Source of the DNA: Bacteroidota bacterium
GTDB lineage: Bacteria; Bacteroidota; Ignavibacteria; Kapaibacteriales; UBA2268
Direction: 5' to 3'
DNA: 64,000 nucleotides
NCBI GenBank assembly: GCA_021780815.1
Contig: JAJXYC010000013.1
Location: 1 to 64,000 of the forward strand
Within the stretch, counting starts at the first letter, position 1. Every line of letters begins with the position of its first letter. The translations under genes were made by a program, and so were the position numbers. Shown here piece by piece: positions 1 to 64,000 of the stretch. Under the pieces are notes generated by a model, which had not been told where the DNA came from, made no database searches, and saw nothing but the letters and a program-made list of their open reading frames with translations.

Positions 1-362
1 TTGGACACACTGGTTCTAGTGATCTAGAAAAATATGGAAATACAATTGAAATATCTAAGGAAAATATTCAAAGTGGAGATTTATTAATTCAACAATCTTC
101 ATTTGGTTCGCATACTCAATTAGTTACAAATGTAGATTTATTTGTTATAATTATTATACAAGGAAATACTCATAAATCATTTTTTCATTGGACTGGATTC
201 CCAAATTCTTTTTTTGGGTATCAAGGTACTGAACTAAATCAATCGTATTATTATCCATTAAATGGTAACTTTTTAAGTGGAAGAAATGGGGCATTTTATT
301 CTGATGATATATTAAGTCAATATCATTCAGTACAATGGAACTTCTATAAATTTATTAAATAA
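1..362 (+). CDS. C-terminal fragment of a possible NlpC/P60-like effector (5' end outside window)
   Basis: The reading frame is open from the window edge (first full codon at 3) to TAA at 360-362, giving about 119 residues of an incomplete protein. Near its start it reads GHTGSSDLEKYG, then IQSGDLLIQ and, ten residues later, SHTQLVT. A GDL followed by a short gap and an SH with hydrophobic residues resembles the GDLV...HVGIV block around the catalytic His of NlpC/P60 or CHAP amidases, but the catalytic Cys would lie outside the window. The stop overlaps the ATG of the next gene by one base, implying coupled translation. RHS-junction-like motifs lie 1.2 kb downstream, so this may be the toxic tip of an RHS/YD-repeat protein. 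The family call is weak; the existence of the coding frame is firm. Confidence 0.6.
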   Translation, partial: GHTGSSDLEKYGNTIEISKENIQSGDLLIQQSSFGSHTQLVTNVDLFVIIIIQGNTHKSFFHWTGFPNSFFGYQGTELNQSYYYPLNGNFLSGRNGAFYSDDILSQYHSVQWNFYKFIK

Positions 363-712
363 TGGGAAAAACAATGAAGAAGTTATATCAATTATTAAAA
401 TGGCTTTTAATGATAATTATTTTATTCAATATAATTTTTTTTATCATACTTTTCATTGGTTCTGAAAAACTCTATAATATATTCCATTTTTATCATTGGA
501 ATACTAATGCAACTTACTGGTACAACCAAATAGTTATTTTCGCAAACAAATATTATAATTTGATTTATTGGATACCATATATTATTTTATGTATCTCTGC
601 TATCTTTTTCTTTTATAAACAAAGAGATAAAATAAATTTCATAATATTATTATTTTCATTAATAAATATTATTATCAACGAGTTATTATGGGGATATTGG
701 AATCCGTGGTAA
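362..712 (+). CDS. Small three-helix membrane protein, candidate immunity protein
   Basis: This 116-residue protein has hydrophobic stretches at about residues 14-34, 66-87 and 92-110, with a lysine-rich N-terminus, so it is probably an inner-membrane protein with three transmembrane segments. The ATG at 362 overlaps the TAA of the upstream frame (TAATG), which usually means coupled translation. A second ATG at 374 (MKKLYQ...) is an alternative start. I do not recognise the family. A small membrane protein directly coupled to the end of a possible secreted effector fits the place of an immunity gene in polymorphic-toxin loci, where small multi-pass proteins are common. That role is inferred from position only; no sequence motif proves it. 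Confidence 0.6.
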   Translation: MGKTMKKLYQLLKWLLMIIILFNIIFFIILFIGSEKLYNIFHFYHWNTNATYWYNQIVIFANKYYNLIYWIPYIILCISAIFFFYKQRDKINFIILLFSLINIIINELLWGYWNPW

Positions 713-794
713 CATTAAGAAATGAAAAAGCAAACATATAGTGTTATTAAAAAAAGTACAGTATTTCAAAATTCATTAATAAAAAGGTAATTCA

Positions 795-1517
795 ATGAAA
801 TATATAATATTTTCTGTTCTTTTCATATATAATTTTTCAGAGTTATTTGCAATTAATTATCAATATGCAAATTGTTCAGCCACTTTGGAAAAGAAACAAT
901 TACTATTAACCTTGAAATTTTATAATATTATTACAGATGACAATAGTGACGAACAGTCTGGCTTATATGACGAAATATCTTCAATCTATATACCAATTTC
1001 TGAATGGATATTTCAAGGGAATTCCAATAATAATATAATTAATGGATGGGATTGGTTAAATGATGAATTCGTAAATATAATTTCTTTTATACCGCCATCT
1101 TATAACTATGTAACACCTCAAAAATATGCATTTGATGGTGAAACACCTTTTACATTACTTTATTCTCCAAAGTTCATTGAAGTTAAACCTAGAGATAGCG
1201 TAATAATTAAATTCAAATTGAATATTAATGATAGTTTATTTAATGATTTAAAATATTCACAAATATTTTTCAAAATTCCTTTTATAAAATACTCTTCGTT
1301 TTCTATAATTAATGATTTCTTAGATTTAACGGATGCATTATGCACTGATAAAATTTTTCAAATACAAATTAATCCACTACAAAAGTTAAATTTAAATCAT
1401 AGAAATTTTAGTAATTATTCAAAAATCAAAATTAATAAAGCAATTTATTCTATGTTAAAACTTTCTGTATTAGACCATAATATTATTTGTAGTTGTTCGA
1501 TTAAATTACAAAACTAA
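795..1517 (+). CDS. Secreted protein of unknown function, 240 aa
   Basis: The protein starts MKYIIFSVLFIYNFSELFA and has a likely Sec signal peptide of about 19 residues with no lipobox Cys, so it should be periplasmic or surface-exposed. The rest is rich in Asn, Ile, Ser, Phe and Tyr and looks globular. A notable segment is WIFQGNSNNNIINGWDWLND, at about residues 75-95. An AAAAGG lies 5 nt or so before the ATG and could serve as ribosome binding site. The gene follows the coupled pair at 1-712 after 82 bases. I recognise no family. It may be a second cargo or immunity protein of the toxin-like locus, or unrelated. Confidence 0.65.
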   Translation: MKYIIFSVLFIYNFSELFAINYQYANCSATLEKKQLLLTLKFYNIITDDNSDEQSGLYDEISSIYIPISEWIFQGNSNNNIINGWDWLNDEFVNIISFIPPSYNYVTPQKYAFDGETPFTLLYSPKFIEVKPRDSVIIKFKLNINDSLFNDLKYSQIFFKIPFIKYSSFSIINDFLDLTDALCTDKIFQIQINPLQKLNLNHRNFSNYSKIKINKAIYSMLKLSVLDHNIICSCSIKLQN

Positions 1518-1531
1518 ATTTTATTTGATAA

Positions 1532-1739
1532 TCTGGACTTGCACCTGAAAAGAAGCGAGGAGGAGGGAAGTTAAAAGTGAAAAATTATTTTTGTTTTGAA
1601 AAACATTTTTTTCAAATATTTTCATAAATTGTACATTTGAAAATAAAATTTATTAAAAGAGATGAATATTTATGATTTCAAAGACCCGACAGGACTTGCA
1701 CCAGAGATTATTGGTATAATAAAAATGATAAACCAATAA
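1532..1739 (+). pseudogene. Decayed RHS-junction-like coding remnants (two GLAPE motifs)
   Basis: Two short in-frame pieces share the 11-mer ggacttgcacc and encode the same residues. Positions 1532-1549 read SGLAPE directly after two stop codons. Positions 1662-1739 read MNIYDFKDPTGLAPEIIG followed by a short tail ending in TAA. DPxGLAPE-like sequence is typical of the end of the RHS/YD-repeat core, where variable toxin tips are attached. The pieces lack the preceding core, so they look like leftovers of displaced or orphan tip cassettes. The stretch 1518-1865 holds no other gene; its only other feature is the terminator at 1765-1800. The RHS reading rests on one short motif. Confidence 0.4.
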
Positions 1740-1764
1740 ACTCGAAATATTTTTTTGAAAATTC

Positions 1765-1800
1765 AAAAAAAAGAAACCCCCTAAAATTTTGAATAGGGGG
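1765..1800 (-). terminator. Intrinsic terminator of the TIG/FGE-like lipoprotein gene
   Basis: A perfect 7-bp stem, CCCCCTA (1777-1783) with TAGGGGG (1794-1800), encloses a 10-base AT loop. Read on the minus strand it is followed by TTTCTTTTTTTT. It lies 66 bases beyond the stop codon of the minus-strand gene at 1866-3956. Confidence 0.85.
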
Positions 1801-1865
1801 TAGTTGTTTTATTAATATTATTATGATAATTTAGAGAATGCTCTTTATTTGTTGGAAATATATAA

Positions 1866-3956
1866 TTATTTATTTCTACAAACTCTAAATCCAACATAAT
1901 ATTGAGTGTTATTAGGATCCATAGAACCACGAGAATAAACAGTGCAGTAGTCAGGTCCATCGATATAGCTACCACCACGGAATACACGTTCTATGCCGGT
2001 GTCAGGTCCTGTTGGGTCAGTTTGATTATCCGAAGTGTAGAAATCATAATAATCCCACACCCATTCAGCGGCATTTCCGTGCATATCATATAATCCGAAA
2101 TCGTTAGGACTTAAAGTTCCTACGTGTTGCATTTGTTTAGAATTGGCATTAGTCCAACCTAATTTATTTATAGGACCTTGTGTACCGCCTGAATTGCCGA
2201 ATTTGCCTTGTGAACCAGCCCTTGCGGCATATTCCCATTCTGCTTCTGTAAGCAATCTCCAACCATTTGCATTAGGATTGAAAGTAACGTTATTGCCATT
2301 GATTACATAGACAGAGTCGTACCCTTCAAGTTTGGATAAACGGTTGCAGAAAGTAACAGCATTATACCAAGTAAGCTGTTCAACAGGATTTGCATCGTCT
2401 TTAATAGAACTTGGATTAGATAAATCCATAACTTTTTTATATTGGGCTTGTGTTACTTCTGTAACACCGACTAAAATTGCTTTGGTTAATGTAACTTGAT
2501 GTTGTGGATAGCAATCTCCCGAAGCATCAGGACAACCCATTTCAAATGTTCCAGCAGGAACTTCGGCAGTTGGTACAATTGCAGTTGCCTTTTGTTGGAT
2601 TAGAAAACTAACTTTGTTAGATTGTGTATTATTAACAAATACAGAAACATCAACAGTTCCTGATGCGATATCAGGTACTTCAACTTGAATTTCAGAATCA
2701 TTCCAGGATGTATAATTTACTGCTTGTGTAGAGCCAAATAAAACATAGCTGTCGCCTTTTATTGTTCCGAAATTTTTACCAAGTATTTGGATAACTTGAC
2801 CTGATTGAGCAGATGTTTGAGTAATTACTGTAATAGAAGGTGGTTGTGTTGCTGAATTGATTGTATAACTCACTCCATTGCTTGATTGTTTTCCAATAAC
2901 GACTTTTAATTGACCGCTTGTTGCGTTATTTGGAACGACAACTTTAATCATTGTTGTTTCCCAAAGTAAATAATCTTGTGCGGCAATCCCATTAAAGGAA
3001 ACTGAACTTGAATCTGTTTTAAATTGACCGAAATTCTGACCGATAATCGTTATAGTTTCTCCGATTTTAAAAGAATTACTACTTAATGAGGAAACAATTG
3101 GGTCAGGTTGATTTTGTTGATTTACTGTAATGTTTACAGTATTACTTGATTGTGATCCTACAAAGACACGCAATAACCCTGTTGTTGCAGTTGCAGGGAC
3201 AATAACACGGATTGAATCGTTTGTCCAGAGATTATAAGTAGAGCCTTTTACTCCATTAAAATCAACATAATTTGAACCTTGCGAACTACCAAAATTTTTG
3301 CCTGTAATTTTTATTTCAGTCCCTGGATATACATTTGAAGGATATATCATATTAATGAAAGGGTCATTTATTGTGGATATTGTAAAATAAAAACCATTGC
3401 TTGTTTTGCCATCGCTTGATTTAACAACTACATTTCCAGTAGTTGCATTTTGCGGAACTGTTACTTGAATAGAAGTTGCTGACCAACTTGTTATGCTTGT
3501 TGCTTGTGTCCCATTGAAAGTAACTGAGCCTTGCGAATTGCCAAAATTTATACCTTTGATTTCAATTAAATCACCAATATAAGCTTTTCCAGAACCTGCT
3601 GATAAAATACGTGGTCCATCATCATAAGAATAAGATACTTCGTTGCTATTGTTTGAATTAACTACAACTTTTATTGAACCGCTACCTGTAATTGCCGGGA
3701 CGATAACTTTAATTTCGTTGTCTGACCAAGATACATAAGAATCAACTTGTAAATTATTGAAATATACTTTTGAATCGTTCCTTTCACTACCAAAGTTACT
3801 ACCTGTAATTGTCATATTATCGTTGGGAAGAATTTTGCTTGGGTTAATTGACGATATTGTTGGACCATTGTTAGGTTGTGTCGGGTTATTACTTCCACAA
3901 GAGGAAAAGAAAAAAATACTAATTACTATTAATATTAATGATTTAAATAATTTCAT
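1866..3956 (-). CDS. TIG/IPT-repeat lipoprotein with C-terminal FGE-sulfatase (SUMF1-like) domain
   Basis: The 696-residue protein begins with a lipoprotein signal (MKLFKSLILIVISIFFFSSC), so it is lipid-anchored after Cys20. Five Ig-like TIG/IPT repeats follow, at about residues 33-110, 112-193, 198-278, 285-366 and 372-452. Each contains a G-x-N-FG turn such as ITGSNFGS, IKGINFGN, ITGKNFGS, IIGQNFGQ and ILGKNFGT. Residues about 463-696 are an FGE-sulfatase/SUMF1 domain: VPAGTFEMG, GWRLLTEAEWEYAAR, YDMHGNAAEWVWD, VFRGGSY and VGFRVCRNK. True formylglycine-generating enzymes carry two active-site Cys in the SYxC....YC segment. Here it reads SYIDGPDYC, so only one remains and catalysis is doubtful. 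A surface-binding or structural role is more likely. It stands alone, with its own terminator. Confidence 0.88.
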   Translation of the reverse strand: MKLFKSLILIVISIFFFSSCGSNNPTQPNNGPTISSINPSKILPNDNMTITGSNFGSERNDSKVYFNNLQVDSYVSWSDNEIKVIVPAITGSGSIKVVVNSNNSNEVSYSYDDGPRILSAGSGKAYIGDLIEIKGINFGNSQGSVTFNGTQATSITSWSATSIQVTVPQNATTGNVVVKSSDGKTSNGFYFTISTINDPFINMIYPSNVYPGTEIKITGKNFGSSQGSNYVDFNGVKGSTYNLWTNDSIRVIVPATATTGLLRVFVGSQSSNTVNITVNQQNQPDPIVSSLSSNSFKIGETITIIGQNFGQFKTDSSSVSFNGIAAQDYLLWETTMIKVVVPNNATSGQLKVVIGKQSSNGVSYTINSATQPPSITVITQTSAQSGQVIQILGKNFGTIKGDSYVLFGSTQAVNYTSWNDSEIQVEVPDIASGTVDVSVFVNNTQSNKVSFLIQQKATAIVPTAEVPAGTFEMGCPDASGDCYPQHQVTLTKAILVGVTEVTQAQYKKVMDLSNPSSIKDDANPVEQLTWYNAVTFCNRLSKLEGYDSVYVINGNNVTFNPNANGWRLLTEAEWEYAARAGSQGKFGNSGGTQGPINKLGWTNANSKQMQHVGTLSPNDFGLYDMHGNAAEWVWDYYDFYTSDNQTDPTGPDTGIERVFRGGSYIDGPDYCTVYSRGSMDPNNTQYYVGFRVCRNK

Positions 3957-4084
3957 CTTTGCTCCACTACAATTTTTTATAATAAAATTTTTATAATCTT
4001 TTTATGACAAAATTAAGAAAAATACTTTAAAACTTCAATTGATATTTTCAAATTTAAGAAAATAATGTTAATCAATCTATATTT

Positions 4085-5095
4085 TTAAATGATAACAACT
4101 TCAGGTTCAATTTCAATATTAAATTTTTCTGATATTGTGTTGATAATTTTTTCGGCTAAATTTAGCAATTCCTTACCTTGTGAAGAATTGTAATTTACTA
4201 ATATCAGGGAATGTTTTTCATAAACACCGCAATTATTGTAATGGTAGCCTTTCCAACCGGCATATTCAATTAGATTAGCAGCTGAAATTTTATAATTCCC
4301 ATCGTCTAATTTAAAATAAGAATTTGGTGGAAGTAGATGTGAAATTTTAAGGAATTTTTTTTCATCAATAATTGGATTTTTAAAAAAACTTCCGGCGTTA
4401 GGCAATATTTCGGGATTAGGCAATTTCTTTTTACGTATTTTGCAAACTGCATCAAAAACATTTTGAGCAGAAATAGATGTGTTTTTAGCAAAATAATTGG
4501 CAAGTTCTTTGTATTTTAAATTAGGATTAAATTGTTTGTTAAGTTTATAAGTAACTTTTACTACAAAATGATTTTGCATATTATGAGATTTCAATATAGA
4601 GTAGCGATAGCCAAAATCACATTGGGATTTATCTAACTTAACAAAAGTTCCTTTTTCAAAATCAAAAGCAATAAGAGAATCAAAAAGAGCAGATTGTTCT
4701 ATACCATAAGCACCAATATTTTGGACAGGAGCGGCACCAATTGAGCCTGGTATCATTGCTAAATTTTCTATTCCATAAAAATTATTATCTACACAAAATT
4801 TAACAAAATGGTGCCAATTTAAACCGCTATCGCATTCAATCCAAATAAATTTATTATCTTCATTAATAATTTTAATTGCATTTTCACTACTTTGGATAAC
4901 GTATCCAGCAAAGTTTTGAGTAAATAAAACATTAGAACCCGCACCAAGAAAAAGTTTTTTTTTGTTTATCAACATATTTTCACTAAAAATATGCTGATAA
5001 TCGTCAATAGAATCAATTGCGATAAAGAAATCAGTTTTTACTTGGATTTTAAAAGTATTGTGATTAAGCAAAGAAAAATTCTGAAATATTTGCAT
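4085..5095 (-). CDS. murB: UDP-N-acetylenolpyruvoylglucosamine reductase
   Basis: MurB is the FAD-dependent cytoplasmic enzyme that reduces UDP-GlcNAc-enolpyruvate to UDP-MurNAc in peptidoglycan precursor synthesis. At 336 residues it matches the E. coli-type (type I) enzyme of about 340. Visible motifs are the FAD-binding FLGAGSNVLF and MIPGSIGAAPVQNIGAYG, YRYSILKS, the loop PNAGSFFKNP with the proton-donor Ser, AANLIEYAGWKG, and the C-terminal EIEPEVVI with the conserved Glu. All catalytic positions I can place are present. The gene is divergent from rho, with a 284-base gap between the two starts. A TAATTTTG element (5141-5134, minus strand) lies about 40 bases before the ATG and could be its promoter -7 box. 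Confidence 0.95.
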   Translation of the reverse strand: MQIFQNFSLLNHNTFKIQVKTDFFIAIDSIDDYQHIFSENMLINKKKLFLGAGSNVLFTQNFAGYVIQSSENAIKIINEDNKFIWIECDSGLNWHHFVKFCVDNNFYGIENLAMIPGSIGAAPVQNIGAYGIEQSALFDSLIAFDFEKGTFVKLDKSQCDFGYRYSILKSHNMQNHFVVKVTYKLNKQFNPNLKYKELANYFAKNTSISAQNVFDAVCKIRKKKLPNPEILPNAGSFFKNPIIDEKKFLKISHLLPPNSYFKLDDGNYKISAANLIEYAGWKGYHYNNCGVYEKHSLILVNYNSSQGKELLNLAEKIINTISEKFNIEIEPEVVII

Positions 5096-5379
5096 AATTA
5101 AAATTATTTATTAAATTTGCTAAATTAAAAAAACAAAATTAACCAAAAATAAAATTTTAACAGATAAGTTGAAATTTTATTAAGTTTAATTAAATAAATA
5201 GTGTTTTAGAACTTATCACATTAAATTTGCAGATTCACAAAAGTTTTTTGAAAATAATCCCAGAACAAATAGAGCATAATGATTTTTATATTAAATTCCA
5301 TTTATAGAATTATTAACCAACAAAAAGTAGAAATACAAAGAAGAAAATAATTTATCAATAAACCCTTTTAAGGATTTTT

Positions 5380-6741
5380 ATGAATAATAAACAGCAACAA
5401 ACTTCAAATAATCACCATACCTACCGAAGAAATACACCAGTACCACCACAACCACAAGTAGCAGTCATTGATATAAATGAATTGAAATCAAAAAAGATTG
5501 CAGAACTTGTGCAAATAGCTAAAAGTCTTGGAATACAGAATATCAATAATTTAACAAAGCAAGAGCTGATATTGCAGATAGTAGAGATGCAAGCACAGCA
5601 AACGACAAAGGAAAAAGAAATTGAACCGGAGAATTTAATTAGTAGTGGTGGAGTTCTTGAGGTAATGGGCGATGGATATGGTTTTTTGAGGTCGCCTGAT
5701 TATAGTTATCTGTCCTCACCTGATGATATTTATGTTTCACCGTCTCAAATAAAGAAGTTTGGTTTAAGAACGGGTGATACAATTGTAGGTAAAGTTCGCT
5801 CTCCAAAAGAAGGTGAGAGATTTTTTGCTTTATTAAAGATAGAAACTGTTAATTATGGTCCTCCTGAACTAATACGTGAACGTACCATATTTGATAATTT
5901 GACACCATTATTCCCCGAAGAAAGGATTAGGTTAGAAACCAGTCCTTCAATTTATTCTACACGTATTGTAGATATGCTTGCACCAATTGGTAAAGGACAA
6001 CGTGGTTTAATTGTATCACCGCCAAAATCAGGTAAAACTGTTCTATTGCAACAAATTGCCAATAGTATATCAAAGAATCATCCAGAAGTGAAATTAATTA
6101 TTTTGCTTATAGATGAACGTCCCGAAGAAGTAACTGATATGAAACGCTCAGTTCAGGCGGAAGTAATATCTTCTACGTTTGATGAACCACCAGAAAGACA
6201 CGTACAAGTTGCGGAAATGGTTCTTGAAAAAGCCAAAAGATTAATTGAGGCTAAACAAGATGTAGTTATTTTACTTGATTCTATTACACGTTTAGCAAGA
6301 GCGCATAACACAACCGTTCCGCATTCAGGTAAAATCCTTTCTGGTGGTGTTGATGCTAACGCTTTACATAAACCAAAGCGCTTCTTTGGTGCCGCTCGTA
6401 ATGTTGAAGAAGGTGGCTCTCTTTCAATTATTGCTACTGCTTTAGTTGAAACAGGTAGTAGAATGGACGAAGTTATTTTTGAAGAATTTAAAGGTACTGG
6501 TAATATGGAACTTGTTTTGGATAGAAGATTGGCTGACCGTAGAACTTACCCTGCTATTGATGTTAATCGTTCTGGAACAAGACGTGAAGAAAAACTTCTT
6601 AATAATGACGAGCTTAACCGTATTTGGATTTTGCGTAAAGTTCTTAGTGAAATGCAATCTATTGATGCTATGCAGTTCCTTATAGATAAACTTAAAGGTA
6701 CTCGGTCAAATAAAGACTTTTTGAATTCCTTAAATTCGTAA
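5380..6741 (+). CDS. rho: Transcription termination factor Rho
   Basis: Rho is the hexameric RNA-dependent ATPase/helicase that ends transcription of untranslated RNA. The 453-residue protein has a Gln/Asn/Pro-rich N-terminal tail (residues 1-30), a Rho_N helical domain (about 32-72), a cold-shock-type RNA-binding domain (about 86-160, containing GDGYGFLRS) and the ATPase core. The core shows Walker [17 protein letters not shown], Walker [16 protein letters not shown] and the [11 protein letters not shown]-loop region. The start is supported by AAGGA about 7 nt before the ATG. The 284-base gap upstream contains no gene I can support and could be a leader, since rho genes are often autoregulated there. 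The gene is followed after 10 bases by the first GT-C-like gene, suggesting readthrough. Confidence 0.97.
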
Positions 6742-6751
6742 TTTTGTATTA

Positions 6752-8365
6752 ATGAATGGAATTAAATCATATTTTGCTGATTCAAAATTATTGCTGTTTT
6801 TGCTTATTTTATTGGGAATAATTTTATTCCCAATAATTTTTTTTGGGAATTGCCCTGATAATGCTATATATTTAGAAGCAGGAAGAACAATTTTAGCAGG
6901 CAAAAAAATCTATGTAGATTTTATAGATTTAAAGCCACCTTTATTTTATACTCTTTATGCTTTATTAGATATTTTATCTTTCAATTCCGTAATTTTATTT
7001 AATGTTGTAAGCTTTGTAATTTTTTATTTGACTTCATTAATTTTATTCTTTTTTGTCAAACAAAAAATTGATTTACAAACTGGATTTGTTGCATCAATTA
7101 TTTACGCAATTTCCATCGTTGCATTAAATATTAATACAACTGGTCAAGTTGAAACGCTTTTTAGTGTTTTCCCGTTGTTGACAATGATTGCATATATAAA
7201 ATCAATTGAGCAATCAACAATAAGCATTTTTTCAAAAAAGTCAATTTCGTTAATTCTTTATGCTGTTTTATTGGCTGTGATCTTTTCTTTAAAATATACT
7301 TTTGGCTTAATTCTAGTTGGATTTATTTTGTATGATGTGTTATCAGGAAAATTTTCTAAATCTGAATTTATAAAAAGAAATTTCTATGTTGTTGTAATTT
7401 TCATTATTGCAACGATACCTCTACATTTTTTACTTTTTGATAAAGAAATTTTCAAAGCTTATCTTTTGAATTTTACTTTTGTTAAATATTATGCTAACTT
7501 ACCAGCTTTAAATATTGATTTAGTTAAAGAAATAATTAAACAAACGGGGATTTTCTTTGGCGATAATTTTTCTTTATTTTTTTCAATTTCTTTTTTATTC
7601 GGTCTTGTAGTTTACTTAACAAAGCAAAGTAAAGAAAAAAATATTTTAGTTGAAGTTTCCTTTTTAATGTTTATTATGTTTTTTGTTTCAGTTGTGATTG
7701 AAAGAAAAATGTTTGTATATCATTTTGGTAGATTGTTTATTCCTTTGTCCATTCTTACTGCGAATGGAGTATCTTACTTGATTAATTTTTTGAAAAACAA
7801 GTGGAAATACAAAAACTTAAATATGTTTAGCAAATTGACAATAGTGTCGTTGCTGTTGTTTTTTCTTCTGGTTAGTCCAATTTTGAGGTATTTGAATATC
7901 TTAAAAACGCCAGTTTATTATCTGAAAGGTCAAGAAGCCTATTTTAAGTATTTAGATAATCACCGTGCCGTAACTAATTTGAATTATCCACAATATCTTG
8001 CAGCAAACTACATAAATAAGAATTATCCAGCAAAAACAAACGTTTTGTTAATTGCAACTTCTGAATTTGATTTGACTTATTTGCTAAAAGAAAATGTAAT
8101 CAAAATGTTCCCACAGCGGGCTTACTATCTTTCGGCATTTTCTATACCTCAATATAAAACTAAATTTCTTAAATTACTTGATTTGGCAGATATCTTAATT
8201 ATTGGAAAATCTGATTATTCTTATCACTTAACGGGGAATCAATACGATTCGTGGCAAGCAGTACAAAAAGATACTGTTTACAGTAAAATTATAAATAAAA
8301 AATTTAAAGAAGTATATTCAATAAAGGAATATATTATATTGCAAAAAATGAATGACACTTTTTAA
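6752..8365 (+). CDS. GT-C-like integral membrane glycosyltransferase, copy 1
   Basis: This 537-residue protein has many transmembrane helices (about ten or more hydrophobic stretches up to residue 375), followed by a soluble C-terminal part. The first external loop reads CPDNAIYLEAGRTILAGKKI and then YVDFIDLKPPLFY. This resembles the loop of GT39/ArnT-like lipid-linked-sugar transferases (acidic residue, then G..Y.D..d.KPP), which move sugars from polyprenyl-phosphate donors on the outer face of the membrane. The substrate is unknown. It begins 10 bases after rho and is followed after 5 bases by a clear paralogue. Family membership is inferred from this loop and topology; it could be another polyprenyl-phosphate-sugar-using enzyme. 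Confidence 0.8.
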   Translation: MNGIKSYFADSKLLLFLLILLGIILFPIIFFGNCPDNAIYLEAGRTILAGKKIYVDFIDLKPPLFYTLYALLDILSFNSVILFNVVSFVIFYLTSLILFFFVKQKIDLQTGFVASIIYAISIVALNINTTGQVETLFSVFPLLTMIAYIKSIEQSTISIFSKKSISLILYAVLLAVIFSLKYTFGLILVGFILYDVLSGKFSKSEFIKRNFYVVVIFIIATIPLHFLLFDKEIFKAYLLNFTFVKYYANLPALNIDLVKEIIKQTGIFFGDNFSLFFSISFLFGLVVYLTKQSKEKNILVEVSFLMFIMFFVSVVIERKMFVYHFGRLFIPLSILTANGVSYLINFLKNKWKYKNLNMFSKLTIVSLLLFFLLVSPILRYLNILKTPVYYLKGQEAYFKYLDNHRAVTNLNYPQYLAANYINKNYPAKTNVLLIATSEFDLTYLLKENVIKMFPQRAYYLSAFSIPQYKTKFLKLLDLADILIIGKSDYSYHLTGNQYDSWQAVQKDTVYSKIINKKFKEVYSIKEYIILQKMNDTF

Positions 8366-8376
8366 ATTGAGTGAAA

Positions 8377-9969
8377 ATGAAAATATCTAAACAATCCCAG
8401 ACTAAATTAATTTTATTTCTTATATACTCGTTTATCTATTTCCCAATTATATTTTTTTTAGTATCTAATGATACTGCTATTTATTTACAAGGTGGTAAGA
8501 CAATACTTGATGGGGGAAAATTATATTTAGATTTTGTGGATATAAAATCTCCTACTTTTTTTACAGTTTATGCTTTAATTAATTTTATATCTCAAAACAA
8601 TATTTTGCTGTTTAATATTGTTTGTTTTATTATTTATATTTTTACAAGTTTTTTAATTTTCTATTACGTAAAAAAATTCATCAATGAAGCAAGTGGTATT
8701 ATTGCCTCAATTATTTATGCTGTATCAGTTGTTTGTTTAAATATAGGTTCTACCGTACATGTAGAAACATTATTTAGTTCTTTATTAGTTTTTTCTATGA
8801 TATTTTACCTAAAATCAATAGAACAACCGACTATTTCTATTTTTTCAAAAAAATCATCATCGTTAATTATTCATTCAATAATTTTATCACTCCTTTTTTC
8901 TTTAAAGTATACATATATTTTTATATATTTTGCATATATACTTTTTGATTTTTTGTCTGCAAAATTTACTTTTAAAGAAATTATAAAAAGAAATTTCCAT
9001 ATATTTATTCTCTTTATAATTTCAACAATAGTATTTCACTTTTGGTTGTTCGATAAGCAAATTTTAATTGGTTATGGCTATGTATTTAAGTATATGGCTT
9101 TTTATGGTAGTATTCCGCCATTAGATATGAATTTGCTTCGGGATATTATTAAAAGTCTTGGGGTTTTCTTCGGAGATTATTATTCTTTACTTTTTACTTT
9201 TTTGGCTTTTTACGGGATCATTCAATATTTACTTATTCGTGAGGATAAAAGAAACTATTTTATTGAACTTACCATAGTGCTGTTTGCCTTTTTATTATTG
9301 AGTATAATAAGTGAAAGGAAATTATTACCATACCACTTTGGAAGAATGTATATTTCATTATCAATACTTGTTGGGTATGGTTCTTGGGAATTATTCAGTT
9401 TAATCATAAATTTGTATAAAGAAAAGAAGTTGGATAATTTTAAGAAGTTTGCAATTTTAACACTCTTTATTTTTTTGTTAACAACGAGTGAATTTTCCCG
9501 ATTTATTAATGTTTGGAAAATTCCGATAATACGTATGAAAAGTGAAGTGGCATTATTAAAGATGATAGATGCTTCTCGTCCAGGATATTTCACATATTAC
9601 GAAAAATACAAAATTGCTGATTATATGAACCAAAGATATTTGCCGCAAACGAAAGTATTAATTGTTTCAATTGGTGAATTTGATTTGATTTATAGGTTGA
9701 AACAACAAGTTCTCAAAGTTTTACCTCAAAGAAGTAACATTGTCTCGGAACTTATTGTGCCTGGACATTTTAACTTGTTTTTAAAAGAATTAAATGCGGC
9801 TGATGTATTGATAGCTCAAAAAAATGATGTATTTTATTATTTAACAGGGAACTACTTAACTTCATATCAATCATTGGAACAAAATCCAATTATTTCAAAG
9901 ATATTAAATGCTAATTTCCATATTGTTTATGAAGATGATGTAAACGTTATTTTTGAACGCAACAAGTAA
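8377..9969 (+). CDS. GT-C-like integral membrane glycosyltransferase, copy 2
   Basis: A paralogue of the gene just upstream with the same layout: about 530 residues, multiple transmembrane helices, and a first external loop NDTAIYLQGGKTILDGGKLY followed by LDFVDIKSPTFF. The second half of the loop has KSP in place of the KPP of copy 1. The stretch around residue 150 is close to identical between copies (KSIEQ-x-TISIFSKKS), as are IKRNF, LFDK, FFGD and the soluble end (SEFDLTYLL versus GEFDLIYRL; LTGN near the C-terminus). I chose ATG 8377; an in-frame GTG at 8371 adds two residues. The pair looks like a tandem duplication with divergence, perhaps for two sugars or acceptors. No function can be named beyond the GT-C-like fold. 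Confidence 0.78.
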   Translation: MKISKQSQTKLILFLIYSFIYFPIIFFLVSNDTAIYLQGGKTILDGGKLYLDFVDIKSPTFFTVYALINFISQNNILLFNIVCFIIYIFTSFLIFYYVKKFINEASGIIASIIYAVSVVCLNIGSTVHVETLFSSLLVFSMIFYLKSIEQPTISIFSKKSSSLIIHSIILSLLFSLKYTYIFIYFAYILFDFLSAKFTFKEIIKRNFHIFILFIISTIVFHFWLFDKQILIGYGYVFKYMAFYGSIPPLDMNLLRDIIKSLGVFFGDYYSLLFTFLAFYGIIQYLLIREDKRNYFIELTIVLFAFLLLSIISERKLLPYHFGRMYISLSILVGYGSWELFSLIINLYKEKKLDNFKKFAILTLFIFLLTTSEFSRFINVWKIPIIRMKSEVALLKMIDASRPGYFTYYEKYKIADYMNQRYLPQTKVLIVSIGEFDLIYRLKQQVLKVLPQRSNIVSELIVPGHFNLFLKELNAADVLIAQKNDVFYYLTGNYLTSYQSLEQNPIISKILNANFHIVYEDDVNVIFERNK

Positions 9970-9979
9970 ATAAAATTTT

Positions 9980-10037
9980 TATATATTGCTATTTCAATTT
10001 TGCATAAAAGCAAATTGCTTAAATAGAATAATATATA
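9980..10037. terminator. Imperfect nested hairpins in a convergent gap, possible bidirectional terminator
   Basis: An outer imperfect stem (CTATTT with AAATAG plus flanking AT pairs) encloses an inner hairpin CAATTTTGC/GCAAATTG with an ATAAAA loop. It sits between the ends of the plus-strand GT-C gene and the minus-strand Fe-S carrier gene. The T-tracts are weak, so termination is only plausible. Confidence 0.3.
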
Positions 10038-10108
10038 ACAAAGTTCTTATATATTAAATTTATTTAAGCAAAAAAGTTAATTTCAAACAAATTATCTATA
10101 TTTTGTTG

Positions 10109-10522
10109 TTAATGGCTACAACCGCACGTATTTTCATTAAATGGATTTACAAAAATGAAACCACTCCCTTGAATATCATCAACAAAATCAAGTGTAACAC
10201 CCATTAAATAAAATATACTTTTAGAATCAATAACTATATTAATCCCATCTACGACCATTTTTCTGTCGCTTTCTTCATAATTATTATCAAGACCTAAACG
10301 ATAAATCATACCAGAACACCCACCACTGCGAGCGGCAAAACGTAAAGAAAAATCGTCCGGTACATTGTTTTCTTCCATAAATTCTTTGATTTTTTCCATC
10401 GCAAGAGATGTAATCATTAAATAATCTTCTTCGGTAGCACCTTCAATCTTTGTGTCAATTTTTATCCCTTCAAATTCTTTTTCAATTGTTGGATTGTATG
10501 CCTCAGGTGTAATTTTTTCCAT
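10109..10522 (-). CDS. A-type Fe-S cluster carrier (HesB/IscA/ErpA family)
   Basis: A-type carriers accept Fe-S clusters from the assembly scaffold and hand them to target enzymes. The 137-residue protein has the HesB domain from about residue 35 to the end, with the three cluster-ligating cysteines in place: Cys69 in SGGCSGM and Cys133/Cys135 in CGC near the C-terminus. An acidic N-terminal extension of about 34 residues precedes the domain and is longer than in E. coli IscA or ErpA. No other isc or suf genes are nearby, so whether it acts as ErpA or IscA cannot be told. The gene is transcribed alone, convergent with the GT-C pair. Confidence 0.92.
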   Translation of the reverse strand: MEKITPEAYNPTIEKEFEGIKIDTKIEGATEEDYLMITSLAMEKIKEFMEENNVPDDFSLRFAARSGGCSGMIYRLGLDNNYEESDRKMVVDGINIVIDSKSIFYLMGVTLDFVDDIQGSGFIFVNPFNENTCGCSH

Positions 10523-10790
10523 TTATTTATTCCTTATTGATATTTTAAAAATTAGTTAGAACTAAATACTATAAACGAATTAATAATGAGAAATTGTAAA
10601 GTAAAAAAAAGAAAACAATAAATAATGGTAAAATACAATAATTTTTTACTTACAACTTCCTAAATTTAGGTTAAACTAAAATATTAAAGAAAATATTAAA
10701 GAATTTATATATAAAACTATAATTTTAGCAGCAGTGAGTTTACTTATTACATTAAGTGCTTACGCACAAAAACCAAATAATGAGGTAGAT

Positions 10791-11282
10791 ATGAATGAAA
10801 AATCGATCTATGATTTCAAAGTCAAATCAATTGATGGGAATGAAATCAAAATGGAGGACTATAAAGGTAAAGTTTTGCTAATTGTAAATGTGGCAAGTCA
10901 ATGTGGGTTTACTCCACAGTATGAAGGGCTTGAACTACTTTACAAAAAATACAAAGAGCAAGGCTTTGTAGTGTTGGGCTTCCCTTGCAATCAATTTGCT
11001 GGTCAAGAACCCGGGACAGATATGGAAATAAAAAATTTCTGTTCTACTAAATACAACGTAACTTTTCCAATGTTTTCAAAAATTGAAGTAAATGGAGATA
11101 ATACTAATCCTCTTTATGTTTATTTAAAGCAAAAAGCGCCTGGTGTATTATCTACAAAGGATATTAAGTGGAATTTTACGAAATTTTTAATTGATAAAAA
11201 TGGAAATGTAATTGAACGTTTTGCGCCTGCAACTACACCTGATGCAATTGATGAACACATAGCTAAACTCCTTAAAAAATAA
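10791..11282 (+). CDS. Glutathione peroxidase (thiol peroxidase of the GPx family)
   Basis: GPx-family enzymes reduce hydroperoxides; Cys versions mostly use thioredoxin. From ATG 10791 the protein has 163 residues with the catalytic set Cys38 (NVASQCGFTP), Gln72 (FAGQEPG) and Trp127-Asn128 (KWNFTKF). Cys84 (NFCSTKYNVTFP) lies where the resolving Cys of thioredoxin-dependent GPx is found. This start has GAGG five bases upstream and gives the usual N-terminus. However, the same frame is open back to 10680 and encodes a clear signal peptide (ILAAVSLLITLSAYAQ). That part has no ATG; only GTG 10734 or non-standard ATT codons at 10683/10695 could start it. The enzyme may therefore be exported, cytosolic or both. 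Confidence 0.9.
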   Translation: MNEKSIYDFKVKSIDGNEIKMEDYKGKVLLIVNVASQCGFTPQYEGLELLYKKYKEQGFVVLGFPCNQFAGQEPGTDMEIKNFCSTKYNVTFPMFSKIEVNGDNTNPLYVYLKQKAPGVLSTKDIKWNFTKFLIDKNGNVIERFAPATTPDAIDEHIAKLLKK

Positions 11283-11310
11283 TATAAAAGAATATAAATG
11301 GTTGATTACG

Positions 11311-11367
11311 AACTTCACTCGGCATGACTTTTTGGCAAGTTTTAAAGCTGAGTGAAGTTTCTATTCA
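11311..11367 (+). terminator. Terminator-like inverted repeat after the GPx gene
   Basis: Thirteen-base arms AACTTCACTCGGC (11311-11323) and GCTGAGTGAAGTT (11347-11359) pair with a single G-T wobble around a 23-base loop, followed by TCTATTCATTTTTTT. It lies 28 bases after the GPx stop codon. The loop is long for a simple terminator, so a regulatory RNA structure is also possible. Confidence 0.6.
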
Positions 11368-11451
11368 TTTTTTTATTAATCAATTCTTGTTATTTTATTT
11401 CCATAAAGTGAATGTTTTAATTTGTAATTTGTCAGATTAAATATTTATGCT

Positions 11452-11949
11452 ATGGATTTGAACAAAATAATTCAACATCTTACCTTTTTACTTTGGGTTG
11501 CAATGAATAAACCCAAAATTAAAGATATAAGCAAATTAACAGGTCTTAAATCAATTGAGATAATGAAATGGAAAAAAGAAAACTTGTGGGAGGATAATTT
11601 TGATAAAACATATCAAGGAATAAATCAAATGGTTGAAAAAGCGGCATATTTCAAAGATACACCGATGAATTATTTAGTGGAGTTTGTGAACAAAGTCTTA
11701 AAGAAGTTTGATGAAATTAAAGGTAACGTTGAAGAGATGACGTTGGAAGAATTACTTAAAACTACTCAAACGCTTTCTCGTGCTGTTCAACCTTTCATTA
11801 AATTAACTTCTGTTTTAAGTAATGGAGCAAATTACTCAAAAGAAGATAAAGAATTGATAAAAAATCTATCGCAAAATAAAACAATTAGAGAACTTACACA
11901 AAATCTTTTAATTCAAATTTCTGGTTTAGAAAAAGAAAATAATTCGTAA
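11452..11949 (+). CDS. Hypothetical 165-aa protein with N-terminal HTH-like segment
   Basis: A soluble, helical, Lys/Glu-rich protein of 165 residues that I do not recognise. Residues about 20-45 (IKDISKLTGLKSIEIMKWKK) resemble a helix-turn-helix of the kind used to recognise DNA in small terminase subunits and transposase-like proteins. The remainder predicts as amphipathic helices, with a possible coiled coil at about 75-110. There is no signal peptide. The gene lies 42 bases before alkD on the same strand, so the two may be co-transcribed. A DNA-binding role is a guess from the N-terminal pattern only. Confidence 0.6.
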   Translation: MDLNKIIQHLTFLLWVAMNKPKIKDISKLTGLKSIEIMKWKKENLWEDNFDKTYQGINQMVEKAAYFKDTPMNYLVEFVNKVLKKFDEIKGNVEEMTLEELLKTTQTLSRAVQPFIKLTSVLSNGANYSKEDKELIKNLSQNKTIRELTQNLLIQISGLEKENNS

Positions 11950-11991
11950 TTTTACATTTTCTTTGCTTGTAATAATTATTGAATACAAAAG

Positions 11992-12690
11992 ATGAACAGT
12001 TACATTGAACCTTTAAATGAAATATATTGCAAAAATGCAAATACAGATAATGCTTTTTGGGAAAAGAAGTATATGAGAAATCAATTTGAATTTTTTGGAA
12101 TAAGAACTCCTATTAGAGCCGAATTCAATAAAACTTTCTTTAAACAATACAAGCTGCCAGTTCAAAATGAAATAAAAAACATAGTATATGAATTATGGAA
12201 TTTACCTCAAAGGGAATTTCAATATTTTGCTCTTGACCTTTTATTTAAATCCGAAAAAATTTGGGATAAAAATTTTATTGAAATTTTTGAAAATATAATA
12301 GTTCAAAAATCTTGGTGGGATACAGTTGATTATATTGCAGCACGATTAATTGGCGATTATTTCCTTAAATATCCTGAAAATATATTAAAATATACCGAAA
12401 AATGGATGAACTCACAAAATATTTGGTTGCAAAGGTCTGCCTTGCTTTTTCAATTAAAATATAAGAAGAATACTAATTTTGATTTATTAACTCAGTATAT
12501 TATAAAATTGAAAGAATCAAATGAATTTTTTATACAAAAAGCAATTGGTTGGATTTTGCGAGAATATTCAAAAGTAGAGCCTGAAAAGGTATGGCGATTT
12601 GCTTCAACGGTTAAACTAAAGCCATTAAGCGAAAGAGAAGCAAAGCGAATAATCCAAAAAAAATTTCCTGCAATTGCAATTGAATCTTAA
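11992..12690 (+). CDS. AlkD-family DNA alkylation repair glycosylase
   Basis: AlkD enzymes are HEAT-like-repeat DNA glycosylases that excise positively charged alkylated bases such as 7-methylguanine and 3-methyladenine. The 232-residue protein shows the family signatures FFGIRTPIR, LWNLPQREFQYFALDLL, SWWDTVD, WLQRSALL and FFIQKAIGWILREYSK. The four functional residues defined in Bacillus cereus AlkD fall at identical numbers here (Trp109, Asp113, Arg148, Trp187), so the enzyme should be active. It is cytoplasmic. It follows the HTH-like hypothetical gene by 42 bases and is followed by a separate promoter for nuoE. Confidence 0.93.
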   Translation: MNSYIEPLNEIYCKNANTDNAFWEKKYMRNQFEFFGIRTPIRAEFNKTFFKQYKLPVQNEIKNIVYELWNLPQREFQYFALDLLFKSEKIWDKNFIEIFENIIVQKSWWDTVDYIAARLIGDYFLKYPENILKYTEKWMNSQNIWLQRSALLFQLKYKKNTNFDLLTQYIIKLKESNEFFIQKAIGWILREYSKVEPEKVWRFASTVKLKPLSEREAKRIIQKKFPAIAIES

Positions 12691-12735
12691 ATATTTTTCT
12701 TATGAGTATTTTTCAGAGTTATTAAATTTAAAATC

Positions 12736-12765
12736 TTGATAAATGAAAAGAAGTTGTTAAATTTG
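12736..12765 (+). promoter_or_regulatory. Bacteroidota-type promoter before nuoE
   Basis: TTG (12736-12738) is followed by exactly 19 bases and TAAATTTG (12758-12765). This matches the Bacteroidota primary-sigma pattern TTG-N19-TAnnTTTG (-33/-7). The nuoE ATG is 22 bases further on. Confidence 0.6.
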
Positions 12766-12787
12766 TATATTCAAAAAGAGAAAATTT

Positions 12788-13261
12788 ATGGAAATTAAAT
12801 TTAATGAGCAAGAATTACAAGAAATAGAACAAATAAAGTCTAAATATCCAACTGAACAATCTGCTTTGATGGGAGTTTTATGGATTGCCCAAAGAAAATT
12901 TGGTTGGATTTCAAATGATGTAATATTATATATTGCAGACTTATTGCATTTACCTCCTGCACATGTTGAAGGTGTGGTTAAGTTCTATACAATGTATTTC
13001 AAAAAGCCTATGGGGAAATATCATATACAAGTTTGTACAAATGTTTCTTGTATGTTACGTGGAGGAGAACAAATCTTTCATTTTGTTAAAGATAAATTAA
13101 AAATTGGAAATATGGAAGTTACGCCTGATGGTAAATTTTCATTGGAAGAAGTTGAATGTATGGGAGCTTGTGGTGGTGCTCCAATGATTGCTATTAATGA
13201 AGATTATTATGAAAATATTAATATTGAAAAAGTGGAACAGATTTTAAATAAATTGGATTAA
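12788..13261 (+). CDS. nuoE: NADH-quinone oxidoreductase subunit E-like protein (24 kDa, [2Fe-2S])
   Basis: NuoE is part of the NADH-oxidising arm of respiratory complex I, or of NAD-dependent hydrogenases and formate dehydrogenases. The 157-residue thioredoxin-like protein keeps all four ligands of the N1a [2Fe-2S] cluster: Cys83 and Cys88 (CTNVSC) and Cys124 and Cys128 (CMGAC). The N-terminal helical part (ALMGVLWIAQRKFGWIS, LPPAHVEGVVKFYTMY) is typical. No NuoF, NuoG or other complex I gene adjoins it; its neighbours are alkD and a rhomboid-like gene, and it has its own promoter. It may serve a complex encoded elsewhere or a bifurcating enzyme. Confidence 0.93.
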   Translation: MEIKFNEQELQEIEQIKSKYPTEQSALMGVLWIAQRKFGWISNDVILYIADLLHLPPAHVEGVVKFYTMYFKKPMGKYHIQVCTNVSCMLRGGEQIFHFVKDKLKIGNMEVTPDGKFSLEEVECMGACGGAPMIAINEDYYENINIEKVEQILNKLD

Positions 13262-13371
13262 CTTTATTTTTAATGATTAAATTAACATAAAACTTAATGA
13301 AATTTGTAACTTTTTTGCCGATATATTCGTTTATATTTTAAGAATTATTTTTAGGTTAAAAATACAAATTG

Positions 13372-14256
13372 ATGACAAAGAAAAATATATTGCTTTACTT
13401 GTATTTGCCTGTTGCATTATTTTCGTTAGTAAATATAATATTTAGATTGCATTTTGAAAATACTCTGGGGTTAAATCCAAGTAGAATTTTTCATAATGGT
13501 GAGATATGGAGATTAATTACTTTTCCATTAGTGGATTTATCTCTTACAAATATTTTAATAATGCTTGTAAGTTTGTTCCTTTTTCTACCTCAACTTGATA
13601 AATACTTTGCCAAATTATTATTAATTACTTTTTTTTGCTTGATAATTGTTTTACAAGGGGCTTTATTTACTATTATGTTCTGGGGTATGAACATAAGCTT
13701 TACAGGTGTTGCCTCAATATTAGCTTTTATTTTAACTATTACAGGTTCGCTTATTCCAAAAGAAAAGGTCTTGTTTAAACAACATAAATTAGGTAATAAT
13801 TTACAAGCAATATTAATTTTATCACTACTTTTAATTTCTTCAAAATTTGAATTAATATTCAATAATCAAAACAGTCAAGCACAAACAGCCTTTTTCCCGA
13901 TTATTTTTGGTGTATTGGTGGGTTATATGTTTTATTTTCAAATCTATTTCTTTAAAAAATATTATATACCAAAGAAAAGAACAAAATCATTAGAAGAAAT
14001 TACTCAAATTTTGACGCAAGCAAGAGAATCTGTTCAAAAATTAGAAACCAGTTTAGTAAATAAATCTGTAACAACCCAAAAATTTGCTAATTACTATGAA
14101 AACCAAAGACAAAATAATTTATATCAACTTTCTGATGATCCTGAACACAATGAAGATATTTTAAATAAAATTTTAGATAAAATTATTGCGGAAGGGAAAG
14201 ATGCTTTAACACAACAAGAAAAAAAAATATTGAAAGAATTATCTCGAAAAATATAA
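13372..14256 (+). CDS. Rhomboid-like membrane protein lacking catalytic residues (pseudoprotease)
   Basis: The protein has six or so membrane segments within residues 1-205 and a soluble C-terminal tail. The rhomboid fold is suggested by LGLNPSRIFHNGEIWRLITF in the first loop, where active rhomboids have the conserved W-R-T motif. The C-terminal element EDILNKILDKIIAEGKDALT followed by QQEKKILKELS is the kind of tail found on Bacteroidota rhomboids. The nucleophile motif GxSG aligns with SFTG (about residue 110), and the His of transmembrane helix 6 (AHLGG) aligns with PIIFG, so Ser and His are both missing. It may act as an iRhom/Derlin-like chaperone. I chose ATG 13372; a TTG just before it is also in frame. 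A strong terminator follows. Confidence 0.8.
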   Translation: MTKKNILLYLYLPVALFSLVNIIFRLHFENTLGLNPSRIFHNGEIWRLITFPLVDLSLTNILIMLVSLFLFLPQLDKYFAKLLLITFFCLIIVLQGALFTIMFWGMNISFTGVASILAFILTITGSLIPKEKVLFKQHKLGNNLQAILILSLLLISSKFELIFNNQNSQAQTAFFPIIFGVLVGYMFYFQIYFFKKYYIPKKRTKSLEEITQILTQARESVQKLETSLVNKSVTTQKFANYYENQRQNNLYQLSDDPEHNEDILNKILDKIIAEGKDALTQQEKKILKELSRKI

Positions 14257-14298
14257 GAAAAAACAGGCTATCCCAAAAAGATAGCCTGTTTTTTTTGA
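14256..14298. terminator. Bidirectional intrinsic terminator between convergent genes
   Basis: A perfect 11-bp stem, AACAGGCTATC (14262-14272) with GATAGCCTGTT (14280-14290), surrounds a CCAAAAA loop. T8 follows on the plus strand, and an A-rich tract precedes it to give U's on the minus strand. It serves the rhomboid-like gene and the convergent TonB receptor gene. Confidence 0.92.
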
Positions 14299-14320
14299 GG
14301 TATAAAATTTAAAGTAAAAT

Positions 14321-16732
14321 TTATATTTTGTAGCTAATTCTAAATGTAGTATAACGTGGAATATAAGTACCACCAAAGATTTCGTAATGTTTTCTATCCA
14401 ATAAATTGTTAATATTTAATCCTAAATCAAGATTTTTGATTAAATAGCAACCAACATTTAAATTAACAAGTGCATAAGCCGGCACATACCCTACATAAGT
14501 TCCTGCTAACCAATCAAATCCTTGTGTATAAGAGAAATTGATGTTTGCATCAAAAATATCCTTTTTCTCATAAGAAAGACCAATTTGATATTTATTTGGA
14601 GTAGTATTTGGAAGAATTTGTTGATATTGATTAGCACGCACAACATCGAAATTATAATTAGAATAACCCAAATCTAAATACATTTCATTAGTTAGGAAGT
14701 AAGTAAGTTGTAATTCTATTCCCCATTGATTTACTTGTCCAATATTGGTATTTGAAACTACAAAAGTAGGAACTCCATTATAATCAGAAAGACGAAGTCT
14801 ATCTCTTGGAGATAAAGCATTATAAATCATATTTTCCACTAAACTTGTATATTGTTGTAAATTTTGAGGTAATTGTGGTGTCCATTGAGGAATATCAGGA
14901 TTAACTCGTGGTAAAAAATTAGTAATAAAATCACTTAATTTGTTATAATATAAGTTAGCAGATATTTTGAACTTATCAAAGAAAACACCATCATATCCAA
15001 GTTCTAATCCAATATTCTTTTCGACTGTTAAATTAGCATTACCAACCGCTTTTGCGTTCATAGCATTTAACCCAAAATTTAAATTAGGATTAGTTCCAGT
15101 AAGGGTAGTTAAGGTATCATTAATTTGTTTCTGGACAGCACTAAAATTCACAGGTTTGCCTGTTTTCGGGTCAAAAGCAGGAGCATCGGGTGTCAATCTG
15201 TATAAATCAGAATAATTTGGTCTTTGGAAAGAACGTCCAGCAGAAATTCTGATTTTTTGATTTGTTATTGGAGAAAATACAACAGCAAAACGTGGCGAAA
15301 ATTGTGTAGAATGAATACTTGCTAAATCAACTCTTGCAGAAGTTATAAAATCAAAATATGAATTTGCTTTATAATCAACTTGACCGTAAACTCCTGTATA
15401 ATTAGCATCTACATCAAAAGGAATTGACGTGCCATAAGTTCTAATAAATTGGAATTCTTGGCTTGCACCAGCCACAAAGTTGAGTTTTTCATTAAATACA
15501 TAATTATACTGTCCTTCCACAAAAATATCTTTTGAGTTATCAAGTAGAGGTGCACCAGGAACCATTAACCACATAGTATCAAGAGTATGCCTTTGCATAT
15601 AGTAAGCTTGAAAATGTAAGTCTGATGAATTGAAGGTAATTCTTGCATAAGGTCTTTCTACATCTTTAACAAAGGTTCTTCCTAAACCAAATACAAACAT
15701 TTCATTTGTGTTTCTGGAATAACCTAATTCAGCGGTAATCTGCTTACTATTACTTAAATCATAATCCATTCGGAAAGTACCATAGTTAGATTGAGTATTT
15801 CTATCATCTTCTGTTAAAGTCTTTTTTTCAAGGGGAAGTCCCGGATATTCTAGAAATTGCACAGAATCACGACGATTAGACCAATTAAGTCTTTGTGAAT
15901 GTCCTACTGAAATCTTATAACTTAAATCTTCACCTAATAATCCAGCATAACGTGCATCTAATCGCAAAGTTTTATAATCACCGGCAAGCACACTTGCTTT
16001 GGCTCCTAAAACTTCCTTAGGAGAATAGGAAGTTAAATTCAAAACGCCATTGAACGCATTAGCTCCATATAAAGCCGTTGAAGGACCACGAACAAATTCA
16101 ATTCTTGAAAACTCATCTAAAGGAAGTGAGAAGGAATTCCATTCTTGTGCGCCTAAAAGGGGCATAGCTGCATCTCTACCATCTTGTAAAACTAAAATTC
16201 TGCGATTTAAGCCTCCATTGAATCCTCTTGTATTTACAATAAAGTCGGATGCTCCATTTTGTAAAATATCAACTCCAATATTGTCCTGAAAAGCTTGTGC
16301 TATTTGACCTGTTCGTGCCGCTTCTCTAATTTCTTCTGGGTTCTTTGCATATATTGCCGCAGGTGATTGTGTAATCTTTTGTGCCATTTTTGATGCACTA
16401 TATACTACTAAATCCTTAAACAAATAATTCTTTGGCTCTAAACTTATTTCCAAACTCTTATTTAGATAATCATTTGGTATTATTTTAATAGTTTTTGTTT
16501 GAAATGTTTCAGAATATATTTTTAAGGTTAAAGGTAAATTTTTCTCTATATTAAAACTAAAATCGCCATTTTTATTAGCGCTGATACTTTTATTTGTTTC
16601 TACTATTAAAACAATTGCACTTTGGATTGGTTTAGAATTTTCTCCTGAAATTATTCTTCCAGAAACTAATGTGGCGTAGGAATATGTAGTAAGAGAAAAA
16701 AGCATCAATAATGTAAAAATAAATTTATTCAT
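14321..16732 (-). CDS. TonB-dependent outer-membrane receptor
   Basis: TonB-dependent receptors import siderophores, vitamins, metals or glycans across the outer membrane using the proton motive force. The 803-residue protein has a signal peptide (MNKFIFTLLMLFSLTTYSYA) and a carboxypeptidase-regulatory-like domain at about 22-98 (VSGRIISGENSKPIQSAIV). The plug domain is at about 110-240 (NTRGFNGGLNRRILVLQDG, IEFVRGPSTALYGANAFNGV). A beta-barrel follows to the C-terminal aromatic-ending strand TTFRISYKI. NNLLDRKHYE near residue 780 is the usual last-hairpin motif. The substrate cannot be read from the sequence; there is no SusD, siderophore or cobalamin gene beside it. It is transcribed alone, divergent from menA. 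Confidence 0.95.
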   Translation of the reverse strand: MNKFIFTLLMLFSLTTYSYATLVSGRIISGENSKPIQSAIVLIVETNKSISANKNGDFSFNIEKNLPLTLKIYSETFQTKTIKIIPNDYLNKSLEISLEPKNYLFKDLVVYSASKMAQKITQSPAAIYAKNPEEIREAARTGQIAQAFQDNIGVDILQNGASDFIVNTRGFNGGLNRRILVLQDGRDAAMPLLGAQEWNSFSLPLDEFSRIEFVRGPSTALYGANAFNGVLNLTSYSPKEVLGAKASVLAGDYKTLRLDARYAGLLGEDLSYKISVGHSQRLNWSNRRDSVQFLEYPGLPLEKKTLTEDDRNTQSNYGTFRMDYDLSNSKQITAELGYSRNTNEMFVFGLGRTFVKDVERPYARITFNSSDLHFQAYYMQRHTLDTMWLMVPGAPLLDNSKDIFVEGQYNYVFNEKLNFVAGASQEFQFIRTYGTSIPFDVDANYTGVYGQVDYKANSYFDFITSARVDLASIHSTQFSPRFAVVFSPITNQKIRISAGRSFQRPNYSDLYRLTPDAPAFDPKTGKPVNFSAVQKQINDTLTTLTGTNPNLNFGLNAMNAKAVGNANLTVEKNIGLELGYDGVFFDKFKISANLYYNKLSDFITNFLPRVNPDIPQWTPQLPQNLQQYTSLVENMIYNALSPRDRLRLSDYNGVPTFVVSNTNIGQVNQWGIELQLTYFLTNEMYLDLGYSNYNFDVVRANQYQQILPNTTPNKYQIGLSYEKKDIFDANINFSYTQGFDWLAGTYVGYVPAYALVNLNVGCYLIKNLDLGLNINNLLDRKHYEIFGGTYIPRYTTFRISYKI

Positions 16733-16890
16733 ACTTATACCATATTAAATAAAGAAAATGTCTTGACGAATAATATGAGAAAAAATTTATCTGAACTTCA
16801 AATATATTAAACTAAAAAATTAATTAGGTGAATATAAATTTTTACTTATTAAGTAATTTCTTTATAATTTTGTAAAAAGTAGAAAAACAA

Positions 16891-17769
16891 ATGACAAAAA
16901 TACAGGCATTATTTCATTCAACGAGACCCAAAACATTACCAGCGAGTTTATCGCCAGTTTTAATTGGAGGTTCTATTGCTTATTACTATGGGAAATTTGA
17001 TTGGTTCCTATTTATCATTGTGTCTTTGTGTGCAATACTAATTCAAATATCGACAAACTATATTAATGAGATATATGATTATAAAAAAGGTGCCGACAAT
17101 GAGCAACGTCAAGGACCTCAACGTTCAGTAGCGGCTGGGTTAATATCACTGAATTTAATGACAAAGATTTCATCTGTAATTATTATAATTACGTTTCTTT
17201 TAGGCTTAATATTAGTTCAACAGTCCGGATTGATAATTTTAATAATAGGAATTTTAAGTTTATTGTTTGCTTGGGCTTATACTGGGGGTCCTTATCCACT
17301 TGCATATAATGGTTTAGCAGAACCTATGGTATTCATTTTTTTTGGATTAATTGCGGTGAATGGGACTGTTTTTGTTTTTATTCATTCAATTACGTGGATT
17401 AGCTTTATTGCGTCGTTAATGCCTGCATTTCTTTCTACGACTTTATTAATGGTGAACAATATTAGAGATGCCGCAACTGATTTAAAAGCGAAAAAATATA
17501 CTCTTGCTGTGAAACTTGGGCAAGTTCGTTCTCGCCGTTTATATTTTATTTTGCATTTAATTAATTTATTTGTTCCTTTTGCTATAACAATTTATTCTTC
17601 AAATCTTTTCTTTTTATTGCCTTTGCTTTCTATTCCATTGAATATACAAGCGGCACGGCTAATTTACATAAAAGAAGGCAAAGAATTAAATAAAGTTTTA
17701 GCTTTAAATGGAGTTTTAATAATGATTAATGGCTTATTAACGTCAATAAGTTTTGTAATAAGTAAATAA
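16891..17769 (+). CDS. menA: 1,4-dihydroxy-2-naphthoate polyprenyltransferase
   Basis: MenA joins a polyprenyl chain to 1,4-dihydroxy-2-naphthoate to make demethylmenaquinone, the step before MenG/UbiE methylation. The 292-residue UbiA-superfamily membrane protein starts with the MenA signature TRPKTLPASLSPVLIG. It has the first Asp-rich motif NYINEIYDYKKGAD (about 60-73) and the second NNIRDAATDLKAKKYTLAV (about 189-207), separated by several transmembrane helices. It indicates a menaquinone-based respiratory chain. A TAATTTTG element (16865-16872) lies 18 bases upstream of the ATG. No other men genes are visible. Its last codons run into a 15-bp tandem repeat, and the ABC-F gene follows 76 bases on. 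Confidence 0.95.
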   Translation: MTKIQALFHSTRPKTLPASLSPVLIGGSIAYYYGKFDWFLFIIVSLCAILIQISTNYINEIYDYKKGADNEQRQGPQRSVAAGLISLNLMTKISSVIIIITFLLGLILVQQSGLIILIIGILSLLFAWAYTGGPYPLAYNGLAEPMVFIFFGLIAVNGTVFVFIHSITWISFIASLMPAFLSTTLLMVNNIRDAATDLKAKKYTLAVKLGQVRSRRLYFILHLINLFVPFAITIYSSNLFFLLPLLSIPLNIQAARLIYIKEGKELNKVLALNGVLIMINGLLTSISFVISK

Positions 17770-17818
17770 TTTTTTAATAAATAATTTTTTAATAAATAAT
17801 TTTTTAATAAATAATTTT
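17763..17818. repeat. 15-bp tandem repeat, about 3.8 copies
   Basis: Three exact copies of TAAATAATTTTTTAA followed by 11 matching bases of a fourth. The first copy contains the final Lys codon and the stop codon of menA. Confidence 0.9.
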
Positions 17819-17845
17819 AGAATTAATCAACTTACCATTAGAATT

Positions 17846-19801
17846 ATGCTTAATGTAAATAATATTTCAATTTATTTTTCGGGAGTTCCTTTATTTAATG
17901 ATATAAGTTTTTCGGTCAATAAAAACGATAGAGTTGGATTAATCGGGCGTAATGGAAGCGGAAAAACAACCTTGCTGAATATTATAGCAGGAACAAGGAT
18001 ACCAGATAGCGGGACAATTTCATTTTCCAAATCATATAAAATTGGTTTTTTGCCGCAGGAACTTAATATCCAATCTAACAGATCTGTTTTTGAAGAAGTG
18101 CAATCATCTTTAAAAGAATTAGAAGCCATTAAGCAACAAATCCAATTTTATGAAGAAAATCTAAGTCAAGAAACTGATGAAAAAGCAATATTGACATATT
18201 CTGAAAAAATCAATGAATTGCATTATCGGTTTGATATACTTGGGGGAAACTCAATTGAATCTGAAATTGAACAAACATTAACAGGATTAGGATTTATAAG
18301 AGAAGAGTTTTCTAAACCGATGGAAACTTTTAGTGGTGGTTGGAGAATGCGTGTAGAACTTGCCAAAATATTGTTAGCAAAGCCTGATTTAATAATGTTA
18401 GATGAACCTACAAATCATTTGGATATTGAATCTTTAATTTGGTTAGAAAAATTTCTTTCAAATTATTTTGGAAGTGTTATTTTAGTTTCTCATGATACTA
18501 AATTTTTAAACAATGTAACCAATCGCACAATTGAAATTTCTAATAAAAGAGTATATGATTTTAAGTTGCAATATTATAGATATTTAGAACTTCGGGAAAA
18601 GCAGATTGAAGAACAAAAATCTGCTTTTAATACGCAGCAAAAAGAAATTGAACGTATTGAAAAATTTATATCTAAATTCCGATATAAAGCAACACTTGCT
18701 TCCAGAGTGCAATCCCGGATTAAACAATTAGAAAAAATTGACCGTATTGAAATAGATGAACCTGATTTAAATAATATAGAACTTAGATTTCCTCCTGTGG
18801 AAAAGTCTTCTTTAAATATTTGTGAAGCAATTAATCTTTCAAAATTTTATGATTCCAAATTAGTTTTAAATGAATTAAATTTTCAAATTCATCGTGGCGA
18901 TAAAATTGCTTTTGTAGGTAAGAATGGTGAAGGTAAAACTACATTAGCAAAGATATTAGCAATGAAAGAAAGCTACTCTGGTAAATTGTATTATGGGAAT
19001 TATTTGCAATTTCAATATTTTTCTCAGATGATTTACGAAGATATAGATTTAAGTAAATCTATACTAAACGAAGTAGAAAGTGTAGCAGTAAATAAAACAC
19101 AAGAGCAAGTTAGGAATATTCTTGGTGCTTTTTTGTTTCAAGGTGATGATGTTCATAAAAAAATTAAAGTGCTTTCTGGTGGGGAGAAATCACGAGTTGC
19201 TCTTGCTAAAATTGTTGTGCTACCGACAAATTTTCTAATTATGGACGAGCCGACTAACCATTTAGATATATTTTCCAAAGCGGTATTAAAAGATGCTTTA
19301 ATGAATTACGATGGTACTTTAATCATTGTTTCGCATGATAGAGAATTCCTTACAGGTCTTACTGAACAAGTTTGGGAAATCAAAAATCACAAACTCAATA
19401 TTTTCTTAGGCGATATTAATGACTATTTAGAGAAAAACGACCTTTTTATTTCATCTAATTATTCACCATTAAAAGAAGTTATTCAAGAGCAAACCCCTTT
19501 ATCCGATGTAAAGGAACAAATCAATACTTATGAAATACGAAAATCTTTGAATAGGGAAATTGAAAAAATTCAGAAAAATATTGTTAAAGTTGAACAAGAA
19601 ATACAAGTGATTGAAGCAAAAATTAAGGATTTTGAAACACAATCGGATAATCCTGATTTTTTTAATGATATTGAAAATTATTTAAAATTACAGCAAGTTT
19701 ATACACAAAATAAAGAAAAATTAAACGAGTTGTATTTAAGTTGGGAAACAGAACATCAACTTTTAGAAGAAAAGAATAACGATTTAAATAATTTAACTTA
19801 A
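17846..19801 (+). CDS. ABC-F family ATPase (Uup/YheS-like)
   Basis: ABC-F proteins have two fused ABC ATPase domains and no membrane part; they bind the ribosomal E site to rescue or tune translation, and some give antibiotic resistance. The 651-residue protein has a first ATPase with Walker A GRNGSGKTT (34-42) and SGGWRMRVELAK...LDEPTNHLD, and a second with GKNGEGKTT and LSGGEKSRVALAK...MDEPTNHLD. The linker between them is helical and charged (about 245-310). A C-terminal coiled coil of about 100 residues (NREIEKIQKNIVKVEQEIQ) resembles that of Uup/YheS members. It ends 5 bases from the convergent end of the receiver-kinase gene, with no hairpin between. Confidence 0.93.
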   Translation: MLNVNNISIYFSGVPLFNDISFSVNKNDRVGLIGRNGSGKTTLLNIIAGTRIPDSGTISFSKSYKIGFLPQELNIQSNRSVFEEVQSSLKELEAIKQQIQFYEENLSQETDEKAILTYSEKINELHYRFDILGGNSIESEIEQTLTGLGFIREEFSKPMETFSGGWRMRVELAKILLAKPDLIMLDEPTNHLDIESLIWLEKFLSNYFGSVILVSHDTKFLNNVTNRTIEISNKRVYDFKLQYYRYLELREKQIEEQKSAFNTQQKEIERIEKFISKFRYKATLASRVQSRIKQLEKIDRIEIDEPDLNNIELRFPPVEKSSLNICEAINLSKFYDSKLVLNELNFQIHRGDKIAFVGKNGEGKTTLAKILAMKESYSGKLYYGNYLQFQYFSQMIYEDIDLSKSILNEVESVAVNKTQEQVRNILGAFLFQGDDVHKKIKVLSGGEKSRVALAKIVVLPTNFLIMDEPTNHLDIFSKAVLKDALMNYDGTLIIVSHDREFLTGLTEQVWEIKNHKLNIFLGDINDYLEKNDLFISSNYSPLKEVIQEQTPLSDVKEQINTYEIRKSLNREIEKIQKNIVKVEQEIQVIEAKIKDFETQSDNPDFFNDIENYLKLQQVYTQNKEKLNELYLSWETEHQLLEEKNNDLNNLT

Positions 19802-19806
19802 TAAAA

Positions 19807-20913
19807 TTATTCTTCTTTTTGGAATGGGAAAGAAATAAATACATTTGTACCGTTCCCTTCACTACTTTGAATTGTAAAAGAGCCGTTATGTAATTCGGTT
19901 AATCTTTTAGCAATAATCAATCCTAAACCAACGCCTTGTTGTTCAAAAACATCACGCTCAAATTGCATTAAAGCGCCGATATTGTCAATTTGTTGTCGAG
20001 ACATACCGCGTCCTTGGTCCGTAATTTTAATGTTAAATAGGTCGTTATTAATATTAGCTTCAATTTTAACTTCATTGTTCATATTTGAGAATTTAAAAGC
20101 ATTATCAGTAATTTCTTCAATAATTTTATGAAAGCTTTCGGAAGAAATAGCAATAGAAATATCATTAACTTCAGCATCGACCAACAAATCGTTAGGGCGG
20201 TTATAACGGACACTAACAAAAGCGGCAATATCATAAAGCATTGCCGCTGGTTCAATTGTTTTTTGTGTTAATAATTGGGCAGAACGTTCTTTGCTTGATG
20301 CAATTGTTTCAATTCTACTATAAATCAGATAATTTTCAGTAATTTTAAGCAATCTTTTCGATGAATCTATAATATCAGTTGCAAGTTCTTTAATTTCGTC
20401 AGGTAAAAGTTTTTCGGGATTATTTTGCAAGAATTTTGCTGAACCCATAACTTGATTTAAAACTGTACGAAATTCATGAGGTAAAACTTGTGTAACGGAT
20501 TTGCTTACTTCTTGTACTTTTTCTTCTAAAACTTTTTCTTGCAAAGATGACTTTTGCAATTGAGCAGTAATTGAGGTTATAAGTTCGTCTCGGGAATATG
20601 GTTTTACTAAAAAATCATCAGCGCCAAGTTGCATTCCGACTCTAATATTTTGCCGTTCTGTAAAAGCAGTAAGAAAAATAAAAGGAATACGAGCAGTATT
20701 TGGATTTTCTCGTATTGCTTTTAATACTCCATACCCATCAAGTCGGGGCATAGAAATATCACATAAAATCAAATCAGGTTTTTTTTCTTCTGCTAATTCC
20801 AAACCTTCAATTCCATCACGTGCCGTTATGACATCGTACCCTTCAAAATTTAACAAAGTACGTGTAGATTCTAATATAAAAGAAGCATCATCTATAACTA
20901 AAATTGATTTCAT
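19807..20913 (-). CDS. Receiver-histidine kinase hybrid
   Basis: A 368-residue soluble signalling protein. The N-terminal receiver (1-120) has the acid pair DD8-9, phospho-acceptor Asp52 (LILCDISMP) and Lys104 (LVKPYS). A HisKA-type H-box follows at His146 (LPHEFRTVLN) and then a complete HATPase: N-box EEITDNAFKFSN (Asn271), G1 DQGRGMS and G2 QQGVGLGLIIAKRL. It should autophosphorylate and be controlled by phosphorylation of its receiver, as in phosphorelays where another kinase sits upstream. It is encoded 102 bases after the CHASE-PAS protein and the lone receiver on the same strand, so the three probably form one relay. A TAAATTTG element (20986-20979, minus strand) precedes it. Confidence 0.93.
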   Translation of the reverse strand: MKSILVIDDASFILESTRTLLNFEGYDVITARDGIEGLELAEEKKPDLILCDISMPRLDGYGVLKAIRENPNTARIPFIFLTAFTERQNIRVGMQLGADDFLVKPYSRDELITSITAQLQKSSLQEKVLEEKVQEVSKSVTQVLPHEFRTVLNQVMGSAKFLQNNPEKLLPDEIKELATDIIDSSKRLLKITENYLIYSRIETIASSKERSAQLLTQKTIEPAAMLYDIAAFVSVRYNRPNDLLVDAEVNDISIAISSESFHKIIEEITDNAFKFSNMNNEVKIEANINNDLFNIKITDQGRGMSRQQIDNIGALMQFERDVFEQQGVGLGLIIAKRLTELHNGSFTIQSSEGNGTNVFISFPFQKEE

Positions 20914-21015
20914 TTACTATTTAATAAATATTTAAACATTAATACATATAAATTTAAAAAATTACACATTCTATTTTTCAAATTTACAGAATTTTTATGA
21001 AACTTGTGTTTCTTT

Positions 21016-23217
21016 TTATATTATTTTCCTTTTTAAAGGCAAATTAATTGTTGATAGATTTTGGTCATCTCGTCCAAAAGTATCAAAAGAAACTTGACCA
21101 TTCATAATTCTAATCTTTGAAGCAGCTTTTGCAAATCTAAATATTACTTCTTCTTTATCATCTTTTAAAATATCAATAATATCGTCCATTGATTCTTTAT
21201 ATAAAGATATTAAATCAGAGACAAAAGGATTAGGTGGTGCTAAAATCTGTAAACTAACTGTGCCATCAAAATCATTAATTTCAATTGAAAAATCAACTTG
21301 TTGATTGGTTAGACCTTCGGTTAAAGCTGATATTATTTCATATAGAGAGCGAATAAGATGTTTTTCGCTAATTTGCAAAGTAATATGTTCTAAATTATCA
21401 GGAGAAGATATTTTAATATTATTTTCTTCTAATTGTTTTTGGATTTCATGAATTACTTTGCTAAATTTAACATTATCCAGATTTACTTCTGAATTAGTTC
21501 CTTGCAAAGCAACATCAACGAAATCGGAAACGAAAGAGAAAATTTCCTCACTACTTTCTTCGGCTAATTTAATATAATTAGAAAGTTCCTCTTCGTTATC
21601 ATAAAATTTTTCATTTAAAAGCTGCAAATAACCAAGTACCCCAGTAAGTGAGTTCCTAAGTTGATGGCTTGCATTAATCATAAACATAGTTTTGGCTTCA
21701 TTGGCTTCTTGTGCTACATAACTTGCTAAATGTATCTGTCTTGAACGTAATTCAGCTTCTTCTTCTGCTTTCTTTTCTAATGTAACATCTCTTCCAATTA
21801 CATAAGCCAATCCATCGTCTTTGGATATTGTTAAGCTCCAATTTACCCATATTTCGCTTTTGTCTTTCTTCTTCATTCTTACATCAATTCTTTGTAAAGT
21901 TTCGTCTGTGTTTTCGTTTAGTATTTCTTGGAAATTATTTTTTTCTTTTTCATTAGTAAATAAGTCAAAAATTGAATTTCCAATCAATTCATTTGGCAGT
22001 AATCCAAATATTTTTTCGGAAGCTGGGTTCATTGAACGCCAAATACCGGTTAAATCCATAGCGGCAATAATATCTTGTGTGTTTTCTATAATTCTACGTT
22101 GTGAACGTGTCATTCGTTCTGCTAAATCTAATGCTCTGCCACGGCTTGTGATTACCGATAAAATAAATCCAAATAAAACTAAGCTAAGTATTAATGAAAT
22201 ACCTAAAGCTAAATAGGGCATATATTGTTGTAATGCTCCACCGAAATTTTTCACAGTATAGAATTTTAATTCTATTTCTTTATCTGCTATTTTGAAAATA
22301 ACGGAACTTGAAAGTGATGGTGTAAATGTAGAAAGTGAATGAGCATTGCTTGAAGAAAAAATTAAATTTGATTGTCCGTTTCGTTTTTCAAAGAACTGGA
22401 AAATAATAGAAGAATCAGTTGGAAAAACAGTTCTATTCAAAGAAGAGCCGCCAGCAAGAGATTCCTCAAAGAATGCTTTTACATCAATTTCCATTCCAAG
22501 GGCACCTTGAAAAGATTGTTTTCGTTCCTCTAATGTTTCTAATTTTGCATTTTTAGGATAAATCGGAGAAAATAGGAAAGTAGTTAAAGTATTTTTATGG
22601 ATTGGGAATTTTATAAAATCACTTGCAACTAATTCGTTGTTGTCTAATGCCTTTTCAAAAGCTGTTTTCAATTCAGGGATAGTTGCAATATCAAACCCCA
22701 GTAATTTATCTTGATAATTAGAAAATGGCACCATCATTTGTACAGCATAATAAAAAGGTCGGTCTCCTGCTGGGTTAATTTGATAATCATAATAACCAAT
22801 TGATTGTGAATTATAAATAAATTGACCTTTTTGTGCATTATTTACAGGCAATATATATGAAATTGAGACAATTGAATTATAAGTTTTAGTTGGGACTGTG
22901 CCATAAATTTCAAAATAATCTCGAACAACTTGTGGAACTATATCATAAAGACCACGCATTGAATTTAAAATTTCTGTTTCTGTTTGTAATAAATTATTTA
23001 ATCTTGTATCTACTGATTGTATAGCCTTTTCAAATTCTGTTCTACGGCTATTTTCGACATTAGATTTTGTGCTTCTAAAAACGAAATAACTAATCATTAA
23101 GAAAATGACTAAAATTATATAAGCCGGATAAGTTTTTGAAAAGCTATAGATTGAAATTTGTTTCTTTGCACTTTCTTTAAGTATTTGCTCAAAACTTTTG
23201 TTATTATTTTCATTCAT
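21016..23217 (-). CDS. CHASE-PAS histidine-kinase-like membrane sensor with degenerate ATPase end
   Basis: The start is set at ATG 23217 (MNENNNKS), because GGAGG lies ideally 5-8 bases before it; the in-frame ATG at 23229 lies before that ribosome binding site. The 733-residue protein has a transmembrane helix (about 28-46), a periplasmic CHASE-like domain to about 330 (MRGLYDI...VVRDYFEIYG), a second helix (about 335-358) and a PAS domain (about 370-485). A HisKA-like region contains His518 in INASHQLRNSLTG. The part after it should be the HATPase, but the N-box (NAxKF), DxGxG and GxGLG motifs are absent. It may be a pseudokinase or regulatory partner of the adjacent receiver-kinase. Confidence 0.85.
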   Translation of the reverse strand: MNENNNKSFEQILKESAKKQISIYSFSKTYPAYIILVIFLMISYFVFRSTKSNVENSRRTEFEKAIQSVDTRLNNLLQTETEILNSMRGLYDIVPQVVRDYFEIYGTVPTKTYNSIVSISYILPVNNAQKGQFIYNSQSIGYYDYQINPAGDRPFYYAVQMMVPFSNYQDKLLGFDIATIPELKTAFEKALDNNELVASDFIKFPIHKNTLTTFLFSPIYPKNAKLETLEERKQSFQGALGMEIDVKAFFEESLAGGSSLNRTVFPTDSSIIFQFFEKRNGQSNLIFSSSNAHSLSTFTPSLSSSVIFKIADKEIELKFYTVKNFGGALQQYMPYLALGISLILSLVLFGFILSVITSRGRALDLAERMTRSQRRIIENTQDIIAAMDLTGIWRSMNPASEKIFGLLPNELIGNSIFDLFTNEKEKNNFQEILNENTDETLQRIDVRMKKKDKSEIWVNWSLTISKDDGLAYVIGRDVTLEKKAEEEAELRSRQIHLASYVAQEANEAKTMFMINASHQLRNSLTGVLGYLQLLNEKFYDNEEELSNYIKLAEESSEEIFSFVSDFVDVALQGTNSEVNLDNVKFSKVIHEIQKQLEENNIKISSPDNLEHITLQISEKHLIRSLYEIISALTEGLTNQQVDFSIEINDFDGTVSLQILAPPNPFVSDLISLYKESMDDIIDILKDDKEEVIFRFAKAASKIRIMNGQVSFDTFGRDDQNLSTINLPLKRKII

Positions 23218-23231
23218 AAAGACCTCCATTA

Positions 23232-23609
23232 TTACAAGGCATTTAAAATAGATTCAACATCAGGGACAAAAGTAGAAGTATTTACTGGTTTTGATATATA
23301 GCCATCAAAACCTGCTTTGAGGAATTTATCTCTGTCATTAGAGCCAGCAAATCCTGTGATAGCTATTATTTTCTTTTGTTTATAATCAGGAATTTCTCTA
23401 ATATATTGAATTAATTCTGTGCCGTTCATATCAGGGAGGAGGATGTCCATTATAATTCCTATGGCAGTGTTTGATTTGAGCCAATCCAGAGCTGAACGAC
23501 CATTTTCAAAATCAAATACCTCGTAGCCCGATTTCTTTAATAACAAAGCAAATAGTTTCCGATTGGGAGTATTATCCTCAATTATGCAAATAGGTTTTGA
23601 AGTTTCCAT
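23232..23609 (-). CDS. Single-domain response regulator
   Basis: This 125-residue protein consists only of a CheY-like receiver: acidic pair ED11-12, phospho-acceptor Asp55 (IIMDILLPDMNG), Thr85 (AITGFAG) and Lys107 (ISKPVN). There is no output domain, so it works by protein contact or as a phosphate shuttle. It lies 14 bases upstream of the CHASE-PAS sensor in the same transcript direction. Together with the receiver-kinase hybrid this makes a compact three-gene relay. It begins 80 bases after the end of the surface-protein run that precedes it on this strand. Confidence 0.93.
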   Translation of the reverse strand: METSKPICIIEDNTPNRKLFALLLKKSGYEVFDFENGRSALDWLKSNTAIGIIMDILLPDMNGTELIQYIREIPDYKQKKIIAITGFAGSNDRDKFLKAGFDGYISKPVNTSTFVPDVESILNAL

Positions 23610-23689
23610 ATTGTTTCTATAATTTATAAGTGTTTTACAATTTTTATATTTTTCAAAAATAATAATAATAAATGGTTCACATAGAAATT

Positions 23690-25096
23690 TTATTTCATAC
23701 GTTCAACCATAATTTCTAATCTACGATTTTTGGAACGATTTGCTTCACTTGTATTGGGAACAAGTGGCACAAGTGCCCCTCTACCACGTGATATTATACG
23801 ACCACTTGGAACACCTTTGTTCCTTAATTCTTGCATAGCTGCTGTTGCACGCTCAGTTGAAATTTTATTTTGGATATCACGAGTTCCACGGTCATCAGTA
23901 TGACCTTCAACTATTACCCTGTATCCAGGATTTTGCTTTAAGAAATCTGCAACTGCACTGAGGTATTCTTTCATTTCTTTTGATAAAATCGTATTGTTTA
24001 TATTTTTACCAAATTCAAAGTTTATATTTTTATTTGGCATAATAATAATTTGCTTTTTCTGTTCAAGAGGTTTCGTTTCAGGGACTTTTACCTCTAATGA
24101 TGAAATTTCAGAAGTATCTGGCACAATTTTAGATATTTTAGGAATTTCAAAATAACTTAAATCAGCACTTTCGATGGAACTTTCATGAAAGCCAGAGAAA
24201 TAAACTCCATTTTCTCTTGCAACAGAAGCAAGGAATGCAGGCGGTTCAACATAATTTGGGTTAAAAGGTAATGTATCTATTTGTCTTTTATCAGAACCAA
24301 TTTTTACTATTATTCCGATTTGCAATGAAATTCCATTATAATTTGAACCCCAATCTGATAACAAATTAGTTCCACCATTTAATAAGATATAAGTTGAGAA
24401 ACTTGAACGAGCATATTTAGAAATACTTGCTGAAAAGAAATCATAACCAAAACCGATATTTAAACCTCCACGAAAATTGACTGCGGAGTAATCTATTTTT
24501 CTCTTTTCTTGAATTATTTCTGGATTGTGAAAACTTTTTAATTGGTCAGCAAAAGCATTTAGAGGTATTGAAAAATCAAATCCTGAAAACCAATATAATC
24601 CACTTAAAAAGTTTAAGTCAAATCTTACTGCTGGCGAGATTGTTATATAATTATATGTCGTTTGATTTTCGTATGTTGTCTGCAAACTATCATTAGCATT
24701 TAAACTTGTTTTAGATATTTTATAATCGATTAAACTAATTTTTAAATTGATACCCCATTGATTTTCTTTCTTTTTCCATTCACTAAAAATTCCAAGATTA
24801 TAGCCCCAGCCTATTCCTCCTGAGTAATTTAATATATTATTAAATTGTTCCCAGCCGGGGAATATATTTTCAGGTACAATTAATTTCCCAAAATAAAAGT
24901 TAGTTTGTGGAGTTAAACCAAAAAAAGGTCCAAACCACCAGTCGCCCGGCGTTCTGTTTATTAACAAAGTATCTTTTTGACTTGTTATTTCTATATCACG
25001 CAACGTTGCATCAATCAATTGCGATTTTATATCTAATGGTGTTAGGCTGACCATTATAATTAATATTAACAATATGTACTTTTTTTCTTTTAACAT
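23690..25096 (-). CDS. OmpA-domain outer-membrane protein
   Basis: The 468-residue protein has a signal peptide (to about residue 25, ending IKS-Q), an N-terminal beta-rich region of about 35-250 resembling an outer-membrane barrel (WWFGPFFGLTPQTNFYFG, alternating aromatic strands), a linker, and a C-terminal OmpA/Pal peptidoglycan-binding domain from about 355. That domain shows NINFEFGKN, VEGHTDDRGTRDIQNKIS, ERATAAMQELRNKGV, ISRGRG and NRSKNRRLEI, with the Asp and Arg that bind diaminopimelate. It should tie the outer membrane to the cell wall. It is the last gene of a tight run of secreted-protein genes (6 bases after the WD40-like gene), so it may anchor their products. Confidence 0.9.
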   Translation of the reverse strand: MLKEKKYILLILIIMVSLTPLDIKSQLIDATLRDIEITSQKDTLLINRTPGDWWFGPFFGLTPQTNFYFGKLIVPENIFPGWEQFNNILNYSGGIGWGYNLGIFSEWKKKENQWGINLKISLIDYKISKTSLNANDSLQTTYENQTTYNYITISPAVRFDLNFLSGLYWFSGFDFSIPLNAFADQLKSFHNPEIIQEKRKIDYSAVNFRGGLNIGFGYDFFSASISKYARSSFSTYILLNGGTNLLSDWGSNYNGISLQIGIIVKIGSDKRQIDTLPFNPNYVEPPAFLASVARENGVYFSGFHESSIESADLSYFEIPKISKIVPDTSEISSLEVKVPETKPLEQKKQIIIMPNKNINFEFGKNINNTILSKEMKEYLSAVADFLKQNPGYRVIVEGHTDDRGTRDIQNKISTERATAAMQELRNKGVPSGRIISRGRGALVPLVPNTSEANRSKNRRLEIMVERMK

Positions 25097-25102
25097 TAAA
25101 GT

Positions 25103-26998
25103 TTATCTAAATATTTGAAACTTTCTAATTTGTTTACTGTTGCCAGAATTTACAATTAAAAAGTATGTGCCTATGGGGAAATCCTTTATATTGATTGTTT
25201 TCTCGTAATATCCTTTCTCAAAATTTTCGGCAGACATTGTTCTTAATATGTTGCCATTTATATTGCAAAATTGTATATTTAAACTTAAATTATATTCAAT
25301 TTTCATTCCAATTTTTAAATTATTAGAATTATTTTCAATAATTTGCATATTAAAATCATTTTTTTGAACAAACTCAATATTTGGCTTATCTGCTTTTTGG
25401 CATTGATAATCAACTTCAATTATTTTGCTTTGTAAAATTGGATAAAAATTATCTTTTGGTATAATTTCAATATACGCAAATTCAATGGAATCGGTATTTA
25501 TATTGTAATACAAAGTTCTCAATTTTAAAAATGCAAAATCTTCATTTGCAAAATTATACATTTTATTGATAGTAAGAATGATTTTTTTTGTTTGAAAATC
25601 AAATGAATATTTATTTGTGTCAATAATATCAATTAGACTTGCAGGTAATTGAATCTTATTAATGATATTCCAAACACCTAATTTTGAAAGTGTGTCTTTA
25701 TAGTTACTTTGCACTTGTATTTTTAAATCGAATAATTCTCCGGGTGAAAAATTCGTTTTTAGCAAATTAAAAGAAAAATAAACTTTTTGCAAGCAAGTAA
25801 AATCAAGGACTTGGCTTTCTTCATTAAATTGATAATTTTTCCATACACGGAAACCGTTATTTCTACCAGCAGTTAATAAACTATCGCCTGTTTTAGTAAA
25901 ATCACAGGAAAGTAGAGCATAAGGTTCTTTGATTTGAGAAACAAAAACATTATTATTCCATATATTTAATGTGCTATCCAAAGATGCCGCAATTAAGTCA
26001 TTCCTAATTTGATTAAATTTAATTTCACGAATAGAAGATTGGAACGAAGGTTCTAAATTTGTTATATTATTATTTGTTGTATTGAGAAATTTTAATGTGT
26101 TTGATGCTCCGCCAAAAGAGATGTAGTTTTTATTAGATAAATAAGAAATTGCATAAATAGGAGAACTATCTACTTTGTAAACCTTTTCTGAGCTTATAGT
26201 TCCGGTTGAAGTAATAATTTTGCCATTATAAGTGGCAATTGCCAATTCATCTCCTAATGGAGAATAGCGAATTGAATAAGAATTACCATAATCACTATTT
26301 GAGTAAAGTCTTAAACTGATAGGAATTGGCAATAAAAATGTTGCCCGGAAAATCGCCATATTATTATCATTGGAAACTACAGCGAATTGATTATCAGTCG
26401 GGTGAACATCAATTTTACGAATGAAATCGCCAATTGTATAAAAGATACTCCAAGTTTTATTTGTTCTATTCCAAATATAATTTACATTTTGTTCAGCAAA
26501 AATTATTTTATCATTGCTATGAAAAAATTTAGTATCATAAGAGTAACTTAATGTATTCAATTTTAATGAATCTATACATTGTCTTTTCGCAATATCCCAG
26601 ACTTTAATGTAAGAATCGCTGCTTAAAGTTAATATAAATTTTCCATCATCGGAAAAACTTGCTGAACGAATTTCGCCGTTATGTGCAAAAGGTTCGTCCC
26701 AAATTAGTTGTGGAGGAGTGATTGATTCTTTTTTAGCTTTGAATTTCATATTGATTTTAAGTGTAAAAGGAATTTGCCATTTAAATTCATCAATCAAGCT
26801 GTCTGTAATAAAAGACCAAGTTCTTCCAGAATCTAAAGAATAATATAAACTTAATTTGTTAGCAGGAGATGTATTTTTGAAAGTTATAGTTTCACCAATG
26901 AAAAGCGTATCAATTTTATTTTCAATTTGAAATAATTGTCCGTAAGCCATGCACTTCAAAAAAAAAAGGAACAAAACAAAAGCGGCAGCACTTCTCAT
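25103..26998 (-). CDS. WD40-like secreted protein with T9SS sorting domain
   Basis: The 631-residue protein has a signal peptide (MRSAAAFVLFLFFLKCMAYG). An Ig-like N-terminal part (about 22-90) is followed by WD40-type repeats at about 95-395, for example EIRSASFSDDGKFILTLSSD, SYIKVWDIAKRQ, NTLKFLNT and LNIWNN. A beta-rich region to about 540 precedes a C-terminal T9SS type A-like sorting domain: MKIEYNLSLNIQFCNINGNI, then GYYEKTINIKDFPIGTYFLI and a final basic KFQIFR. Such tails are cut off as proteins pass the type IX machinery to the surface. The ATG overlaps the stop of the preceding gene by four bases (ATGA), so translation is coupled. In this operon WD40-like and OmpA domains are on adjacent genes, which recalls the domain set of the T9SS protein PorE, though they are not fused. 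Confidence 0.85.
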   Translation of the reverse strand: MRSAAAFVLFLFFLKCMAYGQLFQIENKIDTLFIGETITFKNTSPANKLSLYYSLDSGRTWSFITDSLIDEFKWQIPFTLKINMKFKAKKESITPPQLIWDEPFAHNGEIRSASFSDDGKFILTLSSDSYIKVWDIAKRQCIDSLKLNTLSYSYDTKFFHSNDKIIFAEQNVNYIWNRTNKTWSIFYTIGDFIRKIDVHPTDNQFAVVSNDNNMAIFRATFLLPIPISLRLYSNSDYGNSYSIRYSPLGDELAIATYNGKIITSTGTISSEKVYKVDSSPIYAISYLSNKNYISFGGASNTLKFLNTTNNNITNLEPSFQSSIREIKFNQIRNDLIAASLDSTLNIWNNNVFVSQIKEPYALLSCDFTKTGDSLLTAGRNNGFRVWKNYQFNEESQVLDFTCLQKVYFSFNLLKTNFSPGELFDLKIQVQSNYKDTLSKLGVWNIINKIQLPASLIDIIDTNKYSFDFQTKKIILTINKMYNFANEDFAFLKLRTLYYNINTDSIEFAYIEIIPKDNFYPILQSKIIEVDYQCQKADKPNIEFVQKNDFNMQIIENNSNNLKIGMKIEYNLSLNIQFCNINGNILRTMSAENFEKGYYEKTINIKDFPIGTYFLIVNSGNSKQIRKFQIFR

Positions 26999-28323
26999 TT
27001 TCTGTTCCTTGTTAAAAAGAATGGTACCATAGAACGGGAAATTTCAACAGAGTTATCATCAATTGGATAAGCGATTAAAATAAATTGATAGTAACCATCT
27101 GCAACCCAAGGAGGTGGGTTATAAGTTGAAGTATAAATGCCTTTATCAAGTTTTAGATTATTTAACACTTCATTGTTTTTTTCTTGTACCGAAAGTTCTT
27201 CAACTTTTTTACCTACTTCATCAATAATATATCCTGTCATATAACAATTGTCATCAACTTTAAATTGTATTGTTGGACGTTTTTCGCCGGATGGTTCAAT
27301 TATTTTAGCTTCCACAATTACTGCATTTGGAATTGGGAGGCAAGCTTCTGCCAGCAAAGAATCTGCCCCTAAATTTCCTTGTATATCATATATATTTGCA
27401 TACAAGCGGTAACAATATTGAGCACCACGAAATTGGACACTATCGGGCAAATAACCATAGAATTGGTCTATTAAACTATTTCCTTTGGATAACATTTCTT
27501 GATTATAATACGGGGAACTGGTTTCCCAAGAATAAATTGTGTCGTATTGTAAAGTATTTGTACTTAATGTAGAACTTGGACGAAAGGCTTTGGTTATTTT
27601 AAAACCTTTTATTCCATATTCTTTTTCCATTGTCCAATCTATTGTTAATTTTTTATCAGTTGTATATATAACGTGAAAATTTTTCAGAATATTTTGAACA
27701 ATTGGGTTATTATCTACATAAAATGTTGCTTGCTTTGTTGTGCCGTCATTTAATTCAACATTGTCATCAGTGTAGTACCAAACAATAGAATTATCAATAA
27801 TAGAATCTTGACTTCTTTTATAAGCAATTGCTTGATAGTAATTTTCAGGTTTTACCCATTCTATATTTGATGGAATAAATCGTCCATCTGTTGCCGTAAT
27901 TACATAATGACCGAGTAAAATATCTTTCTGAAATGGGATTGTATCTGATTCTTGATATGTTGTAGGTCCAAGAATAGCTAAACTTAATGTATCTTTTAAA
28001 ACAGTCTCTCTTGAAATATACCCATTTGCAGGTATGTTATTTCCTGTAACTATGCCTGGGTGCAAATCAGACTTTGTATTAAGTATGCTCAAACTACTGC
28101 TATCAAATTGGAAGATATTATTTGTAAAAGTAATGTGAAAAGTGCAGTTTGCAAAATAATACCAATCATCGGAAGTTCTATTCAATACAACATCAAATTC
28201 CAAAATATTATTAGCAGATTTAAATAAATTGACTATTTTCACATCAGCTGTATTTTCAATTTGTGCAAACATTTGCAAATTTGTAATAAGCAAAAAAAGG
28301 AATATGTATAAAAATGCTTTCAA
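26995..28323 (-). CDS. Secreted protein of unknown function, 442 aa
   Basis: It has a signal peptide (MKAFLYIFLFLLITNLQMFAQ). The first half is beta-rich and resembles a cohesin-like or anchor-type sandwich (ILEFDVVLNRTSDDWYYFAN, CTFHITFTNNIFQF), with fibronectin-like strands in the second half (LTIDWTMEKEYGIKGFKITK). It ends GYYQFILIAYPIDDNSVEIS and shortly after in a basic RNRK. I do not recognise a family. The start is directly adjacent to the stop of the dockerin-like gene, and its own stop overlaps the WD40-like gene, so it is a core member of the operon. A cohesin-like fold next to a dockerin-like C-terminus on the neighbouring protein is suggestive, but the fold is only inferred. Confidence 0.75.
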   Translation of the reverse strand: MKAFLYIFLFLLITNLQMFAQIENTADVKIVNLFKSANNILEFDVVLNRTSDDWYYFANCTFHITFTNNIFQFDSSSLSILNTKSDLHPGIVTGNNIPANGYISRETVLKDTLSLAILGPTTYQESDTIPFQKDILLGHYVITATDGRFIPSNIEWVKPENYYQAIAYKRSQDSIIDNSIVWYYTDDNVELNDGTTKQATFYVDNNPIVQNILKNFHVIYTTDKKLTIDWTMEKEYGIKGFKITKAFRPSSTLSTNTLQYDTIYSWETSSPYYNQEMLSKGNSLIDQFYGYLPDSVQFRGAQYCYRLYANIYDIQGNLGADSLLAEACLPIPNAVIVEAKIIEPSGEKRPTIQFKVDDNCYMTGYIIDEVGKKVEELSVQEKNNEVLNNLKLDKGIYTSTYNPPPWVADGYYQFILIAYPIDDNSVEISRSMVPFFLTRNRK

Positions 28324-30420
28324 CTATTGTTTATTCCTATTATTCCAACTAATGTTAAAGTCACGTGTAGTAATTATACCGTCCATATCGTAATCATAGA
28401 GTAAATAACCTTTTTGAGATATCACATTCCAAACTTGTAAATAATCTTTCAATACAGTAAATGGATTAGCATAGTTCAACATTTGGGTTTCGCTTGAAGG
28501 GTCATTAATATAATATCCTGCTTTCATTGCAAAAATTCTTTGATTGTTTGAAACATCAACTAATTTTAATGCCGCAGTACCACCTAAAACAAAATCAGGT
28601 TGAGTAAAATCATATACTTCTGAGTTATTTGCGGGTCGTAATAATATAGGATTTAATGTCTTGATTGAAGCGTGATTTCTGTGAATTATAACAATATCGA
28701 AAGCAGAATCTTGATTTAATGGGTCAAAATCGTTCTTTGTTATTCTAATATTTGGATTTCCGAATATATCAACAATTTGACCATTATATTTTACTAAAAG
28801 CAATTTGTCAAATTTTACATTTGGGTTTGTTAAATTTCTAAATTCAAGGACAATCCAATCAACCACAGAATCAGGGACAGATTTAATTTGATTAAAATTA
28901 ACATTATTAATTAATGAAAATGGGAATTCATTTGGATTTATTTTTGTTAATAAATTCCCTTGCATACCGTTCCATAAATCTGTTCTCATTAATCCGAGAG
29001 AATTTGCTTTATAAGATCCTTCTAATAAAACTTTTGCCTGAACAAAAATAGAAAGTGACGTGGATAATCCAATTGCGAAAGAACCACTTGTATTTAAGTT
29101 CGCCACATCTGAATATGCCCAATTGTATGGATTATCCATTAAAGGAGTATTCGAGGTTAAATCTTCATAATTGCCATTTTCCCAGTGTTGCAAAATTAAA
29201 TCTGCAAAAGAACTTGCTAATGAATATGTTTCATCATAACTTTTATTAGGAGCATTTCGCCAACCATAGCCAAATTTAGCATTAAAACCTCCAAATACTT
29301 CATTCCCATTTGCATCGAACATATTTAAATCAATTGAACGCATTATTTTTGAATTTGATAAATCGTATTTTGGATAAGTGGTTGGTCTTATATCTAATAA
29401 AATATCTGTTACTCCATTGCTTGAAGCTAAATCGTTGAAATAAAAATAAGTATAGTTATTATGGAATAATACTTTTTCTCCTATATTAAAATTGTTCCGT
29501 CTGAAGCGACCAGCAATTTCCGATAGCAAACTATCACGGAATTCAGGATTATTCTTGCTTGCCAATGTTAATGTATCTTGATATGCGAATATTCTGCCGC
29601 CAACAATTAATGAATCATTGACTTGTACATTTTTTGTTAATATCAAACTATCAGTATTTAAAACTTGTAATCTACGTAAAGTTGAAGGATTTGAAGGTAT
29701 TTCTCCCGTAGTTTGTATTGAACCAACTCCACGATAAGTAACATCTACATTGTTCTCAAATCTTGGCTCAAATGAAAGTGAAGCTCCTACAAACCTTTCA
29801 ATTTCAGTTGAATCTTTCATTGTAAAATTTTCAGTAGATGAGTTGTTAAAATTTCCACGAGAAAGAGTAAGTTTTGAAGTTATTTCAAATCCCCCTGATT
29901 TAACATTGACACCTAATGGATTATCAATATTAAGTCGGGAGAATTTGCCATCAGCAATAATTTCTTGTGATTTTGTCTCATTTCGCATTATTAAATCTTT
30001 ATTGCCAAGGTATTCTGATTTATTGGTATTTACTACTGCATCTTCTGCAATTACGTCGTTTGGATTTAATCCAATGTAAGAAGAAGCGAAAGATGCACTA
30101 CTATCGAGAACAAGTGAATCACGTATAATAAGATGTTTGATAGTGCCGAAAACATCTTTATCATCGAGTATTACTTTCTTCCCGAGATTTTTAACTACAA
30201 GTTGCCCGTAAACTATATTTGGAACAGTATAATAGTTATTTGATACATTTTGCAATAATTCTACACGACCGTCAATTGTATCTTGTTTTATTACAACCTG
30301 TCCACTTTTGACTTTGATTGTTCCAAGATTATCAATTTTTCCGGTGCTATTAAGGGATTGGGACATCACCGAAGTGATGCCCAAAACCAAAATAACTATA
30401 TGTAAAATTATCTTTCTCAT
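28324..30420 (-). CDS. Beta-helical secreted protein with dockerin-like C-terminal end
   Basis: The 698-residue protein has a signal peptide (MRKIILHIVILVLGITSVMS-Q). Its N-terminal half is made of short repeating strands (GKIDNLGTIKVKSGQVVIKQ, GQLVVKNLGKKVILDD, KLTLSRGNFNNSSTENF) typical of beta-helix or adhesin folds. The C-terminus reads YDYDMDGIITTRDFNISWNN, a single Ca2+-binding dockerin/EF-hand-like loop (D-x-D-x-D-G...D) found at the ends of surface proteins in this bacterial group. There is no T9SS tail that I can recognise. The gene follows a 15-bp inverted repeat and is directly joined to the next gene with no gap. Its repeats resemble those of the giant protein further upstream. 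Confidence 0.78.
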   Translation of the reverse strand: MRKIILHIVILVLGITSVMSQSLNSTGKIDNLGTIKVKSGQVVIKQDTIDGRVELLQNVSNNYYTVPNIVYGQLVVKNLGKKVILDDKDVFGTIKHLIIRDSLVLDSSASFASSYIGLNPNDVIAEDAVVNTNKSEYLGNKDLIMRNETKSQEIIADGKFSRLNIDNPLGVNVKSGGFEITSKLTLSRGNFNNSSTENFTMKDSTEIERFVGASLSFEPRFENNVDVTYRGVGSIQTTGEIPSNPSTLRRLQVLNTDSLILTKNVQVNDSLIVGGRIFAYQDTLTLASKNNPEFRDSLLSEIAGRFRRNNFNIGEKVLFHNNYTYFYFNDLASSNGVTDILLDIRPTTYPKYDLSNSKIMRSIDLNMFDANGNEVFGGFNAKFGYGWRNAPNKSYDETYSLASSFADLILQHWENGNYEDLTSNTPLMDNPYNWAYSDVANLNTSGSFAIGLSTSLSIFVQAKVLLEGSYKANSLGLMRTDLWNGMQGNLLTKINPNEFPFSLINNVNFNQIKSVPDSVVDWIVLEFRNLTNPNVKFDKLLLVKYNGQIVDIFGNPNIRITKNDFDPLNQDSAFDIVIIHRNHASIKTLNPILLRPANNSEVYDFTQPDFVLGGTAALKLVDVSNNQRIFAMKAGYYINDPSSETQMLNYANPFTVLKDYLQVWNVISQKGYLLYDYDMDGIITTRDFNISWNNRNKQ

Positions 30421-30433
30421 ATTTGTTTTAAAG

Positions 30434-30469
30434 TTACCTTCCTTATTTTATTGTAAATAAGGAAGGTAA
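30434..30469 (-). terminator. Perfect 15-bp inverted repeat between two surface genes
   Basis: TTACCTTCCTTATTT (30434-30448) pairs completely with AAATAAGGAAGGTAA (30455-30469) around a 6-base loop. It lies 11 bases after the 736-aa gene and 14 bases before the next start. There is no long U tract on the minus strand, so it could be a partial terminator, an mRNA-end stabiliser or an attenuator. Confidence 0.6.
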
Positions 30470-30479
30470 AAGTTTTTAA

Positions 30480-32690
30480 TTATTGACCAATTTCAATTAT
30501 GCTATGGTTAACAATTGTTCCAGCATTTGTTAAATTAGCAACACCAAAACGTACTGGATTTGTGTATCCACCATTTAAAATGGAAGTTACATACAACCCG
30601 TTGATAGATTTACCCGTTGGGTCTGTTGTTTTAACGTTCCAGTTGTCAGCACTATTTGCAACGGAGTTGTTGTTATAGAAGCCAGCGGCAATACCGCCAA
30701 GAGTTCCACTTAATTGAGTTGTCAAAATAGCATTATCGCCATTATCTTCGTTACCAATAATCAATGCAGATTTTGGATAAGTTGTTCCATTATCGATTGT
30801 TATGGAGTTAGCAATATAAATTGTTCCAGTTTGTCCGTAATATGTTGCTTCTGGAGTAGTATTGTTTGTTGCAGATGTTCCATAAGCAGGACCAGCGATA
30901 CCAGCATAAACAACTGCACGAATTAAAGTATTGTCAGTTGAACTTGGAACAACACCTTCATCCCAAGTACCAGGGTTTGTCCAACGTCCATTGTTGATTG
31001 CTATGAATTGCAATGGTTGAGATGTTAAAATAATGTTTGAACTTTTACCAAGTTCATAAGTTGTTCCACCGTTTGTTGGAGCGTCAAGTTTTAAACCTAA
31101 TGATGTATTTGTTACTAAATCAACAAATCTTGGATCAGATGCACCACCGTTTGTTGCTAAACCTTGACCACCAGTAATTTTTTGCATTTGAGTTGCACCA
31201 CTCCAAGTTTCAGCAAAACGCATCTTTGTTTCATCTCCATTGAAGGTCACATCCTTATCGCCTGACACATATCCTACTCTTAAATGAGAGATTACACCAG
31301 CAGTTCCTGAATAATCAACTGTAATACAACGTTTAATGTCTTTAGTTAAATCAAAATCTGCTTGGTTTGTTGGCAATGTATTTGGTTGTACACTTAATGC
31401 AAAATATGGAGTTGCGCCATCAGGAATTGTTCCGAAGGCAACTTTTGTTTGTGCATTATTTAAAGTGTAATCAGTAGAAGCTGTAAAGGTCCCACGCAAT
31501 TTTACTTGTCCTTGTATGTATTGGTCATTAATTAATGATGCGTATGAAATCTTATTTCCACCAGTAACGTCAGTTACGAATGCATAATCAGTTGCACCAC
31601 CAATTCCACAACTACTTGACATTACAATAGGTCCACCAGCAATTGATACAGTGCCACGTGAATAAACATCGCCGTTTGCAGTCTTAGTTCCAGTGCCTGA
31701 AAATACTAAATTACCATAATTATTACTTGCTGCGGCATCGCTTGTAAATTGCAATGTTTGAGCACCAGTACCTGTATAAGCAACAGTTGAAGTAGCATCA
31801 AATGTCATATTTGTATGTGATGCACTTGCGTTTGTAAAGGCGTTAGCAATTTCGAGATAAGAACTTGGTCCCATACTTAAGTTACCTGTTGCTGTTAAAG
31901 CCAATGTTCCATTGTTTACAAAGTGACCAGTTGAATTAAGAACTAAAGTAGCTCCTCCATCAACTGTAAATGAAACAGTAGGGTCAACTGCAAAAGTTCC
32001 TGTTCCAGTAGTAGTAAATGATTTACCAGAACCATTTGCGGTAATGTTCCCACTTGCTACTGATGCTCCGTTACCAACTGTAAAGTTATCAGCAGTAGTC
32101 AATGTTGCTGTTGATTGAACATTTAAGAAACCATCCAAAATCACATCGCCGTTTGTTGATTTACCACTTCCTGCTAAATCTAAGTTATTGTATCTATTAG
32201 TTCCTGCTGTACCTCCATTTTCTGGAAAGATAATTTGAGCAGAAGTTCCATCATAATAGAAAGTACCTGCGTAAGTTCTGTTCCCTGTTCCTGATGCAAC
32301 AGCATAACCAACTCCAGGAGTTTGTAACTGTGCATAAGCTGGGAATGCTGTAGGACAGCCTGTTCCACTAACGTAAACCTTATCAGGAATTGTTTTTGTT
32401 CCACCTGAAACGAACAAATTCGTGTAGTACAAAGCTTGCACTGTTTGTCCACCCGATGTAGCTGCCCAATCGACAATACCATCAACCCTGTTTGTACTTG
32501 CATTACCAAGTTGAGCTGAACCATTGAAAGTTCCAGCTGTTGATTTCATCTTAATAACAGCCGTACAGGCACCAGCTGTATAAGTGCCATTTGTGTTATT
32601 AGTAAAGTTCTGAGAGTAAACATCCAAAGAACTTACTAAAAGAACTGCTAAGAGAACTATAGCAGTTGAAATTTTGTTAGTTAATTTCAT
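30480..32690 (-). CDS. Beta-helical surface protein related to the 4097-aa protein
   Basis: The 736-residue protein has a signal peptide (MKLTNKISTAIVLLAVLLVSSLDVYS-Q) and a long Gly/Thr/Asn/Ser-rich region with repeating short strands (GDVILDGFLNVQSTATLTTA, FVNNGTLALTATGNLSMGPS) typical of filamentous-haemagglutinin-like beta-helices. Near residue 565 it carries one copy of the NNGRWTNPGTWDEG element that occurs six times in the giant neighbour. Its last residues, GTIVNHSIIEIGQ, resemble the end of that neighbour (IINSGILEIGE). I see no typical T9SS type A tail. Codon use looks more even and the protein is richer in Ala, Gly and Thr than nearby genes. The leader before it on the transcribed strand is 249 bases, with no gene. 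Confidence 0.8.
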   Translation of the reverse strand: MKLTNKISTAIVLLAVLLVSSLDVYSQNFTNNTNGTYTAGACTAVIKMKSTAGTFNGSAQLGNASTNRVDGIVDWAATSGGQTVQALYYTNLFVSGGTKTIPDKVYVSGTGCPTAFPAYAQLQTPGVGYAVASGTGNRTYAGTFYYDGTSAQIIFPENGGTAGTNRYNNLDLAGSGKSTNGDVILDGFLNVQSTATLTTADNFTVGNGASVASGNITANGSGKSFTTTGTGTFAVDPTVSFTVDGGATLVLNSTGHFVNNGTLALTATGNLSMGPSSYLEIANAFTNASASHTNMTFDATSTVAYTGTGAQTLQFTSDAAASNNYGNLVFSGTGTKTANGDVYSRGTVSIAGGPIVMSSSCGIGGATDYAFVTDVTGGNKISYASLINDQYIQGQVKLRGTFTASTDYTLNNAQTKVAFGTIPDGATPYFALSVQPNTLPTNQADFDLTKDIKRCITVDYSGTAGVISHLRVGYVSGDKDVTFNGDETKMRFAETWSGATQMQKITGGQGLATNGGASDPRFVDLVTNTSLGLKLDAPTNGGTTYELGKSSNIILTSQPLQFIAINNGRWTNPGTWDEGVVPSSTDNTLIRAVVYAGIAGPAYGTSATNNTTPEATYYGQTGTIYIANSITIDNGTTYPKSALIIGNEDNGDNAILTTQLSGTLGGIAAGFYNNNSVANSADNWNVKTTDPTGKSINGLYVTSILNGGYTNPVRFGVANLTNAGTIVNHSIIEIGQ

Positions 32691-32939
32691 AAAAGGATTC
32701 CTTTTAATTATTGCAATATTTATTGAATTATTTTGTTCATTTTGTTTTCATGTTTATAATAACGTTTGAACTACATTTATTTTCTACGTATAATTACTTA
32801 ATTTTCAATATTTAAGTAGTTTAAAAAAAGAAAATTAAATTCTAACCATACAAAATTATGAATTTTTTTAATAATTAGCAAATATAAATTTACGTAATTT
32901 CATATTTTTTTAATATTTGTGAACATTTTTTCATTTTTT

Positions 32940-35900
32940 TTATTCTCCAATTTCTAGAATTCCTGAATTAATTATTTGGGATTCATTAATAACATTTTTC
33001 TTAACCTGTAAAGCATCAATTTGATTGATTTGCAAAATAGATGGAGAATAATTATGCAAATTTCCCCTAATAATCAACGAACTATTTGCAATTTTTGTGC
33101 CATCGTTTGTTAAATCAACATTTCCCAACCCGAGTGTTAAATTATTGGGTAAAATATTTATTATTTGAGAGTTACCAGTAATTCCGTTAAATTCTATGTA
33201 GCTAGCAGTATCAATATTATATAATCTATAATCATTTATAGAGTTTTGCAAATTATTGTTACCACCAACAATTAATCTTGCATTTGGATTTAAGGTAAAA
33301 GTACCGTTACCTGTTGAAGAATTTGCTGAATAAGTTTGTAAATTCAGTGTACCTTGTAAAATTGAAAGGTTGTTTTGCACCAATATATTATTATTGGCAA
33401 GTATTATATTATTGTTTGCACTACCGCTATTATTAATTACTAAATCATTAACTATATTTGGTAATCCCGAGCCATAGATTTGATTAGATTGACCATTATA
33501 TTCATAATTTCCATTTGGATTGAAAATTCTGGCGGAATCAGTTAAAATACTACCTGTGTTACTGCCTAATGAGCTAATCCCTTGTGGTGAGCTAACTTTT
33601 AAAGTGGAGTAGTCAGCCATAGTGAAATATAAGCCCACAAGAGTGTGAATAGAAGTATTTAAAATACCTCTATCGGTAGGACTTGTCCCAAGTGCTGTTC
33701 CTTGGACATTTGCATTAACATCAAGTGAAATTTCGTGAGGTTGATTGGTACCATCTCCACCACCAATAACCACAGAATCCAAAGTATTATTAGGCCAAAG
33801 TCCAGCACCAAATATTGGTCCTGAATGGTTTGAATTATAAGTCCATGAATTTGGATCATCCCATAAACCGCTTTGACGGCTAAAGAAAATTCTACGGAAA
33901 GCGAATGGATTACCAAGTGTCCAATCTCCTGAAAATTCTGTACTATTGAAACTTGATGAAGTTAAAAAGTAATTCTGTACTGTGTCAATAGTAGGATTTA
34001 AATATTGCGTCCAAGTCCCGGGAGTTACTTCGCCTGATGGTCGCCAACGTCCTAATCTTGTATAATCTGTTTCATAGCCATAAACATCGCTATTTAGATA
34101 ATAAAATTTTGCTTGTCCTTGGAAAGTTGCAGTAACAGAATCAATTTTCCAAAATCTTTTTAAATATTCAGCATTTGGAGATGACGAAATTTGTGAATGT
34201 CCACCTGGAAAACCACCTTTATCGCCCGGTGAAACTCTTGCTCCAAGTTTGCCAGTAGTGGTTACGGAAGTTAAAGTTAAATCCATTGGAGTATAATGGT
34301 CTGCGCTTTCATAAGAACCAATCGGATAAGTGTAATTAAGTGGTAAACCTGTTGAAGACAAATTACGAATTAGCATCCCACTTGTTTCAGATGTCCTAAT
34401 ATATCTATCAGAAGCATAGTTAGTGATTGCATTTATATTTGAATTTGTTATTGATAAATTGACCGAATCGTTAAGTGCAATTATTGCTTGACCTGCAAAG
34501 TTTAATATATCCGAAACGTATAAGTGAGTATTTGGGGTTACATTAGAACCTTCACGATAAACATTAGTCAATCCATTTGTTAAATCTAAATCAAATAAAT
34601 TTAATCCAGTTCTATTTTTTAGAACAATATTATGTGTTAAATTGCTATCAATAATTACTTTTGAACTTAAAGCTTCAAATTTTCCTTCATTTTGAATTGA
34701 ATCTAGGACAAAATTTCCCAACACACGAAGGTTACGATTTCCTGAATTAAAAGTACCTTGACGAATGTATAAAGAATCCAAGATATTAATATTTGGTGCG
34801 CCGGGATAATTACTTAAAAAGACTTTTTTATTTGTTGAACTTGAACTATTATCAACAATAATGGTTCTAACATAATTAGGCAAAGCAGTTCCTGTAATTT
34901 GGTTACCAAAAGAACTATTGAAAATATAACGGCTAATCCCATATTGGCGAGCATTAGTTTGTATCGGACCAACATTTCCATCAGAAACGGGTCTAATTCC
35001 ATCAACATTTTGGATTCCCAAAGAACAATTATCATCAAGTTGGAAAACAAGTCCACGAAAATAATTTAATTGACCATTAATTTGGAAGTAACCTGGTAAA
35101 TTGTTGTATTTTTCTACAATTACATTTCTTACAACGGGGTAAGTTCCATCATCTTGCAAAGTAATTGTTTTACCATTTCCAATACGGACAATATCGCCCG
35201 CTTGGTTTGGGATTCTTGTTGGTGGGTCGTTAATAGTATAACCACTTAATGACCATGAATTAGTATTTTGCCAATTTCCATTATTAATACTATAAAATGT
35301 AACAGTATTAGGTTCGCCTACAATAAAATCACCCCATTTAGTATTTCCTTTGGTTGTTACTGTGGTTGAGGAATTTGAAACAAAATTAGGAGTAGACCAA
35401 GTTCCTGTCGCAGGATAGGCAGGTGAGTATAACCTATGTTCATATAAACTTACAGTAGCACCTGTTGGAATATCTCCCGGATTGATAAAAGTTGTAGTAA
35501 TTTGGTAGCTACCATCAACTCCTAATCCAAAGGCTTGGTTTGTTGGTTGAGTAACAGTCCAATATCGTGGAAGTGAAGTTGCTACTAACAATCCTGAATT
35601 AGCAATATCTGGATGGACTACATTATGTGGTGTAACCTCTATATAACCTGCTGTATTTGAAGTACCAACTACACTAAGTGTAACAGGTCTATAGCTAGCT
35701 AATGTATCTGCTCCCACGCTATAAGTAATTGTTTGATTTCCAGTTGGAATATAATAAGACAATGTCCCCCAAATATGTCCTAATCCATTTCTGGTAAACT
35801 GATAAGTGCCAATTGACGAACTATTTGGTCCTATTATTACTTTTTGGGAATAAGTGGTTGCGTCTATAATAGAAGTATTATTTGGGGCAAATTCAAAATG

Positions 35901-38900
35901 GTCATTTACTTTTAAATTGGAATTTGTAGCGGTAGCATCTCCTAATATTGTGTTGCCTGTTTGTTTATCAATACTCAAGCTATAAAATTCTAATTTGTTT
36001 ACTGATGAATTGTAATTTTTCAAATATTGGTTACCTGTGCCATTTAATATTAGTTCCCAAGATTGAGACGATGAAGATGAAGGTGTACCAATGATTTGTC
36101 CATGATTCAGCAAATCACCTTGTAAAGTTAAAATATTACCATTAATATTGAAAGATTGATTTGTATCAACAAGTACTTGATTTTTAATTGTGTAATTTAA
36201 AGAACTAATTGATGTCTGGAAAATATTAGAAGAACCATTTGAAACAAGATGTAAATTATATATTGGGGTAGAACCTGAAATTTTGAAATTATTAGTAGAA
36301 GTTGTTAATACAGAATCGCCCATTTGAATTGAACCACCTGTAATACCTCCACCATTTGCCGCATTGATAGATAAGTCAGATTCCGTGTTATTATTTCCAT
36401 TAGCAACGATAATTCTACCTCCTATCATAGTTATTGCTGAGCCAACACTTCTTAAATCAAAGGAAGGGTCAGGTCCTGTTGAGCCATATTTAGCAACAAC
36501 AATTGATGAAGAGTTATTTATAGTTAAATCTAATGTAGCAGAAGGATTTTGTCTTAAAAAAGCTCCTGCTACAATAAAGTTCCCTGAAATAATTTTAAAA
36601 TTAGAACCTGTTTGATAATAATAATTTTCATTAGGTGCATTTCCAATATATATGTTTCCTCCATCGAGGTTTATAGTTGAATTAGAACTTGATGTCAGAG
36701 TAGAGTTAGCTTGGAAATTTCCATTTTTCACATAAATTCCGCTTTTCGGCAATAAAGTAACAGGGAAAGCATCGCCACCAATCAAAGTTGTTTGACCTGA
36801 GAATCCCTCCAAAATTCCTGATTGGAAATAGAATTTTGGCTGAGACAACATACTTCCTTGTGAAAAAGTAGAAGAACTAATAATTAATGTATCAGATAAG
36901 CCGTTGGGTTTATTGATTCTAACATTTTGAATATTAGACCAGAGACCATTTCCTGCTATATAAGAATTTCCTGCTGACGGGAATCGTATTTCTAATGTAT
37001 GGTTGCCACCTGTATCTGTAAAATTAATACCATTGGTTAAAGCATTATTTGTAATATTTCCTGTTATTTCTAAAGTATCTACACCTGTTCCATTTGCTTC
37101 CGTAATAATTGAGCCGTTATCATTATCTAAAAAAAGTTCTCGCATACTGAGTTTTTTATTCTGTGGTGAATTAGCAAAAACTAATTGACCATTAGCAGGT
37201 ATTGGATTTGTGCCGCCAATACGGAGTGAATCTATATAAATTGAATCACCTCTAAAAGTAATTGTATGACCATCAATATTTACAGTATCAGCTATAAATA
37301 ATGCACCGGGTGGATAAGATGCATCTGGCCCTAAATGTTTTAAAACACTATTAGTTGACCAACAACTGTAATCATCCCAATAACCTGATTTCTTTGAATA
37401 GAAGATAAGACCCTTTGAAAATGTTCGTGGTTGTCCAGCTGTCCAATCTCCATTAAAATATATTGTATTATGCACAATTATTGGAGATGTTCTTGCCCAA
37501 GGTAATGGACCTAAATCTATATACCAACTACTTGTATTGGCATTTAATAATCCAGGAATATATTTATTTGTATCTCCTGTAACATTAACTGGACTGTAAG
37601 CAAAAGTTAATGTATCAATATTGACAAAATTTGATGAACTTAATACCCAATACATATTTAAAGTTGAATCAGTGTATCTTAAAGGATGTTTGCCATTTCT
37701 TAATGATAAAGTCATTTGAGGAGAACTGGTATATGTTGATGCTGTATCATATAGATGTACTGGATGATAAATTGTATCTAATCCAATTGGGTAAGTGAAA
37801 ATCTTTGGATTTGCCAATCCAGTGGTTATTGGGAATATTTTAGTTAACGTTCCTGCATTGGCTGTTCCAGATAATACAAACATTCTGTATTTAGAAAATG
37901 TGCCATTCAATACACTATTTTGCCCAAAAGTAACGCTTCGATTATCTTTTACAATTATATTATTGTTAGTATTAAAATTAAATGTATTATTCACATTGAT
38001 ATTATTATCGAATGTGATTAATGTATCTGAATTATATTTATTTACGTTCAAATTATAAAAAGTAATTGGTTGATTTCCACGGACAGTATCTTGAAATTCA
38101 CCATAAAATTCCACTGTGCCATTTGCCGGATTAAATCCATTTAAAGTATCATTAATAAAGCAACCATTTAATTTGATATTGTAATTATTTGTGCCATTGC
38201 TTGCTTTTAAAATACCACTAATTATTTTAACGGAATCAACGACTTCAATACTTTTTTGTAATTCAGTTGTTGCATTTGCTCTTCTTCCGTGCATAATAAG
38301 CGAGGATAATTTTAATGGAAGTCCGTCGCCTGTTACTTGTGTAATTGTTGCGGTTGGATTAATAATATTTACTGTATATTCTTCAAATTCACCTATTCCC
38401 GAAGATGTTGGAGTAAAACTATATGTGTTACTTCTCATCCCAATGCGTAAATGAGTTGTTCCAGGTGGAGTTCCAGCGGGAACTGTGAAAGTAGCAGTTT
38501 GTACGTTCACAGTATCATTAGAATTTACATCTGCAATTTGTTCGCCACTATCAGTAAAACTGCCATTATAATTATAATCAATCCAAGATCTAAATTTTCT
38601 ATTGGCAATCACATTGCTCGGATTAATTTGAATATAGTAAGATTGTCCTGCAACTAAATCTGCTGTTTTATTCCAAATATAATTATGCCCATAGTTTAAA
38701 AATGTTCTAGAATTTCCTGTAAATGACTGCATCACAGTAGAGTTATCAGAGGCGTTCTTAATTATTACCTGTTCAATATAATGAGTAGAAGCATCTCGGT
38801 CAATCACATCGTAAGAATAAGTTGATGTGTTGTTTCCTTCGGCGGCATATTCAAAATTAGCAGTATCACTATATTGCCTTTGCTGATTATATCCTAATAT

Positions 38901-41900
38901 AATATTTCCGCTATTTGCTGTAAGAGCGATACCATTGGCAGCACCAACAATTAGTTTTCCATCTTTGAATAAATTGAAAGCATTACCTCGCAATGTTCTT
39001 GTTCCTAAATCGAGAGTTCCTGTTGCAAATACTTTTGTTGAAGGACCTGCAAGTGTATAAACATTAATATCTGAAATATAATTATTATGTCCAATATCTG
39101 AATTTAACTTAACGGTTTTGCCGTTACCAATAAATACATTATCATATTGTCTTACAGGGAAAGGATAAACATTTGGGTCTGTGTCATTTAATGCTTCGTT
39201 GACGGTGCTGTTATATGAAACAGTTGACCAGGTTGTTGGGTCAGTCCAATCTCCATCTTTAATGGAATAAAAATTATAAAATTTAATAGAATTTCTGTTT
39301 CCTGCAACATAATCAGCTAGAAGAGTGTCGCCATTTGCGTAAGTTTCAGTATTACCAAATGTTTGTGTAGGAGTCAATCCTATAACTGTGATGTAAGAAG
39401 TTGGGACATTCGGACTTGTACAAGTTGAACCATTATAATTAAAATTAGGTGTTGGTTGAGGAGGTATTCTTGTATCACTACAGACATTTTCAGTTCCACT
39501 ATTATCGTAAGTGCTGTTACGAGCCATCGTTTGCCACCATTGTAACGAATCACCCCCTCTATAATAGGTTAAATCAGCACAACCAACACAATCAAGGAGT
39601 GTTGTATATTGTGGATGCGGAAATCTTACTGTTACATTATAATTTCTATTTCCTCTTATAAATGTAGAATTGTTTGGTTTAATCAACCTCCAATAAACTG
39701 TAATTACTCTATTAGGATTAACAGGGTATAAGCTTTGTGGTGTTTTATAAAGTTTTGGGTGGAAACCATCAATTGGCACTGCGGCAAGGTAACCTGCAAC
39801 ACTTCCTGTTCCAGTGGCAAAGTCGAGTTCAAGAGGTGAATAATAAAATTCATCTCCTACTTCAAAAACAGTATTAGGGGCATCTCCTGAGGCAATATTT
39901 TTCCTGACTTGCCCATTTACCCAGCCTCCGCCTTGCGTCAATGTTGTTTGTCTTGCACCTGTAACAGTAGCAGATGGGTCAAAAATCACATACAAAGGTG
40001 TAATATTAGCTGAACGAGTAAAAGCATCTATTTTTCCATAATTAGTTGCGGTATAGGTAAGGTTATGGGTAATATTTACCCAAGTTAAAGTATCTAAAAA
40101 GCAATTACCTGTATTTGCCGATTTATTTATTGTCAAATTATAAAATGTTATACCATCGTTATAGTTTTCAACAGATAAAGTATCTCCACCATTGTATCCT
40201 GCAATATTAAATGTTCGTCCATTTGGAATAAAATTAGTTCCTGCTGCTTTTCTTAAATTTCCATATAAATAAAAATCATTGTTTCCTAAACTAAAAGAGC
40301 CATTTTTTATATAAACGCTGTCTCGTATATGCAAGTTATTAGTTGTATTAACTGTTAAAGTATTGCTTGATTTATCAATAATCAAAACATTAACCGTATC
40401 TGGTTGTGAAGGTAATCCATCACCAGTATTTTGAGCATTCGAGCTATTATAGATGAAAGTTCCTAAATTATGTGTATTGTAATTATAAGAGCGAGTTGCA
40501 GTTTGAACATTACCTAAAGCGGCAGAAGAAGTAATACCATCAGGACTGCCAATTTTTATAGACGAGTATTTATATAAACGAAATTCGCCCGTACCTGTAA
40601 TTGTATTATTTTGAAGGTCTAACACACCACTCGAATCAACAGCAACAATTCCATTAACTGTGCCACTATTGTTGATAACAGGATTAATATTCATAGTAAT
40701 TTGATGGCTTGCACCAATAAATGCTCGATAGTTTGTTGTAGTTTGCCCTGGATAAATATTAGCCGATGCACCGTTATATTGCATTAAAGACCAATTTGCT
40801 GGGTTATCCCAATTTCCATCTGCACGTGTATAAAAAGTTAAAGCAGTAGGCTCACCTATGATAACCGTCCCTAATTCCCTTAACTTGTTATAAGTAATGG
40901 AATCATTTTGTCTATTTGATATATATGGAGTTGTGCCATAGTATTGGGGGGGAATCCAATTCACGTTGTTATAAAGTAAAACATCGAGTAATTCAGTATT
41001 TGCGCCATTCCGTAAATCTCCGCTATAAATAAAGTGTGGAACTACATTATATGTTCTTTGGTCTCCAATTGCAAAATTACTATTCAAAGGTTTAGATATT
41101 ATCCATTGCCTTGCAATATGTTTGTCAGTGCTTAAATCACTACCTGATGGTAATATTGAAGTTGGAATATTATCAGACCAGCTTATTGGTGAAGTTGTTG
41201 TTGTTACGGTATCCGAAATTATATCAACTAAACCATCTAGACCGCCAGTTCCATTAAAATAAAGTGTGATTGGAGTATATGAATTTTCGTAACCTACTTC
41301 ATATTGTAAAGTTGTTGTTCCTGTTGGGATATTCTTTCTTAATTTCGAGTTAATATAACCACCGCCGGACCGTGTAATTGTTCCATTGACTTGTATAAAC
41401 CTATCTCGAGCATTAATTCTTCCATAAGTTAAATCTAAATTATTATTTACTATTATTCCATTATTGTTTGTTGTTCCAACCGAATTTGCATTTAGATTGC
41501 CTCCATTTCTAAGTTCCAAATTATAAAAAGTTTCATTACCATTTGCTACACTAATACTTTGCAATGTATTATTTTCAAAAACTATTGTTGAATTGGTCTG
41601 AGTAAAAATTCCACCTAAATTTATCCAATTTCCATATAAATATATATTTGAATTAGCAACATTGAAATTAGAACCAGCAGCAAGGCTTAAATTGCCATTT
41701 ACTTTTAAATTATCATTAATGGAAACATTCCCAGAGCCTCGTAACAGTAAGTTTTCAAAAGAATTATCTGTTGTGTCTCTTGAAGTAATTGTTGTTGTAA
41801 CTGATGTTGTTGGAGAATACATTATTACAGAGGTATTTGATTTTGGGCTGAACTTTGCATTAGTAGTATTTAGCCAATTACCTTGAACTTCTATATTATT

Positions 41901-44900
41901 AGTATCTTGTGCAAAAGTGGAATTATTTTGTAAAGTTAAATTATTTGTAATTACAAACGTAGATTTATTTGCACTAATAATTTGTTTTGTTCCTATACTG
42001 TCAATTATTAAATTATAATAGGATAAATTTACCAAGCTATCTGCTGGCGAAGCAGGTTGAAATGGAATATTTTGTGTCCCGCCATTTTGTGCAAAATGTA
42101 TAGTTGAACCTGCTGTATAAAATCTATAAGTATTATTAACAAAATTTAGATTTGAAATATCAAAGTTATTGATAATTTTTATTTCGCCGGCGCTTTCAAA
42201 ATTAATATTGCCAGAGCGTGTTCCTTTAACTACTAAACTATTATATTGCATAACACCAGGGATAGAGCCAGAACTTGGGATAACGACATTTCCAGTTCCA
42301 TCGAAAGTAATTTGACCGACAGTAAAAGTAGGGGACAGGTAGTTAATAGGGAATGAACTACGGATAATCATTTCTCCACCTCGCATTATCATTGTGCGGT
42401 TTGCGGAGTATCCATTAATAGAATTGGTAGATAAATCAAGAGTTCCACTATTTATTACCAAAGAATCTCTTATTGCCGAATTTTTACTTAATGCAATAGT
42501 TGAGCCTGCTGTTTTTTCAACAATAACAGAACCTGCAATATCTGGTAAAGCATCGCCTGAAACTTGACTTTGACCTTCCCAAAAGCCATATATTCCATAA
42601 CTTGAAAGTAGTCTTACATCAGTTCTAATTGCGCCGGTCATATTTGGAGTAATAGATATTCCATCGGTATGGGCAATATATAATCGCGCATTGTTTTCTA
42701 ATCGGAACGTATCACCAGTGCAATAATTATTACCACTAAATTTTAAAATACCAGAAGAACGACCTTCTGTACCTGTTTCAACTGCAATTAGATTTGCATC
42801 GGCAATTGCACTCGAAATAGTTACTGTGTGATTTTGGATTTTTACTCTATCGGAACGCTTATTTGGGATAGTATTAGAAACAGGACCATCATAATAAATT
42901 TTTGACCAAGTATTTGGGTTATTGTAATCTCCGTCAGCACGAGCATAATAAGTAGCTTGTCCTGCGTCTTGTTCTCCTAATGTCCAATCTCCATCTAAAA
43001 TACTTGTTTGTTGAGCATACCAATATTTTTGATTTATATCTATATAATTGTTGAAACCCGGTTGAATTCGCCAATATGCTCCCGCTGTATTCCAATTTGG
43101 CGAATATAAAAGCACTTTGTAACTACCTTCACTTCCTTGAACTTCTGCTTCATTGTAATATCCAAATATTTCTGCTCCTTTTGTATTTACTGTTAAATCT
43201 TGTGTTTTTACAACCCAATATTTTGTTAGTGATATATTTGGTGTTTCTACCGCTGGATGTTCTAAAGGAACTGGTTTTATTTTTATATAAGGATTAGAAC
43301 CATAACTAACACCACTCGGCAATAATCTTATCTCAGCTGGTGTATAAACATTAGGTGTTGTGATTGGGAAATGTAACTCAAGTGGGAAAGAATCTGTTTT
43401 ATCTATATATTTAATTAAATACGCTCCATTATCGGTAGTTGTGCTGGTAGAATTTAATATACATTTGCTGGCTGAAAATGTGTTGAATGCAAAAGAGAAA
43501 CCATCATCTGAAAAAACTTTTGCAGTAGATCCAAGTGTTAAATCATTCCCATTTAAATCAAATTGCGTATCTGAAATTAACCTTAACGAACCTGCAATAC
43601 CTGTAGGCACATTAAGAATAACTTTTCCATTTGATTTATTTACTGACAAAATATTAAAGGTTGTTGTTTGTGTCCCTGAAATATTTTGGTCTAATGTTCC
43701 ATTAAATAATACTTTCCCAATACCGGCATTAAACCCATCAATATTAAAGTAGTTATTAGTAAAATCTTGCCCAACTGTTAAAGTAAAATTATTTGATGTG
43801 AATAGATTTGTGCCAGTTCCGTTTAAAGTTATATTATTTAAAACTGTGAAGTCATTTCTTAAAGTTACATTTGCGTTATTTTGTGCATTTTGAGTAAAAT
43901 TAAATATACTTGCTTTGGAGTCAAGTTCAAAGATTTGATTAGCTACTTCGGAATTAATTATTAAAGTGCCTCCTGTAACATCATTGTTCAATGAATAAAT
44001 CCGAAAATCTGGAAATGAATTGTTGGTATTTGAGCGATGTAATTCAATTGTTCCATCACGCATTGTAAAAGATGAATTAGAATTTGGTATATCAAACATA
44101 GCATTATTTGTAGATGCTTGACTACCAACGCCAATTTTGACATTTCCATTATTTAATGAGAAATTTATTACTCTATTAGTATCTGGGCAAGTAATTGCAG
44201 TATAAATATTTAAAATGCCATTGTTCACTATTAAATTTGATGCACCATTTGAAATTAAGTTATCATAAATTAAATTACTTTCATTAGATGAACCAACGTT
44301 AAAAACTCCTTGATTGATTTGTAAATTGCCTCTCAAAATTGCATTTCCTGCTACTGATTGACCATTAACAATAGCATTTGGGTTATCTAATATAAATTTT
44401 GAATTTTGTGGAATTATATAATCATTGCTTAAGGTTTTAAAAAATGTATTAGAAATGTTGTAATTATTTGTAACCTTGAAAGTACCTTTTGTTAAAGTTA
44501 AAAAATTATCGGGTGCAGTAAAAATTTTATCAAAATTCACATAATTGCTTGTATCCGGTTTGTTTACAATAACTTCATTAAAATTAAAAGAGCCAGAGCC
44601 ATTTAAATTTACACTTGTTGCACCTGAAAAAGTTGTATTAATTTTGCCACCAGTCGTGGCAAAATTCAAAGTTCCATTATTTGTGAAGAGTCCGCTAAAT
44701 AACAAAGAATGGGTTTGTGAGCCAGTTGTAGAAGCATCAAATAAGCAACCATTAGATATTAACAAATTCCCATTTAACGTAATTGTTAGGGACGAATTAT
44801 TTAAAAATCTTAAATATCCATTTTGAATATCTAAATCAGAATTTATCAATAAGGATTGGTCAATAAAGACAATTATAGAATTTATATCTTTATTTATAAT

Positions 44901-45233
44901 TAATTTATAGAAATTTGTTGTTCCAGTTCCTGATATTGTGCTATTTAAATCACCAAAGAAGATAATATTTGCTTTATTAGATTGCAGCAAACCATTATTA
45001 AGCAAATCTCCATAAAGAAAGAGTTGGCTACTTGAATCTTGACTCAGAGTGCCGTTGTTGCTAATTTGTAGGTTGCCATTAATTTTTATTACAGAATTTG
45101 GAGAAAGTGAAAAAGTTGCATTTGGAGATATATAAATATCTATTGCATAGGCATTATTAAAAACAAACAGAAATCCGAACAAGATGAAAGCGCTCTTTGT
45201 GAAAATCTTTATATTTTGTGTAACAAACCTCAT
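32940..45233 (-). CDS. Giant modular surface protein, 4097 aa
   Basis: The protein has an N-terminal signal region with a hydrophobic core ending NNAYA and then beta-helix-like repeats (IKINGNLQISNNGTLSQDSS). It is built from six divergent large modules. Each has an element G-x-W-x-(D/N)-P-x-x-W-S at about residues 768, 1473, 1996, 2619, 3321 and 3791. Five (G/A)LP-containing elements follow (SGDALPD, TGDGLPS, TGDGLPL, TGTALPN, YGSGLPN), together with Y-x-P strands (YTPAEIRL, YTPITLYF, YSPLELDF, YHPVHLYD, YRPVTLSV, YTPMDLTL) and closing GDWTLGE-like turns. A GEVED-type domain sits at about 2150-2295 (RSWIDYNYNGSFTDSGEQIA). It ends IINSGILEIGE with no T9SS type A tail that I recognise. A cell-surface fibre or adhesin is the likely role. 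Confidence 0.85.
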   Translation of the reverse strand: MRFVTQNIKIFTKSAFILFGFLFVFNNAYAIDIYISPNATFSLSPNSVIKINGNLQISNNGTLSQDSSSQLFLYGDLLNNGLLQSNKANIIFFGDLNSTISGTGTTNFYKLIINKDINSIIVFIDQSLLINSDLDIQNGYLRFLNNSSLTITLNGNLLISNGCLFDASTTGSQTHSLLFSGLFTNNGTLNFATTGGKINTTFSGATSVNLNGSGSFNFNEVIVNKPDTSNYVNFDKIFTAPDNFLTLTKGTFKVTNNYNISNTFFKTLSNDYIIPQNSKFILDNPNAIVNGQSVAGNAILRGNLQINQGVFNVGSSNESNLIYDNLISNGASNLIVNNGILNIYTAITCPDTNRVINFSLNNGNVKIGVGSQASTNNAMFDIPNSNSSFTMRDGTIELHRSNTNNSFPDFRIYSLNNDVTGGTLIINSEVANQIFELDSKASIFNFTQNAQNNANVTLRNDFTVLNNITLNGTGTNLFTSNNFTLTVGQDFTNNYFNIDGFNAGIGKVLFNGTLDQNISGTQTTTFNILSVNKSNGKVILNVPTGIAGSLRLISDTQFDLNGNDLTLGSTAKVFSDDGFSFAFNTFSASKCILNSTSTTTDNGAYLIKYIDKTDSFPLELHFPITTPNVYTPAEIRLLPSGVSYGSNPYIKIKPVPLEHPAVETPNISLTKYWVVKTQDLTVNTKGAEIFGYYNEAEVQGSEGSYKVLLYSPNWNTAGAYWRIQPGFNNYIDINQKYWYAQQTSILDGDWTLGEQDAGQATYYARADGDYNNPNTWSKIYYDGPVSNTIPNKRSDRVKIQNHTVTISSAIADANLIAVETGTEGRSSGILKFSGNNYCTGDTFRLENNARLYIAHTDGISITPNMTGAIRTDVRLLSSYGIYGFWEGQSQVSGDALPDIAGSVIVEKTAGSTIALSKNSAIRDSLVINSGTLDLSTNSINGYSANRTMIMRGGEMIIRSSFPINYLSPTFTVGQITFDGTGNVVIPSSGSIPGVMQYNSLVVKGTRSGNINFESAGEIKIINNFDISNLNFVNNTYRFYTAGSTIHFAQNGGTQNIPFQPASPADSLVNLSYYNLIIDSIGTKQIISANKSTFVITNNLTLQNNSTFAQDTNNIEVQGNWLNTTNAKFSPKSNTSVIMYSPTTSVTTTITSRDTTDNSFENLLLRGSGNVSINDNLKVNGNLSLAAGSNFNVANSNIYLYGNWINLGGIFTQTNSTIVFENNTLQSISVANGNETFYNLELRNGGNLNANSVGTTNNNGIIVNNNLDLTYGRINARDRFIQVNGTITRSGGGYINSKLRKNIPTGTTTLQYEVGYENSYTPITLYFNGTGGLDGLVDIISDTVTTTTSPISWSDNIPTSILPSGSDLSTDKHIARQWIISKPLNSNFAIGDQRTYNVVPHFIYSGDLRNGANTELLDVLLYNNVNWIPPQYYGTTPYISNRQNDSITYNKLRELGTVIIGEPTALTFYTRADGNWDNPANWSLMQYNGASANIYPGQTTTNYRAFIGASHQITMNINPVINNSGTVNGIVAVDSSGVLDLQNNTITGTGEFRLYKYSSIKIGSPDGITSSAALGNVQTATRSYNYNTHNLGTFIYNSSNAQNTGDGLPSQPDTVNVLIIDKSSNTLTVNTTNNLHIRDSVYIKNGSFSLGNNDFYLYGNLRKAAGTNFIPNGRTFNIAGYNGGDTLSVENYNDGITFYNLTINKSANTGNCFLDTLTWVNITHNLTYTATNYGKIDAFTRSANITPLYVIFDPSATVTGARQTTLTQGGGWVNGQVRKNIASGDAPNTVFEVGDEFYYSPLELDFATGTGSVAGYLAAVPIDGFHPKLYKTPQSLYPVNPNRVITVYWRLIKPNNSTFIRGNRNYNVTVRFPHPQYTTLLDCVGCADLTYYRGGDSLQWWQTMARNSTYDNSGTENVCSDTRIPPQPTPNFNYNGSTCTSPNVPTSYITVIGLTPTQTFGNTETYANGDTLLADYVAGNRNSIKFYNFYSIKDGDWTDPTTWSTVSYNSTVNEALNDTDPNVYPFPVRQYDNVFIGNGKTVKLNSDIGHNNYISDINVYTLAGPSTKVFATGTLDLGTRTLRGNAFNLFKDGKLIVGAANGIALTANSGNIILGYNQQRQYSDTANFEYAAEGNNTSTYSYDVIDRDASTHYIEQVIIKNASDNSTVMQSFTGNSRTFLNYGHNYIWNKTADLVAGQSYYIQINPSNVIANRKFRSWIDYNYNGSFTDSGEQIADVNSNDTVNVQTATFTVPAGTPPGTTHLRIGMRSNTYSFTPTSSGIGEFEEYTVNIINPTATITQVTGDGLPLKLSSLIMHGRRANATTELQKSIEVVDSVKIISGILKASNGTNNYNIKLNGCFINDTLNGFNPANGTVEFYGEFQDTVRGNQPITFYNLNVNKYNSDTLITFDNNINVNNTFNFNTNNNIIVKDNRSVTFGQNSVLNGTFSKYRMFVLSGTANAGTLTKIFPITTGLANPKIFTYPIGLDTIYHPVHLYDTASTYTSSPQMTLSLRNGKHPLRYTDSTLNMYWVLSSSNFVNIDTLTFAYSPVNVTGDTNKYIPGLLNANTSSWYIDLGPLPWARTSPIIVHNTIYFNGDWTAGQPRTFSKGLIFYSKKSGYWDDYSCWSTNSVLKHLGPDASYPPGALFIADTVNIDGHTITFRGDSIYIDSLRIGGTNPIPANGQLVFANSPQNKKLSMRELFLDNDNGSIITEANGTGVDTLEITGNITNNALTNGINFTDTGGNHTLEIRFPSAGNSYIAGNGLWSNIQNVRINKPNGLSDTLIISSSTFSQGSMLSQPKFYFQSGILEGFSGQTTLIGGDAFPVTLLPKSGIYVKNGNFQANSTLTSSSNSTINLDGGNIYIGNAPNENYYYQTGSNFKIISGNFIVAGAFLRQNPSATLDLTINNSSSIVVAKYGSTGPDPSFDLRSVGSAITMIGGRIIVANGNNNTESDLSINAANGGGITGGSIQMGDSVLTTSTNNFKISGSTPIYNLHLVSNGSSNIFQTSISSLNYTIKNQVLVDTNQSFNINGNILTLQGDLLNHGQIIGTPSSSSSQSWELILNGTGNQYLKNYNSSVNKLEFYSLSIDKQTGNTILGDATATNSNLKVNDHFEFAPNNTSIIDATTYSQKVIIGPNSSSIGTYQFTRNGLGHIWGTLSYYIPTGNQTITYSVGADTLASYRPVTLSVVGTSNTAGYIEVTPHNVVHPDIANSGLLVATSLPRYWTVTQPTNQAFGLGVDGSYQITTTFINPGDIPTGATVSLYEHRLYSPAYPATGTWSTPNFVSNSSTTVTTKGNTKWGDFIVGEPNTVTFYSINNGNWQNTNSWSLSGYTINDPPTRIPNQAGDIVRIGNGKTITLQDDGTYPVVRNVIVEKYNNLPGYFQINGQLNYFRGLVFQLDDNCSLGIQNVDGIRPVSDGNVGPIQTNARQYGISRYIFNSSFGNQITGTALPNYVRTIIVDNSSSSTNKKVFLSNYPGAPNINILDSLYIRQGTFNSGNRNLRVLGNFVLDSIQNEGKFEALSSKVIIDSNLTHNIVLKNRTGLNLFDLDLTNGLTNVYREGSNVTPNTHLYVSDILNFAGQAIIALNDSVNLSITNSNINAITNYASDRYIRTSETSGMLIRNLSSTGLPLNYTYPIGSYESADHYTPMDLTLTSVTTTGKLGARVSPGDKGGFPGGHSQISSSPNAEYLKRFWKIDSVTATFQGQAKFYYLNSDVYGYETDYTRLGRWRPSGEVTPGTWTQYLNPTIDTVQNYFLTSSSFNSTEFSGDWTLGNPFAFRRIFFSRQSGLWDDPNSWTYNSNHSGPIFGAGLWPNNTLDSVVIGGGDGTNQPHEISLDVNANVQGTALGTSPTDRGILNTSIHTLVGLYFTMADYSTLKVSSPQGISSLGSNTGSILTDSARIFNPNGNYEYNGQSNQIYGSGLPNIVNDLVINNSGSANNNIILANNNILVQNNLSILQGTLNLQTYSANSSTGNGTFTLNPNARLIVGGNNNLQNSINDYRLYNIDTASYIEFNGITGNSQIINILPNNLTLGLGNVDLTNDGTKIANSSLIIRGNLHNYSPSILQINQIDALQVKKNVINESQIINSGILEIGE

Positions 45234-45281
45234 AAGCGTTTTTGATTATTAAATAATATTATTTTACAAAATATTATAAAC

Positions 45282-47897
45282 TTATAATGCTCCTAGTAGA
45301 TACCACTGATTACCGTCAGATATAATCATAAAAATAGAACGATTTGATGTGCTAAGTATTAGGTACTTTTTGGTTTCAACCATATCTACACCATTTCCCA
45401 GATAGATTGTTACAGTTGAACTACTTACGGTTCTGATGATATAGCTCCTCCATTTAACGGTACTTGCAAGAGGTAAAAAAAGTGTGTCGCTTTTGCTAAA
45501 ATTGGCGAATATAATATAATATGGGTCTGATGCTTTAATTGTTGTTTTACCGGTCAAAGTAACAATACCATAACCTACTGAACCATTAATTTGAAATGTT
45601 GAAAGTGGCGATGTTGTTCCAACTCCTATCTTCCCGTCTGCTTTTAATGTCATTGCTGTTGAATTGTTTGTTTTGAACGACATATCAGTGCTATCAGTTG
45701 TTCCGATAAAATTATTGTTTGAATCTAAACCACTATTTCCTGATGTGGACCATAAAGAATTAGCATGATTTTGGGTTATTAAAGTGTCCCAATTATTATT
45801 AGCATATACTTTTAATTTGTTAGTTCTACCATCAAAATAAACTGCACCATTTGTAGAATTTACATTAGGGGTTGTATTTTGAGGGTCAAAATAAATTACT
45901 TTTGGGTCGATAGTTCCCGAAACTATTAAATCTTGTTCAATCCATACATCACCATTAATTCTAACTAATACAGAATCATTAGGCGAAGTTGTAGTTCCAA
46001 CTAATAGTTTTCCATCATTTTGCAATCTCATTCTTTCGGTAGCATCAGTAGAAAATTTTAAATTCAAATTTTCATTTTGGTTCAATATAGCATTGCCTGA
46101 AGAATCTATACCCACATCAAAACCATCAGAAACACTTTGACCTGTTGTAGTTCCGGCGGTAAATTTATGATAAGTTGATTGACCTGTTCCTCCGTCTTGA
46201 TGCAATAAGTCTGTTGGACTTGAAAGACCAATGCCGATGTTGCCTGTTCCTAAAATTCTCATTCTTTCAGTATTATTAGTGCTTATAACTAATGGCTGGT
46301 TGTTTATGGAACCTAAAATTTCAGTTCCATTTAAATTATTTCCTGTCAATGCCCAACCTGTCGAACCACCAGGTGATTGTGGCTCCCATTGACTTAAAGT
46401 ATTATTCCAAGTTAGAATTTGTCCATTCGTGGGAGCTGTATTACTTACACTGTTTCCTTGCAACTTTGCAACACTGGGGTTTGGATAAGTGCCTGATAAA
46501 TCCCCTCCGGCAGCTGTGCCTGTCCCTATTTTATCGTTAAAAGTAGTCCAATCTATTGAACTTAAATAACCATCTGTCGTTCCATTTGCTTGTGGTATTG
46601 AAATTGTATTGCCAGTTCTTGAAAGAGGTGTATTAAAAGTTAATGTATTTTCTTTATTATTAAAACTTGTCCAATCCGTTGAACTTAATAATCCCGTTGT
46701 TGTTCCATTTGCTGTTGCTATATCAATACTTGTTCCAGTTCCAATTACAGCGTTAGTTCCACCCGCAATTGTAACTGCACTTGTGTTACTCGATAAATTA
46801 CCTTTTGTTAATATTGGTTCATACACGCCATTATGATTATGGTCGCTCCTCGATGCTGTGTTTGCTGTCCCATTTCCACCAAAAAGTACACTTATTGTTT
46901 GACCAGTAATATCAATTCCATTTCCTGCTGTGTATGTTGCTGTATTATCTGTTGATGGTGTCCAATTTGTGCCATTCCATTTCAATACTTCTCCATTATT
47001 TGGAACAGTATTTGAAACTGCATACCCTTGCAATTTTGCAACACTGGGGTTTGGATAAGTGCCTGATAAATCCCCTCCGGCAGCTGTGCCTGTCCCTATT
47101 TTATCGTTAAAAGTAGTCCAATCTATTGAACTTAAATAACCATCTGTCGTTCCATTTGCTTGTGGTATTGAAATTGTATTGCCAGTTCTTGAAAGAGGTG
47201 TATTAAAAGTTAATGTATTTTCTTTATTATTAAAACTTGTCCAATCTGTTGAACTTAATAATCCCGTTGTTGTTCCATTTGCTGTTGCTATATCAATACT
47301 TGTTCCAGTTCCAATTACAGCGTTAGTTCCACCCGCAATTGTAATACCATTTGTTGTAGTGGACAAATTACCAATTGAAGAGGTTCCTGTGCCACCTTTA
47401 ACAACAGGCAAAATTCCATTTGTTTCATTTGTTGCTAAATCAACTGCATCGGTTGTCGAACCAGTTCCGACAAATTTATTTGCCTGAATCGAACCAGTTC
47501 CAGATGGAAATAAGGAAGATCCAGAAGCAACCTCCATTGTTGCAGAATTGTTTATGCCTGAACTAATTTTATCAAAAGGAAAAGTTGAAGTTGAGGCAAT
47601 CAAAGCAATCCAATTTGGAGAAGCAGGTGTCCCCGAGTTATAATAAAAAAGATTATTATCTGTGCAATAAACAATAAGCCCATTTGCAGGGTTTGCAATA
47701 CTATTTCTTTCACTTATAGTCATTCTTGGAATTAACAATCCTCTTTTGGTTGCCATTGATGATACATCAAGATGCAAAATAGCCGAATTATCGGGAGTAG
47801 TTGTTCCTATCCCAACATTTTCAGTCTGTCCATAAGATGAACTTGTCAGGTATACGATAAATCCAATAATTAAAAAGGAGTTAAATAGTCTTTTCAT
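45282..47897 (-). CDS. GIGTT-type fibre-like secreted protein with internal duplication
   Basis: The 871-residue protein has a signal peptide (to about residue 23, YG-Q) followed by the segment ENVGIGTTTPDNSAILHLD and RGLLIPRMTISERNSIANP. This opening is common in Bacteroidota surface proteins and resembles phage tail-fibre shafts. The middle has shaft-like repeats (STDWTSFNNKENTLTFNTPL, GTGTAAGGDLSGTYPNPSVA), present twice with almost identical DNA. Further GIG-type turns follow (GNIGIGLSSPTDLLHQDGG, GKIGVGTTSPLSTFQING). No S74 chaperone domain is evident at the end, which is a beta-rich head. It is the first structural gene of the surface block and lies 48 bases before the 4097-aa gene. A trimeric fibre or adhesin is plausible. 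Confidence 0.82.
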   Translation of the reverse strand: MKRLFNSFLIIGFIVYLTSSSYGQTENVGIGTTTPDNSAILHLDVSSMATKRGLLIPRMTISERNSIANPANGLIVYCTDNNLFYYNSGTPASPNWIALIASTSTFPFDKISSGINNSATMEVASGSSLFPSGTGSIQANKFVGTGSTTDAVDLATNETNGILPVVKGGTGTSSIGNLSTTTNGITIAGGTNAVIGTGTSIDIATANGTTTGLLSSTDWTSFNNKENTLTFNTPLSRTGNTISIPQANGTTDGYLSSIDWTTFNDKIGTGTAAGGDLSGTYPNPSVAKLQGYAVSNTVPNNGEVLKWNGTNWTPSTDNTATYTAGNGIDITGQTISVLFGGNGTANTASRSDHNHNGVYEPILTKGNLSSNTSAVTIAGGTNAVIGTGTSIDIATANGTTTGLLSSTDWTSFNNKENTLTFNTPLSRTGNTISIPQANGTTDGYLSSIDWTTFNDKIGTGTAAGGDLSGTYPNPSVAKLQGNSVSNTAPTNGQILTWNNTLSQWEPQSPGGSTGWALTGNNLNGTEILGSINNQPLVISTNNTERMRILGTGNIGIGLSSPTDLLHQDGGTGQSTYHKFTAGTTTGQSVSDGFDVGIDSSGNAILNQNENLNLKFSTDATERMRLQNDGKLLVGTTTSPNDSVLVRINGDVWIEQDLIVSGTIDPKVIYFDPQNTTPNVNSTNGAVYFDGRTNKLKVYANNNWDTLITQNHANSLWSTSGNSGLDSNNNFIGTTDSTDMSFKTNNSTAMTLKADGKIGVGTTSPLSTFQINGSVGYGIVTLTGKTTIKASDPYYIIFANFSKSDTLFLPLASTVKWRSYIIRTVSSSTVTIYLGNGVDMVETKKYLILSTSNRSIFMIISDGNQWYLLGAL
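46456..46774. repeat. 319-bp direct repeat, copy A
   Basis: By eye this segment matches 47026-47344, offset 570 bases (190 codons), with only two differences found (46464 and 46677). It encodes part of the shaft repeat of the 871-aa protein. The near identity, including silent positions, indicates recent duplication or gene conversion. Confidence 0.9.
47026..47344. repeat. 319-bp direct repeat, copy B
   Basis: Partner of the copy at 46456-46774. Both copies are in the same frame of the 871-aa gene, so unequal crossing-over would add or remove exactly 190 residues without breaking the frame. Confidence 0.9.
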
Positions 47898-48071
47898 AAT
47901 AAATGTACATTTTTAAACTGCAAATTAATAAAAAATTAAAAAAAATAATTAATTATTGATATTTTTTTATAAATATACTATAATATAAATTAACGAATTA
48001 AAAAAACATTGTTTTACGTAATAATACGTAGTTTTATATTACATCAACACAATAAAGTCATCATACTTTGG

Positions 48072-48737
48072 TTAATCTACTATATTTTTTGAATTAATTA
48101 TAGCAAAACGGACTAATTGTGCTGCATTTTTTAATCCGAATTTTTTAATTAAATTATGTCTATGAGTTTCAACAGTTCTAATACTTAAATTTAATTTTTC
48201 GCTTATTTCCTGGTTAGTATTACCATCGGCTATTAATTTTAATATTTCTTGTTCTCGTTTTGTGATAGAGACATTCAAATCATTAGTTTCGTCATAAGTC
48301 ATTTTTCTATCTCGTATCAGTTTTAAAATAGATTTGCTGAAAACTCTGTCGCCTTTGATAACATTAAAGACTGCTTCTTGTAAAATTTTAGCGGAAACAC
48401 CTTTGGTCAAATAACCATCAGCACCAGCCAATAAAGCTTTTTCAATATGTTGAAAATCTTCGAAAGCAGTGAGCATAATAAATGCCGTGTTTGGGCTTTC
48501 TTTTTTAGCAATTGGAATAGCTTCAATTCCTGACATTTTTGGCATAAAAATATCAACAAAAGCAATATCAGGATTAAATTTTTTGCAAGAATTAATTAGT
48601 TCCAATCCATTAGTTGCTTCATCAACAATTTGTATCAATTTGGAAAATGATAAAAGTTTTCTTATACCAACTCTTACAACTTCGTGGTCATCGGCAATTA
48701 CGATTTTAATTGGATTTTCATCATTGTAAAGTAACAT
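48072..48737 (-). CDS. NarL/LuxR-family response regulator
   Basis: The 221-residue protein has a receiver domain (residues 9-125: acidic pair DD16-17, phospho-acceptor Asp62 in AFVDIFMPKMSG, Lys near GYLTKG) and a C-terminal LuxR-type HTH (about 155-215: ITKREQEILKLIADG, NQEISEKLNLSIRTVETHRH). Phosphorylation should allow dimeric DNA binding. No kinase gene is adjacent; the closest is about 25 kb away at the other end of the surface block. It lies 174 bases upstream of the surface-protein run on the same strand, so it is a candidate regulator of that run. That link is positional. Confidence 0.94.
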   Translation of the reverse strand: MLLYNDENPIKIVIADDHEVVRVGIRKLLSFSKLIQIVDEATNGLELINSCKKFNPDIAFVDIFMPKMSGIEAIPIAKKESPNTAFIMLTAFEDFQHIEKALLAGADGYLTKGVSAKILQEAVFNVIKGDRVFSKSILKLIRDRKMTYDETNDLNVSITKREQEILKLIADGNTNQEISEKLNLSIRTVETHRHNLIKKFGLKNAAQLVRFAIINSKNIVD

Positions 48738-48786
48738 AATTTTTTTAATTGTTTTATTTATGAAAAATAAAAGTATATGTGATAAA

Positions 48787-50748
48787 TTAAATTTTAATAA
48801 TACTTTTTAAATTTTCTATTTTTTCTAAGAAAGCAGACGAGTCTGCATCGCTTGGCATACGCCAGTCTCCTCTTGGGGATAAAGATACAGTACCAATTTT
48901 TACGCCATCAGTAAAGCAAGACCTTTTAAATTGGTTTTGGAAAAATCGCTTATAAAAAGTTTTTAATGTTTGTTTAATAGTTCCAAAATCATATAAATCT
49001 TGAAATGCGAATTCAGCATAAAGTGCTAATTTCTTAATATTAAATCCAAAGCGAATTCCATAATACAAAAAGAAATCGTGTAAAAGATAAGGTCCGAGAA
49101 TTTTTTCAGTTTCTTGATCTATCTTTCCTTCTTCGTTTGCCGGTAAAAGTTCAGGTGAAATTGGAGTATCTAATATATCATATAGAATTTCTCGTGATAA
49201 TATATCAAATTTATTTTCAGCATACCATTTAATCAAGGTTTTGATTAATGTCTTTGGAATAGAAGCATTTACATTATACATTGAAATATGGTCGGCATTG
49301 TAAGTACTCCAACCAAGAGCGATCTCAGATAAATCGCCTGTTCCAACAACAATGCCATTAACTTTATTAGCATAATCCATTAAAATATGAGTTCGTCGCC
49401 TTGCTTGAGCATTTTCGTAAACTATTGTTGTTTGATTTTTATTGAAATCAATATCTTTGAAGTGTTGCAAGGTTGAATTTTCAATTGGAATCAATAAATA
49501 ATTAATTTTAAGAATCTCGGATAAACTTTGAGCATTATTTTTAGTTCTATGAGTTGTTCCGAAGCCTGGCATAGAAATACCGTAAATCCCATTTATATCA
49601 TAATTTAATTTTTTAAAGGCTTCATAACTTACCAACAAAGCTAAAGTAGAATCAATTCCACCAGAAACACCTATAACAACTTTATTTGCTCCGATTTGCA
49701 ATAGTCTTCTTGCTAATGCACTTGCTTGCATATTAATTATTTCATTGCAAGCGACACCAATTTCTTGTGCTGTTTTAGGGATAAATGGTGTTTGAGAAAT
49801 ATTTCTATACAGTTGCTTCGTTTCAGTTTCGTTGAATGTAAAATAAATAATTTGAGGTTCAATTAAATTTTTCTTGTTAAGGAATGTAGCATTTTTTTCT
49901 CTTTCATTAGTGATTATATCCAAATCGCAATCACTAACAATCATAAGATTGTTTAAAGAAAATCTTTCTGATTCAGCAAGAAGTTTCCCATTTTCATAAA
50001 TCAAGCAATGTCCAGAAAAAACTAAATCTGTTGTAGATTCCCAAAGGGAAGCAGAGGCATAAGCATAAATTGAGTTTGTTCTTGCTGATTGGCTCCTAAT
50101 TAGTTCTTTTCTATATTCTTTTTTACCTAACAGTTCATTACTAGCAGATAAATTTAATATCAAATTAGCACCTTGTAAAGCTAAATCTGAACTTATTGGC
50201 TTTACTGCCCATAAATCTTCGCAAATTTCAACTCCAAAAGTAAATTTACTATTATTCACGCATTTAAAAATTAAATTGTTGCCAATTGGTATTGTGTTGT
50301 CTAAAAAAGTAACTGATTTTGTGGTTAAATCATCGGCAGAATTGAACCATCTTTTTTCGTAAAATTCGTTATTGTTTGGCAAGTAAGTTTTTACAGGGAA
50401 TCCTAATATTTTTCCTTTAAAAATAACTGCCGACGAGTTGTACAGTTTTGATTCAATTAAAAGTGGAAATCCAACAATGATTATTTCATCAATTTCTTTG
50501 GAATAATTTAAAATTTCACTAATCCCGTCCAATGCAAGTTCTTGCAATTCATTATTGAAAAATAAATCACCGCAAGAATAACCTGTAATACTTAATTCAG
50601 GGAATAAAACTATATGCGAACCTTTTGCTTTTGATTCATTGATTATTTTTTTGATTTGGCTAACATTAAAAGTTACATCAGAAATGCGAATTTCAGGTGA
50701 TGCAACGGCAACTCTTACAATATTAAAATCAAGTAATTTAAATCCCAT
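48787..50748 (-). CDS. nadE: Glutamine-dependent NAD+ synthetase
   Basis: The enzyme amidates nicotinic acid adenine dinucleotide to NAD+ using glutamine, the last step of NAD synthesis. The 653-residue protein has an N-terminal nitrilase-type glutaminase with the catalytic triad Glu51 (FPELSITGYSC), Lys120 (PVKTYLPN) and Cys176 (GVEICEDLW). The C-terminal synthetase has the ATP pyrophosphatase loop SGGIDS (362-367) and VGTGDLSEIALGW. Length fits the two-domain form. Two overlapping-type TAAATTTG elements (50760-50753 and 50770-50763, minus strand) precede the ATG by 4 and 14 bases. A long inverted repeat lies between it and the upstream DUF948-like gene. Confidence 0.96.
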   Translation of the reverse strand: MGFKLLDFNIVRVAVASPEIRISDVTFNVSQIKKIINESKAKGSHIVLFPELSITGYSCGDLFFNNELQELALDGISEILNYSKEIDEIIIVGFPLLIESKLYNSSAVIFKGKILGFPVKTYLPNNNEFYEKRWFNSADDLTTKSVTFLDNTIPIGNNLIFKCVNNSKFTFGVEICEDLWAVKPISSDLALQGANLILNLSASNELLGKKEYRKELIRSQSARTNSIYAYASASLWESTTDLVFSGHCLIYENGKLLAESERFSLNNLMIVSDCDLDIITNEREKNATFLNKKNLIEPQIIYFTFNETETKQLYRNISQTPFIPKTAQEIGVACNEIINMQASALARRLLQIGANKVVIGVSGGIDSTLALLVSYEAFKKLNYDINGIYGISMPGFGTTHRTKNNAQSLSEILKINYLLIPIENSTLQHFKDIDFNKNQTTIVYENAQARRRTHILMDYANKVNGIVVGTGDLSEIALGWSTYNADHISMYNVNASIPKTLIKTLIKWYAENKFDILSREILYDILDTPISPELLPANEEGKIDQETEKILGPYLLHDFFLYYGIRFGFNIKKLALYAEFAFQDLYDFGTIKQTLKTFYKRFFQNQFKRSCFTDGVKIGTVSLSPRGDWRMPSDADSSAFLEKIENLKSIIKI

Positions 50749-50816
50749 AAAACAAATTTAAACAAATTTAAACAACATAAATTTTGGAATAATCTTAATT
50801 ATTTTTATATATTTTG

Positions 50817-50869
50817 AGGAGGTTATCTAAATGTTAATTTCGCATAAAAATACTTTTAGGTAACCTCCT
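50817..50869 (-). terminator. 15-bp inverted repeat between the DUF948-like gene and nadE
   Basis: AGGAGGTTATCTAAA (50817-50831) pairs with TTTAGGTAACCTCCT (50855-50869) with one G-T wobble and a 23-base loop. It lies 25 bases after the DUF948-like stop on the minus strand and has no strong U tract. It may end that transcript or act as a leader element of nadE. Confidence 0.5.
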
Positions 50870-50894
50870 ATATTTGAATTTCGATTTTCCAAAT

Positions 50895-51344
50895 TTACCT
50901 ATCTTCTTTTTTTTCTAAATGTCTATTTTTTTTAGTTGGGAAAATTGACTTAATCTTTGTAAACACATCAGTAAAATTTGTAATAAAATTAACGGCTTTT
51001 TCAATAGAATTAATAGAATTACGGAAAATTCCACCTACATCATCTAAAGCAACAATAACATTATTAGCTTTATTATCAACTTTACGGACTAATTCCGTAA
51101 TTTCATTTGACATTTCATCAATCTTTTCCAAACTGGTAGAAGCTTGTTTAACAAAGCTATGAATATCAAGTATCATCAAGTCAATTTTTTCTAATGTTGT
51201 GTTTAATTGCTTAGATTGCTCATTAATTCTCAATCTTGTTTCATCGATTAGCTGAGTAGTTTTACTTACAAAGACAATTAGAAAAATAGATAAAATAACG
51301 AAAAGCACTAAAGCAATCATAGCTACAACATAAAAGATACCCAT
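50895..51344 (-). CDS. DUF948-like membrane-anchored coiled-coil protein
   Basis: The 149-residue protein has one N-terminal transmembrane helix (about 3-27, IFYVVAMIALVLFVILSIFL) followed by a long amphipathic coiled coil (about 30-130, INEQSKQLNTTLEKIDLMIL, EMSNEITELVRKVDN). It ends in a basic tail. This plan matches DUF948 proteins of Gram-positives and Bacteroidota, whose exact function is unknown; they are often linked to envelope stress. It follows the YtxH-domain gene by 23 bases, a common pairing. It should sit in the inner membrane with its coil in the cytoplasm or periplasm. The family name rests on layout and context. Confidence 0.78.
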   Translation of the reverse strand: MGIFYVVAMIALVLFVILSIFLIVFVSKTTQLIDETRLRINEQSKQLNTTLEKIDLMILDIHSFVKQASTSLEKIDEMSNEITELVRKVDNKANNVIVALDDVGGIFRNSINSIEKAVNFITNFTDVFTKIKSIFPTKKNRHLEKKEDR

Positions 51345-51367
51345 AAATCCTCACTTAATAAAGATTG

Positions 51368-51766
51368 TTAATTTTCGCTTTTAAATTCATTTTTAAAAGC
51401 TTCTATTCCCGCTTTAACACCACTTGGCACTTGACCCGCTTTATTTTTTGCATCAGCCAAGATGTCTTCTGCTTTGTGGATTAAATCTTCGGCTTGTTGT
51501 TTTGCCGATTCAACAATTGCTTGTGCTTTTTCTTTACCTTCATTATAAGTATTGAAGGTTTGTTCTTTTACTTTTTCAGTAGTATTAGCAAAATAATTTT
51601 GTGCTTTCCCGTAAACTTCGTTTGTTGTGTCAACAAGTTGTTTTCTAAATTCTAAGCCGGGTTTTGGTGCATAAAGTAACGCTACTAATGCTCCAATTGC
51701 TCCTCCAACAACTGAACCGATTACTAAACCTTTCATAAAATCATTTGAATGTTCTTCGTTTGCCAT
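51368..51766 (-). CDS. YtxH-domain protein
   Basis: The start is placed at ATG 51766 (MANEEHSND), since GGAGG lies 5-6 bases before it; the in-frame ATG at 51778 lies before this site. The 132-residue protein has a glycine-rich membrane segment GLVIGSVVGGAIGALVALLY followed by APKPGLEFRKQL, which is the YtxH (general stress protein) signature. A Lys/Glu/Ala-rich amphipathic helix follows (KVKEQTFNTYNEGKEKAQAI, SAKQQAEDLIHKAED). YtxH proteins are often stress-induced, but their biochemical role is not known. It is the first gene of a two-gene unit with the DUF948-like protein. Confidence 0.9.
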   Translation of the reverse strand: MANEEHSNDFMKGLVIGSVVGGAIGALVALLYAPKPGLEFRKQLVDTTNEVYGKAQNYFANTTEKVKEQTFNTYNEGKEKAQAIVESAKQQAEDLIHKAEDILADAKNKAGQVPSGVKAGIEAFKNEFKSEN

Positions 51767-51880
51767 TTTAACCTCCATTAATAATTTTTATTTACATTAT
51801 TTTAACGTAATATATAAAAATTAATTTTATTATTTGTATATATTTAATTAATTTATTACATTGGTATTATATGCCCAAAA

Positions 51881-52396
51881 TCAAGCAATCCATTCTAAAG
51901 GAATTTCTTGTGATGTAAAGATCATTTCAATTAGTTCTCTAACTGCACCGTTCCCGCCTGATTTAATACAGACATAATCAACTAATTTTTTAACACAATT
52001 AGAAGCATCATTCGGGCAGGCTGAAAATCCAGCAATTTTGATAGCAGGGATATCATTTAAATCATCTCCTATATATGCAATTTCTTCAAGTTTAACGCTC
52101 AATTCTTGTGCCAAATTTTTTAATGCAATATCTTTTTGACGAACTCCGAAAATCACATTTTTTATGTTCAATTTTTCGGCTCTTTTAGCAACCATAAGAT
52201 TTGTTTCGCTTGTTAAAATTGCAGTTTGAAAACCACGCTTGTGCATTAAATCAATTCCCATACCATCTCTGGTTGAAAATTTCTTCATTACATCGCCATC
52301 AGATGTGTAATACATTGACGCATCTGTCAATGTCCCATCTACATCCATTACAAGCAATTTGATGTTTTTTAACTTATTCTTCTGTTTTTCGTCCAT
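51881..52396 (-). CDS. kdsC: KdsC-type HAD phosphatase (3-deoxy-manno-octulosonate-8-phosphatase)
   Basis: KdsC removes phosphate from KDO-8-phosphate in the pathway to the inner core of lipopolysaccharide. The 171-residue protein is the small tetrameric C0 HAD type with no cap: nucleophile motif VMDVDGTLTD (Asp18, Asp20), ILTSE, a Lys in VRQKDIALK, and IGDDLNDIPAI. The segment YYTSDGDVMKKFSTRDGMGI is characteristic. Related phosphatases for other sialic or nonulosonic acids share this fold, so the substrate is likely but not certain; no kdsA or kdsB gene is adjacent. It is divergent from prmA, with a 67-base gap. Confidence 0.9.
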   Translation of the reverse strand: MDEKQKNKLKNIKLLVMDVDGTLTDASMYYTSDGDVMKKFSTRDGMGIDLMHKRGFQTAILTSETNLMVAKRAEKLNIKNVIFGVRQKDIALKNLAQELSVKLEEIAYIGDDLNDIPAIKIAGFSACPNDASNCVKKLVDYVCIKSGGNGAVRELIEMIFTSQEIPLEWIA

Positions 52397-52463
52397 ATTT
52401 ACAATATATTTCTAATTTTGACGATTATGAAAATTATAATTTTGATTTTTACTAAAAATCTTT

Positions 52464-53303
52464 ATGAAAGAATTTAAAAATATTACATTATCAATCCCAG
52501 AAGAATTATTTGAACTTACTTTTGCTACTTTAATGGATTTTTCAACACTTGGAATCAGAGAAGATTACGACAAATTAATTATAACTTTTGAAAGTACAAA
52601 TTGGAATGATGAAGTCAAAAATGAATTGTTAGACGCAATAAAATCTTTTTATCCAGATGTAGAAATTTTAAATGAAGAGTTAATATTAGCTCAAAATTGG
52701 AATGAGGAATGGGAGCGAAATGTGCCAATCATTCAAATTTCTGATAAAGTTGCGATTACTCCTAAATGGAAAAAGCATGAAATTGATGTAGAACTGCCAA
52801 TTATTATTAATCCTAAAATGTCTTTTGGCACTGGACAACACGAAACAACAAGATTAATTTGCAAATTAATGGAAGAATATGTTGTCCCTGATGAATTGTG
52901 GGTTGATGCTGGGACAGGTACTGGGGTTTTAGCAATTCTTGCCGCTAAGTTAGGAGCAAAGAAAGTTTTTGCTTTCGATAATAATTCCTGGGCTGTAGAA
53001 AATACTTCTGAAAATATAATTTTAAATTCAGTTGAAAGTATTATTACTGTTACAGAAAGCGATATTGATGATTACATTTTTCCTACTTGCAATGGAATTG
53101 TGGCTAATTTATATGCCAACTTAATTCTTTCGTCTTTGGATAAATTCTATAACTCATTAAAAGAAAATAATGGTAAACTTCTTGTTTCTGGGATTTTAGT
53201 TTATGATGAGGCAGAAATCATTCAAAAAACATTATCGTTGGGGTTTCGATTAATTAAAGAAACACAAGAAGCAGAATGGGTTGCTCTTGCTTTCCAATCT
53301 TAA
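52464..53303 (+). CDS. prmA: Ribosomal protein L11 methyltransferase
   Basis: PrmA trimethylates the N-terminus and lysines of ribosomal protein L11 using S-adenosylmethionine. The 279-residue protein has an N-terminal substrate-recognition domain and the MTase domain with MSFGTGQHETTRLI, DAGTGTGVLAILAAKLGA and, in place of the usual NI(L)ANI, VANLYANLILSS. The N-terminal W-N-E-E-W motif (LAQNWNEEWERN) is typical. A TAATTTTG element (52437-52444) lies 19 bases before the ATG. It is followed after 8 bases by a ppx/gppA gene and probably shares its transcript. Confidence 0.93.
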   Translation: MKEFKNITLSIPEELFELTFATLMDFSTLGIREDYDKLIITFESTNWNDEVKNELLDAIKSFYPDVEILNEELILAQNWNEEWERNVPIIQISDKVAITPKWKKHEIDVELPIIINPKMSFGTGQHETTRLICKLMEEYVVPDELWVDAGTGTGVLAILAAKLGAKKVFAFDNNSWAVENTSENIILNSVESIITVTESDIDDYIFPTCNGIVANLYANLILSSLDKFYNSLKENNGKLLVSGILVYDEAEIIQKTLSLGFRLIKETQEAEWVALAFQS

Positions 53304-53311
53304 AATAAATT

Positions 53312-54220
53312 ATGAAAATAGCTGCTATTGATATTGGAACTAATTCTTTTATTTTATTAATTGCTGAAATTATCAATGGAAAGATTATTCCAATTGTTGA
53401 AGAGTTTGCAATACCCAGATTAGGTGAAAATATTGCACATACATATTTAATTTCTCACGATGCGATAGAAAGATCTATTAAAGTTTTAAAGCATTTCAAA
53501 AAAATTATTGATGATAATAAGGTACAAAATGTTTACCCAATAGGAACTGCCGTGTTAAGAGAAGCAAAAAATGGCAATATTGTTGCTCCATTACTTTCAG
53601 AAATTTTAGGTGTTCCTATTAAAGTTATTTCGGGGGAAGAAGAATCGGAATTAAGCTTTATTGGTGCTATTTCTAACTTTAAAGATGAGCAAGAAATTTT
53701 AACTACAATTGATATTGGTGGGGGAAGCACTGAATTAGTTATCGGGTCAAAAGAAAAAATAATTAATAGAATTTCTATACCAATTGGAGCATCTAAAATT
53801 AAGGAATTGTTTTTTTCTAATGACCAATATTTTGATGACTTTATTGAATTAGCTAATTCGTTTATTGATAAGAAATTAGAAAATACAGATAAATTTTTTT
53901 CTAATAAACTTGTTGGTATCGGTGGAACAATCACCACATTAGCCTTTATTTTATCAGGAATTAATACTTACAATGATAATATCATTAATGGTTTTCAACT
54001 TACTTTCAATGACAATTATTTGTTATTTCAAAAACTAACAAATTTTACACCATTTGAGCTAGCTAAGCATTTCAATATTGATTTAAAAAGAGCGGACATT
54101 TTATTGTCGGGGCAATTAATTTTAATGAAGATACAAGAAAAATTTAAAAAGAAGGACATACAAGTAAGTTCAAAAGGTTTAAGATTTGGGGTGATTGAAA
54201 AATATTTAAGAATGAAATAA
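53312..54220 (+). CDS. Ppx/GppA family phosphatase
   Basis: These ASKHA-fold enzymes degrade polyphosphate or convert pppGpp to ppGpp. The 302-residue protein is the short, two-domain form: phosphate-1 loop AIDIGTNSFILLIAE, the YPIGTAVLREAKN segment, EESELSFIGA with the catalytic Glu, IDIGGGSTELVIG, and GIGGTITTLAFIL. The C-terminal HD domain of long GppA/Ppx proteins is absent, as in many Bacteroidota enzymes. It lies 8 bases after prmA. Polyphosphatase and guanosine pentaphosphatase activities cannot be told apart from sequence alone. Confidence 0.92.
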   Translation: MKIAAIDIGTNSFILLIAEIINGKIIPIVEEFAIPRLGENIAHTYLISHDAIERSIKVLKHFKKIIDDNKVQNVYPIGTAVLREAKNGNIVAPLLSEILGVPIKVISGEEESELSFIGAISNFKDEQEILTTIDIGGGSTELVIGSKEKIINRISIPIGASKIKELFFSNDQYFDDFIELANSFIDKKLENTDKFFSNKLVGIGGTITTLAFILSGINTYNDNIINGFQLTFNDNYLLFQKLTNFTPFELAKHFNIDLKRADILLSGQLILMKIQEKFKKKDIQVSSKGLRFGVIEKYLRMK

Positions 54221-54279
54221 TGATGTAGTTCAAAATCAAATATAAAAAATATAAACGTCATAAAATAAAAAGGGAAAAA

Positions 54280-54822
54280 ATGAACGAAAGAACATATAAC
54301 CATTCATCAGATAGGTTGCGTTCACCAGAACGTGTCAATAGACTTGAAGTACCGAAAGTTGTTGCTCTTTGTTTAGAAAATAAAGAGATAAAATCAATTT
54401 TAGATATTGGTACAGGGACTGCACTTTTTGCCGAAGAGTTTTATAAGCGAGGAGTAAATATTAGCGGTGTAGATATTAATGAAGGATATCTAAAAGTTGC
54501 TAAAGAATATGTGCCAACCGGAAATTTTGTTGTTGCTTCGGCTGAAAAAGTACCTTTTAAAAATGAAGAATTCGATGCAACATTTTATGGACTTGTTTTT
54601 CATGAAGTAGACGATTACGAAATTGCTTTAAAAGAAGCGGCAAGAGTGTCGCAAAAATATGTTTTCATATTAGAATGGGAATATAAAACGCAAGAGTTCG
54701 GACCCCCTCTTAAAGACAGACTTTCAGAAGAATCTATGAAGGCATTAAGTAACAAAGCAAATTTTAAAAAAATCGAAGTAATTCATTTGCAAAATTTAGT
54801 ATTATATCAATTAACAAAGTAA
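54280..54822 (+). CDS. Class I SAM-dependent methyltransferase
   Basis: The 180-residue protein has the Methyltransf_11-type motifs: motif I ILDIGTGTALFAEEF (about residues 40-54), acidic motif II GVDINEGYLKVAKEY, motif III VVASAEKVPFKNEEFDATFY, and LVFHEVDDYEIALKEAARVS, like the post-II region of UbiE/arsenite-type enzymes. The N-terminus (RTYNHSSDRLRSPERVNRLE) is conserved-looking. The substrate is unknown; no arsenic or quinone gene is next to it. It is the last gene of the prmA-ppx run, with 59 bases before it and a bidirectional terminator after it. Confidence 0.88.
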   Translation: MNERTYNHSSDRLRSPERVNRLEVPKVVALCLENKEIKSILDIGTGTALFAEEFYKRGVNISGVDINEGYLKVAKEYVPTGNFVVASAEKVPFKNEEFDATFYGLVFHEVDDYEIALKEAARVSQKYVFILEWEYKTQEFGPPLKDRLSEESMKALSNKANFKKIEVIHLQNLVLYQLTK

Positions 54823-54865
54823 TTAAACGGTATTTACTTAATTTGTTGTTTTTCTAAAAATATAG

Positions 54866-54906
54866 AAAAAGAGGCTATCTAATTAAATAAAGATAGTCTC
54901 TTTTTC
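54866..54906. terminator. Bidirectional intrinsic terminator
   Basis: GAGGCTATCT (54871-54880) pairs with AGATAGTCTC (54891-54900) with one G-T wobble, flanked by A5 on the left and T5 on the right. It sits between the methyltransferase gene and the convergent thioredoxin gene. Confidence 0.88.
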
Positions 54907-54960
54907 ATTAAGAGTAAAATTTATTGATAGCAAAAAAAAGTAATCGCCATTCAAAATAAA

Positions 54961-55284
54961 TTAAAGTTGATTATCTAATCTTTCTTTTAAAACTTTTTTA
55001 GGAACAGCACCAACTATTGTATCAACAACCACTCCATTTTTGAAAATTAGCACAGTCGGTATGGAACGAATACCATAATTCATTGCGACATTTTGGTTAT
55101 TATCAACGTCAAGTTTGCAAACTTTCACTTTGCCTTCGTATTCAGTCGCAAATTGTTCAATTATTGGAGCTATCATACGACAAGGAGCGCACCAAGTTGC
55201 CCAAAAATCGATGATTACGGGAATGTCCGATTTAATTACTTCTGAATTAAATGTATCGTCTGTTAAATGAATTGGAGTACTCAT
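54961..55284 (-). CDS. trxA: Thioredoxin
   Basis: A 107-residue classical thioredoxin, the general cytosolic disulfide reductant. The active site is WCAPC (Cys32, Cys35), with Ala in place of the usual Gly33. The rest is standard: FWATWCAPCRMIAPIIEQFA, KVCKLDVDNNQNVAMNYGIR, and the cis-proline loop SIPTVLIFKNG. No signal peptide is present. WCAPC occurs in other bacterial thioredoxins and should shift the redox potential slightly at most. It is transcribed alone, with the terminator on its 3' side; the GPx-family peroxidase in this window is a plausible partner. Confidence 0.95.
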   Translation of the reverse strand: MSTPIHLTDDTFNSEVIKSDIPVIIDFWATWCAPCRMIAPIIEQFATEYEGKVKVCKLDVDNNQNVAMNYGIRSIPTVLIFKNGVVVDTIVGAVPKKVLKERLDNQL

Positions 55285-55536
55285 ATATTTTCCTAAATTT
55301 AAATTAAATAAAAACGCAAATTAATAAAAATAATTTTAAGGAAAAAATTCATATGTAGTAACGGAGAAAATTTTCATATTTACAATAACAACAATATACA
55401 ACGTTATTAACCAAAGAGGCATTAAAGCCAAAGAATAGAAGCAGATGGAGTAAGAAATGAAAAAATAACAATGGAGAAATGACAGTAAAAAACTTCCAAT
55501 AATTCTGAATTGTCGGAAGTTTTGCTTAATGTTGAG

Positions 55537-55621
55537 CGGAAAAGGAGGGATTCGAACCCTCGGTACCTTGCGGTACACACGCTTTCCAGGCGTGCCAGTT
55601 AAACCACTCCTGCACCTTTCC
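55537..55621 (-). tRNA. tRNA-Ser (GGA anticodon)
   Basis: On the minus strand the 85-base gene folds as a type II tRNA. It has an acceptor stem GGAAAGG/CTTTTCC with discriminator G, D-arm GCAGGAGTGGTTTAACTGGC, anticodon stem-loop CACGC-CTGGAAA-GCGTG with anticodon GGA, a long variable arm GTACCGCAAGGTAC, and a T-arm with GGTTCGAATCC. The encoded 3' end is CCTTTTCCG, then C, so CCA is not encoded. The surrounding gap 55285-55703 holds no protein gene that I can support. Confidence 0.97.
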
Positions 55622-55703
55622 GTTTTGGCTTAAATTTTGCAGTACAAAATTACGAAAAATTATTTAATTTACATTTTTTTAAAGATAAAAAGATGAAAAA
55701 GTT

Positions 55704-56795
55704 ATGAACAGAAGAAAATTTATTATAGCTAGCTCTTTATTAGCGAGTACTTCTGCTTTTTCACAAATTATTCCTATTAAAGATAGTTTGAAATCAGAAA
55801 CAATAATAAATTCCCCTAATATAAAATCCAGTGATGACAAACTTCCAACTGTTAAAGCGTTAGAAAGTAATAAGCCAATTTATCCTAACTCATTGATGCT
55901 TGGTTCAAAAGTTGCTATTGTTTCGCCATCAAGCGTTACTAATGTTTGGGAGTTATCCCGTACTTTAAAATATTTTAAAAATCTTGGACTGGAAGTTGAG
56001 TTAGGTAAAACAATAACCAAGCAGACTAATAAATATGGGTATTTGGCTGCGCCTGATGAAGTGAGAGCTGATGAATTCAATTCTTTTTTGCAACGTGATG
56101 ATATTGATGCGATTATTGCTTCTCGTGGTGGTTATGGTGCTATTAGGATTATAGATAAAATTGATTTTGAAGTTTTGAAAATAAAACCGAAAATACTGCT
56201 GGGATTTAGTGATTTTACATTGATTTTAAATGCGGCATCAAAAATTAGTAATATAGTTACATTTCATGGACCTGTTGGTATTTCGTCATTTACAAATTTT
56301 ACAAGAGACTATTTCCAAAAATTATTATATAATTCAAATAATCAACCTATTGCAATTAAAAATAATGATATTCAAGTTCTAAACGAGGGAGTTGTGCAAG
56401 GGAAATTGGTCGGTGGTAATTTAACTATGCTGGCTTCCTGTTTAGGTAGTCCCTATGAAATTGAGACAGATGGAGCAATTTTATTTATTGAAGAAACAAA
56501 CGAACAATCTTATCAAGTGGATAGAATGCTTTCTCAATTACGAATTGCAGGTAAGTTTAAGAATATTAAAGGAATTATTCTCGGCGAATTTGCTAATTTA
56601 AGGAAAAAGAGACCTTTTTATCCAAATTATAGCAATACAATGATGGAAGTTTTTGAACAAATTCTCAAACCTTTAAAAGTTCCAATAATAATAAATTTCC
56701 CAATTGGTCATATTTCAAACCAAGTAACTTTACCAATTTTATCGGAAGCTTCTTTGGATACTTCTAAAAAAACTTTAACTATTTTTAAAGGATAA
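55704..56795 (+). CDS. LD-carboxypeptidase, peptidase family S66
   Basis: S66 enzymes (LdcA/MccF) cut the L,D bond of tetrapeptide stems during peptidoglycan recycling, or inactivate microcin-like peptides. The 363-residue protein has the catalytic triad Ser169 (LLGFSDFTLIL), Glu263 (LFIEETNE) and His336 (PIGHISN), with VAIVSPSS, IIASRGGYGAIRII and TFHGPVG as expected. The N-terminus MNRRKFIIASSLLASTSAFS has a twin-Arg and looks like a Tat signal peptide, followed by a 45-residue linker, so this enzyme may be exported; classical LdcA is cytosolic. It is downstream of, and divergent from, the tRNA-Ser gene. Confidence 0.92.
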   Translation: MNRRKFIIASSLLASTSAFSQIIPIKDSLKSETIINSPNIKSSDDKLPTVKALESNKPIYPNSLMLGSKVAIVSPSSVTNVWELSRTLKYFKNLGLEVELGKTITKQTNKYGYLAAPDEVRADEFNSFLQRDDIDAIIASRGGYGAIRIIDKIDFEVLKIKPKILLGFSDFTLILNAASKISNIVTFHGPVGISSFTNFTRDYFQKLLYNSNNQPIAIKNNDIQVLNEGVVQGKLVGGNLTMLASCLGSPYEIETDGAILFIEETNEQSYQVDRMLSQLRIAGKFKNIKGIILGEFANLRKKRPFYPNYSNTMMEVFEQILKPLKVPIIINFPIGHISNQVTLPILSEASLDTSKKTLTIFKG

Positions 56796-56950
56796 AGGAG
56801 TTTCATAGTTTTTTTTATTAATATTTTCCTTAAAAATTCCTTAAAAAATTTTTTTATTTTTTTACAAATTTTGTAACAATTTATTAATTTTTGTGTCTAT
56901 ATTAGTATAAAATTAATAAATTTGCTTTTCTAAAAAGTGACAGGAAGAAA

Positions 56951-59900
56951 ATGAAAAATTTAGTATACATTTTGTTTTTAATCTTATTTTTTGAGATAAA
57001 TTCTTATTCTCAAACAATCACCTTTACAGATATTGATGTAACTTCATTCCCAAATGTAAAGACGAGTTTTATAGCTTTAGATGCAAACGGAAATTCATAT
57101 ACAGACATATCAAACAAAGATTTCCAAGTATATGAAAACGGAGTACAAATTCCTCAAAATTTATTGCAGGTGAATTGTAAAATAAGTCCGATGAAAGTAG
57201 TTTTAGTACTTGATAAAAGCACATCAATGCAAGATACTGTAAACGGGATACGTAAATGGGATTGGGTTGTAAAAGGAGCAGAAACATTTATTAATGATTT
57301 CCAATTTACAGGTGGTTCAGCAATAGCTCTGACGACATTTGGAGGTCAATCAGATTTAAAAGCAGACTTTACTCAGAATAAACAATTGCTGTTTGATTCG
57401 ATAAATACAATTTTCCCTTATGGCAAAACAAATTTCAATGCGGCATTTATGGGACCTTATGTTGGTGCGATTGAACTATTGAAAGACCAACCAGCAAATT
57501 TTAGAAGAATAATAGTTTTTCTAACTGATGGACAACATGATGACCCAGAATCACCGTCTGTGATGGTTGATTCTATAAGTAATCAATTAATTGGCAATAA
57601 TATCCAACTTTATGCAATAACTTTATTAACTGTTTCTAATAAGGATTTGAACTTAATAGCAGGAAATTCAGGTGGTAATTATTATGTAGTTGATAAAGAA
57701 AATCAATTGGATAATATTTATATGAATATTGCAGACACAATTAGAGATAGAATTTTATGTACTTTAAGTTGGCCTACTTCATTAGTTTGTGATGAAATTG
57801 AAAGATGGAAAAATGTTTTAATTAATTATGTTAGGCATGCAAAAAGTATAACTAAATTATATCAAGTTCCGGATAATGGTGTTTCTAAAATAACTTCTGA
57901 TGAACTGACTTATAAATTCGGTAATCCAGATATTGGTAGTTATGTTGATGCGAATATTACAATAGAATCAGATAATTCACCAACGTCAATTTCGGATATT
58001 TCATTTGTGCCATCCACATATTTTTCTATTATAGATTATGGCGATGGTACAGGTAATCCGCCAACGTATCCAATTAATTTAGCGATGGGGCAAAAACTAA
58101 CATTAAAAGCAAGATTTACACCACAAAGCATTAAAACATTCCGAAAAGCAAATTTGCAAATCACTTCTTCCCCTTGTAACGCAATAATACCAGTTGTTGG
58201 AGGTATACCAGAAATTAATATAACTCATCCTCTTGAAAATGATGTTTTTTCTATGTGCGATTTGATTGATATAAATTGGACTGGAGTTACCCAATCAACT
58301 CCAACAGATATTTGGTATAGTACTAATGATGGAATAAATTGGACATCTATAATAAAAGGGGTAAAAGGGAACACTTATAAATGGAGACCTAATTTTGAAC
58401 AAGAAAATATATTAATAAAAACAGAGGTTTCGCCTGCTCAAACTTATGTTTGGGCAATGAGTGGTGGTGGAGAGTATAATGATAATGCAGAAGGGATAGC
58501 ATTATCTAACGACCAAAGTGCCATTTATGTTTGTGGATATTTTTCAGGTCCTGTAACAGTTTCGGATAAATATGTTAGTAATTTAGGTGGGACTGATGCT
58601 TTCTTAGCTAAATATGATTTAGATGGGAATTTAATCTGGATTGCTGATGATGGAGGACGTTCTAACGATAGTGCTTTTTCTGTTGTTACCGATAATCAAA
58701 ATAATGTTTATTATGTTGGTAGTTGTTATTCTGATGCAAAGTTTGGGCAAACAACTCCGCCTATGTTGCTTTCGGCATCACCTTACCTATTTATTGCTAA
58801 ATATGATGCAAACGGTAATTCAATAAATGCGAATACTTTTGGTGGTAATAATCAATATCCTTTTTTCCAAGCTTATGGTCGTAGCGTTAAAGTTGTTGGA
58901 AATAATATTCAAGTTACAGGGCTTTATACCGGAATGATTAAAATTGGCAATACAACATTGGCACAAGCTAATTCTCCGACACCTTTTACTATTAACTATG
59001 ATAAAAATTTAAATATGCTGAACTTTTATGCCGGTGGTTCTATTCAATATGTTACACAAGTTACCGATAAAGACAATTTTATTTATCAAGTTACGAATTT
59101 TACTAATTATAAAGATTTTGATAGATTTACTGTTAAAAGCCAAGGTGGATTTGATTATGCCGTTACTAAATTTGGATTAAGTTCAGAAGGATTTGATATT
59201 TCTAAACCTTTCAATATTTATAGGCCTATTATTACAGCAGATAGCACTATGTTAAATTTAGGTTCTTGTTTAATTGGGGATACTTGCAGTTATACTTTTC
59301 CAGCATTAATTAAAAATACAGGGAAAGTGCCTTCTACAATTTCTGGATTTAGTGTTTCAGGTGCTTTGCCTTATACAAACTATATTACAGTAGATTCATC
59401 TATCATTGGAAAAACTTTGAATCCCGGCGACACACTTGACTTGAACTTAAAAATGAATTCTTACTCAAGAGGAACTTTAAATGTTAATTTAAATATTTCT
59501 GGGAATTGTAATGAGGCAATCAATTTGCCAATTCAAGCTTATACCGATTGTCAGACAAAAACAATAGATACAATTAATTTTGGTAATGTGTTTGTTGGTT
59601 CTCAACTTTCTTTGCCGATTGATTGTCTAATTGAAAATTTAAATGGGGTACCACTTGTTATAAATCCAATTATTCAAGGTCAAAATGGATTGGATTTCTT
59701 ACTCCAGAAAGTTCAACTAAGCGATACAGTTCTCCCGAAAAGTTGTTACCCCGTAAATGCTGTTTTTAAACCAAATCAATTAGGGATGAGAACTGCAAGA
59801 ATAAATTTAATGATGGACGATGTTTGTGGTAACCAAATAATATATTTAATTGGAACAGGAATTAATCCAAATGCTGTTATTCCTAATGAAGTGGATTGGA

Positions 59901-61540
59901 AAGTACGCAGAATTAATAAACAATATGATAGTGTTAATGGAATATCAATTTATAATCCTACAACATCACCTTTAGTGTTACAAAAAATAACTTGGAAAGA
60001 CCCTCCTTCTGCATCTGAATTTAGTTATAATCAATCGTTACCATTGAACATTCCGCCACAAGATACTGTTTATATACCAGTAAGTTTTTATCCAACTGAT
60101 GATATTTATTATGAAAAGGAATTAGTATTATCCATTCTTAATAAAGATTCTGTATCAGAATTTCCAGTTAAATTAAAGGGAACAGGTTTTTATCCCCAAT
60201 TAAGTTATAATTGGGATTGCGGTCCGTCGGTTAAAGCCGGAGATACCACCATTGGAACTTTATCTATAACAAACACAAGTAAAAATTCAGTTTTATCGGT
60301 TAATAGGATTTTGTTATCAAGTGTAAGTAATATTTATTCTTGGGTAGATGGTTCTGAACCTTTAAACGAAAGCATTCAGCCACAAGAGACAAAAAAATAT
60401 TTGATTTATTTTACGCCAGTTGATACTCAAGTCCAAACTAATACAATTGTTATAATGGCAGATAATTATGATGGACTTTTCCCTGATTTTTGGAAAGATA
60501 ATCGATTTGACATCAATTGCCAATCTGTGGGCATTAATTACCCACAACAAGTTGATTTCGGGAATAGATTGCAATGTACTTCTAATATTTTAGATGCAAC
60601 TCTAAAAAATCAAAGCCAAGACACTCAAATAGTTCTTGATTTACCAAATGCAACAATTACCGGTGATATTAATAATGCCTTTCAGTTAATTACTAACCAA
60701 GTAATGACTATCAATCCATCTGGACAATCTGATATCCAAATTCAATATCATCCACAAAAACCTGGTGTTGATAAAGCCGTTTTATCAATTCCAAATAATT
60801 TCGGTATTGATATTAAAATTAGTTTAGTGGGGAATAGCAAAATATTTAGTTTATCTACCAATACATCTGAATTTGCTGAAATTCCGGGTAAAGGAGTATC
60901 TGTTCCTATAATTCTTAAAGTTGATAAAATAGAGGAAGCTATCAAAAATTTAAAGATATTAATTAATTATCTGCCACAACAAGTCAGATTTGATGATCAA
61001 TCGTTTGAAAACTCAATAGCCTCAAATTGGACTTGGGAACAGCCTGATTTAAGTCAAAGTGGTGTTGTTGCTTTGACAGGGAATGGTGAACTATCTACTC
61101 CATTTAATGGAGAAATTGCTAAAATAAAGATGATGTTTCTTTTAGATACTAACAAACTTACCGATTTAGTTTTTACTTCTGTATATGATTGTAATAAAAA
61201 TTCAGAAAATGTTGCTCAAATTAGAACTATGCCTGTGTGTTTAAATGATAACCGTAATATAATAGTTACATTAAGCAATTCGCCAACATTAGAATTAATT
61301 AATCCAAATCCATCAATAGATTATTTTACTTTAAAGTTCAGTTGTGGGAAAGCATTTAAAGCCATTGCTAATATGTATAATTCAATGGGAATAAAAGTTA
61401 AAAGTTTAATTAACCAAAATTACAAAGCAGGGATATTTGAAGAGCAAATTAATGTAGAAGACTTACAACCTGGCGTGTATTTTATAGAATTTGGAGATGG
61501 GATAACAAAAGAATATCAAAAAATTGTAATTACTAAATAA
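56951..61540 (+). CDS. vWA-domain surface protein with T9SS sorting tail
   Basis: The 1529-residue protein has a signal peptide (to residue 20, SYS-Q). A beta-sandwich precedes a von Willebrand A domain (about 80-265) with an intact MIDAS: DKSTS (Asp88, Ser90, Ser92) and FLTDGQ. The middle includes propeller-like repeats at about 490-730 (AEGIALSNDQSAIYVCGYFS, DAFLAKYDLDGNLIW). Several Ig-like ASPM/HYDIN-type domains follow at about 780-1310 (NTGKVPSTISGF, CLIENLNGVPLVIN). A T9SS type A-like tail closes it (PNPSIDYFTLKFSCG, GIKVKSLINQNYKAGIF, LQPGVYFIEFGDG). It should be exported to the surface and may bind matrix or host ligands. TAAATTTG (56917-56924) lies 26 bases upstream. Confidence 0.9.
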   Translation: MKNLVYILFLILFFEINSYSQTITFTDIDVTSFPNVKTSFIALDANGNSYTDISNKDFQVYENGVQIPQNLLQVNCKISPMKVVLVLDKSTSMQDTVNGIRKWDWVVKGAETFINDFQFTGGSAIALTTFGGQSDLKADFTQNKQLLFDSINTIFPYGKTNFNAAFMGPYVGAIELLKDQPANFRRIIVFLTDGQHDDPESPSVMVDSISNQLIGNNIQLYAITLLTVSNKDLNLIAGNSGGNYYVVDKENQLDNIYMNIADTIRDRILCTLSWPTSLVCDEIERWKNVLINYVRHAKSITKLYQVPDNGVSKITSDELTYKFGNPDIGSYVDANITIESDNSPTSISDISFVPSTYFSIIDYGDGTGNPPTYPINLAMGQKLTLKARFTPQSIKTFRKANLQITSSPCNAIIPVVGGIPEINITHPLENDVFSMCDLIDINWTGVTQSTPTDIWYSTNDGINWTSIIKGVKGNTYKWRPNFEQENILIKTEVSPAQTYVWAMSGGGEYNDNAEGIALSNDQSAIYVCGYFSGPVTVSDKYVSNLGGTDAFLAKYDLDGNLIWIADDGGRSNDSAFSVVTDNQNNVYYVGSCYSDAKFGQTTPPMLLSASPYLFIAKYDANGNSINANTFGGNNQYPFFQAYGRSVKVVGNNIQVTGLYTGMIKIGNTTLAQANSPTPFTINYDKNLNMLNFYAGGSIQYVTQVTDKDNFIYQVTNFTNYKDFDRFTVKSQGGFDYAVTKFGLSSEGFDISKPFNIYRPIITADSTMLNLGSCLIGDTCSYTFPALIKNTGKVPSTISGFSVSGALPYTNYITVDSSIIGKTLNPGDTLDLNLKMNSYSRGTLNVNLNISGNCNEAINLPIQAYTDCQTKTIDTINFGNVFVGSQLSLPIDCLIENLNGVPLVINPIIQGQNGLDFLLQKVQLSDTVLPKSCYPVNAVFKPNQLGMRTARINLMMDDVCGNQIIYLIGTGINPNAVIPNEVDWKVRRINKQYDSVNGISIYNPTTSPLVLQKITWKDPPSASEFSYNQSLPLNIPPQDTVYIPVSFYPTDDIYYEKELVLSILNKDSVSEFPVKLKGTGFYPQLSYNWDCGPSVKAGDTTIGTLSITNTSKNSVLSVNRILLSSVSNIYSWVDGSEPLNESIQPQETKKYLIYFTPVDTQVQTNTIVIMADNYDGLFPDFWKDNRFDINCQSVGINYPQQVDFGNRLQCTSNILDATLKNQSQDTQIVLDLPNATITGDINNAFQLITNQVMTINPSGQSDIQIQYHPQKPGVDKAVLSIPNNFGIDIKISLVGNSKIFSLSTNTSEFAEIPGKGVSVPIILKVDKIEEAIKNLKILINYLPQQVRFDDQSFENSIASNWTWEQPDLSQSGVVALTGNGELSTPFNGEIAKIKMMFLLDTNKLTDLVFTSVYDCNKNSENVAQIRTMPVCLNDNRNIIVTLSNSPTLELINPNPSIDYFTLKFSCGKAFKAIANMYNSMGIKVKSLINQNYKAGIFEEQINVEDLQPGVYFIEFGDGITKEYQKIVITK

Positions 61541-61603
61541 ATATATATTTCAACGAATTTATTAATTTTGTAATCTTTACAAAATTAATAAATTAAGGAA
61601 AAT

Positions 61604-62167
61604 ATGGGAACAACATCAGATTTAAGACCAGGTGCAGTTATTAAGTTTAATGGGGAGTTATGTACAGTGGTAGAATCCGAACATAGAACTCCCGGTAATT
61701 TAAGAGCATTTTATCAAGTTAAGATGCGTAGTTTAAAATCAGGGAGAATGTTAGAAAACCGTTTTCGTTCAGGCGAATCAATTGAATTTGTTCGAGTAGA
61801 AAAGAATAATTATCAATTTTTGTATAAAGATGGGAATCATTTTATTTTTATGGATGGGAACACTTATGAACAAATTCCTGTGGAAGAAGAAGTTGTCGGT
61901 AAATTATCAGATTTCTTACGTGAAGGACAAGATGCGATGCTCTCTATAAATGATGGAAATGTGTTGTTTGTAGAATTACCAACATCAGTTGTTTTACGTG
62001 TTTCTCAAACAGAACCTGGCTTCAAAGGTGATACTGCAACAAATGTTATGAAACCAGCTGTTTTGGAAACTGGTGCTAATATTCAAGTGCCTCTTTTTAT
62101 TAACGAAGGCGATTTAATTAAAGTTGACCCTAATAGTGGGGCTTATTTAGAAAGAGTGAAAGAATAA
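61604..62167 (+). CDS. efp: Elongation factor P
   Basis: EF-P enters the ribosome between P and E sites and relieves stalling at polyproline. The 187-residue protein has the three beta domains of the family and starts GTTSDLRPGAVIKFNGELC. The loop that carries the modified residue reads EHRTPGNLRAF; the position of Lys34 in E. coli and Arg32 in Pseudomonas is Asn32 here, with Arg34 two residues on. So neither lysylation nor rhamnosylation at the usual site seems possible. No EpmA, EpmB or EarP gene is in the window. TAATTTTG (61563-61570) is a probable -7 box, and AAGGAAAAT precedes the ATG. A terminator follows. Confidence 0.95.
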   Translation: MGTTSDLRPGAVIKFNGELCTVVESEHRTPGNLRAFYQVKMRSLKSGRMLENRFRSGESIEFVRVEKNNYQFLYKDGNHFIFMDGNTYEQIPVEEEVVGKLSDFLREGQDAMLSINDGNVLFVELPTSVVLRVSQTEPGFKGDTATNVMKPAVLETGANIQVPLFINEGDLIKVDPNSGAYLERVKE

Positions 62168-62194
62168 TACAAGATTCGCTACATTAAGTTTATA

Positions 62195-62237
62195 AAAAAG
62201 TCTTGTTGAATTATTATTATTCAGAAGACTTTTTTTA
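62195..62237 (+). terminator. Intrinsic terminator after efp
   Basis: AAAAAGTCTT (62195-62204) pairs with AAGACTTTTT (62225-62234), the second arm running into a T-tract (T7). An inner GAAT/ATTC pairing extends the stem. Confidence 0.8.
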
Positions 62238-62263
62238 ATTTTATATTTTTAAAATTGTGTTTA

Positions 62264-63301
62264 ATGAAAGATTTAAAAACAAAGAACAATAGTTTAACAA
62301 AAGATAAACTTCAAGACGATATAGAAATTGACAAACAACTGCGACCGAATAAATTTGATGATTTTACTGGTCAAAGTAAGTTAGTTGAAAATTTGAAAGT
62401 TTTTATTGCGGCGGCATTACAAAGAGGAGAACCTCTTGACCATACTTTATTTACAGGACCGCCGGGGCTCGGAAAAACTACATTAAGTTTTATTATTTCT
62501 AAGGAAATGCAATCTAATATAAAAATTACTTCTGGACCTGTTCTAGAAAAACCGGGTGATTTAGCAGGTATTTTAACTACATTGCAAGAAGGTGATATTT
62601 TGTTTATAGATGAAATTCATAGATTGCATCCTGTAATTGAAGAATTTCTTTATTCGGCTATGGAAGATTTCCGTTTAGATATTATGTTAGAATCTGGACC
62701 AAATGCACGTTCGATTCAAATTGCACTTCCCAAATTTACATTAATAGGTGCAACAACAAGAGCAGGGCTTTTGACAGCTCCGTTACGTTCACGGTTTGGA
62801 ATTATCAATAGATTAGATTATTATTCGCCCGAAGATTTAACAAAAATTATTAAACGCTCTGCAAGTATTCTGAATGTTGATATTATTGATGATGCGGCAT
62901 TAGAAATTTCATCACGTTCACGTGGAACTCCAAGAATTGTGAATAGACTTTTAAGACGTAATCGGGACTTTGCACAAGTGAAAGGTAATGGGGTTATCGA
63001 TTTGCAAATTGCCCGATTTGCTTTGGAAGCATTAGATGTTGATAATCGTGGGTTAGATGAAATGGACAAAAGGATTTTGCTTACGATTATCGAAAAATAT
63101 CAAGGTGGTCCAGTTGGATTAAATGCATTAGCGTCATCTATAAGCGAAGATGCGGGAACTATTGAGGAAGTTTATGAACCTTTTTTAATTCAGCAAGGGT
63201 TTATTAATAGAACACCTCGTGGTCGTACTGCTACTTTGCTTGCATATAAGCATTTTAATATATCTTATCCGGAATCATCGAACAAATTATTGGATGTATA
63301 A
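62264..63301 (+). CDS. ruvB: Holliday junction branch migration ATPase RuvB
   Basis: RuvB is the hexameric AAA+ motor that, with RuvA, drives branch migration of Holliday junctions. From ATG 62264 the protein has 345 residues (a TTG three codons before is in frame but less likely). Features are [12 protein letters not shown], Walker A GPPGLGKT (65-72), Walker [11 protein letters not shown], sensor 1 LIGATTRAG, Arg finger region LRSRFG, and the C-terminal winged helix ([31 protein letters not shown]). All motifs look intact. The N-terminal extension of about 25 residues is Lys-rich. The cupin gene starts 25 bases after it. Confidence 0.97.
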
Positions 63302-63326
63302 ATTAAATAAAATATATATTTTTTGA

Positions 63327-63698
63327 ATGAATAATATAAATCAAAATAATGTTCTTGGAAATTTCCTTAAAAATTTCAATGATAAAATTAATTTCAATCA
63401 AAAGTTACCAAATGAAATTTTTGATACTTTAATTGAAGATAAAAATATAAAAATTGAAAGGATTATCTCTTCTGGTCAAAAAACCGAGCAAGGAATTTGG
63501 CTTGAGCAAGATGTTGATGAATTTGTTATAATGCTTGCAGGTAAAGCAAAAATTAGTTTTTTTGATAGTAATGAAGTTCTGGACTTACTCCCTTTTGATT
63601 ACCTTTTTATTCCTAAAAAGCGTAAACACAGAGTAGAAGAAACCGATGAACAATCTTTGACTTTTTGGTTAGCCGTACATTTTAATTATGAACAATAA
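63327..63698 (+). CDS. Small cupin-domain protein
   Basis: A 123-residue single-domain cupin. The barrel motif 1 region reads GIWLEQDVDEFVIMLAGKAK and motif 2 reads LPFDYLFIPKKRKHRVEETD. The usual GX5HXH of motif 1 is replaced by EQDVDEFV, while the motif 2 His (KHRV) is kept. Metal binding therefore could use Glu/Asp plus His, as in some related cupins. It resembles cupins found alone in many genomes near ruvB or mevalonate genes, with no known reaction. It is followed after 12 bases by the mevalonate-pathway gene in the same direction. Confidence 0.85.
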   Translation: MNNINQNNVLGNFLKNFNDKINFNQKLPNEIFDTLIEDKNIKIERIISSGQKTEQGIWLEQDVDEFVIMLAGKAKISFFDSNEVLDLLPFDYLFIPKKRKHRVEETDEQSLTFWLAVHFNYEQ

Positions 63699-63710
63699 CA
63701 GACAAAAACT

Positions 63711-64000
63711 ATGGATAAAGTAACCACATTAGCCCATCCCAATATTGCGCTTGTTAAATATTGGGGTAAAAGAGATGAACAATTAAATTTACCTGCTGTT
63801 GGTAGTATTTCGGTTACTTTAGATGAATTACAGACCAGAACAACCATAGAAAAACTTATAGGCAAGTGTCAAGATGAAATTATTTTTAATGATGTTATTG
63901 CTGATGAAAAAGAAGCAGAGAAAATAAGGAAGTATATTGATTTATTTCGTGAAAAAAGTAATGAGAAAATATATTTAAAAGTAGCAACAAGTAATAATTT
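63711..64000 (+). CDS. mvaD: Diphosphomevalonate decarboxylase (5' part; runs off the window)
   Basis: The ATG at 63711 opens a frame that continues to the window end (96 full codons visible). It starts [20 protein letters not shown], then [20 protein letters not shown], the signature N-terminus of GHMP-superfamily diphosphomevalonate decarboxylase ([12 protein letters not shown], SSxSxTL). This enzyme makes isopentenyl diphosphate from mevalonate diphosphate with ATP. Its presence implies a mevalonate route to isoprenoids, which supply MenA and polyprenyl-phosphate sugar carriers. The related mevalonate-3-kinase cannot be ruled out from the N-terminus alone. Confidence 0.9.

Follow-up and report, generated by a model that had tools for sequence, protein, structure and literature searches.

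A run of neighbouring genes, which recurs in the same order in about 40 relatives from about ten families and is kept across a whole order of uncultured bacteria, Kapaibacteriales, appears to encode a surface fibre that has not been described before, whose parts we propose stack end to end and attach to the cell by a dockerin-cohesin-like contact resembling the one that holds cellulosomes together. The conservation of the genes, the paralogy and shared ends of their products, the hairpin within the locus and the codon bias are observed, and the folds are predicted, while polymerisation, docking, export and regulation are inferred from sequence and predicted structure alone. The locus was analysed in a window of 64,000 nucleotides (GCA_021780815.1, contig JAJXYC010000013.1, positions 1 to 64,000), and its features are collected in Table 1.

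Table 1. Features of the proposed fibre locus and the evidence specific to each.
Coordinates	Strand	Feature	Evidence
48787..50748	-	NAD+ synthetase (NadE), conserved upstream neighbour, probably not a functional part	Pfam CN_hydrolase + NAD_synthase; next to NarL in nine relatives
48072..48737	-	NarL/LuxR-type response regulator, putative regulator of the locus	Response_reg 1.4e-23, GerE 8e-20; kept next to the fibre gene or between giant and p736 in relatives
45282..47897	-	871-aa fibre protein with tail-fibre-like repeats (GTAAGGDLSGTYPNPSVAKLQG)	Sequence; fibre-like gene kept next to giant or mini in relatives
32940..45233	-	4097-aa giant: signal peptide, head, solenoid-like modules, W-domains, GEVED, conserved tail; proposed tip	Homologues of 3474-4840 aa
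44904..45233	-	Giant head, homologous to the head of the mini-proteins	hhalign 95.9%, E 6e-9
38367..38594	-	GEVED domain in the giant	Pfam 1.7e-12
32943..33128	-	Giant tail (62 aa, ...VINxxxIxNxGxIEIG), shared with mini-proteins, last 19 aa shared with p736	
30480..32690	-	p736 (736 aa): head shared with p698, tail shared with the giant; proposed major shaft subunit	Profile-profile 99.4%, E 5.7e-22 to p698; single copy in own genome
30483..30539	-	p736 tail motif ANLTNAGTIVNHSIIEIGQ	73.5%, E 3e-5 to giant tail; 89%, E 2e-6 to mini
30434..30469	-	15-bp perfect intergenic hairpin between p736 and p698	z -7.1
28324..30420	-	p698 (698 aa): predicted beta-helix + Ig-like + X-module/dockerin-like C-terminus; proposed base	AF2 pLDDT 82.7; beta-helix Z 12.2; residues 457-677 vs X-dockerin Z 5.2
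28360..28395	-	Dockerin-type calcium loop DYDMDGIITTRD in p698	Loop 2 kept in nearly all of 31 homologues
26995..28323	-	p442 (442 aa): predicted cohesin-like + FN3 + T9SS-type sorting domain; proposed surface socket	AF2 pLDDT 90.9; single copy, 52/60 relatives
27703..28254	-	Predicted cohesin-fold domain of p442 (residues 24-207)	Z 10.3 to CaCohA2 and many other cohesins
26998..27321	-	T9SS sorting-like domain of p442 (residues 335-442)	Por_Secre_tail in 14/36 homologues; hhalign 96.1%, E 3e-9 to WD40 tails
25103..26998	-	WD40-like beta-propeller (631 aa) with weak T9SS tail; accessory, own family only	Por_Secre_tail 1.3e-5, just below the Pfam cut-off
23690..25096	-	Outer-membrane beta-barrel + OmpA peptidoglycan-binding domain (468 aa); proposed membrane/wall anchor	OmpA 1.6e-14; OMP_b-brl_2 (PF13568) in 12/31 and OmpA (PF00691) in 28/31 homologues
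23232..23609	-	Single-domain response regulator (RR125), conserved neighbour	
21016..23229	-	CHASE-PAS-HisKA sensor, conserved neighbour	No HATPase match
19807..20913	-	Response regulator-histidine kinase hybrid	Kept only in nearest relatives

All genes were found where the earlier note had placed them, and the gaps between them are 59, 0, -4 and 6 bases in the 3' block, while further 5' they are 249, 48 and 174. The note had read the set as a possible extracellular filament system and proposed that this would be refuted if relatives carried the genes scattered; we made that comparison and it did not refute the idea, since the genes stay together across the order, far beyond chance, as NarL, fibre protein, giant (or a mini version of 125-184 aa), p736, p698, p442, (WD40), OmpA, response regulator and CHASE kinase. 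In a class-wide sample, full-length p442 was found in 12 of 16 genomes of the order and in 0 of 103 genomes outside it. However, the conserved unit is longer than the note had described, with NadE kept upstream and RR125 and the CHASE protein kept downstream, and the 4097-aa gene and the WD40 gene, which the note had counted among the parts, are not in the universal core. Some relatives have neither giant nor mini next to p736, in some the giant is at another locus next to the fibre gene, and some fuse p736 and p698.

RR125 and the CHASE kinase are kept downstream in many relatives, and as CHASE is an extracellular sensor domain, it could be supposed that the fibre, WD40 and OmpA proteins present or detect a ligand which is read by the CHASE kinase and the response regulators encoded next door. 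It seems very unlikely, since the regulator and the kinase are missing or replaced in several families that keep the structural genes, the CHASE protein has no detectable HATPase domain, and simple co-regulation explains the neighbourhood equally well. Promoter scans were near background, and the only Rfam match was the tRNA.

p698 and p736 are paralogues at the head, over 406 columns, whereas the giant and the mini-proteins are homologous to each other at both head and tail, and p736 shares the last part of that tail, although the shared stretch is short (19 aligned columns). No homology was found between the giant head and the p736 head (5.9%), which is why the giant is placed only at the tip. 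The shared tail could have been a general sorting signal, but this was rejected, because the giant-tail profile finds only the giant of this locus in its own genome, and usually one protein per genome in relatives.

p442 residues 24-207 take a cohesin fold in the predicted structure (against 6kgc_A, Z 10.3, rmsd 3.2, 133 aligned, with many other cohesins at Z 9-10), which is in line with the possible cohesin-like partner suggested in the note. This call is at the level of fold only: there was no PF00963 match in any of 36 homologues at E 0.1, p442 was not among the PF00963 hits of its own genome, and it gave no profile match to those proteins. The dockerin-like end of p698, also suggested in the note, is supported as an EF-hand module by the similarity to X-dockerin and by the calcium loop, but the match is weak (Z about 5), Pfam Dockerin_1 was found in 3 of 31 homologues with a best E of 0.0016, and loop 1 is kept in about half of the homologues and is degenerate in this genus. 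Searching the PDB by sequence with p442 and p698 profiles found nothing meaningful. Docking between the two proteins is inferred.

The genome has SprA and about 100 proteins with a T9SS tail, and a type A sorting-like domain is present in p442 and the WD40 protein, although the p442 of the window itself has no Pfam hit. The giant, p736, p698 and the fibre protein have no sorting-domain match at E 0.01, and the p736 and p698 families are also without one, so the export of giant, p736 and p698 is unexplained. Among the homologues of the barrel/OmpA protein, three keep only the barrel.

Between p736 and p698 there is a strong hairpin which recurs at this gap across families with unrelated sequences; in 23 loci the median z was -4.5, versus 0.0 for 86 other gaps in the same loci (p 5e-12). 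Families with overlapping p736-p698 genes lack it. p736 also has the strongest codon bias in the locus, on average higher than every other gene of the locus tested, although its advantage over p698 is modest (23 of 36 genomes), and no clear relation was seen when the presence of the hairpin was compared by eye with the codon-bias difference between p736 and p698. It could be argued that the hairpin is just an intrinsic terminator between two transcription units that are neighbours for regulatory reasons, and that each secreted protein works alone as a T9SS adhesin without defined assembly, since some hairpins have T-rich tails, about a third of convergent gaps have comparably strong folds, and the genome holds many other T9SS-tail proteins. 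We consider this doubtful, because p736, p698, p442 and OmpA are maintained together across the order, mostly with short gaps or overlaps, the dockerin-like and cohesin-like partners are adjacent, and the other gaps in the locus lack hairpins.

To hypothesize, and with moderate confidence, the locus encodes a lineage-specific surface fibre of beta-solenoid proteins joined head to tail. The giant or its mini version has a tail but not the p736-type head, so it can only sit at the far end; p736 has both head and tail and would be made in excess, so it forms the shaft; p698 has the same head but an X-module/dockerin-like end instead of the tail, so it terminates the chain at the cell. The dockerin-like end would plug into the cohesin-like domain of p442, displayed on the cell surface by its type IX secretion sorting domain, and the barrel/OmpA protein would hold the base to the outer membrane and wall. 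The hairpin after p736 would stabilise the upstream message or attenuate the downstream one, giving many shafts per base, and NarL and the RR/CHASE pair would regulate the locus. Gene order mirrors the proposed order of the chain. Alternatively, p736 may be an abundant S-layer-like or capsule-like beta-solenoid protein of a surface coat or matrix, held by p698/p442, with the giant and fibre protein as separate adhesins that merely share the operon, and with no end-to-end fibre. In favour of this, p736 looks abundant from the hairpin and its codon bias, the giant and the fibre gene form a separable pair in some genomes, and giant or mini is absent next to p736 in several. It seems the less likely reading, since the tail motif shared by giant and p736, the giant-tail profile, which is nearly unique to the giant in each genome, and the heads shared by p698 and p736 suggest that the parts contact each other in series.

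No described Kapabacteria surface system, cohesin/dockerin and T9SS fibre, or T9SS proteins exported with a partner matching this locus were found in the literature. Among the closest known systems is the attachment of cellulosomes to the cell surface, in which the dockerin of a scaffoldin is bound to a surface-anchored cohesin (e.g., ScaA X-dockerin with ScaB cohesin); here, however, there is a single cohesin-like domain not detectable by sequence, no scaffoldin with repeated cohesins and no catalytic domain in the secreted proteins of the locus, the dockerin-like end is on a predicted beta-helix protein, and surface display would be by T9SS. In Candidatus Stygibacter (Cloacimonadota), a cohesin scaffoldin with a T9SS C-terminal domain and dockerin-bearing partners were inferred from genomes (PMC8542988), but there the partners are hydrolases on a 3,755-aa multi-cohesin scaffold, while here structural solenoid proteins and a single cohesin-like domain are in one conserved operon. 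As is probably the case in clusters of T9SS-secreted adhesins such as SprB, there is a giant repetitive secreted protein with an outer-membrane barrel partner gene nearby in a T9SS genome, but the giant has no sorting-domain match, the barrel matches OMP_b-brl_2 only and not PorP/SprF, and shared head/tail solenoid proteins and a cohesin-like socket are probably not part of such a cluster. The resemblance to chaperone-usher pili is an analogy only, in the logic of tip, major shaft subunit made in excess, base and anchor, since no usher or chaperone domain is present in any gene of the locus, there is no pilin fold, and the proposed joining is by beta-solenoid ends.

Tentatively, this could be a new class of bacterial surface filament specific to Kapaibacteriales, in which beta-solenoid subunits polymerise head to tail in a fixed polarity, a cohesin-dockerin contact fixes the base to a type IX-displayed socket, a hairpin in the message sets the shaft-to-base ratio, and the tip protein ranges from about 125 to about 4,800 residues with the same two ends.

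Cohesin-dockerin pairs are best known for holding enzymes on cellulosomes, and here such a pair seems to have become the mount of a structural fibre, in a group with no described surface appendage that we could find. The locus gives a concrete parts list (tip, shaft, base, socket and anchor) for a system kept across a whole order, and raises the question of how large solenoid proteins without a sorting signal cross the outer membrane, perhaps carried by a partner that has one. The recurring hairpin behind one gene, kept in structure but not in sequence, points to selection on subunit ratio.

The minus strand of the window carries, in order, NadE, a NarL-type regulator, an 871-aa fibre protein, a 4097-aa giant protein, the 736-aa, 698-aa and 442-aa proteins (p736, p698 and p442), a WD40-like protein, an OmpA protein, a single response regulator (RR), a CHASE-PAS-HisKA protein and an RR-HK hybrid. 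The coordinates, gaps between genes and domain types given in the earlier note are right. p736, p698, p442 and the fibre protein have no strong match in Pfam, NCBIfam or PHROGs. Additionally, the fibre protein contains an internal duplication of roughly 190 aa (repeated DNA about 570 bases apart), while the CHASE-PAS-HisKA sensor has no detectable HATPase domain and may be a degenerate kinase working with the RR-HK hybrid downstream. The positions of the features discussed here are collected in the table.

Positions of features of the locus in the window and of the apparently fused genes in relatives of family f9 (L051, L058 and L089 are loci of these relatives)
Feature	Sequence	Position	Strand
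Locus from NadE to the RR-HK hybrid	window	50.7 to 19.8 kb	minus
Fibre protein, 871 aa	window	45282-47897	minus
Repeated DNA in the fibre gene (example)	window	46509 and 47079	
Hairpin between p736 and p698	window	30434-30469	
CHASE-PAS-HisKA sensor	window	21016-23229	minus
Apparent p736-p698 fusion	L051	2667-5033	
Apparent p736-p698 fusion	L058	5723-8104	
Apparent p736-p698 fusion	L089		

p442 was found at a single place in each of the 52 of 60 relatives that have it. When the surroundings were retrieved, the order p736 - p698 - p442 - (WD40) - OmpA - RR - CHASE-HK was seen in about 40 loci of about ten families, often headed by NadE - NarL - fibre gene - giant or mini (a short version of the giant), although the relatives examined are mostly metagenome-assembled genomes and many contigs break near the giant. 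Since the record titles of matching contigs name mostly Candidatus Kapabacteria/Kapaibacterium and Ignavibacteria metagenome-assembled genomes, the order is inferred to be Kapaibacteriales; public records named Chloroherpeton thalassium and Desulfobulbaceae also carry this locus, and are probably misnamed bins. In a class-wide sample, all three domains of p442 occur in 12 of 16 genomes of the order and in none of 103 others, which mostly match only the FN3 plus sorting-domain part. However, one genome outside the order has the p442-type N-terminal domain on an Ig-repeat protein with a T9SS-like tail, so the cohesin-like family is not strictly tied to this locus. The WD40 gene occurs only in the window's own family, while in family f2 the OmpA gene is replaced by a barrel-only gene, so the barrel is the constant part.

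The gene slot before p736 holds either a giant (3474-4840 aa in 11 complete cases) or a mini-protein of 125-168 aa. Further tail-bearing proteins of about 1,060-1,120 aa and minis of up to 184 aa occur, some genomes have none next to p736, and a few have both; families f4 and f7 carry versions of about 1,060 aa away from p736, in f4 next to a fibre gene. Giant and mini are homologous at the head (hhalign 95.9%, E 6e-9) and at the tail (96%, E 4e-9), and the last 19 residues of p736 match both the giant tail (73.5%, E 3e-5) and the mini tail (89%, E 2e-6). The giant tail profile finds only the giant of this locus in the own genome and normally one protein per genome in relatives, so it is not a general sorting signal. 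p698 and p736 are paralogues over 406 columns including the N-terminus (99.4%, E 6e-22), whereas the giant head shows no homology to the p736 head. The ends are therefore as follows: giant or mini, tail only; p736, head and tail; p698, head only. This is the pattern expected of a polar chain, and the gene order follows it, although in family f9 relatives p736 and p698 appear fused into one solenoid protein with the dockerin-like end.

The structural model of p442 (pLDDT 90.9) has three domains. Residues 24-207 match cohesins (Z up to 10.3, rmsd 3.2, 133 residues), which dominate the hits to that region, and residues 210-437 match FN3 tandems. The last domain is T9SS sorting-like, as Por_Secre_tail is found in 14 of 36 homologues and the domain aligns with the WD40 protein tails at 96%. 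Since sequence profiles do not recognise a cohesin, we claim the predicted fold and not membership of the family. The model of p698 (pLDDT 82.7) is a beta-helix (Z 12.2 to phage tailspikes, also autotransporters) followed by an Ig-like region, and residues 457-677 align, although weakly (Z 5), with X-dockerin chains of A. cellulolyticus ScaA. The dockerin-type calcium loop near the end is kept in nearly all of 31 homologues, while the first loop is intact in about half and degenerate in this genus. The C-terminal module of p698 is widespread in Bacteroidota, but the full protein is confined to this group among the loci retrieved. The genome has the T9SS translocon SprA and about 100 T9SS-tail proteins, including five with weak Pfam cohesin matches near a T9SS sorting domain in the same reading frame; two other reading frames match dockerin.

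Between p736 and p698 lies a perfect 15-bp hairpin (z -7.1). In 23 loci with a gap of 30-300 bases, the median folding z at this gap is -4.5 (74% below -3), against 0.0 (1% below -3) for 86 other gaps in the same loci, while 15% of other same-strand gaps and 35% of convergent gaps are below -3 (Mann-Whitney p 5e-12 against the other gaps of the loci and 2e-8 against the other same-strand gaps; as the loci are related, these p values overstate independence). The stems have unrelated sequences in different families, so structure rather than sequence is maintained, and at one gap of the operon only. The hairpin either protects the upstream message or terminates part of transcription, and both would uncouple p736 from p698. 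p736 also has the highest share of C-ending two-fold codons, higher than p698 in 23 of 36, p442 in 26 of 36, OmpA in 22 of 28 and the giant in 11 of 12 genomes, although the effect over p698 is modest. Both lines point to p736 as the most abundant product.

A cohesin scaffold with a T9SS-type C-terminal domain and dockerin-bearing enzymes has been inferred in Candidatus Stygibacter (PMC8542988). A cellulosome needs repeated cohesins and enzymes, which are absent here, and no usher, chaperone, PorP/SprF match or type B sorting domain was found. We found no description of this set in the papers searched, a collection that does not cover most subscription papers.

Conservation, homologies, predicted folds, the hairpin and codon bias are the basis of the model which we propose, while it is inferred, without expression or imaging data and without modelled complexes, that tails bind heads, that dockerin binds cohesin, that p442 or another partner carries the tail-less proteins through the outer membrane, and that NarL and the RR/CHASE pair regulate the locus. 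In this model the giant or the mini would be the tip, p736 in many copies the shaft, p698 the base, p442 a T9SS-displayed socket, and the barrel/OmpA protein the membrane and wall anchor.
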